From Loxodes magnus (lineage: Eukaryota > Ciliophora > Karyorelictea > Loxodida > Loxodidae): 64,000 nucleotides of DNA. Below are positions 1-64,000 of the stretch, one piece after another. The notes beneath the pieces were generated by a model that was not told the origin of the DNA, did no database searches, and saw only the letters and a program-made list of their open reading frames with translations. Location: contig CAMPDV010000266.1 of assembly GCA_946699065.1 (NCBI GenBank), forward strand, positions 310,001-374,000. Direction: 5' to 3'. A program made the translations under genes and the position numbers. Positions within the stretch are counted from its first letter, which is position 1. Each line of letters starts with the position of its first letter.

Positions 1-2826
1 AATCTATTATTCAGAAATTTTAATTTATTCCAATAAAAATTAATCATCCATAGATAAAGATACTTTTAATCAATGATATCTTTTGTTAGATTTTTATTAA
101 TTTAATTTTATGATTCTTTTCTGAAGAATTCTCTAGTTAATAGAGGTAAATATTCTTTAAATCATTAAATTTTAATGTCTTAAGCATCTTAAATAGTTTA
201 GCCTTAGATATGTTCTATATTCGGCAATTTTTTAATATAAAACCTCTTTCTTTCTTCTAATATTTAGCGTCATTTTCTTTCTAAACTTTTTATTTTTTAT
301 ATTTGTCTGTTAATTTATTTAGTTATAGTTCCCATTTACTCGGTCTTCTATATACTCATTTTAAATGAAATAAATCCTACCAATAATAATCAAGATAAAT
401 CTGGAAACTCCATTCATCACTTTAACTTGGAAAGTAATCAAGAATATTCCTTGAGATAAATAGAGTGGATTACCTTATTTATTTTGGTTTTCCCAGATAT
501 TCTGCTAATTTTTTTTCAGTGCGAAATATATTATTTTTACTCTCATCTAGGATTTAGTACCTTCTAAAAATATTTTAAAGTTTATTCTTTATGAAAAATT
601 TTAACTGAGAGACATTATGAAATTTCTTAAAGGACTTTTATAATTAAATTTTTTATTTCTATTCTTTTAAATAATTTTTGCTGATGATGCTAAATAGATT
701 TGTCTCTCTTTTAAAAAATTAACAAGTAGATTGATTTTAATCTTCAAAGATTGCATAAAGTTTCAATAAGTTAGGGGATTCTAGAATAAAAGATCATGTA
801 AATTTCAGTATTTAGAATTCAGTCTTATCTTTTTTGCGGTTTTTTAAGGATTCATCATTTTAACTGCAAGCTTAAATGTTTTAAGCTAAACAAAACTTTC
901 GTAGTTACTTTTCCTATTTGAGTAATTACTTCATAGTTAATTTAAAATATTATTATTAGTAGTATTAAAGCAAGAACTTTTAATGTGAGTTCTAGAACTA
1001 AATGCATTTCAATGCTTCCCTATCTTCCTTTTATAAGGAGAATTAGGATTTAAATTTTATACAACATTAGAAAATTCCATTTATTGGACTATTTCTTTAT
1101 TTTCTAATGTTTAAACGAAGATTTTACTTTATTAACTTATTGTTCTGTCTTCTATATACTATTATACAGTTTTATCCTTTTTGAGTTTGAGTTGCTGCTA
1201 TATGAAATTAATTACTTTATCCAAAAGCTACAAAACTTCCTTATAAATCTAAACTTTATTTTCCAACTGATTTATTATTTACTTATCTTCTGCAACTAAT
1301 ATTAGTTTTTCTATGCCTTAAAATAACTCATCAATTTATTTAACTTTATGACTTTAAGTTAACATTTTCTAGACTAATTTAAGTGACAACTTCAATTGTA
1401 AGTTTTTTAGTTTTTAATCCCTTTTAGTATCTAATTATAAAGCCAGATTAACTTAATTTATACCACTATTTGCTTTGATAATGAAATCCTCAGTCTAATT
1501 TATTTCATTTAGCATTCTTTTTTTGATAAATCTTAGTTATATTAAATAAAAAGTTTTATTAATTGATGCTTCAGTTTTATTTTTTGTAGTCCTAAATCTT
1601 TCTTAGTTGTAATTTTGATTATAGAAGGAAAACTAAGTTGCTTTGCTTTTTATATGATGTTAAATAATTTTCTATATTATCTTCAAGTTTATTCACAATT
1701 AGATGTTCTACTTTTAATATAATATTTAAGTTATTATGACATGTAATAGGTATATTGCAGTATAAAGATACTATAACTTGATAAACTGATAAAGAATCAA
1801 ATATTTATCCTTTATGTATTTTAAGCTAATTTAAGTTTACTTTTTTAATATATTATAAAGATATTTTTTTGGCTATCTTCTTGCTGTTTAATGAAATTGA
1901 ATTCTCCTTTAAATCCAATTTTCTTACTCATTTGAAAGAAAGAAAATTGAATCATTTATTTGTGAGGCTATATAAATACATAAAAAGTCCCTTATAAATA
2001 TATAAGTATTAGATATTTTACTTAGTAGCTTTAATTAATTAACAGTTCTAATTAAAATTATGTCCTTTGCCCTTAGCATTCTACTAGTTTCCTTTATCTC
2101 TACCTTCTTCAGGTTTCATATTTTAAAGGTTTTCGAGCAGCTCATAAATTCTTAACTTCTTCTTATAGATATTTCGTTCGATGCTGGATAAATGGAAGTT
2201 ATCTCCTTTCAGATATTGTCCTTTAGTTTGTTTTCTTACTTTTTAACTTATATAGATTTAAGATTAGTTTATTTCTGAATATTTTTAGATAAGTTTAAAA
2301 TATTCTGAGCTACTCAGATTTTCTATAACTTAAATAATAGAATTTTGTTACTTGTCTATTAGGATTTTCGTATATTAAGAAATAACTAAAATAATGATAA
2401 TTTATTGAAATTCATATATATCTAATATTTCCTTCACTTTTTAATTAGTTAGCTTTTCTATAGTCTACTGTTCAAAATAGTAGAATATTCAAATTAATTA
2501 AAAACTTTAAAAATATATGTAAACTTAATAAGAAGCTAGAAGTTATAGAATAACCATGATAATTAGATAGTTAAAGTAAAGCATTAAACATATAGCCATA
2601 AAAGATAAGTAATATAAACATATAAATGATTACTATAATTTGTTCTCTCTATTTCTTATTTTATAGCTTTTAGTAATTTTTATCTTCTTAAGAGACTATT
2701 TTTCTTAGCTCCTTTAAATAATAAGCTTTATTTATTTATTTTTGTAATTTTCTTATTTTTATTTATTTCTCTCAATTAAACAAATAATTAAAGGATGATT
2801 GATAAAAGGGTATTAATATTATCCAT
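1..2826 (-). other. Block X, copy A: possible large coding region, cut by window edge
   Basis: A conserved block present three times (here, 15930-19784 and 58169-61232), always divergent from a downstream F-box/LRR gene. With UGA read as Trp one minus-strand frame runs from 2826 (or from an ATG at 2415) to the window edge. It contains coiled-coil-like stretches, for example around 1000-1500, with motifs such as QIDELFQGIEKLI. In-frame TGA codons sit next to aromatic or hydrophobic residues (KYWNL, TYWNF). However, other frames look more protein-like at 2060-2220 and 1600-1800, so introns, frame changes or decay are likely. I do not recognise a family. The coding call is weak; the block's conservation as a unit is directly visible. 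Confidence 0.35.
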
Positions 2827-2910
2827 ATAAATAAGTAATGCATAACATTAATTTTAAACAATTATTTTACTATATGCTTCACTTAACCCTATTATAATAA
2901 ATCATTATAA

Positions 2911-2948
2911 ATAGCTGTGTATCAATGAGGTGCTACGCGCTCAATAAT
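2911..2948 (+). promoter_or_regulatory. GC-rich palindromic box between block X and FBXL copy A
   Basis: A short GC-rich element with core GTGCTACGCGCTC followed by AATAAT, inside an otherwise AT-only spacer. The same element recurs at 19874-19907, 25002-25040, 44341-44382 (inverted), 45687-45730 and 61317-61354. The fullest copies form an imperfect hairpin with outer arms AGAGCG/CGCTCT. Its place between two divergent units suggests a regulatory role or an old element end; which of these is unresolved. Confidence 0.45.
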
Positions 2949-3083
2949 AAAAGTTATTTTAATATGCATTTAAACTTTTTGTTAAAACTATTAATAAACA
3001 GTTATAATGTAAAAGTATTTATTTCTAACTTATAATATAATATATTTTATTATAATATAGCTACTAATCAATTAGGGGTAAGT

Positions 3084-3098
3084 ATCATAATTTATGAT
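3084..3098. promoter_or_regulatory. Perfect 7-bp-arm palindrome upstream of FBXL copy A
   Basis: ATCATAA-T-TTATGAT, about 100 bases before the start codon. It is kept in copies B (20043-20057), C (61490-61504), F (38296-38310) and G (44198-44212), and is degraded upstream of D and E. It is followed in all copies by a pyrimidine-rich run and TTATAAAATGGC at the start codon. It is a candidate operator or promoter element shared by the family. Confidence 0.4.
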
Positions 3099-3199
3099 GC
3101 TTCATTATTTATTTTATAATTCTAACTTTTTCTTTTCTTTTTCTTTCGCTTATATCATAATTTACCTTTATTAACTACCTTTTAAATATTTATTATAAA

Positions 3200-5329
3200 A
3201 TGGCTGAAAATACTAGAACTTCAAGTATTTAGCTCAGTGAATTTATACTCTTAAAGAAATAAAAACAGAAAGAGTAATATGAATAAGATATTTCAAGTCA
3301 GTAAGGCTAAACTGTTAAAAACGAAGTCTTGCAAGAGGAACAACTAGGGATGAAAAATAATAAGGAAGAATAAAAATAAAATATAGAGAAGTATGAGAGG
3401 AAATTTTAGTAAAAATAGTCTATGCTTTGGAATAGCAAATATATCTTGGATTTGCTTACATAATTTCTAAATCTAAATGATATAACTTAGTTATAGTAAG
3501 TAAATAGATATTTCTATAATTTTAGTTATCTATTTAAGGAATTGGACACTTAAATAATATAAAATGATATTTAAATTACAAAGAATAAGATAGAATGAAT
3601 TTTGAGATAGATAAGTAAATCTGATGTAGAAACAATAGATCTAGATGGAAACCTTTTGTCTTCAAATGTGTGCCTATAAATTATGAATAATTTAGTGAAA
3701 TCTATAAATCTCAGAATTTAAAAACTGAAAAATTCCTCTCTAATGAAACTAAAGGAAATTGTAATAAAAAACTGATCCAATAATAATTTTGATTCTTTAC
3801 CTAATCTATAAAATATAAAAAGTTTAACCAGCTTAAAAATTGAAGATACTATAATTAGAGATTAAAATTTATACTTTATGCAAGAGCTAACAAATTTAAA
3901 ATCAGTATATCTGAAACAAGTCGAATAGATATCAGGTTAGTTTTTGGTTGATTACTGTTAAAGTCTAAAAATAGAAAATCTAGAAATATATACTAAAATG
4001 ATAAATTACCAAAAGATAAAAGATTATTTAAAAATAAAGGGATAATACATTCATAACATTAATATAAACTCTAATACTAAATTAGACGAACTTATTGATT
4101 TTTCCCCTAACTTAAAAGAAATTTAAATAATAGAAACATATAAAGAACCTGATTAGTTTTTAGATAAAGTTAAAAGGTTAAACCTTTAATGCTTAAGCAT
4201 TCGAATTTCTGATTTCTCAGATTAGACTTTAAGAAATTTCTTTGGTTGTCAGAATTAAAATCTTGAAACTATTAAAATTTTAAATAATAATCCATTTTAA
4301 AATAATTTTTTCTAACTAATTCTCTAAAACACTCCTAATATAAAAAGTCTAAGTTGAACTTAATATGATTTTATAAATTATGTTTATAACTAGTAATAGA
4401 ATGAAGATTAATAAGATATTAACTTTGCTTAGTAAAAGTTACTTTCTAGACTCGAAAATATCGACATTAGTAATTTTCGCTTATAAAGTGATTAAATTCT
4501 AAGATTTCTGCTTTAAATATCTCCTAATATTAGAACTTTACATTTTGAAAATTTAATAAGTAGTCGTTAATAAGTAAATATGCCTCTGAAAGAAAATATT
4601 TAAGCTCAGATATCACACTAATATTTATATTTACAAGATATCAAATTTTGGAAATGCAATTTTATTAGAGATGAAACTATCTTATTCATAATTTAAAATG
4701 CTCCTAATCTTAAAAAATTAGATGTTAATAAAATGAATCAAATAAAAAATGAAACGATTCATTAGCTTGGCATTTATTCATCTAAACTAGAGTATATTTA
4801 ATTATGAGAAATGAATCATTTAACAGATGAAGCTCTTAGCTTTATCTTTTAAAACTGCACTAAATTATAATATATCTCTTTAAAACATAGTAAATAAGGA
4901 AGTCAAATAAAATAAAATCTATAATCCTAAGGGATAACTAATATTTCTCTTGGAGAGAACATTTCCACGTGTAAAATGTGAATAAAATAAATGGTTTAAA
5001 TTTAAAAACTAGAATTATTATTACTAGAGGGACTAAGTTTAGTAAATGAAGATGTAGTTTAAATAATTAAAAATTGTTCTAATTTAAAATATTTAAATCT
5101 TGAAAGTAATGAAGAAATAACGGAAAGAGGATTTATAATTAGAGATGAGACTGGGTCTTAATATCCAATTTGGAGCAGCTTGAGAAAATTAAACTTATCA
5201 TAATGTTCTAAAGTAAATGTTTAATGAATCAATTTAATGGTTCTACAGTTCACGAAAATAGAAATATAGTGTGAAAGATTGACAAGCTTTAAAGATCAAG
5301 AAATGGATTTTGAATTGAGAAGTATTTGA
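3200..5329 (+). CDS. F-box/LRR protein, FBXL family copy A
   Basis: Predicted substrate receptor of an SCF ubiquitin ligase, acting in cytosol or nucleus. The frame holds from ATG 3200 (context TTATAAAATGGC, as in actin) to TGA 5327-5329, 710 codons with TAR=Gln. The N-terminus is Q/K-rich. An F-box-like segment at about residues 77-115 reads LWNSKYILDLL...FLNLNDITQLQQVNRYF. Leucine-rich repeats with NCSNLKYLNL and ITDEAL-type motifs fill residues ~130-700. In-frame TGAs occur at 3596, 3773, 4979 and 5225, among others. At 3773 and 5225 copy D has TGG, so these are best read as Trp. Copies A, B, C and G all have exactly 710 codons. The true stop may be the next TGA, two codons on. Copy A is nearly identical to copy C. 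If UGA is always stop, the gene would be a pseudogene, but frame conservation argues against this. Confidence 0.75.
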
Positions 5330-5659
5330 CTTTGAACTAGAAATAAATTAAACTATTATTTAAAATTATTAAATCTCTTTGTATTTATATAAATTTATTT
5401 TATTGTTAAGTTAGTTAAAGTAATCTTTAAATAAAGTTTATTAAGAAATTGATAAAACAAGTTGTAGTCTTATAATCTAAGTTAAAAGACTTAAAAGCTT
5501 AAAAATTACATAAAATGCTAAAAAGTATCTATCCAATAAATATAAATGGTTTATTTTAAGAAGGTAATATTATAAAAAATAATTAAGCTAATTTTAAATG
5601 AATCCTTAAAAGATGCCAGGTTTTAATTTGCTAAGTATAAAGATATTTAAATAATTTAT

Positions 5660-8060
5660 TTTTAATAGGAATCTCCAACTGATATTTACTAAAACTCTGG
5701 TACCAGGAAATACCCATAGTGAAGAATCGAACAAGAATTATAGCAGTAGTCAATAGGGATAAGAATGGAGAGATATCAACTAGCTTTAATGTTAATTGAT
5801 ACCATATACTAAGGTTTCTTAGGTTAGCATTCCGATCACTGCCCTACAAAAGAAAAGATTCACAAGAGAATGCTAGCACTGAGGAAGATTTCAGTAAAGA
5901 ATTTTTTAATAAATAAATTTAAACTAAAAGAGTTTTTTGAGGTGTTTTAATTGCAAGAATTGCTTCTTTCAATTATAGATGTTAGTAAATGTTTTTAAAT
6001 TGTTTTTTAATCTTGTTTACATCTCATCATTTTTCTTTAATTAGTTCTTCTTTCTATTCTTCCTTTTTTGCTTTCTCCATTTCTAGAATCTCAAGTCTCC
6101 TTGTCATTAGCTTCTTATGAAATATTTTGATCTATAAGTCTAAATACTCCAATTTAGACCTTGAAAATGAGTTTAGATATTCTTGATCGTATAGTATAAG
6201 GCGTCTTAAGTCATAATTTCCGATCTTTTCCGATAATCAATTCATTACATTAGAATAGTACACACATTTAAAAATATGCTCGAAAGTTTCATAATCTCCA
6301 CACATACAATAGGGATTATCAATGGGGTAATGACGATCTTAAAGATCCTTACAGAAATTATAAGTTTAGGTTCTAAGTTTATATATACTGATAATTTCTC
6401 GTCTATACTATTTGTTTAATTTCGTATAAGTAATTTGTGGAAATTGTTAAAGATTACCAAATTATTCAGTATATACTTTAGCTGTTTTCATTCTCATAAA
6501 TTTTTTAGTAGCTACTTTGTGGAAATATTGTTGTATTTTTTCTCTTATATGATTAGTAAAAGTTTTAAGATTGGTATTATTCTATTAATTCTGCAGATCG
6601 ATATTATAAAGGTCTGATAATTGTTACACTTAATCGTAGTATTGAAATCCTTTTTTCCATATATTAATGAAAAGAGAGCCTATTGTTGATCTTGGAAAAT
6701 CAATATTCTCTTATTTAATTTTATGGTAGAATCTGAAGAATTTTATAGCTATAATGTGCTTAAAGGGTAATCAATTCAGGTCTATATAACATGATTCATT
6801 AGATGTTGAAGTTGCTACTTAAAAAGCTTTTCTTTAAATTAATCTCATGCTTGATTCTATTCTGTTCAGAACTCCAGTTACTCCGTTTTGAGTACTTCAT
6901 GGTACTAAGTCTCCTCCATATTCTGCTTTAGGTAATGTAAAAAGTCTACATAAAGTTTTAAAATGTCAAGGAGTTACATTCTTATATCTCATCAGTTAAA
7001 AAACAACTTTTTTCATTGCAGCTATATATTTGAATGCAACTTCTTTGCAACTGGGATTCAAGTTCTTCTTCTGATGTAGAATAACTCCTAAATATGTTAC
7101 TTGTTCTTTTTAATTGGTTAATTTCCTAATTATAAATTTAAAATTTATTATTTCTGATTCTTCTTTAGAAATTAGATGCATTCAGATTTGGTAACATTGA
7201 TCTTTAAATATGTTCATGCAAAAACTTTATTTGCTTCATTTATTAAATTCTACATCTACTTTGCAGATTTGGAAAGAAGAATAAGATCATCTGCCCATCC
7301 TCTACAAGCGAAGTTAATACTTGAATCCTGCATTTAAATCCCAATTAGTTACTTTTACTTTCCAGATATCTAATTACTATGTCATAATACAATAATGCTA
7401 AAAATGGTCCATGAGAACTTCCTTACATAACTCCATTGTTGAATTATAAAGTTCTGGTGCTCTTACCATCTATGATAAATGAAGAATTTAGGTTTTTATA
7501 AAACGATTCTAATCTATTATTATTCCAAGTGGTAGTTTAACTCTCTTAAGTTAATCAAACGAGAGTCTTCTTTCTATTGAGTCAAACATTTTTTCAATGT
7601 CTATCAGTGTTGCTATCAATTTAGTCTTACCTTTAGCACATTTCCGATAGTTATCAATTATTTGTTATATTATTCAAATTTATTAAGTTGTTTATCTGTT
7701 TTTCATAAATCCCATTTATGAAGGGTGAATCAAATTTCTCTAATAAATAAGATTGTATAGTCTTTTTGTTAAAGCTTTATCATATAGTTTTAGAATAGTA
7801 TTAATAAGAGAAATAGGTAGTCAGCTTAGTTATATCTAAATAATTTAAGCTTATGAGATTTAGGGATTTGGCAGGTTAAATTTAATTTTCCTTGGATATA
7901 AATAAATTTTAAATATTTCAAGTATCATTTATAAGGAAGTAGTTTAATAATCTATTTTAAAGAAAAAAAAATTATATTAATATTTGGATTCCATTTAAGA
8001 TGATTAGAGGTCTAAATATTACTTTCTAAAGGAACAGAAGGAAAAAAAATCCAAATAAGA
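5660..8060 (-). mobile_element. LINE (non-LTR retrotransposon), 5'-truncated and decayed
   Basis: The minus strand encodes the reverse-transcriptase core and C-terminus of a LINE polyprotein. Visible motifs in order are LPYKWYLKY...IPKSHK, PISLINTILKLYDKAL with RL, TLIDIEKMFDSI, GVMQGSSHGPFLALLYYD, and the catalytic WADDLILL (about 7284-7305). A C-terminal zinc-knuckle-like CMCGDYETFEHIFKC follows, then a charged tail ending at TGA 6027-6029. The Trp in LPYKW is a TGA at 7925-7927, at a position where LINE polymerases usually have Trp. Reading frame changes at least three times across the polymerase, so this copy is dead. A 3' region of about 370 bases (5660-6026) is more GC-rich and recurs inverted at 41395-41640. 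No endonuclease domain is recognisable, so the 5' end is probably missing. Confidence 0.75.
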
Positions 8061-8230
8061 ATCTAGACATAGCAATATTATAGCAATAGATTAATTTTAT
8101 AAGTGATGCATACTTTTTTTAATATACTCTTAAGCAATAGAAGGCATTCCTTAGAAAAGTTAAATATTAAGACTATATAAAACTTAAGAATATCTAAAAC
8201 ATTTTCGTTAGATTAAAGTAAACTAAAACA

Positions 8231-9967
8231 TCACTATTTATTTCTTTTAGCTATATATTCCTTTAAAAAAGATAAATAAATCTAAATTTCCAATATTTTT
8301 AGGCTTAGCTAGACTCTCAATAAATAAGTTAGTTTAATTTATTCTCTGATATTAAATAAATAATTGAATGCATAATCAATAGGTGTTCTACTATCAAATT
8401 ATGGAATTGGCTACTTTAGTCTTTATTTGATTTATACTATATCTCTCAACTAAGATTCCTTATTAAAGTTAAGAAAATAATAAGGAATAAAGAAATAAAA
8501 GATAAATATTTCCTTTTTAAACAATCCTAAAAGATAAGATTCTGACTCTAAATACAAAGTTATTTAAATTCCTTAAAGCTTAAAAAAGAGAAAATAAGAT
8601 TTTCTATAAATTAAGTCCTTGAATATTATTCATAATATCTAAGATGAAAGATGGAAGATTAGATAGGATAAATATAAGAATTATACTAAGACTCTTTAAT
8701 TCCTTCAATGAATAAATGAGGAATGTTTAACTAAAGATATAAGATCAGGATTATAATACCAATATATAATAAAATCAAGTTTTATAATATTTATACTTTT
8801 AGTGAGAAAGTATTAAAGAATAATAAAAACGGTGATTATATATTTTCTACTTATTTAGACTAAAAAATAAAGCATAATAAAGATTTAGGATTTTGTCTAT
8901 TAATTTAAACAAATGAAGATTTTAGTTATTATATTAGAATTTAATAAATCCAAATTTAGCAGGACAGTAAATATCTTTCCATTCCAACCAAATATTCAAT
9001 TCTGCATACAAAGGTTAATTTTTTTAAAGCTTATCTACCTCTTCTAATCTAAAAATAGCTTTATCAAATCTTAAAATAAATTTGGTTTATTAATTATGAA
9101 TTTTCTTCCTCTAATTAAATCCTATAGAATATGAAATTAAATGATGGATAAACTAAGCTACTAAATAGAATGTGATCATCAAATAGCTTAACTTAAAAAC
9201 ATCCAAATTATAAATTTCCTTAATAATATCTTACTCTTATCAATTCTGTTTAATGTTTCTATAATAACTTTTAGTTTATCCTTTTATTCATATACCTCTT
9301 TACTTAGTAACTTGATTCTATCTTTTTAATACTATAAGGATATAATATTAAACAGTCAACTATCACTATAAATTAAAAGTTTTTCGTATTTAGTAATAAG
9401 TTTTTTAAAATTTAAGGAATTTCTATTTTCTCTAAGTTATAATATTGTTTCATATTAAGCAATAATTAAAACTATCTGATACATAATAGTTAGCCTTCTA
9501 TGATTTAAATGTATACAAGCTTTAGCAAATAAATAGGCTACCTTTATTACTATAGTAAGAAAATATAGGAAAACAACTTTATTTAATAAAAGAACTACAT
9601 CTTTGAAAGAATATCCTAATTCTATATTAAAGTAAAGTCTATTTAGACGCTCAATATAAAATTTTATTTTGATATGATTCGTTAATTCAAGCATCTTATT
9701 CTTATTCCACATTGAAGATAAAAGAATATTTAGTGTAAATTTATAGAAAACTAAAGGAAAATTATAATTAGCTTCATATGCTTATAAAACTAAGCATGCA
9801 AACAGTTAAAATAGAAAATACCAATACTCTTTATGTTACTTTCATAGTTACTTCAAACTCTATTTATTCACTTTAGAGAATAGAATCTAATTCCTCTTAT
9901 TCAATAATAGTAAGAAAAAATTTGGCTCTTTTAATCTTTACGAACGTATTTTTCTAGATGGTAGCAT
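8231..9967 (-). CDS. Membrane-protein-like coding region, family not recognised
   Basis: With TAR=Gln and UGA=Trp, a frame of 578 codons runs from ATG 9967 (MLPSRKIRSQRLKEPNF) to TGA 8231-8233. It has hydrophobic segments such as VVFLYFLTIVIKVAYLF, and charged helical stretches such as KDRIKLLSKEVYEQKDKLKV. About seven in-frame TGAs fall in Trp-like contexts (KQLWKQ, SDSWLF, MQNWIFGW). It lies upstream of the LINE on the same strand but shows no endonuclease motifs, so I treat it as separate. It may be the 3' part of one gene with the PAS-like region at 10560-11142. The function is unknown, and openness of the frame is not evidence on its own here. Confidence 0.4.
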
Positions 9968-10559
9968 GGGAATATTTATTTTTAGTGAAAATAAGTATAG
10001 TAAGTTAAGCTAGTTATTGCTTAAAATTAACATTAATTAGATTTCAAGTTTAATGATACTTTCCTTAGAGTATTATATCTGTTTAAAGCTGATAAAAAAG
10101 CCCTTTAGAAGAAGGTTTATATATCTAAAGCTTATTTGGATATTCTAAAAAAAAAATTAATTCTTTTGGAAATAATCTTCTATCTTTTATATAGAATAAG
10201 ACTATTTTGTGAAACTTAATGTATATGAAATAAATTTTAAATAAAGAAGGAATATATTAAATACTTTAAACTAGAAATTTAAAAACTTAAATCTATTTCA
10301 TACCAATAAAACTTAAAATTCATTATTTTATTTTTTTTATTTTATTTACATATATTAAATATTTTTATGGTTAAAGCAAAACTTAAAAAAGTGTATAAGT
10401 ATTAGAGATATTTTTCATTGACTGATTTAGTGATAATAGGGTTATTAAGGATAATTTTTTAAAGATAAGTCTAAAAAATGTACTAATAAAATAAAATTAG
10501 ATTATTTAATTTTTTCTACTTATAACAAAGAAAAAATCTAGAGAACTGAAAAAATTTTT

Positions 10560-11142
10560 AAATACAATTTATTAAGAAACTTATTATTCTAATTTAGTGC
10601 AAATGAAATACCTTTGCTGTTTTATTTTTTGGAAATCCATTTTGAAGAATGTTTAAGCATTTCTCACTAAAAATAAACTTACTATACTATATATCCACAA
10701 CATTTTAAGAATTTACTATCGACAGTTTAAGGTCACGAACATTATAAAGCACGCAAATCTGATAATAATTTTCGCTTTTTTTAATTAAAATCTCTTTCAT
10801 ATTTCATAGTTTCTAACTATAATCATTTCTTATTTTCATCTAATTCAAACACTTTTTTCTTTTACTGAATGTTAGGCTATTTATGATTCTGTAACTTAGA
10901 TCAAGGAAAATTTAAGCTGAATTTCCTTTTAGATTAAAAGCTTTTATATAATTTTAAAGCTAATATTACATTAGCTTTAATATAGATCTTACTCTCTCTA
11001 TTAGTTGATACCAAAAGTGAATTTACAATAAATTGCAAAATTGATTAAAATTAGGTATTCTCTATTCTGAAGTGCTATATCTTAAATCAATAAAATTATT
11101 AATTCAAAAACGCTTAAGCGATAAATTCTGTCGCTCTTTCAT
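10560..11142 (-). CDS. PAS-like domain fragment of a ciliate sensor/membrane protein (tentative)
   Basis: A frame from ATG 11142 (MKERQNLSLKRF) runs continuously for about 190 codons. It contains a stretch resembling the PAS-type segment common in large ciliate transmembrane proteins: YNVRDLKLSIVNSQNVVDIQ, then FSEKCLNI, then GFPKNKTAKVFHLHQIRI, with the proline-then-histidine spacing typical of that family. Two in-frame TGAs read well as Trp (KRFWINNF, QKLWNMKE). The boundary with the region at 8231-9967 is unresolved; between 9970 and 10560 the frame is AT-rich and less convincing, so unrecognised introns are possible. Identification is by eye only. Confidence 0.35.
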
Positions 11143-11502
11143 TTTCTGAGCCTTATTTTATTAAACGAAGTTATTAATTTTTAGGACTTAAATGAATGGG
11201 TTGAGAAAGTAACTAATATATACCTAATTTTTTATGGATGATGACTAAAATGCAACTAAAAAATCTAGTTATCAAGCAAAGTTTTTACTAAAGTGTTGAT
11301 GATTTTAAATTTATTTTACTATTGAATCATTTCTCACTGACTTCACCATCTAGTACTAAATTAATTTCCATTAAATTAATTTAAAGAAACATATCTAATG
11401 GAGAGTGACTTAAAGAGGAATAATTAGAACTCCACTTTTTAAATAAGAAATAGAAAGGTGCTAGTCCTATATATAAATAAAGTGTTAAGATAAATATTAA
11501 AG

Positions 11503-12920
11503 ATGTAAATTATTATATGAAATCATCCTTTTATTTCAAGTAACTATATTTAAAAAGAAAACTTTTTAACATCATTTAAGTATCTTTCAAATAATGATAA
11601 AGTTATAAATCAATTAAGTGTAAAAAAATAATTTTAGTATCAAATAGTTAAAGCTCAGCTAAACTATTAATATATTAGATTTGAGAAAAGATAAAAGGCT
11701 TTAGAGGATAGAACTTTAGAATAATAAAGGTAAATAACAATTTATTCTACATATTTAAAATCCTAGGATGGTAAGGATATTTTACTTTAATATGAATAAG
11801 AATTGTTAGAAGATATATAGGAAAAAATTTAATAACTTAAATAGAAAGCAAAATCTTATATTAAAGAAAATGAAATTTTATATAAGAATAACTATAAAAA
11901 ATTTAATAATTGAAGCTATTAAAAAATTAATTATTTAGATAATATTAAAAGAAAATAGACTTAATATAAATAATCAAATAATCTCTAAGTCAAAATATTA
12001 CTCATATATTTTAATTTCAATAAACGAGTAAGAAAATCTAAATTATAGATGAGTTAAATGATTCGTTCAATCTAAAATATATTTAGGATATTGAATTTAA
12101 TAGGATGCTTCAACTGGAAACTCTATGACCAATTTATCAATAAAGTAAAAAAATTTATATTAAAAGTAGTTAAATTTAAGGATGAAAGAGATCATATAAC
12201 TACATTTGTTTTATTTTAGTAAACTAATATAAAAATATTAACTTAGCTATTCTTTAAAATTTATTATATTCATATAATTTGATAAATTTTCAGTTATATA
12301 TAATCTCAAGTCACCTATCTAAGTTTGAAAAAAAGAACAGTCAAAATAATTTCTAAGCATTATAGAAAAGTATAAATAATTTAAATAAGATATTATTAAC
12401 CTTTCTTAATAAAGCAAAGCAAGCTTTACATCATATATTCTTAAAAATGTATTTATATCTATTTAATGTATAGTCCTACTAATATTGATCAAAAATTTAA
12501 TATATCTATTTTTATAATTTATTAGACTTTACTTAAAGGTTAAGCTATAAAGTTATTTTAACAATTTTAAATATATAAAGCAAGTTAAGACCAAAAGGGT
12601 AACTATATTATATTTCGAAGCTTTAAAAGATCTATCAAACTCTTTTAGGTAAAATTACTATTTTATATATAAACTTAAGCAATTCATTTATTTTAAGATT
12701 TTATGATTTAGCCTTTCATATATTATTAGTAATATCTACTTGTAAAAGGAATATATTAGTTCATACAAATACTTACAAAGGAAAATTAAGGTAATTAAAT
12801 AGACTTTATAATTATTTTAGGATGAATTAAGTAAATTAGCGAAGTCTATAAATAGGAGTTTAGAAATGAGCTAGCTATTTATAAAAGAAATATATTGGGT
12901 AAGAATTTTGTATAATTTAA
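11503..12920 (+). CDS. Coiled-coil protein coding region, start and end unresolved
   Basis: Plus-strand frame divergent from the PAS-like region. The strongest part, about 11640-12215, reads as charged helix: KALEDRTLEQQRQ, then KDILLQYEQELLEDIQEKI, then KAKSYIKENEILYK. The downstream part is more hydrophobic (YNISIFIIYQTLLKG-like) up to about 12920. Amino acid pattern rather than openness is the evidence. I see no recognisable domain. A first ATG in frame is at 11503, but the 5' end could be elsewhere. The region ends before tRNA-His. Confidence 0.4.
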
Positions 12921-13402
12921 CTATCATATAACTTATTTTAATTTAATAAGCTTTAAATACATTTAAGAATCAGAATACCCATAAAGATAAAAGTTATTAA
13001 TACTTTTATATTTATCTATTATTTAAATATCTAGTAAAGTTAACGCCAAAAATAGAAAATGATAAATGCTAATTTTGCATAAATGAATATACTTAGATAT
13101 AAAAAAATGGTATCTTTGAATTATAGTCTAAATAATAGGTAAGTTATTAAGAAGCATAATTGAACATAAATTAAAGTTGATTAATTCTAATGTATTTAAT
13201 TTATTAGATAAAGAGTAATTTAATGATTATTAATAATGAAATAGCTATATTAAGCAAAGTTTTATATTTATCATGTTTAGATTGTTCTATATTATTAAAG
13301 CTTAGTTTACATTAAAGTAGAGATAATTAGTATAGAGTCAACTTATTATTATAAGCTAGGCTTGTTTTATTTACATTTTTATTTCATCTTTTCTTTAAAA
13401 AA

Positions 13403-13475
13403 TGTCGGTGCAGAGACTTGAACTCCGGTTTCGACGGCCACAACGTGGTGCCCTAAGCAGCTAGACTACAGCGAC
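13403..13475 (-). tRNA. tRNA-His (anticodon GTG), with two stem mismatches
   Basis: The minus strand folds as a 73-nt tRNA. The anticodon loop TTGTGGC gives GTG. The T arm is CGGAG-TTCAAGT-CTCTG, the discriminator is A, and a run of six T follows at once as a Pol III terminator. Two C-C mismatches are seen: one in the acceptor stem (positions 5-68) and one in the anticodon stem (28-42). No encoded G-1 and no CCA are present. It is either a working but odd gene or a young pseudogene. Confidence 0.8.
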
Positions 13476-14557
13476 TTACTATATATAAAATAAAATAAAA
13501 AGATAATATTACTATAGATATATTTCCTATAATTGTAATTCTAGCTATTCATTACTATTTTAAAATATTAAATGTAAACATTCAGAAGGTTAACCATTAA
13601 AGATATCAAATAGGCAATAGTACAAGCAGAAAGTAAAGAAGTGAGTATCTGAAAAACTAAAAGATAATAGCAATATAAAATTTAAAGATAAGTATGTTAA
13701 AAAAGAAAGGCTTTTTACTATATAAATGCTTTAGTTAACTATAGCAAACTTTTAAATACTATATATATTAATGATAATAATGAAACTTAAAGAAATTATA
13801 GTAATAAACAATTTATATATATAGTTTGATAATTATCAATATTATGATATATATCACTAAAGTTAACATTATGCTTCATGTTTAGATAAGATACTCTTGT
13901 AATTTTAGTTAATAGAAAATCTAATTTTTAGTATTTAAATATCATAAAACTTAGTCTACATTTGTAAGTTTAAGCTTTAGAATATAAAAGGAGGAAAAAT
14001 AAATACATTTATATGAAATTTTGATAAATTTAAGACATTGTTTGAAGACTTTAATTTTCATTGTCTAACATTAAAGTTTATAATGGTAAAATAATTAGTA
14101 CTAAGCTCTTTAAGTTTAATAAAAAAGTTTAAAAATTTCAAAATCTAAAATTTAAAATCTTTACTAAAATAGCTGAAAAAGAATAAGAATATAAAAAATA
14201 AGAGATATAAAGAAAGAAAAAATGATTAAATTATAGATTTAAATTAGAAGCTATTTATGCAGAATATTTCTGAGAAAAAATGAAAATAAATTGTAATTTA
14301 AAAATAATATTTTTTAAATAAAATAACTATAGAAAAGCAGCTAAAATTTGTATATTTTTTATTAAAATAATTTAAATTATTTTTAGTTTAAAATTAACAT
14401 TTGATTCCATATTTATGTTCGTTTCTGCTAAATCTTATCAAATCTTATATCGCTCCATCTACTCTTTTATCTCTAATTTAACTATTATGAAAATTTTAAA
14501 AGGGATAAGCGGGGCTAGAAATGATTTAAAAAGATGGTTTTGTAACACTTTTATAAA
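13476..14557. other. AT-rich intergenic region upstream of actin
   Basis: I see no convincing gene. The stretch is almost entirely A/T. A short GC-rich patch (AAGCGGGGCTAG) at about 14508-14519 lies some 45 bases before the actin start codon and is the only obvious candidate promoter element. Confidence 0.5.
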
Positions 14558-15691
<1,134 letters not shown>

Positions 15692-15929
15692 GTGAGTGAA
15701 GGAGAATTAGAGGGAAGTCTTTCAAGAGGAAATAAACTTTGAGTTTATTCCTGAATTAAGCTTCTTTCTAAACATTTATTTTATTACTTCCCAAAATATT
15801 TTAAATCTATATAATAAAAAAGTTATCTTTCTCTGTTCCTTTGCATAATCTTTATATACACTAATTTTTATAAAATAACTTAATAAAATAAAATCTTAAT
15901 AGATTAGAGTAATTTTACTTCTAATCATT

Positions 15930-18900
15930 TCAAGCTAGAATTTCTTCATATACAAATAAAAAAAATTATCTTATTAATTAATTTAATTTATAAGAACCTT
16001 CTCTATCTTTAATTTGTTAATCTTTTAACGAAAGTAATTTTTTAAAAGAATGGATTACACTTAAAGAAAAACTACCTTTATAATTTATTTAGATAATGAT
16101 GATTGAAATATTAAGATTAGATTTAATAAAGCTTCCTTATTTTTTAATTGATTTTTAACTTAAATAGCTTAATAAATTAAAATTGTTTCATTTAAGTTTA
16201 TTTATTATTCATACTCTCTTCGCAAAAGCACTTATGATTTTCTGAAATTCTCTTATAATTACCTAATATTTTAGCTTTCAACTTGTGTAATATATTTTAG
16301 TTTATAATCCAATAATTTTTAATTTGTAAGTATGTGTAATTAAAATGGTGATATATTGGAAACTTTTTGATTATTGAATAAGAGAAGTAAATGTTTAAAT
16401 TTTAAAAGGTTTATAGATTAAGTAAATTTTTGAATGTTTAGCATTAAAATAATGATGTTTGTACTGTTAATTAGAGGTAATAAATGTTTAATGTTTTGAT
16501 TTATTTTCTAAATGTGATTTCTATGAGTATTTGAAATATATCTTTCTCTTTTTTCTTAATTAATTATTGTAGGATTATATCTCTAATCTATTTTTAAAGA
16601 TATATGCTTTTAAGCTATCTAATACTGTTTCCAATAAATAGTATAGCTAAATTTCTAAAATATTAGTTTAGCTTCTAATAAAGGTGATATTATAATTAAA
16701 GTTTACTACTATTATACCTAAATACTTATTTAAGCTTATTTATTATTTGGATTTTAGATTCTAATAATTAATTACTAAGCTTATCATTTTATCTTCTATA
16801 TATTCTTCTATTGCTTTCAAAGCTATTAGAATTTACCCCACTTCAAATACTTAATACTGTTTTTATCTTAAATAAAGAGTATTTGAAAGCTACTTCTTTA
16901 GTTGCTCTTTAATTTTTTTAAAGAATTACAAAATTAGAATAATATATTCCATATATGTCATAATCTATTATTCAGAAATCTTAATTTATTCCAATAAAAA
17001 TTAATCATCCATAGATAAAGATACTTTCTATCAAAGATATCTTTTGATAGATTTTTATTAACTTAATTTGATGATTCTTTTCTGAAGGTTTCTCTAGTTA
17101 ATAGAGGTAAATTTTCATTAAATCATTAAATTTTAATGTTTTAAGCATCTTAAATAGTTTAGCCTTAGATATGTTCTATATTCGGCAATTTTTTAATAAA
17201 AAACCTCTTTCTTTCTTCTAATATTTAGCGTCATTTTCTTTCTAAACTTTTTATTTTTTATATTTGTCTGTTAATTTATTTAGTTATAGTCCTTATTTAC
17301 TCGGTCTTCTATTTACTCATTTTAAAAGAAATAAATCCTACCAATAATAATAAAGATAAATCTGGAAACTCCATTCATCACTTTAACTTGGAAAGTAATC
17401 AAACATATTCCTTGAGATAAATAGAGTGGATTACCTTATTTATTTTTCCCAGGTATTCTGCTAAATTTTTTTCAGTGTGAAGTATATAATTTTTACTCTC
17501 ATCTATCTAGAATTTAGCACCTTCTAAAAATATTTTAAAGATTATTCTTTATGAAAAATTTTAACTGAATGACAATATGAAACTTCTTAAAGGACTTGTA
17601 GAATTAAATTTTTGATTTCTATTCTTTTAAATAATTTTTGCTGATGATGCTAAATAGATTTGTCTCGCTTTAAAAAAATTAACAAGTAGATTGATTTTAA
17701 TCTTCAAAGATTTCATAAAGTTTCAATAAGTTAGGGGATTCTAGAATAAAAGATCATGTAAATTTCAGTATTTAGAACTCAGTCTTATCTTTTTTGCGGT
17801 TTTTTAAGGATTCATCATTTTAACTGCAAGCTTAAATGTTTTAAGTTAAATAAAACTTTCGTAGTTACTTTTCCTATTTGAGTAATTATTTCATAGTTAA
17901 TTTAAAATATTATTATCAATAGTATTAAAGGAAGAACTTGTAATGTGAGTTCTAGAACTAAATGCATTTCAATGCTTTCCTATCTTCCTTTTATAAGGAG
18001 AATTATGATTAAGTTTTATACAAACCTAGGAAGTTCCATTTATTGGACTATTTCTTTATTTTCTAATGTTTAAACGAAGATTTACTTTATTAACTTATTG
18101 TTCTGTCTTCTATATACTATTATACAGTTTTATCCTATTTGAGTTTGAGTTGCTGCTATAAGAAATTAATTACTTTATCCAAAAGCTACAAAACTTCCTT
18201 ATAAATCTAAACTTTATTTTTCAACTGATTTATTATTTACTTATCTTCTGCAACTAATATTAGAACTGCTACGCCTTAGAATAACTCATCAATTTATTTA
18301 ACTTTAAGACTTTAAGTTGAACATTTTCTTGACTCATTTAAGTGACAACTTCAATTGTAAGTTTTTTAGTTTTTAATCCCTTTTAGTATCTAATTATAAA
18401 GCCAGATTAACTTAATTAATACCACTATTTGCTTTGATAATGAAATCCTCAGTCTAATTTATTTCATTTAGCATTTTTTTTTTGATAAATCTTAGTTATA
18501 TTAAATAAAAAGTTTTATTAATTGATGCTTCAGTTTTATTTTTTGTAGTCCTAAATCTTTCTTAGTTGTAATTTTGATTATAGAAGGAAAACTAAGTTGC
18601 TTTGCTTTTTATATGATGTTAAATAATTTTCTATATTATCTTCAAGTTTATTCACAATTAGATGTTCTACTTTTAATATAATATTTAAGTTATTATGACA
18701 TGTAATAGGTATATTGCAGTATAAAGATACTATAACTTGATAAACTGATAAAGAATCAAATATTTATCCTTTATGTATTTTAAGCTAATTTAAGTTTACT
18801 TTTTTAATATATTATAAAGATATTTTTTTGGCTATCTTCTTACTGTTTAATGAAATTGAATCCTCTTTTAAATCCAATTTTCTTACTCATTTGAAAGAAA

Positions 18901-19784
18901 GAAAATTGAATCATTTATTTGTGAGGCTATATAAATACATAAAAAGTCCCTTATAAATATATAAGTATTAGATATTTTACTTAGTAGCTTTAATTAATTA
19001 ATAATTCAAAATAATAGTATGTCCTTTGTCCTTAGCATTCTACTATTTTCCTTTATCTCTACCTTCTTCAGGTTTCATATTTTAAAGATTTTCGAGCAGA
19101 TCATAAATTCTTAGCTTCTTCTTATAGATATTTCATTCGATGCTGGATAAATGGAAGTTATCTCCTTTCAGATATTGTCTTTTAGTTTGTTTTCTTACTT
19201 TTTAACTTATATAGATTTAAGATTAGTTTATTTCTGAATATTTTTAGATAAGTTTAAAATATTCTGAGCTACTCAGATTTTCTATAACTTAAATAATAGA
19301 ATTTTGTTACTTGTCTATTAGGATTTTCGTATATTAAGAAATAACTAAAATAATGATAATTTATTGAAATTCATATATATCTAATATTTCCTTCACTTTT
19401 TAATTAGTTAGCTTTTCTATAGTCTACTGTTCAAAATAGTAGAATATTCAAATTAATTAAAAACTTTAAAAATATATGTAAACTTAATAAGAAGCTAGAA
19501 GTTATAGAATAACCATGATAATTAGATAGTTAAAGTAAAGCATTAAACATATAGCCATAAAAGATAAGTAATATAAACATATAAATGATTACTATAATTT
19601 GTTCTCTCTATTTCTTATTTTATTGCTTTTGTACTTTTTATCTTCTTAAGAGACTATTTTCCTTAGTTCCTTTAAATAATAAGCTTTACTTATTTATTTT
19701 TGTAATTTTCTTATTTTTATTTATTTCTCTCAATCAAACAAATAATTAAAGGATGATTGATAAAAGAGTATTAATATTATCCAT
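15930..19784 (-). other. Block X, copy B: possible large coding region downstream of actin
   Basis: Homologous to copies A and C from about 16727 to the right. A minus-strand frame continues left to TGA 15930-15932 (VYEEILA then TGA), converging on actin. Compared with A, copy B has several single- or few-base length differences (near 17447, 17509, 18080 and 18320) that change frame, so the coding capacity of this copy is doubtful. The left part, 15930-16726, is not present in C, where an ORF1-like element lies instead. The product is unknown. Confidence 0.3.
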
Positions 19785-20157
19785 ATAAATAAGTAATGCA
19801 TAACATTAATTTTGAAACAATTATTTTACTATATGCTTCACTTAACCCTATTATAATAAATTATTATAAATAGCTGTAAATCAATGAGGTGCAATGCGCT
19901 CAATAATAAAAGTTTTTTTAATATGCATTTAAACTTTTTGTTAAAACTATTAATAAACAGTTATAATGTAAAAGTATTTATTTCTAACTTATAATATAAT
20001 ATATTTTATTATAATATAGCTACTAATCAATTAGGGGTAAGTATCATAATTTATGATGCTTCATTATTTATTTTATAATTCTAACTTTTTCTTTTCTTTT
20101 TCTTTCGCTTATATCATAATTTACCTTTATAAGCTACCTTTAAACGTTTATTATAAA

Positions 20158-22287
20158 ATGGCTGAAAATACTAGATCGTAAAGTATTTAGCCCAGCGAAC
20201 CTATACTCTTTTAGAAATAAAAGCAGGAAGAGTAATCTAAATAAGATATTTCAAGTCAGTAAGGCTAAACTGTTAAAAGCGAAGTCTTGCAAGAGGAACA
20301 ACTAGGGATGAAAAATAATAAGGAAGAATAAAAATAAAATATAGAGAAGCATGAGAGAAAATAATAGCTAAAATAGTCTATGCTTTGGAATAGCAAATAT
20401 ATCTTGGATTTGCTTACATAATTTCTAAATCTAAATGATATAACTTAGTTATAGTAAGTAAATAGATATTTCTATAATTTTAGATATCTATTTAAGGAAC
20501 TAGATACTTAAATAATATATAATGATGATTAAATTACAAAGAATAAGATAGAATGAATTTTGAGATAGATAAGTAAATCTGATGTAGAAACAATACTTCT
20601 AGATGGAAACTTTTTGTCTTAAAATGTGTGCCTATAAATTAGGAATAATTTGGAGAAATCTATAAACCTCAGAATTTAAAAACTGAAAAATTCCTCTCTA
20701 ATGAAACTAAAGGAAGTTGTAATACAAAACTGATTCAATAATAATTTTGATTCCTTACCTGATCTATAAAATTTAAAAAGTTTAACCAACTTAAAAATTG
20801 AAGATACTATAATTATAGATTAAAATTTATACTTTATGCAAGAGCTAACAAATTTAAAATCAGTATATCTCAACAAAGTTGAATAAATATCAGGTTAGTT
20901 TTTGGTTGACTACTGTCTAAATTTAAATATAAAAGAGTTAGATATAGAGAGTGAAGTAATAGATTACCAAAAGATAATTGATTATTTAAAAATAAAGGGA
21001 TAATACATTCATAACATTAATATAAACTCTAATACTAACTTAGACGAATTTATTGACTTTTGCCCTAACTTAAAAGAAATTTAAATAAGTTCAACATATA
21101 AAGAACCTGATTAGTTTTTAGATAAAGTTAAAAGGTTAAACCTTTAAAGTTTTATCCTTAGAAATACTTAATTCTCAGATTAGACTTTAAGAAATTTATT
21201 TAGTTATCAGAATTAAAATCTTGAAGCAATTGAAATGTTACATAAGAATCCTTTTAATTACGAATTTTTCTAATTTATTCTCTAAAGCTCTCCTAATATA
21301 AAGAATCTATGATGAACTTAAGATAATTTTATAAATTAGGTTTATAACTAGTAATAGAATGAAGATTGATAAGATATTAACTTTGCTTAGTAAAAGTTAC
21401 TTTCTAGACTCGAAAATATTAATTTTAGAAATTTTCGCATATAAAGTGATTAAATTCTAAGATTTCTTCTTTAAATATCTCCTAATATTAGAACTATAAA
21501 TTTTTAAAATTTAATAAGTAGTAGTTAATAAGTAAATATGCCTCTGAAAGAAAATATTTAAGCTCAGATATCACACTAATATTTATATTTACAAAATATC
21601 AAATTTTGGAATTGTAAATATATTAGAGATGAAACTATCAAATTTATAATTTAAAATTCACCTAATTTAACTAGTTTAACGCTTGTTGGTATGACTCAAA
21701 TCAGAAACGAAACATTTCATTATATAGGTATCTACACACCTAAATTAGAGATGATTTTTATATGAGATTTATATCAGATAACAGATGAAACTCTTAGCTT
21801 CATATTTTAAAATTGCACTAAATTAAAATAAATATATATCTCACATAATAAATAAGGAAGTTAAATAAAATAAAATCTATAATCCTAAGGGATAACTAAT
21901 ATTTCTCTTGGAGAGAACATTTCCGCATGTAAAATGTGAATAAAATAAATGGTTTAAATATAAAAGCTAGAATTATTATGACTATAGGGACTAAGTTTAA
22001 TAAATGAAGATGTAGTTTAAATAATAAAAAATTGTTCTAAGTTAAAAGATTTAAATCTTGAAAGTAATGAAGAAATAATGGAAGCAGCATTCCCTATAAG
22101 AGATGAATTTGGGTCTTAATATCCAATTTGGAGCAGCTTGAGAAAATTAAACTTAAAAAAATGTTCTAAAGTAAATGTTTAATGAATCAATTTAATGGTT
22201 CTACAGTTCAAGAAAATAAAAATATAATGTGAAAGATTGACAAGCTTTAAAGAACAAGAAATGGATTTTGGATTGAGAAGTATTTGA
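20158..22287 (+). CDS. F-box/LRR protein, FBXL family copy B
   Basis: The same 710-codon architecture as copy A: Q/K-rich start MAENTRS, F-box-like segment near residues 77-115, then leucine-rich repeats to the TGA at 22285-22287. There is no net length difference from A despite many substitutions, which suggests past selection on the frame. It carries the TGAs shared by the family. It also has extra TGAs at positions that are Ser, Gln or Leu in A (for example LLLL in A, LL-TGA-L here). Those are not Trp sites, so this copy may be starting to decay or may tolerate the substitutions. The upstream palindromes are conserved, and downstream homology to A ends at about 22493. Confidence 0.65.
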
Positions 22288-22496
22288 CTTTGAACTAGAA
22301 ATAAATTAAACTATTATTTAAAATTATTAAATCTCTTTGTATTTATATAAATTTATTTTATTGCCAAATTAGTTAAAATAATCTTTAAATAAAGTTTATT
22401 AAGAAATTGATAAAACAAGTTGTAATCTTATAATCTAATTTGAGAGACTTAAAAAGCTTAATAATGACATAAAATGCTAAATAAAGTGTCTATCCC

Positions 22497-23030
22497 TAGA
22501 ACCAAAATTAAAAGCAGAAAGATATGGACAAAAATAGAAGAAAATCAGCAAAATTGTAGTATTAAATGGAATTAAGAGAACAAGGAATTGATTCAATAAT
22601 AATTAAAAGAAAAAATTAAGGCTTAAAGCTAAGTAGGAAGAAAAAAGATGATATTACTGCAATTTAAATATCATCTATGAAAAAGACACAGAAATTTTAC
22701 AACTTTAAATAAGAACACTGAAAGTAGTAAAAGAAGTTGGAGAAAAAAGAAATTAAAATAACAACTAAAACTATCAAGAGAAAGAGAAGATTACATTGCG
22801 AAAAATTTGGAGCAATTTACAAGGAAAAAGATAAAAAACATTATCTAGGCGAAAGAAGTATTCAAGGACCACATATATTGCAAGAAGTAGAATTTTAGAG
22901 ATTTTGAAACTTTTATATTTAGCCTCTAGAGCAATCTGGAGGTTGGCGGGAAAGAGATTGAAATAACTCCAAGAACGCCAAGCATTTAATTATGTCTTAT
23001 CTGGTGTATTAGTAAGAGATGCTATATAGG
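22497..23030 (+). mobile_element. ORF1-like element fragment, 5'-truncated
   Basis: Begins abruptly where homology between FBXL modules A and B ends, as an insertion would. It is homologous to the minus-strand element at 34640-35500: shared blocks include the start MDK, QLKLSRERE, and FRDFETFI followed by SNLEVG and KEIEI. It is a charged, coiled-coil-type protein, decayed with a few breaks. It belongs to the same loose family as the intact ORF at 49943. Confidence 0.5.
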
Positions 23031-23639
23031 AGTTGGTAAAATCTGTTTTGGCAATTTTAGAATTTTTAAATCTATTAATTGCTATATATGAATATTATTT
23101 GCATCTTTTTAAGTAATTTTTAGTTTCTAATTTGATTACTAGTTATTATATAAAAAAGTAAGTATTTAAATTAAGCTTATATCAATAGCAAGCTTGTATA
23201 ATCAAGCGTTCCAAGATGCTAGACTTAAATTAAAATGAGAGAATTTCCACAGGATTTAAAGTTTGATTTTTATATTAATAAAGTTGATAATATGCTTATT
23301 AATAGATACTAATTTATATTGCTAATTAATAATTTTTATCTCAGAGCTAATGTAAATTCTTCCTTCTAACTTTTAGATAGCTTTAGTAGTAATATTAGCA
23401 AAGGATTTATTTGATAATATGTAAATAGTACATTAACCATCTTAAATATTCCATTCTAATTAAAAATAAGATAACTCATCAATGTTCATAGATATTTCAT
23501 GCTTTCTTCACTTTTCAATTAGTTTATTATTGATAACCTTTTTATTCAATATTGCAGAATTAATTATTACAGTCAAAATAATTTAAAGAGAAAGTTAAAT
23601 TATGTAGATGTAGGAAATAATAGAATAAATCTAGATAAT

Positions 23640-24090
23640 TTAGAAGATTAAATTAAAACATTCATTTTACTTTTTTATAAGATAATTAGTAATCAGAAAG
23701 TAAAAAAAGAAAGAATCAGTGATAGAAAAATAATTCAATGATTCCCTAAATAACTTTACTAGAGAAAATTACTAGGAAATAGCTAGAAAAAAATGTCCAA
23801 AAACATTTTCTGATTAATAAGAATTTTCGTTTACTTAAAGATATAGTTAGGTCAACTCTGTATGACATGGAATTTAACTATGGATTAATATATACACACC
23901 ACCTACTTTAACTCCAAATAAATATATGAAACAGATAGAAGAGCTAGATAATGAAAAATGCTACAGATTTAAAGAATATAAGAGAATACAAAAAATTAAA
24001 CATTGGAAGAAACTTGCAAATCTCAGGCTGAAAAAATTCGTCAAATGGCTTAAATATAACGGAACTTTATGAAGAAAATACTGAGTTTAA
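23640..24090 (+). CDS. Coding remnant, basic helical protein, unknown
   Basis: One plus-strand frame gives a coherent charged sequence: ESVIEKQFNDSLNNF, then ENYQEIARKKCPKTFSD, then MKQIEELDNEKCYRFKEYKR and WKKLANLRLKKFVKWLKY. It may be the distal part of the ORF1-like element at 22497-23030 or an independent gene fragment. No ATG, stop or domain could be fixed with confidence. Confidence 0.3.
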
Positions 24091-24516
24091 ATTAATTTCA
24101 CTCAGTCAAAAAGTTCGAAACAAATTAATATGAACAAATATTCTTTCTAATCATACCAATATAAAATATTTACCATTTTAGCAAATAAACTTTTTCTTTT
24201 CAATGCTTCACACTTATCTATACTATATTTATAGCATTTCTTTTTACTTTTTCTTTAGTCTATTAATAAAAAAATATGCTTAATTTCAGTTAATTTTACC
24301 TTATATCAGAATTTTCTGAATAACAACAATATAATGAAAAATAAGTAGTATAAACGATAAAGGTTATTAATAGATGAATATAAAAGATTAGATAGTTAAG
24401 TAATAAATTAAAGGTAAATATAATAATTCGTATGCTAATTTATTCATTTCATTATTTTTTCTTTCATTTATAGTATAATTTTCCTTTATTAACTACCAAC
24501 TTACTTTTTTTATAAA

Positions 24517-24955
24517 ATGCCTTTTAATATTTTAAGTTCAAGCATTTAATCCAATGCTTTCATATTTATACAGAAAAGACTTAAGTGTTGATAAAATGAA
24601 TCAAAGTAAAAATGAAACGATTCAATAGCTTGATATTTACTCATCTAAACTAGAGAGTATTAATTTAAGAAACGAACCATATAACAGATGAAACTCTCTG
24701 CTTCATTTTTTTTTATTTCACGAATTTAAAGAAAATTTCCATCAAATAAATTAAAAATCCTAAAAGGAAAGTTAAATAATATAGAATATATGAAACTAAG
24801 AATTAATTAATATATCTCTTAAAATGTAAATAAAATAAATGATTCTATATTTAAAATCATTAGAACTAGAGTGGGTCAAGATTCTAGAATAATCTTTAAT
24901 AGGTAGATTTCCCATTTGGAGCTGACGTGACTTATTGGACAAATAGAATGAACAA
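24517..24955 (+). pseudogene. Internally deleted FBXL remnant
   Basis: Starts with the family's TATAAAATG context and a few N-terminal codons, then jumps to C-terminal leucine-rich repeat sequence (motifs DKMNQ, SSKLESINLR, ITDETL) and degenerates by about 24955. Roughly 1.7 kb of the normal gene is missing. It lies just upstream of a GC-rich palindromic box. Confidence 0.6.
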
Positions 24956-25001
24956 CAAGAAGTATTAAAACACTTTTTTAATATTAAATATTAATATTGA
25001 A

Positions 25002-25040
25002 AGAGCCGACTGCCAATGAAGTGCTACACGCTCTATAATC
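25002..25040 (+). repeat. GC-rich palindromic box
   Basis: Copy of the recurrent box: AGAGCCGACTGCC, then GTGCTACACGCTCTATAAT, with arms AGAGC/GCTCT. It lies between the FBXL remnant and the 3' end of FBXL copy E, not next to a start codon, which weakens a purely promoter role. Confidence 0.5.
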
Positions 25041-25203
25041 ATATTTATTTATCAAATACTTTACTTTTTTAGAATTTTAATACTTATACAAAAATGTTAG
25101 AAAGATAATTTATTTAAATTAGAGAATATTAATGATATTTCTAAATTAGTTTAAATATAGAATCATTAAATTTTAAATAATACTTTATTTATTTGTCTAT
25201 AAT

Positions 25204-27348
25204 TCAAAATTCAATATTTCTCAAATCAAAATCCATTTCTATATTTTCTTGTGCTTTTTTCACGACTTCAGGTAATATTTTAATTTTTGTGAATTACTAT
25301 CTCATTTAAATGATTCATTACATATTTACTTTTGAACATTTCTTTAAGCTTAACTCTCTCAAGTTTATCCAAAATTAATATTAAGACCTATATTCATCTC
25401 AAATAGGAAAAGCTTCTTCCGTTACTTCGTCATTGCTTTCAAGATTTAAAGTTCGTAACTTAGAACAATTTTTTATTATTTAAGCTACATCTTCGTTTAC
25501 TAACTATAGGTCTATTAGTTATAATGTTTCTAAATTTTATATTTAGACCATTTATTTAATAAAATTATTACATTCAAGATTGTATACTCCTTTAGTTATT
25601 TCTTAGGATTATAAATTTAACGTTATTTAGCTTTTCTTTAAACCTTATTTTCTTTGTTTGATGGAGATTTTTTTTTAATTTATACAGTTTTTGAAGAAGA
25701 AACTGAGAGTTTCATTTGTTATATGATTCATTTCTCCCAAATCAAATCTCTCTAATTTTGTTAGGTAAGTACCTATCTAGTAAAATGTTTAGTTTGTAAT
25801 TTGATTCATTTTCTCAATTCCTAAGCTTCTTAGATTAGGTGAGTTTTAGATTATGTATAAAATAGTTTTATCTCTAACAAATTCGCATTATCAAAAGTAA
25901 ATAATCTCTAACTTATAAAATTAGTGCTATATCTAAGCTAAGATGTATTCTTTCAGTTGCATATTTGCTTATTAGAAACTAACTTAATTTTAAACATTTT
26001 TGAACATTAATGATCTAATATTTGGAGCCTTTTAGAGTAGAAGTCTTAGAATTAGATCACTTTATTAATAAACATTTTTGAGAGAAACTTCTTACAGATT
26101 AGCAAGTAATTTCTAATTTATGAAGTTAATACCTTAATAATGTTCACTCTATTGCTAGTTATTAACCTAATTATTTTAATTATCTTCAATTAATATTAGA
26201 TTCTTTATATTAGGAGAGCTTTAATGAATTAGTTGAAAAAGCTCTTATTTAAAAGGATTTTTATGTAGCATTTCGATAGTTTCAAGATTTTAATGCTGAA
26301 TAGCAAATAGATTTCTTAAAGCTTAGTCTGAAAATTCACAATTTCAAATGGATAAAATTTTAAAATCTAAATTTTTAATTTTTTCTAAAAGTTAATCAGA
26401 TTCTTTATAAACTGATCTTATATCAATTTTCATTAAGTTAGGACAAAAATAAATAAATTATGTTATTTTTTTATTAAAGTTTATATTAATGTTATGAATA
26501 TATTATCCCTTTATTTTTAAATAATTTTTCATCTTTTAAAAATCTATCATTTCACTCCTTATAATTAACTCTTATATATAGAGATTTAGACAATACTCAA
26601 ACAAAAACTAACCTATTATCTCATTAGCTTAAGAAAGCTATACTGATTTTAAATTTACTAACTCTTACATAAAGTATAAATTATAGTCTCTAATTGTGAT
26701 ATTTTAAATTTTTAAACTGGTTAAACTTTTTAAATTATATAGATTAGGTAAAGAATCAAAATTATTATTGAATCAGTTTTTTATTATAACTTCCCTTAGT
26801 TTTATTAGAGAGGAATTTTTCATTTTTTAAATTTTATGATTTATAGATTTCTCTAAATTTTTCACTATTTATAGGCACGCATTTTAAGACAAAAAATTTC
26901 CATCTAGAATTATTTTTTCTACATAAGATTTAATTATCTATCTCAAAATTCATTCTATCTTATTCTTCGTTTATAATGTTTCGTTATTTACTCTATAATT
27001 ATCTAGTTCCTTAAATAGATAACTAAAATTATAGAAATATCTATTTACTTACTGTAACTAAGCTATATCACTAACATTTAGAAATTGCTTAATTTAATAA
27101 AGTATATATTTATTATTCCAAAATATCTACTAATTTTACTAATATTTTCTCTCATACTTCTCTATATTTTATTTTTATTCTTCCTTATTATTTTTCATCC
27201 CTAGTTGTTCCTCTTGCAAAACTTCGCTTTTAACAGTTTAGCCTTACTGACTTGAAATATCTTATTCAGAATAATCTTCCTGTTTTTATTTCTTTAAGAG
27301 TATAGATTCACTGGAATAAATATTTGAACTTCAAGTATTTTCTGCCAT
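25204..27348 (-). CDS. F-box/LRR protein, FBXL family copy E
   Basis: Minus-strand family member, ATG at 27348 (MAENT), TGA at 25204-25206, 715 codons. It diverges more from A than B or C does. In the C-terminal repeats a Phe codon (TTT) replaces the TGA that most copies have in the CKM-x-IKQM motif, whereas the TGA in NMQ-x-IIQM is kept. It ends NIEF-TGA, which suggests that the second of the two TGAs in the other copies is the real stop. Its upstream palindrome is degraded. Predicted SCF substrate receptor as for the other copies. Confidence 0.65.
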
Positions 27349-27579
27349 TTTATAATAAATATTTAAAAGGTAGTTAATAAAGGTAAATTATGATATAAAT
27401 GAAAGAAAAAGAAAAAGTTATAGTTATGAAATAAATAATTTAGCAACTTAGATTATGATATTTACCTCTAATTTATTACTTAACTATTTATCTGTTATAT
27501 TCACTTATTTATAAACTTTATCATATATACTGCTTATTTTCCATTATACTATTATTATATACTTTATTAATAAAAATAG

Positions 27580-27760
27580 ATGTCACCCACGGTTGGAAGT
27601 ACTAGTATGTATCTGGTTCAGTTTATACTGTATTGTGAGTAATCTCGAATTTTTTCCACCACGAATAAGATGGACAGTTATAGAAGTGAAATGCCTAACT
27701 TGCCTACAGATTCTAGCAAGTGATACGAAGGTTTGACTGATGGGCCATTTAATATCCTTA
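27580..27760. other. GC-rich island of unknown origin
   Basis: About 180 bases with far higher G+C than the surroundings, between the FBXL E upstream region and unresolved AT-rich DNA. I could not match it to another part of the window or fix a frame. It is probably the end of an inserted element. Confidence 0.4.
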
Positions 27761-29193
27761 ATCTCTAATTCTTATTTATATTTTATTTAAGAAGACTGAT
27801 ATTTACATCAATGCTCAGAATAAATTTTTAATAAGAAACTTCCCAATTTAGAAAATTTACACGTCTCAATAGTGGCCAGACTAAGACTGAAAAAATTAGT
27901 GAGAGCATTTGCATTGATATAAATGATTAATTCGTGACATACCTAGTAACATGACATCACTTTGATTAATTAATTAATTTTTTTATTTAGACTATGTTCT
28001 TTTACTATCTAAATATCTATATTTATACTATAATTTCTTGTATCTTGTTAAGTTTAGCTACATTTTCCTATTTTTGACGAAAATAATTTATTCTATATTT
28101 TGAAGAGAAAACTTTTAAAATTACTAGCCATTAAAAAAATATTGAATGTATATGAAGCTAAACAGATGATAAAGAATAGGTTCATAAGATAAATAATAGA
28201 TTTATTAGTTTTTTTTAATTATAAGTTAAATCTAAAAGTAGGTAATAAGGCATAAAGACTAGATTGATTTAATAAAAGTATTTAGATGAATTAAAAGGGT
28301 AATTATTGATTTAAATATATTACTTATTATTTACTCTATTTATCATTATAATATTTTATTCTCTTTTTTTAAGTAATTTGATTATGAAACTCTTATGGCA
28401 GTAATTTTAAATTTTTAATATAATTTAGTTAGGAAAATGCTAATATTTACTATTATTCCCTTTTAATTATACTGTAGATGAGAATTCTTTCTATATAGTA
28501 TTATAAATGATGCTTATATTTTTAATTTCTATTATATCTCAAATTTATTGTATTTTAGATGTAAGTTATAAAGTATTATTTATATCCTTTTTAGTTATTT
28601 GGTAATAAAATATAAAAATGAAGACTAAGATAATAACATTTGATGCATAGAAAAATAAAAGCATGTAGATATAAATTAAACTAGAGTAATTTAAATTATA
28701 ACTAAATATTTAAAAATAAAAGTAAATTAAAAATAAGTAGAAGTAATAAAAGATTCCTAGCATCTAATTAATTAAATCAAATAAAAACTTCTAATCAAAC
28801 TAAAAGTTTAATTGAAAGTAACTAAGATACAAATTTATTATAGAGATAAATAATTTAATTATTTAATATTTCCTATCATTTTAATTGTAATTGTAATACT
28901 ATTATTTATTTCACTTCTTATCAACATCTAGTTACTTATTCTCAATATTGCATTATATTTTTAAATACCAAGAAAAATATACCCTTATACTTATTATCAA
29001 CAGTCTACATTATTTTCCACATTAATTTAAACTAAAATAATTTATTTATGTACGTATCATAGCAATTCTGCCTCATTAATGAAATGGTTAAAATTAAACA
29101 ACTTTATGCAAATAAAAAAATAACTTTTCAAGTTTTTTTATCTATAAAAATTAGATTCCATTCCAATATCTTTTGAAAAATATTGCAATAAAA

Positions 29194-29580
29194 ATGCAAA
29201 AGAAGAAGGAAATAACATTCTTCAATGAATCCTTATTAAAAGAGTACTAGTTACCTTGCTCAATTTTGATTAATGAATTAAATAAAAAATTTCTGTAAGT
29301 TAAATTAAAAATTACTAGTTTATTAATTAGTATTTTGATTTCTATTATTTAGCAAAGTTTGAAGATATAAATTTCTAGTAATTGTAAAAATATTATTATT
29401 TCATACATTAAAAGGAAATAAAAATATATTTTTATTAGTTTAAAGAAGTTAATATTGGAAATTAAATAATACCAAGAAAAGCTGGAAAAAAGTTATGCAA
29501 AACCGAAGTAAGTAAAATGCTTTTTACTTTAAGCTTCTTTTCTTGTATGAAAAGCCAAATAAGGGAAATTTGAATTTAAT
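29194..29580 (+). CDS. Small intron-containing gene candidate, paralogue of 29775-30033
   Basis: Exon 1 reads MQKKKEITFFNESLLKEY then LPCSILINELNKKF, followed by GTAAGT at about 29295. A later segment has a GTAAGT...TTTAAG intron candidate followed by LYEKPNKGN. The minus-strand neighbour ends with a similar YEKPIKGD after a GTAAAT...AAAG candidate intron, so the two look like convergent paralogues. Exon joins are not certain and the function is unknown. Confidence 0.35.
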
Positions 29581-29774
29581 TTAATAAAATTAATTGCATA
29601 ATAAAAATATAAAATATATTTTCAATAAATTATATAAGTATTTTTTCATTTTTTTGCATTTAGTTATCTATTTTACATAAATTTAATAAAAAGCTAAATA
29701 AAAAATTTTAAAGTAAAAAAGTATAAATTAGATAAAATAATAAATGAAAATATAAATAAATTAACTAATTAATT

Positions 29775-30033
29775 AAATTTATGCGATGTCTCCTTTAATT
29801 GGTTTTTCATAAATTAAATTAAAAATAACTTTAAATGTTATATTAATTACATCTTATTTCTTGCATTTACTTTGAGACATCATATTTCATCAAACTGGAA
29901 TTATTTTTCTTTTAATATCTTGAATCTGGTTTAGATAAAACAATCTCTAAGATAGATGCAATAAAATAAAAATTGACTAGACTTCTCTATTCATTTCCTC
30001 TTCATCTTGTTTTATTACCTTGTTTGCCGACAT
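29775..30033 (-). CDS. Small gene candidate, convergent paralogue
   Basis: ATG at 30033 opens MSANKVIKQDEEEMNREV. The end reads IYEKPIKGDIA, matching the end of the convergent plus-strand candidate. Between them a frame change is likely covered by one or two short introns (a GTAAAT...AAAG candidate near the end). The protein is not recognised. Confidence 0.35.
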
Positions 30034-30482
30034 TTAAAATAAGAGATATTAGACTTCTTTATAAATCTTAGCCACCCTTATCTGTAGTGGCATCCAGAAA
30101 GAAACCCTAATGATTACATAGTAATCCGTATTTAAAATGTAAATATCTAAAGAAACTAAAGCACTTTTAAATATTTGATATAAAATAAATATAATAATTA
30201 TTATCTTAATATTAGTCCTTTTAATACCTAATTATCTATAAACAAATATATCTAATAATTAAAATTAATCTAAATAATATCAGATAAATTAAAAGTAAGT
30301 AGTATATATGATAAAGGTTACTAATAAGCTAATACATAAAATTAAAACGTTAAGTAATAGATTAGGCTAAATATTATTATTTATGTTACTAAACTATTTA
30401 TTTTATAATTCTAACTTTTCTTTTTCTTTCGCTTATATCATAATTTACCTTTATTAACTACCTTTTAAACATTTATTATAAA

Positions 30483-32630
30483 ATGGCTGAAAATACTAGA
30501 ACTTCAAGTATTAAGCCTAGCGAACCTATACTCTTATAGAAATAAAAACAGGAAGAGTAATCTAAATAAGATATTTCACTTCAGTAAGGCTAAACTGTTA
30601 AAAATAAAATCTTATAAGAGGAACAACTAGGGATTAAAAATAATAAGGAAGAATAAAAATAAAATATAGAGAAGCATGAGAGAAAATAATAGCTAAAATA
30701 GTCTATGTTTTGGAATAGCAAATATATCTTGGATTTGCTTACTAAATTTCTAAATCTAAATGATATAGCTTAGTTATAGTAAGTAAATAGATATTTCTAT
30801 AATTTTAGTTATCTATTTAAGGAATTGGACACTTATATAATATAAAATGATGCTTTAATCACAAAGAATAAGATAGAATGAATTTTAAAATAAATAAGCT
30901 ATTCTGATGTAGAAAAAATAGTTATAGAAGGAGATTTTTTATCTTAAAATGTGTGTGTATAAATTAGGAATAATTTAGAAAATTCCATTAATCATAGAAT
31001 TTCAAAACTGAAAAATTCCTCTCTAATGAAGTTAAAAGAAGCTGTAATACAAAGCTGGCCTAATGATAACTTTGAATCTCTGCCTAACCTTTCAAATTTT
31101 AAAAGCTTAACCATTTTATAAATTTATGATACTACAGTTAGAGATTAACATTTATATTTCATTGAATGCTTAGAAAATTTAAAATAAATATGCCTCTCAT
31201 AAGTTAATGAGATAACAGGTTAGTTTTTGGTAGACTACTGTCTAAATTTAAATATAAAAGAGTTAGATATAGAGAGTGAAGCAATAAATTACTAAACAGT
31301 GAAAGATTATCTAAAAATAAAGGGATAATACATTCATAGCATTAATATAAACTCTAATGAAAAAGTAGATAAACTTATTGATTTTTGCCCTAACTTAAGG
31401 ATAGTTGAATTAGAATCATCTTATAAATAACCTGATAAACTTTTAGAGAAAATTAGAAAATTAGACCTTCAAAGCATAAGCATTTGCACATAATTTTCAG
31501 ATAAGACTCTATTAAAATTATTTGATCGTAAGTATGAAAATCTTGAAAGTATTTAAATGTTTTATGAAAATCCATTTAAATACAAACTATTCTGACTAAT
31601 TCTCTAAAGCTCTCCTAATATTAAGAATCTAAGATGAATTTAAGGTAATTACCATATCTAAGTTGATAACTAGTAATAGAGTGAAGACTAATCAGATATT
31701 AACTTTGCACAGTTTAAATTATTTTCTAGTCTTGAGAAGCTTTTTGTTAATAATGTTTGATAATAAAGTGATTGAATTTTAAGGTTTCTACTTTAAAAAA
31801 GTCCTAATATTAGATAAATATAGTTTAACAATATGTACAGCTAAGCAAGTAACATATAATAAGTAAATATGCAATAGAAAGAAATTATCTTAGCTTAGAT
31901 TCCTCACTAATTTTGCTAGTTAGAGCATATTTGCTTTTGATAATGTGACTCAATTAAAGATGAAACTTTCTTATTCATTATTTAAAATTCACCTAATCTA
32001 AGAAGTTTAGGCTTGGATAAAATGAATCAAATTAGAGATGAAACATTTCAATAGCTAGGTATTTATTCCTCTAAATTAGAGAGTATTAATTTAAGAGAAA
32101 TTAATCATATAACAGATTAAACTCTAAGCTTTATCTTTAAAAACTGCACTAATTTCTAGAAAATTTTCATAAGCCAAAGTTAATAAATTTAAAAATAAAA
32201 TACATCAACATAAAAACTATAGCTATAGGAGTTAACTAATACTTCTTATGGAAAGAGCAGGTTTACATGTAAAACGTGAATAAAATAAATGAATCAATTA
32301 CAAAATTTAAAATAATTAGAACTAGAGGGGCTATGTTTAGTAAATGAAGATGTAGTTTACATAATAAAAAATTGTTATAAGTTAAAAATTTTAAATTTGC
32401 AAAATAATAAAGAAATAACGGAAGAAGCATTTTCTATTAGAGATGAATCTGGATCTTACTATCCAATTTGGAAAAACTTGAGAACATTAAACTTAAGATA
32501 GTGTTCTAAAGTAAATATTTAATGGATAAATTTAATGACTCAACAGTTTACGAAAATAGAATTCGTATGTGACAGAATGAAAGTATCACACGAAGATAAA
32601 ATAATGGATTTTGATTTGAGAAGTATTTGA
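30483..32630 (+). CDS. F-box/LRR protein, FBXL family copy D
   Basis: 716 codons in one frame, with F-box-like segment and leucine-rich repeats as in copy A. This copy is the key to the code: at codon 192 (31056-31058) it has TGG (QSWPND) where A has TGA, and at 32523-32525 it has TGG (IQWINLM) where A, B, C, E, F and G have TGA. Other shared TGAs (for example after KIE near residue 133) remain TGA here too. The final TGA at 32628-32630 follows LRSI, as in most copies. It is separated from its neighbours by GC-rich islands and ORF1-like fragments. Confidence 0.75.
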
Positions 32631-32805
32631 CTTAGAATAAGAAAAATAATTTAAGTATTCATTAAAAGTAAATTTATTTAATAATTCTATTCTTTCACAA
32701 TATCTATTAAATAAAACTTTAGTAATTCAAAAATTAAGTTTATAATTATTCAGTTGTTTTAAATATAAAAATAAATATTTTTAATATATTAAATTTATTA
32801 AATAA

Positions 32806-33130
32806 ATAATGGAGTTCACCTGGAAATTGACTTTGGACTCTTTTAGTTAGTATTCGAGCAAGTGGATAATTCAATTAATACTGAAAACTAATACTGTTTG
32901 GAAGCTTTCAGCTATGAGAACGAAATAATTTCATTCTGATTTCATCCTTTCTAGCCATTCTAGAAGAAAGGAAAGTATAATATAAGTGGTATCATAGAAA
33001 AAGCAAGAATTTGAGTGCTTATGTGGGTTCGATAAAGCTGAAAGGCGAACCTTTCTCTCTCCCTAACTAAAAGACTGTGTAGGACTTTGTTAGTCCGCCA
33101 TCTTATCTTCCTCCTACAATCCATTTTTCC
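32806..33130. other. GC-rich island preceding an ORF1-like fragment
   Basis: About 320 bases of markedly higher GC with hairpin-forming stretches (AAGGCGAACCTTTC near 33040). It immediately precedes the ORF1-like region at 33369 and could be its 5' untranslated region. A minus-strand frame (MDCRRKIRWRTNKV) is also open, so strand is uncertain. Confidence 0.35.
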
Positions 33131-33368
33131 TTCTGGTTTCTACTTAAATTAATATTTTATTCTTATATTAATGAGTTATAAAATTTCTTCTTATTTTACT
33201 TTTATTAAAATTATTCTATTCGATATTAAAATTAAGAAAATTGGGATTAAAACATTTGAGGAACTTCATTATATTATTTATCAATTTATTCTAATTTAAT
33301 TATTATTGCGATTTAATTTTATCTTGAGTGTTTCTTCTATGAATTTAAATTATAGATCTAGTTTCTCA

Positions 33369-34100
33369 ATGGCTAGCTTCAAGAAAGGTTTCTTTTACAA
33401 CTACATCAAAACAAGAGAGAAGATAGAAATATTTTCTCTTATCACGTCTTAATTTCAAAAGTTCAACCTTATGTAGACAAAAATTAACCAGCAAAGAAGA
33501 TACTAAAAAAAATTCAGAACAGAATATTATCAATACAATCAATACTTCCATTGAAAACTGAAAAAGAGACCACTCAACGTAATCACTAAAAGTAGTAATT
33601 AAAAAATAAAAACAAATGAAGAAGGTGAAGTACGTTTATTCATTATAGACTATGATACCTTTGATTTAGATAACATTGAAATAGAATAAATGGACTCTTA
33701 ATAGATAAACCAGCTAATTTATACGCTTATAAAAAAAATTCGAAGAGGACTTAAATTCATTGAAGGAAGAAATATACGAAATAAATAAAAACCCAATAAA
33801 TCATGAAGATGATGATGAAGTCCATATGGTAGACTGAAGAGCTAAAGCTTGAGTTTATGAACGAATAGCAGGTTAGAGAATGATATTTGAATAATGAGAG
33901 ATCAAAATTAAAAAATTGAGTTTAATTAGATTTAAGACTCCAATAAATTGAAGAAAATTTGCAGAAGACTTCAAAAGAAACCCATGAAAATAGAAAAACA
34001 AGAAAGAAAAATCCATAGACCAAAAAAGATGCCACTTATGCAACAGTACGCTTCTTTTGTGACGTAAATGTCCAAAACAAGGAGAAAATAGAAAATAGAA
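33369..34100 (+). mobile_element. ORF1-like element, decayed copy
   Basis: Starts MASFKKGFFYNY, clearly related to MVEGFKKGFYTT of the intact ORF at 49943. Further on, IEIEQMDSQQINQL matches IEQIDSQQMKQL of the minus-strand copy near 47000. The region is charged and coiled-coil-prone. The frame is broken in a few places. Confidence 0.55.
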
Positions 34101-34639
34101 GAATAAATTATTATACTAATAAATCAATTTTGACTTTTAAGCTAAAGGGAAAACTATATTAAAAATTAACGATTAATAAAAGATAGTTAATGTATTATTT
34201 ACATCTTATCAAATCAAATTTTTGCTAATATTACTTTATAAAATGTCTAAAAAGTTAAAAGGAAGAAATTACATTAGTTTTAGATATAAAAGTTGCAAAT
34301 AAAAATATAAATTAGTATCTATAAATAAATATATACTTAAACTTAATAAATTTACAAATTTATAGAACATATTAAAGTTTTAAAATCTCTTAAAAAAATT
34401 ATTATTGTTAGCTATTTCTAAGTTTGCTTGATTACATAAACTTGCTATTAATATAAGGTGTATTTTAAATACTTATATTTTTTATATATTAATTAGTAAT
34501 CAAAGTAGAAAATAAAAATTTCTTAAAAAGATACAAAAATATTCAGATACATAACAAATATCGAACATAAAAATCTAAAATAGCTAACACAGATTTTACT
34601 AACTCTTATATATTATCTATTACTAATTTACTAGACAAG

Positions 34640-35500
34640 ACATAATTAAATGTTTGGCTTTTTCGCGGTATTTCAACTTCTTTCTAACCAACCTCTAGAT
34701 TGCTCTTGAGGTTTAATATAAAAGTTTCAAAATCTCTACAATTCTTCTACTTGTCATATATGTGTTTCTTGAGTTCTCTTTTCGCCTTGAAATATTTTTT
34801 CTTGCAAATGTTTTCAAATTTTTTACAATATACTCTTTCTCTTGATAGTTTTAGTTGATTTTTTATTTATTTTCATTCTCCAAACTTCTTTTAATGGTTT
34901 CAGTATTCTTATTTAAAGTTGGAAAATTTCTAACATCTTTTCCACAGTTTTGTTTGAAGTTGCAGTATTAGTATCTTTTCTCCTCTCTTTTAGGTTTAAA
35001 TTTTGATTTTTTTTCTCCTTTAATTATATTGACTCGTTTCTTGTTCTCTTAGTTCAATTTAATACTACAATATTTGTTGATTTTCTTCTTTTATTTTGTC
35101 CATCTCTTTCTACTTTTAATGCTAGTTCTATGAATGGCTGTTTTGGTCTTGTAAAATGTTTCAAAATGCGTTAAGGTTTCTTTCTTAGTTCATGAGTCTT
35201 GATTCTATTTCCTTTGCAATTTCAAGTTTTTTCTTCAGTATCCTTTTATCTTTCTTCAGCTTTTTTATCTTTTTTTGGAGGTTCAGCACTACTTTTATCA
35301 GCTAATAATAGTTTATTTACTGTTATGTAGTTTAATTTGATATTTCTGATTGTATAATTTTTTTCAATTTCCTAGGCTTCTCTTCATAAGTGTGAAACTC
35401 GCTTGAACTCAACGACCTTAATAATGGCCTCTTCCAAGTCCTAGTTTCTATAGGTCGTTACTAACTCCTGGTTTCTTGAAGCCGCGAAAAATCCTGTTTT
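34640..35500 (-). mobile_element. ORF1-like element, decayed copy in reverse
   Basis: The minus strand begins with a GC-rich part encoding RGFKKPGVSNDLQKLG, then coiled-coil sequence (KKLKKDKRILKKKLEIAKEI), and ends DFETFILNLKSNLEVG. The end is shared with the plus-strand copy at 22497-23030. Several breaks. The two copies lie in opposite orientation about 12 kb apart. Confidence 0.5.
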
Positions 35501-36052
35501 AAAAAATGACACTTCGTTTCTTTTTATATTATTAATATACTATATTTTTAAATTAGATATAAAATTTTTTATATGCAACGATGTTGGTTTCACTTAAATA
35601 ATATTTTCTCAATAAATTTAATATATATTAAAATATTTATTTTTATATTAATACCTTTTATAAACAACAACTTTTATCAATAATGTTAAGCTTACTTTAT
35701 TACTAATTTACTATTTAATAAATCTAGCATTTTTTTAATATTTAAAAGATTTATCAAAATTTAAGAATATTAATTGTTTTTATACTTTTTCCTTATTAAA
35801 TTACACTATTAGCATTTTATTACATTCATTTTACTTAAGCTTTTATACTTTTTTTATTAAATCTTTATCAAACTTAGTTTAATTAATATAAATACTAATC
35901 TTATTTTTAATTAATTTAAATACCAAATCTATTTTAATTAGAATTATTATTTAGCATTTATTTTATGAAATGTATAGAGTTTATGAAATAATGGAATTAT
36001 TTTATATTTTTAATTTTTTAAATACTTTAATTTATTTATTTCTAGTTCAAAA

Positions 36053-38200
36053 TCAAATACTTCTCACATCAAAATCCATTTCTTGCTCTTTCAGTCTTGT
36101 CAGTCTTTCACAAAATATTTCTATTTTTGTGAACTGTAGAGTCATTAAATTGATTCATTAAACATTTACTTTAGTACATTATATTAAATTTAATTTTCTC
36201 AAGTTACTCCAAATTGCATATTAAGTTCCTGATTCGTCTCTTATAGGGAATGCTGTTTCCGTTATTTCTTTATTATCTTATAAACTTAAATTTTGTAACT
36301 TAGAACAGTTTTTTATTATTAAAATAATGTCTTCATTTACTAAACTTAGCCCTTTTAATTATAATTATTTTAAATTTTTAATTAATATAATTTATTTAAT
36401 TCAAATTTTACATTTGATATTGCTCTCTCCAAGAGAATTATAAACTATCTCTTAGGATTATAATTTTTAAGTTACTAAACTTCCTTTCAAAGTTTGTTAA
36501 CTTTTTTGAATGGAAATATCATTTAAACTCGTGCAGTTTTAAAAAATGAAGTAGAGAGTTTCATCTGTTATATGATTCATTTCTCTTAAATTAATACTTT
36601 CTAGTTTAGATGAATAAATACCAAGCTATTGAATCGTTTCATTTCTAACTTGATTCATTTCATAAATACTTAAAACTTTTAGATTAGGCGCATTTTATAT
36701 TATAAGCAAGATAGTTTAATCTCTAATAAAATCGCATTATCAAAATAAAATAAACTCTAACTTTCTAAATTAGTGTGATATCTAAACTAAGATATTTTCT
36801 TCCAATTGCATATTTACTTATTATATATTACTAACTTAAGTAAATAAATTATCAAAAATTAATTATTTAATATTAGGAGCTTTATATAGCAGAACTCTTA
36901 AAATCCAATCACTTTATTGTTAAACATTTCTAATAAAAGCTTTCTCTATATTATAAAGAAATTTCTAATTTCCAAAGTTAATATCTTATTTATCTTTTCT
37001 CTAATGTTAGTTATTAACTTATTTATTACTATTTTCTTAAATTCATTATAGATTTTTTATATTAGGAGAGCTTTACAGAATAAATTAGAAAAATTCGTAA
37101 TTAAAAGGATTCTTATGTAACATTTCAATTGCTTCAAGATTTTAATTCTGATAACCAAAGAAATTTCTTAAAGCCTAATCTGAGAATTAAGTATTTCTAA
37201 GGCTAAACCTTTAAAGTTTCAACCTTTTAACTTTATCTAAAAATTAATCAGGTTCTTTATATGTTGATCTTATTTATATTTCCTTTAAGTTAGGGCAAAA
37301 ATCAATAAGTTCGTCTAATTTAGTATTAGAGTTTATATTAATGTTATGAATATATTATCCCTTTATTTTTAAATAATCTTTTATCTTTTGGTAATTTATC
37401 ATTTCACAATCTATTTCTAGATTTTCTATTTTTAAACTTTAACAGTAATCAACCAAAAACTAACCTGATATCAATTCAACTTTGTTGAGATATACTGATT
37501 TTAAATTTGTTAGCTCTTGCATAAAGTATAAATTTTAATCTCTAATTATAGTATCTTCAATTTTTAAGTTGGTTAAACTTTTTATATTTTATAGATTTGG
37601 TAAGGAATCAAAATTATTATTGAATCAGTTTTTTATTACAACTTCCTTTAGTTTCATTAGAGAGGAATTTTTCAGTTTTTAAATTCTGAGATTTATAGAT
37701 TTCTCTAAATTATTCCTAATTTATAGGCACACATTTTAAGACAATAATTTTCCTTATAGATGAACAGCTTCAACATCAGATTAACTTATCTATCTCAAAA
37801 TTCATTCTATCTTATTCTTCGTTTATAATGCTTCGTTTTTTACTCTTTAAGTATCTAGTTCCTTAAATAGATAACTAAAATAATAGAATTATCTATTTAC
37901 TTACTATAACTAAGCTATATCATTTATATTTAGAAATTTAGTAAGCAAATCCAAGATATATTTTCTATTCCAAAACATAGACTATTTTAGCTAATATTTT
38001 CTCTCATACTTCTCTATATTTTATTTTTATTCTTCCTTATTATTTTTCATCCCTAGTTGTTCCTCTTGCAAGACTTCGCTTTTAACAGTTTAGCCTTACT
38101 GACTTGAAATATCTTATTTAGATTACTCTTCCTGTTTTTATTTCTTTAAGAGTATAGGTTCGCTGGGCTTAATACTTGAAGTTCTAGTATTTTCAGCCAT
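36053..38200 (-). CDS. F-box/LRR protein, FBXL family copy F
   Basis: ATG 38200 (MAENTRTSS), TGA at 36053-36055, 716 codons, no net frame change. It has AGA (Arg) in the LESINLRE motif where A has TGA, and TGA at the NVQ-x-INLM site where D has TGG. A second TGA lies two codons further on (36047-36049). The upstream palindrome (38296-38310) is intact. Same predicted role as the other copies. Confidence 0.7.
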
Positions 38201-40019
38201 TTTATAATAAATGTTTAAAAGGTAGTTAATAAAGGTAAATTATGATATAAGCGAAAGAAAAAGAAAAGTTAGAATTATAAAATAAATAATGAAGCATCAT
38301 AAATTATGATACTTACCCCTAATTTATTACTTAACTATTTATCTTTTATATTCACTTATTTACAACAATCTAATAAAATATTATAATATGAAAATTAAAA
38401 TTGTTTTCACTAATTAGACTAGGCAAAATGCTTTAGACACAATCAGTTTTAAAAGTCTATATATAGCGAAGTGAAGAAAAAGATAAATTAAGCAACATAA
38501 ATAAATTGAGCAGATAAATGATTGAAAGTACTACGTAATTAGGGAAATTGATATGAAGAAATGATATAAATGATAATGATGTTGATATATTTAATCTTAG
38601 ACGATATGATATTGTTTTAATATAATCTAGTGAATTTTTTGCTTGCTGTTTTTAAATAAATTGATCTACTAATAAAAAAATAACTTATCCTTAGTAACAC
38701 ATCTTACATTGATAATTTTGCTTGTTTAAGATAAAAGTTAATATTTAGAGAAACTAAAATTAGATTTAAGTTGGTTAATAATTTATATATAGATATGAAG
38801 TATATTCTGGTCTAATTCTAAGAATAGAAAGTTGAATTTTCTCTGTTGAATATTTTAAAGAGTTGATTCTATTTATCCGTAACTAAGATATGTTAATAAA
38901 CTACTGGTACATGACTAGAAATAGTTTGATATATGGGTTAATGATAAACTAAATGATGTATTTGATTTACTCAGATGATCTATTTAAAAGATATGTTTAT
39001 CCTTTCTAACATTGATCCATATATTTATCCTTATGCTTTTATGTATATATAGTCTAAGGTTATCTGGAAACTTAATGTTTTGAAGTACTTAATTAATTTA
39101 AAGGGTTTATAATTAGAGTTAAAATAAACTAAATAGAATATTGTATATACTAATTTAACCCTATATGATGTAATATATTTTGAATACTAATTAAGAAAAA
39201 TACTATTATTCAAATATACCAATAATGTAAGTAAACTCTTTTACTTTATACTATTCTACACTTTCAATTTATACTCTTAGGATATAACATTCTCCTTTAT
39301 TACAATACTTATTCATTTTAACTTATATTTACTTAGCATATTCTAATAAATTTATTTTATATCCTATTTACTTCTAAAACTCTAGCATTTTATAACTTTA
39401 TTTCTATCATACAAATCTTACTTACTCTTTCTTTTATAAAGTAACTACTATTTAAGCTATCTGATTTATTTTTCCTAGTTTCTCATATCAATTAACTATA
39501 CTTAAACATAGGGTTTTTAGTTATTCTAAAGTGTTCAAAAGTATAATTTGGAAATTATTAGTTTTAGATATTTCTTTAGTTACTAGCATTATAGAACTAC
39601 TATCTAATTTCATTTATTACTAACTTCATTTTCTTAAGTTTTATTATTTTTAGACTTTTAATTGCAAATCTGTTGTCAACATTTTCTTTTAAATGCTTGT
39701 AAAACTTTTATATAAACAAACTGTAAGATTTATAGGAGTTAATTGCAAACCCCCTTAGAAAATTGCTGATAAGAAGGTAATTATTTTCATAAATATCAAA
39801 CAAATACCTATCTATTCTTATTTACTAGATGTGCACAAAGATAATTTATATATATTTAGTAAAATAAAAAATGATTAAAAAATAGAACTATTTAATAGGG
39901 AAGAAATAAAGATATTTCATTTAATTATATACAACTATTTACAACTTTGATATTTTTAGTAAATTACAATAACAAATAAACAGTATAAAGAGTCAGCATA
40001 TAATTGCATATAAGATAGA

Positions 40020-40440
40020 ATGTATAAGTCATATTTTAACCAAAAGTCATCATTAATCAATATCATCATACACTAATTAAGTATAGTCAAACAAATATCT
40101 AAATCAACTAAGTATAAATTATGTATAAGTATATATCTATCCATCTCCTATTATTTCCAAATTCATCAATCAACATTCTTCAAACACAAACTAAACCTTT
40201 ATTACTTTTCAAAATTACCTACAGCTATAGTCAAGTCTACAAATATATCAATCAATTAATACCACACTAAAAATCATAACTATATCATTAATCAAAACTA
40301 TACCAAAAACAACAAATCTTTTAATTACTTAAATGTACTCAAAATATCAAATACCATAATCAAACAAAATCGCTTTTATCCAAATATAAACGCATAAACT
40401 ATTCAATATTAAGATATAATTCAAACAACCCAAGGAACAA
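40020..40440. other. C-rich, nearly G-free AT tract inside an unresolved region
   Basis: Within the unresolved 38340-41390 stretch, this part has many C and very few G on the plus strand (two 60-base lines have no G). The preceding 38500-39150 stretch has more G than C. I see no recognisable gene. A GC-richer patch at about 40430-40650 follows, containing the palindrome AGAGATCTCT. Confidence 0.4.
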
Positions 40441-41394
40441 TATTTTAACTGTCTCATTATATCTCTAATCCTTAGAGAGATCTCTGGTTTAATCCAATAT
40501 TTTTAAGCGCCTAGTAAGGGCTTTAAGTCTATGATAATACAGCATGCATTCAATATATAAGTGGATTTCTACTTCCACAAATTAATTATACCAAAATATC
40601 CTCATTATGTCTGTCAAGAGTTCCATCACGTATTGAAACACGGCGAAGACTTAATTGTTCTTAAACTTTAAAGGTTAATAATTAATTACTTAATTAAACT
40701 TTTAGAAATGTCATCTATAAAATGCCTTCCAAACTTAATCATCGAAATTACGAAATAATTTTAAAGCTAAAGTAAGAAAAAACTAAAATGAGTTACTATT
40801 TTATAATTTTAGTTTAAAAAGAAAAGTTTTAAAATACTTGAAAAGTTAAGTTTAAAATAAACTAAAACAGATAATATGACCAAATGATTCTTAAAAATTT
40901 GATTGGAGGAATCTAAAATAGCATTTAAATATAAAAGTTAAGTTAATTGTATCTAGAAAAGAAAACTAAATCTTATATTTATAGATTAAGAATTCTATAT
41001 TTAATATTGTCTAATTTTCTTTATTAGAAAGAAAAAATTAGAAAAGAATGGAATTACTTAAATAAAAAACTTTAAAGTTTAGATTTTTACTAAATATTAC
41101 AAGTTAATAAAGAAAGTAAATATAAATTAAAATAAAGTAAATTTATTTTTCAATACAAATTAGAAGGTTAGATTTTAATAAGTTTTTTCTATATAATAAA
41201 AATTAAAACAAGATTTTTCTTTTTCATTAATTTTAAACCATATAAATTAAGATTTAGCTTTTGTAATTGTTGTAAGGATTAAAAATTTAACTTCTAAAAT
41301 AAATATATTCAATATTAAAAAACGAAGTTTATATAGGGTGTAGCCCCTAAATGGGAGGATTTCTTTAATAAAATTTTTTAAAGTTAAAAAAATT

Positions 41395-41640
41395 CTTTAC
41401 TGAAATATTCCTCAGTGCTAGCATTCTCTTGTGAATCTTTTCTTTTGTAGGGCAGTGATCGGAATGCTAACCTAAGAAGCCTTAGTATATGGTATCAATT
41501 AACATTAAAGCTAGTTGATATCTCTCCATTCTTATCCCTATTGACTACTGCTATAATTCTTGTTCGATTCTTCACTATGGGTATTTCCTGGTACCAGAGT
41601 TTTAGTAAATATCAGTTGGAGATTCCTATTTAAAATAAAT
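41395..41640 (+). mobile_element. LINE 3' tail, inverted copy
   Basis: Near-identical reverse copy of 5670-5920, the GC-richer 3' region of the LINE. As in module A it directly abuts the 3' flank of an FBXL gene, so the whole segment (LINE tail plus FBXL plus part of block X) was copied as one piece after the LINE had inserted. Confidence 0.7.
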
Positions 41641-41965
41641 TATTTAAATATCTTTATACTTAGCAAATTAAAACCTAGACATCTTTTATAGATTCATTTA
41701 AAATTAGCTTAATTATTTTTTATAATATTACCTTCTTAAAATAAACCATTTATATTTATTGGAAAGATACTTTTTAGTATTTTATAACATTTTTAAGCTT
41801 TTAAGTCTTTTAACTTAGATTATAAGACTACAACTTGCTTTTTCAATTTTTTCATAAATTTTATTTAAAGATTACTTTAACTAATTTAACAATAAAATAA
41901 ATTTATATAAATACAAAGAGATTTAATAATTTTAAATAATAGTTTAATTTATTTCTAGTTCAAAG

Positions 41966-44095
41966 TCAAATACTTCTCAATCCAAAATCCATTTTTCGCT
42001 TTTTAAATCTTGTCAATCTTTCACACTATATTTCTATTTTCGTGAACTGTAGAACCATTAAGCTGATTCATTAAATATTTACTTTAGGACATTATTTTAA
42101 GTTTAATGCTCTCAAGTTGCTCCAAATTGGATATTAAGACCCAGTCTCATCTCTAATTGGAAATCCTCTTTCCGTTATTTCTTCGTTGCTTTCAAGATTT
42201 AAATCTTTTAAATTAGAACAATTTTTTATTATTTAAACTACATCTCCATTTACTAAACTTAGTCCCTATAGTAATAATACTTCTAGTTTTTATATTTAAA
42301 CCATTTATTTTATTCACATTTTACACGTGGAAATGTTCTCTCCAAGAGAAATATTAGTTATCTCTAAGGATTATAGATTTTATTTTATTTAGCTTCCTTA
42401 TTTACTATGTTTTAAAGAGATTTATTTTAATTTAGTGCAGTTTTAAAAGATAAAGCTAAGAGTTTCATCTGTTATATGATCTAATTCTCATATAAGAATC
42501 ATCTCTAATTTAGGTGTGTAGATACCTATATAATTAAATGTTTCGTTTCTGATTTGAGTCATCCCAGCAATCATTAAACTAGTTAAATTAGGTGAATTTT
42601 AAATTATAAATTTGATAGTTTCATCTCTAATATATTTACAATTCAAAAATATTATATTTTGTAAATATAAATATTAGTGTGATATCTGAGCTTAAATATT
42701 TTCTTTCAGAGGCATATTTACTTATTAACTACTACTTATTAAATTTTAAAAATGTAAAGTTCTAATATTAGGAGATATTTAAAGCAGAAATCTTAGAATT
42801 TAATCACTTTATAAGCGAAAATTTATAATACTAATATTTTAGAGTCTAGAAAGTAACTTTTACTAATCAAAGTTAATATCTTATTAATCTTCATTCTATT
42901 ACTAGTTATCAACCTAATTCATAAAAGTATCTTAAGCTCAACTTAGACATTTTATATTAGGAGTGCTTTAGAGAATTAGTTAGAAAAAATTATTTTAAAA
43001 TGGATTATTATTTAAAATTTTAATAGTTTCAAGATTTTAATTCTGACAATTAAATAAATTTCTTAAAGCCTAATCTGAGAATTAAGTATTTCTAAGGATA
43101 AAACTTTAAAGGTTTAACCTTTTAACTTTATCTAAAAACTAATCAGGTTCTTTATATGTTTCTATTATTTAAATTTCTTTTAAGTTAGGGCAAAAGTCAA
43201 TAAGTTCGTCTAATTTAGTATTAGAGTTTATATTAATGTTATGAATGTATTATCCCTTTATTTTTAAATAATCTTTTATCTTTTGGTAATTTATCATTTT
43301 AGTATATATTTCTAGATTTTCTATTTTTAGACTTTAACAGTAATCAACCAAAAACTAACCTGATATCTATTTGACTTTGTTGAGATATATTGATTTTAAA
43401 TTTGTTAACTCTTGCATAAAGTATAAATTTTAATCTCTAATTATAGTATCTTCAATTTTTAAGTTGGTTAAACTTTTTATATTTTATAGATTAGGCAAGG
43501 AATCAAAATTATTATTGGATCAGTTTTTTATTACAACTTCTTTTAGTTTCATTAGAGAGGAATTTTTCAGTTTTTAAATTCTGAGATTTATAGATTATTC
43601 TAAATTATTCCTAATTTATAGGCACACATTTTAAGACAATAATTTTCCATCTAGAAGTATTGTTTCTACATCAGATTTACTTATCTATCTCAAAATTCAT
43701 TCTATCTTATTCTTTGTAATTTAAATATCATTTTATATTATTTAAGTTACCAGTTCCTTAAATAGATATCTAAAATTATAGAAGTGTCTATTTACTTACT
43801 ATAACTAAGTTATATCACTTAGATTTAGAAATTATGTAAACAAATCCAAGATATATTTGCTCTTCCAGAACATAGACTATTTTAGCTATTATTTCCTCTC
43901 ATACTTCTCTATATTTTATTTTTATTCTTCCTTATTATTTTCCATCCCTAGTTGTTCCTCTTGCAAGACTTCGTTTTTAACAGCTTAGCCTTACTGACTT
44001 GAAATATCTTATTTAGATTACTCTTCCTGTTTTTATTTCTATAAGAGTATAGGTTCGCTGGGCTAAATACTTGACGTTCTAGTATTTTCAGCCAT
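41966..44095 (-). CDS. F-box/LRR protein, FBXL family copy G
   Basis: ATG 44095, TGA 41966-41968, exactly 710 codons as in A, B and C. F-box-like segment and leucine-rich repeats are conserved, and the family TGAs are kept, including those at the LEMIL(I)-x-EL and CKM-x-IKQM sites. The upstream palindrome is at 44198-44212. It is part of an inverted duplicate of module A, but its upstream block X is interrupted by a GC-rich insertion. Confidence 0.7.
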
Positions 44096-44340
44096 TTTAT
44101 AATAAATGTTTAAAAGGTAGTTAATAAAGGTAAATTATGATATAAGCGAAAGAAAAAAGAAAAGAAAAAGTTAGAATTATAAAATAAATAATGAAGCATC
44201 ATAAATTATGATATTTACCCCTAATTTATTAGTAGCTATATTATAATAAAATATATTATATTATAAGTTAGAAATAAATAATTTTATTAACATTTTATCT
44301 TTTATTAATAGTTTAAATGATAAATTAATATAAATAAATT

Positions 44341-44691
44341 GAGATTATAGAGCGTGTAGCACTCTCGTTGGTGCGCGCTCTTAAAATTAATTTTATTTAA
44401 TGTCGAAAAATAAAATTTTATGTGTCTCTCTATCCTTTTTTTCTCTTCCTGCAGTATGTCCCTGCAATTTTTCCTACCAAAGGATAGGATGCAATATGCG
44501 ATTACGGGTACATCTTTCCCCGACCTATGATGAAGAAGGTTTTCTTCTGGCATTCAGAGTTCTCCAGCTTGATGAATCTTCCTTCTCTTGTTATTGATTT
44601 CTCTTTCTTCGATTTATCCTCCGTCCACTCTCGCTTTTAGTTGCCTAGCTGGGCCTCCAAGCAGCATCCGAAGGAAAGGGATTTCCACCAT
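44341..44691 (-). mobile_element. GC-rich inserted coding segment with terminal palindromic box
   Basis: ATG 44691 opens MVEIPFLRMLLGGPARQLK. The frame continues through one TGA in a Trp-like place (AGELWMPEEN) into FGRKNCRDILQEEKKRIERH and ends in the palindromic box at 44341-44382. GC content is far above its flanks, and it interrupts the block X homology, so it is an insertion. It is probably from the ORF1-like family or a relative; the assignment is tentative. Confidence 0.4.
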
Positions 44692-45335
44692 AATTAAAGT
44701 ATAATATATAATAATTTATTATAGTAGAGTTAAGTGAAACATATAGTAAAATAATTTCTGAAATTAATGTTATGCATTACTTATTTATATGGTCAGAATT
44801 AATACTTTTTCATCAATCATCCTTTTAACTATTTGTTTGATTGAGGGAAATAAAAGAAAGAAAATTACAAAAATAAATAAAGCATATTATTTAAAGGAAT
44901 TAAGGATAATAACCTCTTAAGAAGATAAAAAGTACAAAAGCTATAAAATAAGAAATAGAGAGAACAAATTATAGTAATCATTTATTTGTTTATATTACTT
45001 ATCTTTCAAAAGCTATATATTTATTGCTTTACTTTAATATCTAATTATCATGGTTATTCTATAACTTCTAGCTTCTTATTAAGTTTACATATATTTTTCA
45101 AGTTTTTAATGAAATTGGATATTCTACTATTTTGAACAGTAGACTGTAGAAAAGCTAACTAATAAAAAAGTGAAAGAAATATTAGATAAATATAAATTTC
45201 AATAAATTATCATTATTTTAGTTATTTCTTAATATACGAAAATCCTAATAGACAAGTAACAAAATTCTATTATTTAAGTTATAGAAAATCTGAGTAGCTC
45301 AGAATATTTTAAACTTATCTAAAAATTATTCCGAA
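44692..45335 (+). other. Block X fragment, inverted
   Basis: Reverse-oriented homologue of about 2290-2880 of copy A. Homology stops at about 45335 next to a GC-rich island. Length differences relative to A alter the reading frame, so this is a remnant. Confidence 0.6.
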
Positions 45336-45389
45336 GTTAGTTAATAATAACTTAAAAAGATTGAATCTTCTATTATATATTATTTTTTA

Positions 45390-45680
45390 AAACCGCCATA
45401 GTTGTTCGAAGGTGAGCAGCAAGGTCATCTTCATCAGAGGTGGGGAATTTAATTACCCATAATTGACACATGCCGTCCTCTGCTTTGGTGATGCAATGAG
45501 ACACAATCCTGCCATGTCCTTGGACCTCCAGCAAGTATTAAAGATTACGAGTATTCTAAAATTATATCAGTATTGAACATTTTTATCAGTACTGAATAAT
45601 TATACCAGTATTGAACAAGGTTTATCAGTATCTGATAATTTTATTAGTAAGAAACATTCTTGTCAATATGGAACATTTTT
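45390..45680. repeat. GC-rich island plus short tandem repeat
   Basis: 45390-45540 is a GC-rich stretch of unknown origin. From about 45563 to 45680 follow about six imperfect copies of a ~20-base unit with consensus TATCAGTATTGAACATTTT. Both lie inside the unit bounded by inverted palindromic boxes at 44341 and 45730. Confidence 0.5.
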
Positions 45681-45686
45681 TTTTAA

Positions 45687-45730
45687 AGAGCTGCGCACCA
45701 ACGAGAGTGCTACGCGCTCTATAATCAAAT
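45687..45730 (+). repeat. GC-rich palindromic box, inverted partner of 44341-44382
   Basis: AGAGCTGCGCACC, then AACGAGAGTGC, then TACGCGCTCTATAAT. The reverse complement matches the box at 44341-44382 nearly base for base, so the two behave as terminal inverted repeats of a 1.39 kb segment. Confidence 0.6.
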
Positions 45731-45879
45731 TTATTTATTTATAAAATTTTTGCATAAATTGACTGAAATTAAAAATATTAATGATCTAGTTAAATAAATA
45801 CATAGCATAGCTAAGAAAATTATAGATAGACCCTTACAAGATTTTATCTAAAATTTAATTTTTAATATTTTCATTTTAA

Positions 45880-46195
45880 TTAAAAGATTTTTGGGGACCG
45901 GAAACTAATCTCCAGTTAGACAGCCCGACATTCTCTTTTTTAGGAATAACTGGGATATTCTATTGTGTTCCAGACACGGCTGATAGAGAGCTCTATCGCT
46001 ATGAGCGGCCAAACTTCAAGCCCCTACCAAGAGCAGATAATCTTAAAGACAGTTTTCCCTTCAGAAAATGACTCTGACCAGGGATTTTCTTGGCGAAAGG
46101 AAAGGAGCTTGTTCCTAGCCATAAAACCAGAAAGTTTAATCCAGAAGGTCAATCTCAATTCCTACCATCTTTTTAACTATCAAACAGATTATTAA
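45880..46195. other. GC-rich island with overlapping plausible frames on both strands
   Basis: High-GC segment. Minus strand from ATG 46122: MARNKLLSFRQENPWSES, later CSWQGLEVWPL and NWRLVSGP, with Trp as TGG. Plus strand 45965-46195: MFQTRLIESSIAMSG, also open even in the standard code. I cannot decide which, if either, is coded. It lies downstream of the minus-strand ORF1-like copy at 46330-47375 and could belong to the same insertion. Confidence 0.35.
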
Positions 46196-46329
46196 TTAAT
46201 TATTTTTTAAGCATTTAAAATATAAATCATTCTTTCTTCTTTCATTTTTAATTATAAATTTATTTATTTTATTTCATAAATGAATTAATTTATTTACATG
46301 ATTTTCAATTTATTTGGTTAGTCACAAAT

Positions 46330-47375
46330 CAAAAGTTAAATGTTAAATAAAAGAGACTTCATATTTGCTTGGATCTTGTTTATCATACGTTCTAAGGATT
46401 TTTAATCTATTTTTTCTGAGAGTTTCTGATAGATCGATTCCCATTCATTTCTTATTAAATTCGTTAATTGAATGCTATATGTTTGGAGCTTCTTTGTTTA
46501 TCTGGAGTATTTTTTCCTTCACTTGCTTTAGTTAACATTTTTCCAGATATTCATTCTTATTTTTTTCTATTTAGGATATTTCCACCATAAATGTAAAGTG
46601 CTTTTGCAAATGTAACATCTTTTTATTGCTCAAGGAAATGTTTTTTCTTGTTTCTCTATTTCCATTGGAGTTCCTTAAGAAGGCTTCTATAGGTTTTCTT
46701 CTATTAATTGGAGTCTCGAATCTAATTTTACTCAGTTTTTCTCGTCTCGCTCTTCCATTACTCAAATGTCATTCTCTAAACTTGTAATTTGCTCATAAAT
46801 TCCGACTTTAGCTTTTCGGTCTACTATATAGGCTTCATCATCATCTTCATTATTTATCAAACCCTGACTTAATACAATTATTTCTTCCTTCTGGGAGTTT
46901 AATTCCTCTTCGAGTTTTTTATGTTTCTAATAATTTGATGAATCAGCTGTTTCATCTACTAAGAGTCAATTTATTCTATTTCAGTATTGTCTAAATCAAA
47001 GGTAATTGAATCTATATAGAATTATCGTACTTTACCTTCTGCGTTTATTTTTTATTTTTTCGTTATTATTTTTATTGATTGAGTTGATGGATCTTTTTTT
47101 CAGTTTTCAATTGAGGTGTTGAGAACTGTATTAACTTTTCTGTTCTGAATTTTTATATCAGTTCTTACTTGTCCTTTGATGGAAGAGATCTGCTTTATTT
47201 TAATTTGTAGGAGTTAGTATTTTTTATAAGTTCTTCTAATCTATTAGTTAGTTCTGGTTATTTTTATTAAGAAGAGCGTTAATTTGAAGAAGACATGATG
47301 AGAATATGTGCTTCTGGTTTTCTCTCCTATTCTGAGAAGGTAGTAAAAAAGCCCTTCTTGGAGCCAGCCGTTTAA
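46330..47375 (-). mobile_element. ORF1-like element, decayed copy in reverse
   Basis: The start of the conserved N-terminus (AGSKKGFFTTFSE) is recognisable next to 47375, followed by a Ser/Gln-rich part (MSSSNQRSSQQKQ) like that of the intact copy, then coiled-coil sequence with IEQIDSQQMKQL. Higher GC at the 5' end. A few breaks. Confidence 0.55.
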
Positions 47376-47399
47376 TATTATATCGAGATAAGTAGGTAA

Positions 47400-49940
47400 T
47401 ATCGAATTTGTATGAATCTTTAATCTAAAATACGAGAAAAGCTATACAATAAATTTCCTTAATTTCTTAATTTTAATATTTAGAAGCATCTTATATCTTA
47501 GTTTTTAGTAAAGCATCATAATTTATAGTGTTTAATGATAATAAGCAAGCATCTATCTTTATAATCTTATTATTTTCAATTTAATATTCATATATAAATT
47601 AAAACTTTAATCATTAGATAATACGCTAATAAGTTGTATATTTCTTAGAAAATGGAAAATTGTAAGTTCCGAAAATACAAATAAATCATTCAAGTTTATA
47701 AAGAAAAAATAAATATAAGAAATATAAACTAAAGCACTATATAAAATAGAATTGTAAGCATATTCTAACTATGTAGATATTAATAATAGATCTTAAATTT
47801 ATGTAAGAATCTCATTAAATGTTCATTTTACTCTTTCTTAGTTCAGTTCTAAATGTTGAGTTGCTTATAAAAGTTTGAATATAATGCACTTTAAATTAAT
47901 AAGATAAGGACAAATAAAATAAAAGGAAATCATCAATAATACTTTAAAATGATATATAAGTTCTAAATTTGAAATGCTTATTATTGCAATTAATTGTTTA
48001 AGTTATAATCATAGATATAACTCTAGGAATCTTCAAACAAATTTTTATATTTTATATACCATAAGATAAAAATCGTAAATGTATTTATGATTATCTTAGA
48101 TTTTATGCTAGATATGATAATTTTAAATAACTAAAAGTATGATATAATCAAATAAGAAAAACTCTATTTTATGAACTTTATTTTAATATCTCCTATAAAC
48201 TGCTTATTTTATTCTAATTTTAGTTAAAAGTAACATCATTTTTTTAATAGTTTCTATAAGGCTATTTTAGTAATAAACAAACTAAACAATTCATCCAAAA
48301 AATTAAAGCAAACGTAATCTAAAAGTTAGAACAAATTAAGTTTGGTATTATGCAAACTAAATAACAGAAACTTTTCAAAGTAAGAAAGGATTACTATATA
48401 TATAGTTGTATACTCTTTAACCTTATTTTAATTGATAAATTTAAACATAATTTATATAATCTTTCAACAAATAAATCTATTATATAATTATAAGTAAATA
48501 AGGCTATCTATCTTTGTAAAAGATCACAATAAATAATCTTAATCAAGTTAAAAGAAAGAGTAGGTTATTTTAAAATATTGTATTAAAGGAAAAAGCAAAT
48601 ATTAAGTTTATCAATCCTAATGTAAAAGCTTAATTATAATTTTAGAAAAATAATTAAATTATCTTAAAACTTAACTAAAAGCTTTAACTTTATAAATATT
48701 TTCTATCTTATTAAAGATTTTCAATTTATCAGGAAGCTATAATTGAAATAATTAACACTTTATAAGAACTTTTGTCATAAATATTATTAAATTTCCTTAT
48801 CAATAAAAAGTTGAGAGTTTACACATTAAAGTAAGATCATAAAAGAAAGAATAATTTAATATTTTAATAACAAGTATTTTCATAAGGGTTTGAGATATTA
48901 AATATAAAATTCCTTGTGCATAAAATAATAAAAATTATCTCTTTTAAGAATTATTTTTGCATAAGTGCTAAAATTATAAAAATGCTTTTTATTTAGAACA
49001 TTTATATATACAAGTTCTTATGAAAACAACTAAATTTTAAATTTAAGTTTTTCGCTTAAAGACTTGGTAAATATTTTTTATTAATTAGATTTAAGTATAA
49101 ATGGTAATTATTTTTATTATTACTTTTTCTATTTTGTGGTTATTCATTATTAGCTTATATTCATAATATCCTTTTTTCGAATTTATTTAATTTTTTTAAT
49201 TTTCTTTATCCAATAGAGGCATTTTAGGTTAATAATTTACTTTCATCTTAAATTAATACTAATTAGCTTCATAGATATTTTATTAATATCTTTGATGAAT
49301 TGTTCATATTTTATTTTTAAATTTAGAATTTTTTAATCTTCGTTTATCTTTCATTTTTAAGAAAATTAACAAAGAGGTTTATCAATAATTTATTAGATTT
49401 ATTCACATGAACTTAAATTTTAGATTTAACTTATTTAACTTTAAAAATCCTTTCATCTTCATGCCTTTTTAATTCAGTTAAGATAATAAATAAATTTTAG
49501 ATTTTATATATGTGATTTCTGATTTAATCCTACTTATCATAAACATCTTTTTCTATTTATTTAATTTAGTAGATATAATTACTTCTTTCTTTTGCTTAAT
49601 ATTTTTTATTTATTTAATATCTTAAAATTTAGTTCTTAAGCAGTCTTTCACCTATATTTTTTTATAAGTTATTAAATAAGAAAATAAATTATTATATTTC
49701 CTCTAATATCCTTTTAGCATATTAATTTTTGCATTCACATATTTAACTATCCAAGTATGCTAAATTTCTTTTTTACTATTTAACTTATTAAATATTAATT
49801 AAGAAATAAAGATTTATTTACTCTCTAGGATTTAATTATTTTATAGCTTTAAAAATAATATCTGCAAGATTCTTATTTTGATGTCTTTTCTAAATTATTA
49901 AATCAATTATTTAACTATAAAATTTTCTTAGAAAAAATAA
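47400..49940. other. AT-rich stretch with weak coding signals
   Basis: No gene could be fixed. Plus-strand segments near 48060-48200 (CIYDYLRFYARYDNFKQLK) and 48480-48760 (KGKSKYQVYQSQCKSLIIIL) look weakly protein-like, but no domain, start or stop is clear. Confidence 0.3.
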
Positions 49941-49942
49941 AA

Positions 49943-50812
49943 ATGGTAGAAGGGTTCAAGAAAGGCTTTTATACCACCTCCTAAAAAGGGGAGAAAAAGT
50001 AAGAACCCTCATCTTTAACTCACACATCTTCTTCCTAGAAATAATCTTCTTCTCAAAACCTTCAAGAATAATAGACTCAACTAGGAACTTCCAGACCAAC
50101 CTAAAAGATGGGACAAAAGCGCCAAAAGGCTACCCCGATGACACCAACTGAAGAGGAAGGACCTAGAAAGGTGCTGGAGACGCAAGAAACAGCAGCCGTG
50201 CGAGAGTTTGCGATGCCATAGTTACAGGAAGAACAGGCATAAATTTTAGTCGCATTCGCTGACCTGAAGGAGGAAGTAAAGAAGGAACGATTAGAGAATA
50301 GAGCTCTAAAAAATCAAGTTATTGAGCTCAAGGAATGGAAAGAAAACTTCTGGGAAGTCTACGATCGAGAGCAAAACACTTTCTTCAGGGAAATGGGATT
50401 GCTGCAGCAGAGAACAACTGTGCTTGAAGAGAACAGCAAGTAGCAACAGTAGTAGGAATTCAAAGTTAGGACAATTCAAGATCCAATGGACATAGAAGGA
50501 GCTACTACGTTACCGAGGAGTCCAGGCAAGAAAGAATTAGGAATAAACTAAGATTCTTTTTATGCAAATAAACTGGGCATAAATATAGACAATGTTAGAA
50601 ATTAAAATTAATTAAATAATAGTACTGGAATGGAAAATAATAAGAAAAATAATAGTACTAATATTAGGATAAGATTAGACGAGAATTCTGTAACTAATTT
50701 TATCTGTCAGGAGGTCAAATCTACAAACCGAAGTGGTACACAATCCAAGGCGCCTGAAGAAAGAGTTCTGAAGGGAGCTGGTTCCAGCCAGGTTATCAAA
50801 CTGGTCCTGTGA
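49943..50812 (+). CDS. Intact ORF1-like coiled-coil protein, 289 aa
   Basis: One uninterrupted frame from ATG 49943 to TGA 50810-50812 with TAR=Gln. It opens MVEGFKKGFYTTSQKGEK, then a Ser/Gln-rich segment (residues ~20-60), then a charged coiled coil at about residues 75-160 (DLKEEVKKERLENRALKN, VIELKEWKENFWEVYD), and an Asn/Lys-rich tail ending SSQVIKLVL. GC is well above the flanks and Trp is TGG. It is related to decayed copies at 22497, 33369, 34640, 46330 and 57320, which marks it as the ORF of a repeated, probably retroposed element. No polymerase follows it, so it may be non-autonomous or a former LINE ORF1. It could act as an RNA-binding particle protein by analogy; that is inference. 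Confidence 0.6.
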
Positions 50813-51433
50813 ACACGAGGTTGAAAGTCCTCCAAGTTCACTAAACTCCAATTTAAACTTTTTAATTTAATTTAGTAAATGCTATAAAATTTTCTTACGA
50901 ATCTAGACAATTTATTTTTTACAAACTGAAGAAGAAAATATTTGGTGAAAGCTTATAAAAATGATTAATATTTTATGACCTGTTCAATATAATTATCAGA
51001 TATCTAGTAACCAAATTCTTAATTTAATCTAATCTTTTTATGGTATACTTAAATAAATTAATTTTAATTAATTATTTTAAATTAATTAATGTATGTTTCT
51101 TAAGAAATTCTTTTATGAACAAAAATTTTAGAAAAAATGAAAATAAAAGTTATGCAATTGAAGTTTTCATAATACTTATGAAAAAAAGATATTAGCAATG
51201 GAAACAATTTATAAAATTTATAAAGCACATCCTCTGCTTAGAATTATACTTTCCATTATCTTTCTTTGCAAACTAGCTTATTTATTTAAACATAATCAAA
51301 ACATATTCTCCCTTAAACAAAGAATATATTGCTTTATATAAATTTGATATGATTTTCTTCATTTAAGAATTTAATTATTAATTATAATTTATCAATTTAT
51401 TTTTAGTTAAAATAAAGGATCTTAATGGGATTT

Positions 51434-53097
51434 TCATCTTAGTTGAATTTCATTCAGCTAGCAATTAAATAAGTTTTTTTCTACTTCTTCTAAGTTATCT
51501 ACTATCTATATCTTTTTAAATTTATTCTTTAATTCTTTAATTCACTATTAGCTAATTTATGAGCACATATATAAATCTAAAGACTTTAAGCTATTGTAAA
51601 TTGGATAAATTAGTCCTTATTCATCTTTTAAAGGAAAGCCATTTTCAGTAATATCTTTATTTTGACTTAAATCTAACTTACTAAGAAATTTGCAGTTTTA
51701 TATTAGTTGAGCTACTTATTAATCCTTAAGCGAGCATCGATTTAAGCTTAATAATTTAAGTCTTTACATTCTTATTATATCTTAGATTCAGTTTTCTCCA
51801 AATACTTTGCAATTTTCAAGTTTTAATATTTCTAACTATTGACAGTTCTAGTTTAGGATTTCTAAAGTATCTTTCTTAATTTCCTTAATAGCTTTTAACT
51901 CAATATGCTTAAGTTATTTGCAATTTTAAAAAATTAATCTAAGTGTCTCATCTTTTATCTATTTAATGCTTTAGATTGTTATTTACTCATACTTAACTCC
52001 ATAAATTCCTATCTTTTAAAGAGCTTCATTTGTAATTAACTTCAGCTCTGATAGTCATAACTTTTATAACCCAGGCGTATTTTAAAGCAAGAGGATCAAG
52101 TTATTATCATTAAAGAATGGACAGTTCTTAATCCTCACAAAAGTAAGTTTAGTCCACTATTTTGAGAAGAAATGAGCAAAGGAGTTATTACTGAAATTAG
52201 CTACTCAAATAGAAAGGTATTCTAAATTTATATTTCTAAATGCTTATAAAATAGTATCTGAAGAGCTCTAAACTCTAAATAAGTCAACTATTTTTAAGTT
52301 AGGGCATAAATCTATAAATTAATCAATTTCTTGGTTTCAGTTTATTTCGATGTTTTCTATTAAGCTTCCTTTTACTTCTAAAAATTATCTTATATACTTA
52401 TAGTCTATTTCTTCGCTTTTAATTATTAGAGTCTTCAAATTTAAACTCTAGCAATAGTCTACCAGAAACTTGCCAGTGACTTGTTAGATTTTATACAACT
52501 GAAGGAATTCAAGCTTTGGTAACTTTTCTATGAACTGTAATTATTAGTCTTGCAAAATTAATTCTGAAAGTGTTAATTTCTATAAGTTCTAGCAAAGTGA
52601 AATATCAGGCAAAGGAACATTAGGAGGTCAATCATAAATGTAAATTTCTTATATTTTAACTGGCTTGTTTTGGTTTTAATTTCTCTGATTGAATAAAATA
52701 CACTTATTAAGCATTAGCTGGATTTATATGCACAAATCTTCTTTTAACTATCCAGCATATATTAATATTTTGGTTACATTTGAAAGAGCTATTTACTTGA
52801 AAATTCATTCGAATTCATTTTAAGTATTCTAAGAATCAAAATGTTCCCTTTTATAAATCTTAAGTCTTTTAAATTGTAGCAAAATTGATTAAAATACTTG
52901 TTCTAGCATTGGAGACTGCAAATATCCTTTTTCTTTAAGAACTAGAATATTTGATTAAGAATGTTTTTATTCTTTCAAAAGCTTGCTTACTGAGCTTCAT
53001 GTTTACTTTATTCCTACACTTATATAATTTCTTAACTAGTTTTAATTTAGTTTATATCAGTTAATTTCATATTTTAATTCTTTCTGGAAATTCCCAT
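51434..53097 (-). CDS. Diverged F-box/LRR paralogue
   Basis: Shares the whole layout of the FBXL family at low identity: F-box-like FWKNKNILNQIFQFL then KKKDICSLQCQNKYF, then repeats including VTGKFLVDYC (family: ISGQFLVDYC) and a C-terminal KDEQGLIYPIYNSLKSL (family: RDETGSQYPIWSSLRKL). In-frame TGAs at 52975, 52805, 52628, 51788 and 51542 align with the family's Trp/TGA sites. The one at 52975 faces a TGG in all the others. One net frame change lies near 52850, between F-box and first repeat (small intron, error or damage). Start at 53097 or 53070. Stop at 51434-51436 after NEIQLR. Confidence 0.65.
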
Positions 53098-53221
53098 ATA
53101 AATACAAGCGTTTTAGCTGATATTTTCTTCACATAATAATCTAAATACACACCTTTATTCTTCTCTAATTATACTACAATAGTTACACTTCTACTATAGA
53201 GGTAAATTCATAGTTCTAATA

Positions 53222-53851
53222 ATGCTGCTAATTTAATTTAATCTAGAATTTAGTTTAATTATAAGATACAAATATTAAATTTATTTAGTTAAATTAAGGA
53301 TATCTAAAGAATTTTAAGTTTAGGAACAACTTTTTCAAGATTTAATAAGAAATGGACTAAAGTTTTATGTGCTATAAAAGCATACTCAGTAAGGATTATA
53401 TTGCAAAAAAACATTTCTTTAAGTATATTACTTTTCCTTTGAAATATTAGTCAAGATCTAAAAAAGGATTCCATAAAGAGATTCAAAAGAATTTTTTTTT
53501 CATAACTTATAAAGAAGCAAATCCGAAGAAATTGAAAAAAGATTATTTAACTTTGAATCTAGATATGAACACTTAATGGAAGATTTCTTTGAGCTTGAGA
53601 TATTAATGAACTCCAAATGTGAAAATTAAACATTTTAGATATGAATTTCTCATGAAAAATTAGCTTATAAGGTATCTAATTCATAAAATCTATTATCAAA
53701 CAGAGAGTTTAAAAAGGTATTTAATTCAAGTGAATTAAGAGTGGTTTAAAAGATTGCTAAAATTACTAAAGAAAATAGATTTAAAATGATGTTACAACTC
53801 TAACTTGAAAAATAATAAACTGATGAAAACTCACGAATGACTTCAGCTTGA
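53222..53851 (+). CDS. Candidate gene divergent from the FBXL paralogue, unknown
   Basis: A frame of 209 codons from ATG 53222 to TGA 53849-53851 with one internal TGA (TFQI-x-ISHEK). The amino acid pattern is helical and charged: SEEIEKRLFNFESRYEHLM, EFKKVFNSSELRVVQKIAK. It is placed head-to-head with the FBXL paralogue, as block X is with FBXL A-C, but I see no sequence similarity to block X. Confidence 0.4.
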
Positions 53852-55826
53852 AGATAATAAAATCAAGTTATTCTCGTAATGAGTAAATAAAATATTTTAT
53901 ATAAATAAGTAAGTTTAGAAAATTTTCTTGCCAAAGGATTTATTACTTAAGCATGCATTTAAATTAATATTTCCTAGCTATTATATTTATAAATTTCTAG
54001 CTTTTATTTGATATCTAACTATGCTTTTTTAAAATAACAGATAAACTAATATTTTCTAAAATAAAAAAATACAAACTAACTACTAAATTAAAGTAAGTAG
54101 CCTATTTTTAATTTTAATAATTATCTTAGCTTTTAATTTAATTTTATAGCTCTAAGATTTATGGAATTATTAATCCTTATTATTTACCATGCAACTCTTT
54201 ATTTAAACTTAAGCAGAAGAATAAATTTAGAATGCTATACAGTTATTTATTTTGTTTTATACCATTTTACTTTAATTTCTATCTAAAAATAGTAATTTGA
54301 TGGAAAATAGTTGCTGCTTATTTTAATTTCAAAGTATACTCAAAGTTAATTTTATAATTTTCATAGTTTCACAATTTTTGAATTATATGAAATTTAGCTT
54401 CTTTCATAAACGTCGAAAACAAGTTTTATATAAGTTTATAAGAAAAGAACTTGTATAGAAGAGAAATCCACTACAGTGACTTGATTAAACATTCTAGCCA
54501 ATTAAAGATAAAAGTACTAATTTAAAAAAGCATAGCAGGATATTAGTGAATCATACTTTCTAAGCTAAATTTATCATTTTTATTAATTAGGAAAAAAATA
54601 TTATTGTTGTGCTTGGAAAATTTAATCTCTATTTATATTTTTCACCATTAAATCTTCATTCTTCGTTTATTTACGTAATATAACTTCGAATTTTTTGCTA
54701 TTTAAGAAAAAGAAAAATAATTAGATGATAAAATAAAGAAAAATAAACATTATAAGAATGAAGATGCTTACAGAATATGAAAATAATCACTTAAATGTAG
54801 CCTTATAGATGTTTATATAATTTTTTAATTAGCAATTTAACTTAATTCAAAAAATAGAGAAACAGTATGAGAAGTTGTAAAATAAAAATTAACTAATTAC
54901 AAACTGAAGCAGAAAAAAGACTCTTGCTTAATATCAACTTACATGAATGCTTAACTAGCAAGAAAGATTTTCAGAATGATTTATAATTATAAAAGATAAG
55001 ATTGTTATGTATTCAAAAGCTTTGATATATTTTTATAGTACTTAATTGATTTTAAGGTTTAAATAAATATAGAAAAAATAAAGATGATAGTTTATATTAA
55101 TCCCTGGTATATGATTTATAAATAAGAGTTATTGTTGATTTGATAAAGTGTTATTACCAGTTATAAAAGGACAATTAAATTTGGTAAAAGATTCTATTTA
55201 TTTTACTTAGAGAAATAATACAGACTGCATAATCTTTGTGCAAAAGGTCTTTATTTTCGAGTTAAAAAATTCATAAAATCTTTTTTAGGATTTTCTCTAA
55301 ATTTGATTTATTTAAGTTAAAATAAGCCAACCAACATTAAATATTAACTGCTTTTTTTAGTTTCATAAAAGCTTTCTTAAGAATAAAATTTAATAATCTA
55401 ATTAGACTGTTCAATTTATATATTTGTACTAATTAAATCCTAAATTAAAATGTGAATTTAATTTAAGAAGTAGGTTAGAAGGATAAAGAAATATTATAAC
55501 ATTATAGAAAAATTTCCATCAATTCAAAAAGATAACCTTCATTAAATTTTCAGCTTACAATTAATTTTAGCTTGTATTTAAGGAATTATTTATACTATTT
55601 TCCACTAATACATTAAACTAATAAATATATCTATGCCTATAATTATATCTGAAGCTTTCCTTTAATAGAATATAAATAAACTTAAGATAATAATAATTTT
55701 GTTTAAAAAGGTGAGAATTATATTTTAGCTATTTAATTATAATGATATATTTTATATTTCTTATGTATTTACTTTAGTATCAAATCATAGTTGCTTATTT
55801 AAACTTTAGTCATTTATAATAATAAG
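53852..55826. other. AT-rich region before tRNA-Glu
   Basis: Mostly unresolved. A plus-strand helical segment from ATG 54758 (MLTEYENNHLNV..., then LIQKIEKQYEKLQNK) is the best coding candidate, but its limits cannot be set. Confidence 0.3.
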
Positions 55827-55898
55827 TCCGCATTAGTCTAGTGGTTAGGATATTCGGCTCTCACCCGAAAGACCCGGGTTCAAGCCCCGGATGCGGAA
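55827..55898 (+). tRNA. tRNA-Glu (anticodon CTC)
   Basis: A clean cloverleaf: acceptor TCCGCAT/ATGCGGA, anticodon stem TTCGG/CCGAA with loop CTCTCAC, T arm CCGGG-TTCAAGC-CCCGG, discriminator A. It is followed by ATTTTT as Pol III terminator. No intron. The D arm holds the usual A-box (TAGTCTAGTGG). Reads GAG. Confidence 0.97.
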
Positions 55899-56394
55899 TT
55901 TTTAAACGATTTATAATATAATAAGCTATATTTAATTATAATTTCCTTTTAAATCTACATAGAAACTAAGAACTTATTATACTTAGTTTAACTTACCATA
56001 GAAAACAAAGTTTTTAAAAATAATTGTATGCACTATTTTTATTTAGTGTTTTAGTCTTTAGTTTTACAGTCTAAATACTCTATCTTAGCTTATTCTTCCA
56101 ATTAATTTAATAATATCACTTTCTTCTTCTTTTATTCCTTTACTCTGTATAAATCTAGTAGTAATCTGCATTATTTAAATTCTATTGTAATCAAATAATC
56201 CCTTAGACATTTTAATTTAGTTATAAGGAAATCTCATACTTTTTTACAAAAGCATATACAAGCATTGAATGTATAAATACTAAGATACATTTATTTGCAA
56301 AGCAATAGATTTAATAAATGTGAATAAGATATTTCCAATAAACAGGCTATTTAAATAAAAAAGAGTCAAATATTTAAATTTTTAAAGGAAAATC

Positions 56395-57249
56395 ATGGAA
56401 ATAGATAAATTGAATGCAAAAATAAAGCTATAATCAGTTACTTTAGATATAAAATCTAATTAATATAAATATCTTAAAAGTAAACTACACTTGTTTTATT
56501 AAAGTGGCTTATAATATTTGCTTTGAATAATATCTAAATAGCTCTACCTTTTCTAAAATAAAGAAGTTTGCTTATGTAGTTTATTTTATAGTAAGCTAGA
56601 TTAAAATAAATGAACTTGCTTAGCAATTCCAAATAAGAGGATTTTAGTATTTCTACAAGAATAATGAATCTAGCATGGTAGTGAAGAGGAATTAATAATT
56701 TAAGCTAGCAAACCCTACATTTCAACTCCCTATTTCTAAAAATGATGCTTAATAGAATGCAGATATTTAGCTAATTTGAGGTAGAAGAGGATTAAGCTAA
56801 TCTTAGCGTAAGGATAATTCTACATTAATAAGAAATTGAGCTATTCAATATAATCAAGCTTTCATAAGCTTTTGATTTTAAGCATAGTAAATATCCTAAA
56901 AACAATAAAAAAATAATAGAAAACTAAGAAATAAAAAACTTTTAAAGCCTAAAAAGTGAGATTAAAAGAGAAGAGAAATCTACAATATTAATTACCTTCT
57001 ACTATTGAATCTATTCTAGTTAGCTTCATTAAGTTTTCTTAAATCTAAACTTCTACATAAGAGTAAACTTCACTTTAAGAAAACCGAATGAAAATAAACA
57101 TTCAATTAATCTTTATTTTACAAACTTTTACTCTTTAAATAATTATTATATAATCTCACCTTCACTCGTTATATAGAAGTATTATACAAGAAAATCTTAA
57201 TAAATGTTAGTGTCTTATTCAAATATAATTCTTTATCAATTCGAGTTGA
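56395..57249 (+). CDS. Unknown basic protein candidate, 284 aa
   Basis: ATG 56395 opens MEIDKLNAKIKLQSVTLDIK. The frame runs to TGA 57247-57249. It contains HGSEEELIIQASKPYISTPY and a Lys-rich KKQQKTKKQKTFKAQKVR segment. Four or so in-frame TGAs fall in Trp-like contexts (YLLWIIS, QNKWTCL, EQWIQH, QKWCLI). No recognised family. It stops about 70 bases before the ORF1-like element. Confidence 0.4.
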
Positions 57250-57319
57250 TATTTGAGAAGGTAAAAGTAAGTTTTTTATAGCTAAATAAAAAAGAAAATA
57301 TAAAAGTTATAGGAATAAA

Positions 57320-58150
57320 ATGGATTAATCTCTTCGATTCTCAAAAAATTAACTTAGAAACCTAAAGAGAAAAGCGGCAAAAGAAATTTAGAAAAAATAA
57401 TAACAATAGGAGGAGTCAAGCTCTTCTTCAGAAGGTAAAGTTATGGTAGGATAAATAGAGATAAGTTAACCTAAAAACGAAACTAATCAAAAACTTTAAA
57501 TTTAACTAGACCAAATGTAAAAAGTAATCTCAAATTATGAAGAAACAACTTACAACTTAGGCGAAAAAATACGGGAACTAATGAGTAATATAGAAGATTA
57601 GAACAACGAATTACTAATACTTAGAAGATAACTTATTTGTAGCAAATTAATAACGGAAGAATAACTCTGAACTTAATCATAATAAAATTTTAAATACGAC
57701 ACAAAAATGGAAATAGAAAAAATACCAATAGAATTAAAAACAGAATTGAATCCAGAAAAAGAAATGATTGCTACAAGTTTCATTAAAAGATTAGAAAATA
57801 TAGAAAATAAATTATCATAAAAAAGAACGAAATAAAGACAATAATACAAACTTTGTTGATGTTGCAAATCAAATCAACATATTTTAAAAAACTGTTGATA
57901 GTGAAAGAAAATAAACGAATAAGAGCAGAAAAGAACATGGAGACAACTCAATAAACTATGAATAACTCCAACAGGGATCTACAAATAAAAGCTTTTTGCA
58001 AGACCACTTGAACGGTTACAGTGGTAACCTTCCACTTAATAAAAAGGTCGTGGATCACACCCACGTTAAAAAAGCTGTCCGCAGGAACTGGTTGCAATTC
58101 CAGAGAATGCAAAACTCTACTAACTTTAAGTATATTATTATTATTATTAT
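57320..58150 (+). mobile_element. ORF1-like element, nearly intact copy
   Basis: Opens MDQSLRFSKNQLRNLKRK, followed by a Gln-run and Ser-run, then coiled-coil sequence (NYEETTYNLGEKIRELM). A TGA at 57668 sits in frame (EEQL-x-TQ), and the same frame continues into MEIEKIPIELKTELNPEK, so it reads as Trp. One frame change near 57840 precedes a GC-richer end (LPLNKKVVDHTHVKKAV). It abuts the left end of repeat module C and probably explains why C lacks the left part of block X found in B. Confidence 0.55.
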
Positions 58151-58168
58151 AAAAAAGAAAATTATAAA

Positions 58169-61100
58169 TAATTTAAGCTTATTTATTATTTGGATTTTAG
58201 ATTCTAATAATTAATTACTAAGCTTATCATTTTATCTTCTATAGAGCTCTTCTATTCCTTTCAAAACTATCAGAAATTTATCTAGTTTCAAATACCTAGT
58301 ACTGTTTTTATCTTAAATAAAGAGTATTTAAAAACTACTTCTTTAGTTGCTCTTTAATTTTTTTAAAGAATTTCAAAATTAGAATAATATATTCCATATA
58401 TGTCATAATCTATTATTCAGAAATTTTAATTTATTCCAATAAAAATTAATCATCCATAGATAAAGATACTTTTAATCAATGATATCTTTTGTTAGATTTT
58501 TATTAATTTAATTTTATGATTCTTTTCTGAAGAATTCTCTAGTTAATAGAGGTAAATATTCTTTAAATCATTAAATTTTAATGTCTTAAGCATCTTAAAT
58601 AGTTTAGCCTTAGATATGTTCTATATTCGGCAATTTTTTAATATAAAACCTCTTTCTTTCTTCTAATATTTAGCGTCATTTTCTTTCTAAACTTTTTATT
58701 TTTTATATTTGTCTGTTAATTTATTTAGTTATAGTTCCCATTTACTCGGTCTTCTATATACTCATTTTAAATGAAATAAATCCTACCAATAATAATCAAG
58801 ATAAATCTGGAAACTCCATTCATCACTTTAACTTGGAAAGTAATCAAGAATATTCCTTGAGATAAATAGAGTGGATTACCTTATTTATTTTGGTTTTCCC
58901 AGATATTCTGCTAATTTTTTTTCAGTGCGAAATATATTATTTTTACTCTCATCTAGGATTTAGTACCTTCTAAAAATATTTTAAAGTTTATTCTTTATGA
59001 AAAATTTTAACTGAGAGACATTATGAAATTTCTTAAAGGACTTTTATAATTAAATTTTTTATTTCTATTCTTTTAAATACTTTTTGCTGATTATCTTAAA
59101 TAGATTTGTCTCTCTTTTAAAAAATTAACAAGTAGATTGATTTTAATCTTCAAAGATTGCATAAAGTTTCAATAAGTTAGGGGATTCTAGAATAAAAGAT
59201 CATGTAAATTTCAGTATTTAGAATTCAGTCTTATCTTTTTTGCGGTTTTTTAAGGATTCATCATTTTAACTGCAAGCTTAAATGTTTTAAGCTAAACAAA
59301 ACTTTCGTAGTTACTTTTCCTATTTGAGTAATTACTTCATAGTTAATTTAAAATATTATTATTAGTAGTATTAAAGCAAGAACTTTTAATGTGAGTTCTA
59401 GAACTAAATGCATTTCAATGCTTCCCTATCTTCCTTTTATAAGGAGAATTAGGATTTAAATTTTATACAACATTAGAAAATTCCATTTATTGGACTATTT
59501 CTTTATTTTCTAATGTTTAAACGAAGATTTTACTTTATTAACTTATTGTTCTGTCTTCTATATACTATTATACAGTTTTATCCTTTTTGAGTTTGAGTTG
59601 CTGCTATATGAAATTAATTACTTTATCCAAAAGCTACAAAACTTCCTTATAAATCTAAACTTTATTTTCCAACTGATTTATTATTTACTTATCTTCTGCA
59701 ACTAATATTAGTTTTTCTATGCCTTAAAATAACTCATCAATTTATTTAACTTTATGACTTTAAGTTAACATTTTCTAGACTAATTTAAGTGACAACTTCA
59801 ATTGTAAGTTTTTTAGTTTTTAATCCCTTTTAGTATCTAATTATAAAGCCAGATTAACTTAATTAATACCACTATTTGCTTTGATAATGAAATCCTCAGT
59901 CTAATTTATTTCATTTAGCATTCTTTTTTTGATAAATCTTAGTTATATTAAATAAAAAGTTTTATTAATTGATGCTTCAGTTTTATTTTTTGTAGTCCTA
60001 AATCTTTCTTAGTTGTAATTTTGATTATAGAAGGAAAACTAAGTTGCTTTGCTTTTTATATGATGTTAAATAATTTTCTATATTATCTTCAAGTTTATTC
60101 ACAATTAGATGTTCTACTTTTAATATAATATTTAAGTTATTATGACATGTAATAGGTATATTGCAGTATAAAGATACTATAACTTGATAAACTGATAAAG
60201 AATCAAATATTTATCCTTTATGTATTTTAAGCTAATTTAAGTTTACTTTTTTAATATATTATAAAGATATTTTTTTGGCTATCTTCTTGCTGTTTAATGA
60301 AATTGAATCCTCTTTTAAACCCAATTTTCTTACTCATTTGAAAGAAAGAAAATTGAATCATTTATTTGTGAGGCTATATAAATACATAAAAATTCCCTTA
60401 TAAATATATAAGTATTAGATATTTTACTTAGTAGCTTTAATTAATTAATAGTTCAAATTAAAATTATGTCCTTTGTCCTTAGCATTCTACTAGTTTCCTT
60501 TATCTCTACCTTCTTCAGGTTTCATATTTTAAAGGTTTTCGAGCAGCTCATAAATTCTTAACTTCTTCTTATAGATATTTCGTTCGATGCTGGATAAATG
60601 GAAGTTATCTCCTTTCAGATATTGTCCTTTAGTTTGTTTTCTTATTTTTTAAATTATATAGATTTAAGATTAGTTTATTTCTGAATATTTTTAGATAAGT
60701 TTAAAATATTCTGAGCTACTCAGATTTTCTATAACTTAAATAATAGAATTTTGTTACTTGTCTATTAGGATTTTCGTATATTAAGAAATAACTAAAATAA
60801 TGATAATTTATTGAAATTCATATATATCTAATATTTCCTTCACTTTTTAATTAGTTAGCTTTTCTATAGTCTACTGTTCAAAATAGTAGAATATTCAAAT
60901 TAATTAAAAACTTTAAAAATATATGTAAACTTAATAAGAAGCTAGAAGTTATAGAATAACCATGATAATTAGATAGTTAAAGTAAAGCATTAAACATATA
61001 GCCATAAAAGATAAGTAATATAAACATATAAATGATTACTATAATTTGTTCTCTCTATTTCTTATTTTATAGCTTTTAGTAATTTTTATCTTCTTAAGAG

Positions 61101-61232
61101 ACTATTTTTCTTAGCTCCTTTAAATAATAAGCTTTATTTATTTATTTTTGTAATTTTCTTATTTTTATTTATTTCTCTCAATTAAACAAATAATTAAAGG
61201 ATGATTGATAAAAGGGTATTAATATTATCCAT
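58169..61232 (-). other. Block X, copy C
   Basis: Almost identical to copy A (constant offset 58406, no net length change seen between 1 and 2826). It extends left of A's window edge to about 58169, where homology to B also ends and the ORF1-like element begins. A minus-strand frame from ATG 61232 (or 60821) corresponds to that of A. Near 58280 a one-base length difference from B shifts the C-terminal frame. The product is unknown. Confidence 0.35.
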
Positions 61233-61316
61233 ATAAATAAGTAATGCATAACATTAATTTTAAACAATTATTTTACTATATGCTTCACTTAACCCTATTA
61301 TAATAAATCATTATAA

Positions 61317-61354
61317 ATAGCTGTGTATCAATGAGGTGCTACGCGCTCAATAAT
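61317..61354 (+). promoter_or_regulatory. GC-rich palindromic box, copy C
   Basis: Same element as 2911-2948, including core GTGCTACGCGCTC. The 15-base palindrome follows at 61490-61504, in the same order and spacing relative to the FBXL start as in modules A and B. Confidence 0.45.
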
Positions 61355-61605
61355 AAAAGTTATTTTAATATGCATTTAAACTTTTTGTTAAAACTATTAA
61401 TAAACAGTTATAATGTAAAAGTATTTATTTCTAACTTATAATATAATATATTTTATTATAATATAGCTACTAATCAATTAGGGGTAAGTATCATAATTTA
61501 TGATGCTTCATTATTTATTTTATAATTCTAACTTTTTCTTTTCTTTTTCTTTCGCTTATATCATAATTTACCTTTATTAACTACCTTTTAAATATTTATT
61601 ATAAA

Positions 61606-63735
61606 ATGGCTGAAAATACTAGAACTTCAAGTATTTAGCTCAGTGAATTTATACTCTTAAAGAAATAAAAACAGAAAGAGTAATATGAATAAGATATTTC
61701 AAGTCAGTAAGGCTAAACTGTTAAAAACGAAGTCTTGCAAGAGGAACAACTAGGGATGAAAAATAATAAGGAAGAATAAAAATAAAATATAGAGAAGTAT
61801 GAGAGGAAATTTTAGTAAAAATAGTCTATGCTTTGGAATAGCAAATATATCTTGGATTTGCTTACATAATTTCTAAATCTAAATGATATAACTTAGTTAT
61901 AGTAAGTAAATAGATATTTCTATAATTTTAGTTATCTATTTAAGGAATTGGACACTTAAATAATATAAAATGATATTTAAATTACAAAGAATAAGATAGA
62001 ATGAATTTTGAGATAGATAAGTAAATCTGATGTAGAAACAATAGATCTAGATGGAAACCTTTTGTCTTCAAATGTGTGCCTATAAATTATGAATAATTTA
62101 GTGAAATCTATAAATCTCAGAATTTAAAAACTGAAAAATTCCTCTCTAATGAAACTAAAGGAAATTGTAATAAAAAACTGATCCAATAATAATTTTGATT
62201 CTTTACCTAATCTATAAAATATAAAAAGTTTAACCAGCTTAAAAATTGAAGATACTATAATTAGAGATTAAAATTTATACTTTATGCAAGAGCTAACAAA
62301 TTTAAAATCAGTATATCTGAAACAAGTCGAATAGATATCAGGTTAGTTTTTGGTTGATTACTGTTAAAGTCTAAAAATAGAAAATCTAGAAATATATACT
62401 AAAATGATAAATTACCAAAAGATAAAAGATTATTTAAAAATAAAGGGATAATACATTCATAACATTAATATAAACTCTAATACTAAATTAGACGAACTTA
62501 TTGATTTTTCCCCTAACTTAAAAGAAATTTAAATAATAGAAACATATAAAGAACCTGATTAGTTTTTAGATAAAGTTAAAAGGTTAAACCTTTAATGCTT
62601 AAGCATTCGAATTTCTGATTTCTCAGATTAGACTTTAAGAAATTTCTTTGGTTGTCAGAATTAAAATCTTGAAACTATTAAAATTTTAAATAATAATCCA
62701 TTTTAAAATAATTTTTTCTAACTAATTCTCTAAAACACTCCTAATATAAAAAGTCTAAGTTGAACTTAATATGATTTTATAAATTATGTTTATAACTAGT
62801 AATAGAATGAAGATTAATAAGATATTAACTTTGCTTAGTAAAAGTTACTTTCTAGACTCGAAAATATCGACATTAGTAATTTTCGCTTATAAAGTGATTA
62901 AATTCTAAGATTTCTGCTTTAAATATCTCCTAATATTAGAACTTTACATTTTGAAAATTTAATAAGTAGTCGTTAATAAGTAAATATGCCTCTGAAAGAA
63001 AATATTTAAGCTCAGATATCACACTAATATTTATATTTACAAGATATCAAATTTTGGAAATGCAATTTTATTAGAGATGAAACTATCTTATTCATAATTT
63101 AAAATGCTCCTAATCTTAAAAAATTAGATGTTAATAAAATGAATCAAATAAAAAATGAAACGATTCATTAGCTTGGCATTTATTCATCTAAACTAGAGTA
63201 TATTTAATTATGAGAAATGAATCATTTAACAGATGAAGCTCTTAGCTTTATCTTTTAAAACTGCACTAAATTATAATATATCTCTTTAAAACATAGTAAA
63301 TAAGGAAGTCAAATAAAATAAAATCTATAATCCTAAGGGATAACTAATATTTCTCTTGGAGAGAACATTTCCACGTGTAAAATGTGAATAAAATAAATGG
63401 TTTAAATTTAAAAACTAGAATTATTATTACTATAGGGACTAAGTTTAGTAAATGAAGATGTAGTTTAAATAATTAAAAATTGTTCTAATTTAAAATATTT
63501 AAATCTTGAAAGTAATGAAGAAATAACGGAAAGAGGATTTATAATTAGAGATGAGACTGGGTCTTAATATCCAATTTGGAGCAGCTTGAGAAAATTAAAC
63601 TTATCATAATGTTCTAAAGTAAATGTTTAATGAATCAATTTAATGGTTCTACAGTTCACGAAAATAGAAATATAGTGTGAAAGATTGACAAGCTTTAAAG
63701 ATCAAGAAATGGATTTTGAATTGAGAAGTATTTGA
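61606..63735 (+). CDS. F-box/LRR protein, FBXL family copy C
   Basis: Near-identical twin of copy A: same 710 codons, same in-frame TGAs, and only scattered substitutions noticed (for example GAG to TAG near 63430, which is Glu to Gln in this code). Upstream block X and the intergenic boxes are likewise duplicated, and downstream homology continues to the window end. It is either a very recent duplication or kept alike by gene conversion. Confidence 0.75.
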
Positions 63736-64000
63736 CTTTGAACTAGAAATAAATTAAACTATTATTTAAAATTATTAAATCTCTTTGTATTTATATAAAT
63801 TTATTTTATTGTTAAGTTAGTTAAAGTAATCTTTAAATAAAGTTTATGAAAAAATTGAAAAAGCAAGTTGTAGTCTTATAATCTAAGCTAAAAGATTTAA
63901 AAGCTTAAAAATTACATAAAATACAAAAAGTATCATTCCAATAAATATAAATGGTTTATTTTAAGAAGGTAATATTATAAAAAATAATTAAGCTAATTTT

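Follow-up and report, generated by a model that had tools for sequence, protein, structure and literature searches.

TGA holds conserved tryptophan positions in unrelated protein families of the Loxodes DNA analysed here, and it also ends the same kinds of genes. We are almost certain that the window (the whole stretch of 64,000 nucleotides that was analysed) is Loxodes DNA under NCBI genetic code 27, in which UAA and UAG would encode glutamine and UGA would be read as tryptophan within genes and as a stop at the gene end. This reading brings together the TGAs in tryptophan columns, the TGA gene ends, the tRNA-Trp and eRF1, and a mechanism whereby a short-stemmed tRNA, eRF1 and the 3' end of the mRNA may set the meaning of the codon. 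Comparison at the DNA level supports the view that these UGAs are probably translated as tryptophan. Both the Loxodes code and the tRNA that probably underlies it have been described before, one study stating table 27 for Loxodes with UGA as tryptophan or the sole stop (PMC11441545), and a 706-Mbp macronuclear assembly of Loxodes magnus has been published. The window is therefore no discovery; it provides an independent confirmation and a caution over which sites make good evidence. A codon with a dual meaning challenges the notion of a fixed genetic code, and here it was spotted in raw sequence via paralogue columns alone.

The paralogue columns come from a family that encodes F-box/leucine-rich repeat proteins (FBXL). 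Its members are copies A (3200..5329, plus strand; 709 codons, 6 in-frame TGA, 3 TGG, stop TGA 5327-5329), B (20158..22287, plus; 709 codons, 9 TGA, 3 TGG), C (25204..27348, minus; 712 codons to the shared end), D (30483..32630, plus; 715 codons), E (36053..38200, minus; 715 codons, 6 TGA, 3 TGG), F (41966..44095, minus; 709 codons, 6 TGA, 2 TGG) and G (61606..63735, plus), the last being a near-identical duplicate of A with one nonsynonymous difference and thus not independent of it. In profile searches the leucine-rich repeat (LRR) part matched FBXL2 (E 4e-29) and FBXL17 (1e-24), and the LRR model was found in six of the seven members, with none in copy A; the F-box model gave a weak match to the diverged paralogue H (E 0.007), below the cut-off. 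Each intact copy carries 6-9 in-frame TGAs, and all seven genes end at TGA. In copy C, GAA replaces the first terminal TGA of the other copies, and the gene terminates at the site of the second (25204-25206). A further TGA follows the stop of copy A at 5333-5335.

As the preliminary description had pointed out, TGA at 3773..3775 (plus strand, copy A, column 192) faces TGG at 31056 in copy D, and TGA at 5225..5227 (plus strand, copy A, column 682; the stop follows 34 codons later) faces TGG at 32523, with TGA in the remaining copies at both sites. To these we add columns 432 and 487, which brings to four the columns where some copies have TGA and others TGG. Across the 716-column alignment of the six non-duplicate copies (G left out), 16 columns contain TGA, 6 contain TGG and 4 contain both (hypergeometric P=2.4e-6, with columns treated as exchangeable). 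In 9 of the 16 TGA columns, TGA is private to one copy and often lies opposite arginine or glutamine codons, indicating that not every TGA was once a tryptophan codon. Such private sites are what would be expected if duplicate genes were decaying and their TGG or CGA codons had turned into genuine stops, a reading to which the changes of frame in paralogue H and in a LINE-like copy also lend something. We nevertheless consider decay highly improbable, since full frames of 709-715 codons are kept in all seven FBXL copies, the codons beyond the first shared TGA appear constrained, and conserved kinases and actins have TGA at tryptophan columns as well. The constraint is suggested by omega past the first shared TGA, with a median of 0.55 (range 0.45-0.74) where the two shifted frames gave medians of 0.78 and 1.13, although the ranges of true and shifted frames overlap (0.58-0.87 and 0.85-1.64 for the latter) and paralogue H entered the computation with its LRR part only. 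The earlier argument that a lack of frameshifts speaks against decay is true of the seven FBXL copies but not of paralogue H.

Paralogue H consists of an F-box part (52855..53070, minus strand), whose TGA at 52975-52977 lies opposite TGG in all seven copies, and an LRR part (51434..52858, minus strand) with seven in-frame TGAs, four of them on family Trp/TGA columns, and a final TGA at 51434-51436. The five sites that had been aligned with family tryptophan or TGA positions were recovered (P about 9e-9, columns again treated as exchangeable), but they belong to a total of eight in-frame TGAs, three of which fall elsewhere, and the argument is weakened because the two parts (53070-52855 and 52858-51437) are in different frames. 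An intron would have to begin at 52897, the sole upstream GT within 50 bases; at 32 bases or more it would exceed 93% of published introns in length, and it would delete codons that align with the family, which makes a sequencing error or a frameshift more probable than an intron. A similar qualification applies to the TGA at 7925..7927 (minus strand, in the context IIKLLPYK-TGA-YLKYLKFIY), which was indeed present in the copy described as a LINE polymerase; because that copy is split between frames and its three frames gave no match to the reverse-transcriptase Pfam models, the label is a by-eye resemblance. Because the reading frame shifts within both H and the LINE-like copy, we regard them as evidence of homology and not of translation. 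The ORF1-like frame (57320..57961, plus strand) does run on through TGA as had been noted, with five TGAs, one of which (57857-57859) occupies the second position of a CX2CX4HX4C pattern.

Conserved families elsewhere in the genome (705.7 Mb, 7,843 contigs) were analysed without the sites of the preliminary description and with TGA masked as X. Among the best 30 of 136 listed kinase domains, 21 in-frame TGAs occur in 7,631 codons, versus 106 and 369 in 7,601 codons of the shifted frames. Thirteen of the 21 lie in three columns with a TGG majority (Fisher P 8e-23, paralogues being counted as independent); the other eight lie off tryptophan-majority columns, four of them in columns where TGG occurs elsewhere. 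When TAA, TAG and TGA were all masked, tryptophan was the residue most enriched opposite TGA (72-fold), and glutamine was the most enriched opposite 185 masked TAA/TAG cells of the 30 kinases (6.7-fold), although only 21 of these cells were in glutamine-majority columns. These values agree with the proposed karyorelict-type code, with UAR as glutamine and a dual UGA, which is the published table 27. In actin, nine of 53 non-array matches were fetched and contained nine in-frame TGAs spread over five genes, six of them at positions 76, 83 or 337, where the array actin has TGG, and three elsewhere.

The window's own actin gene (14558..15691, plus strand) has four TGG codons, no internal TGA, 7 TAG and 3 TAA in frame, and a stop TGA at 15689-15691. 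Together with the tryptophan-column TGAs in FBXL, kinases and actins, it bears out the original claim that UGA is tryptophan inside genes while also terminating actin. We regard as very unlikely a code of the Condylostoma type, in which UAA and UAG would also terminate freely. It draws on a single actin match (L086), which has no in-frame TGA in the 16 codons past its end and a TAA two codons past it, and on the depletion of UAA before stops described for published L. magnus transcripts (PMC11441545). Against this, an in-frame TGA lies at most three codons past the match end in the other eight of the nine fetched non-array actins, all eight fetched array actins share a KCF-TGA terminus, the two eRF1 genes and the seven FBXL genes also end at TGA, and TAA and TAG are abundant in frame in actin, kinases and FBXL. 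Both eRF1 genes encode RAQNIKS, FLCENTF and alanine in place of Ser70, the motifs that a published table gives for Loxodes striatus (PMC4695839).

Under code 27, sense reading would depend on a tRNA-Trp(CCA) with a 4-bp anticodon stem, which may read UGA as a near-cognate codon and outcompete an eRF1 carrying Ala70 inside the coding sequence; at the true stop, nearness to the mRNA 3' end would let eRF1 win. A context-dependent termination model has been published (PMC4967479), and a 4-bp-stem tRNA-Trp is reported for Loxodes. The genome contains 124 copies of the tRNA-Trp(CCA) motif with a 27-43 mismatch and none with G27-C43; among the 100 of 124 listed, the pair is A27.C43 in the C67 copies and U27.C43 in the C148 copies. 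The suggested tRNA-Trp able to read UGA thus has a counterpart with a broken 27-43 pair, whose reading of UGA we infer. Of 35 tRNA positions, 26 were read. By eye, tRNA-Phe (L045) and the window's tRNA-Glu have 5-bp anticodon stems, but the window's tRNA-His has a mismatch at 28-42, which means that tRNA-Trp is not alone in having a disrupted stem pair. Two tRNA-Trp-like pattern matches had a different base at 43; ARAGORN accepted neither as a tRNA. The tRNA-Trp genes stand in tandem arrays, yet the tRNA-Phe motif has 280 copies, and we discarded the idea of a special amplification.

Selenoproteins likewise give one codon two meanings at different places, and UGA might by analogy encode selenocysteine or another residue, or be an occasionally read-through stop. 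We give this almost no credence, because masked TGAs fall on tryptophan columns in two unrelated families, TGA alternates with TGG in FBXL, and none of ten UCA-anticodon matches to a strict pattern, which could miss a divergent or mitochondrial gene, was accepted as a tRNA by ARAGORN; a reversed control pattern gave eight matches, so ten is near chance. Three of the UCA matches (L009, L074, L079) had no Rfam match. Seven UCA-like matches (on C444, C558, C561, C594, C921 with two, and C1144) were not tRNA genes by ARAGORN, and by eye they resemble truncated Leu-type tRNA pieces, possibly the head of a SINE. For UAR-reading tRNAs, the UUA/CUA pattern gave nine matches versus two in the control, and none of the five fetched was a tRNA by ARAGORN or Rfam.

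Compared with known systems, the window is one more example of the karyorelict table 27 of Parduczia and Loxodes, with UAR as sense, UGA as tryptophan in genes and UGA as stop, and we found no difference from it (PMC11441545, PMC4967479). That code is further characterized by depletion of sense UGA about 20 codons before the stop and by short 3' UTRs that place the stop near the poly-A tail; in the seven FBXL copies, a small number of genes, the final sense TGA lies 34-117 codons upstream of the stop. Condylostoma magnum also has a UGA with two meanings and a 4-bp-stem tRNA-Trp(CCA), with no nuclear tRNA-Trp(UCA) detected, but all three codons can terminate there, whereas all gene ends but one examined here are TGA. 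Blastocrithidia likewise has a tRNA-Trp(CCA) with a 4-bp stem and an eRF1 altered at Ser70; it differs in having UAR as glutamate, UAA as stop and glycine at residue 70, where we found glutamine most enriched at UAR, UGA as stop and Ala70.

Finally, sense UGA might track expression in Loxodes, a doubtful possibility that we raise from codon counts. No sense TGA was found within the 43 top-scoring actins, nor in the tubulin matches of contig C64, 21 in number, and TGA makes up about a quarter of tryptophan codons in the kinases (21/82) and about 70% in FBXL copies A-F (41/58). If this were true, tryptophan UGA could be a slow codon that genes under heavy translation avoid and fast-evolving genes tolerate, or even exploit as a brake. 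The idea is opposed by other tubulin arrays of many copies (such as those on C441, C629 and C1348), which have one TGA per copy, and by the presence of TGA in some partial actin matches on array contigs.

Our analysis supports a dual role of UGA in this Loxodes window, as tryptophan within genes and as a stop at gene ends. Such a code is already known and not new here. The sites named in the preliminary description all read as claimed in the window sequence, which confirms the observation, and the karyorelict-type code it proposed is supported as an interpretation by kinases, actins, gene ends and the F-box/LRR (FBXL) family. The genome searched comprised 705,730,643 bases in 7,843 contigs, the window being positions 310001-374000 of contig C266; PMC11441545 gives 706 Mbp for the Loxodes magnus macronuclear assembly. 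With TGA masked as X in the best 30 of 136 protein kinase domains listed, seven of 21 in-frame TGAs fell at the DxW column (22 TGG and one Tyr in the same column), five and one at two further Trp-majority columns, and eight elsewhere. When TAA, TAG and TGA were all masked, the top residue opposite TGA was Trp (72-fold enriched) and that opposite TAA/TAG was Gln (6.7-fold). One of these kinase TGAs (locus L054), translated as Trp in the query, lay opposite a Trp of Akt2 kinase. Nine actin genes were fetched outside the array, from 53 such matches; six of their nine TGAs occupy positions 76, 83 and 337, which are TGG codons in the array actin, and one gene (L082) has both meanings, with TGA at position 76 and again directly after its last codon.

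Gene ends gave the complementary result. All eight fetched array actins end in KCF-TGA, as does the window actin, in agreement with its previously described TGA stop, and eight of the nine non-array actins meet an in-frame TGA no more than three codons from where the match stops. The end of the remaining actin-like locus, L086 (contig C193, 129400-130700), shows an early TAA and is followed by 16 codons free of TGA, possibly reflecting a UAA stop or a decayed copy. Both eRF1 genes lack internal TGA and end in TGA, and TGA ends all seven FBXL genes, copy C, with GAA at the first site, stopping at the TGA that follows two codons later. In FBXL, 34-117 codons separate the final sense TGA from the stop, in line, for seven genes only, with the depletion of sense UGA across ~20 codons before the stop reported for the table 27 code in PMC11441545.

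The seven FBXL copies (A-G) have open frames of 709-715 codons with a common MAENT start and a common end, bearing out the reported lack of frameshifts, and each contains 6-9 TGA and 2-4 TGG in frame. Window 1-5900 and 58407-64000 form a near-perfect duplication ~58.4 kb apart, and copy G is therefore not independent of A. TGA and TGG share four alignment columns, the two homologous codons originally noticed and two more (432 and 487), an overlap with P=2.4e-6 in the six non-duplicate copies; at nine of 16 TGA columns TGA is private to one copy, the opposite codons being mostly Arg or Gln. A profile of six copies and the LRR part of the diverged paralogue H matched FBXL2 and FBXL17, so the family label is right, the F-box itself being weakly recognised. 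Whether these TGAs instead reflect decay of gene copies was considered. Downstream of the first TGA that the copies have in common, between-copy omega was 0.45-0.74 (median 0.55). Because simple counting takes no account of bias in base composition, the same DNA was also run in the two other frames, giving medians of 0.78 (0.58-0.87) and 1.13 (0.85-1.64), ranges that overlap in part with the in-frame one; the lower in-frame values argue against decay.

Paralogue H (window ~51434-53070, minus strand) supports UGA as tryptophan through homologous sites but not through present translation. Five of its eight in-frame TGAs fall on family Trp/TGA columns, as described, one of them opposite TGG in all seven copies, and three fall off such columns. 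Its reading frame shifts near 52856; the nearest upstream GT (52897) lies within codons aligning with the family, and an intron starting there would span at least 32 bases, whereas introns of ≤25 bp make up 93% of those published, according to PMC11441545. Thus, the H TGAs indicate common ancestry of the sites.

There is a hint that sense-TGA use differs among gene families, with results on both sides. TGA accounts for 41 of 58 Trp codons in FBXL copies A-F and 21 of 82 in the 30 kinase domains, and 21 tubulin matches on contig C64 contain no in-frame TGA, a count of TGA alone and not a share of Trp codons; however, many-copy tubulin arrays elsewhere carry a TGA in every copy. The 43 top-scoring, nearly equal actin matches, spread over many contigs, have no internal TGA; one of them (window 14558-15691, plus strand) sits among the FBXL copies, and some partial actin matches on the same contigs do have TGA.

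A pattern search yielded no tRNA-Trp(UCA) in the genome (ten pattern matches versus eight in the reversed control, none accepted by ARAGORN); the tRNA-Trp(CCA) motif with a 27-43 mismatch was present in 124 copies and the paired G-C form in none. Among the matches listed, tandem arrays lie on contigs C67 (482300-491200, spacing ~187 bp, A.C mismatch) and C148 (155400-169400, ~241 bp, U.C). PMC13092985 and PMC12005148 describe UGA reading by tRNA-Trp(CCA) through a 4-bp stem in other organisms and name Loxodes as having such a tRNA. A tRNA-Trp(CCA) with a 4-bp anticodon stem may likewise read sense UGA at the window sites, and nearness to the mRNA end would let termination win at true stops, as in the context model of PMC4967479. 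The eRF1 genes (L040 and L041, contig C196) carry RAQNIKS, FLCENTF and Ala at the place of human Ser70, like the Loxodes striatus entry in a published table (PMC4695839), and L041 matched Pfam eRF1 domains 1-3 and solved eRF1 (E about 1e-158). Together with the assembly size, these motifs support the genus well and make L. magnus very likely as the species.

The claimed TGA of a LINE polymerase is present at 7925-7927 (minus strand), but the copy is spread over different frames, and no Pfam reverse-transcriptase match was found in the three frames scanned. Downstream of this TGA, and in a different frame, comes a segment that by eye resembles the usual RPISL motif. In the retrotransposon ORF1-like frame (window 57320-57961, plus strand), the TGA at 57857-57859 occupies the second position of a zinc-knuckle pattern (CX2CX4HX4C). 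The window also holds an ordinary tRNA-Glu(CTC) (55827-55898, plus strand) and a tRNA-His (13403-13475, minus strand) whose anticodon stem, judged by eye, contains a mismatch. Pieces resembling truncated Leu-type tRNAs and bearing a TTCAGA loop, seen by eye, are repeated on contigs C444, C558, C561, C594, C921 and C1144 and are perhaps the head of a SINE.
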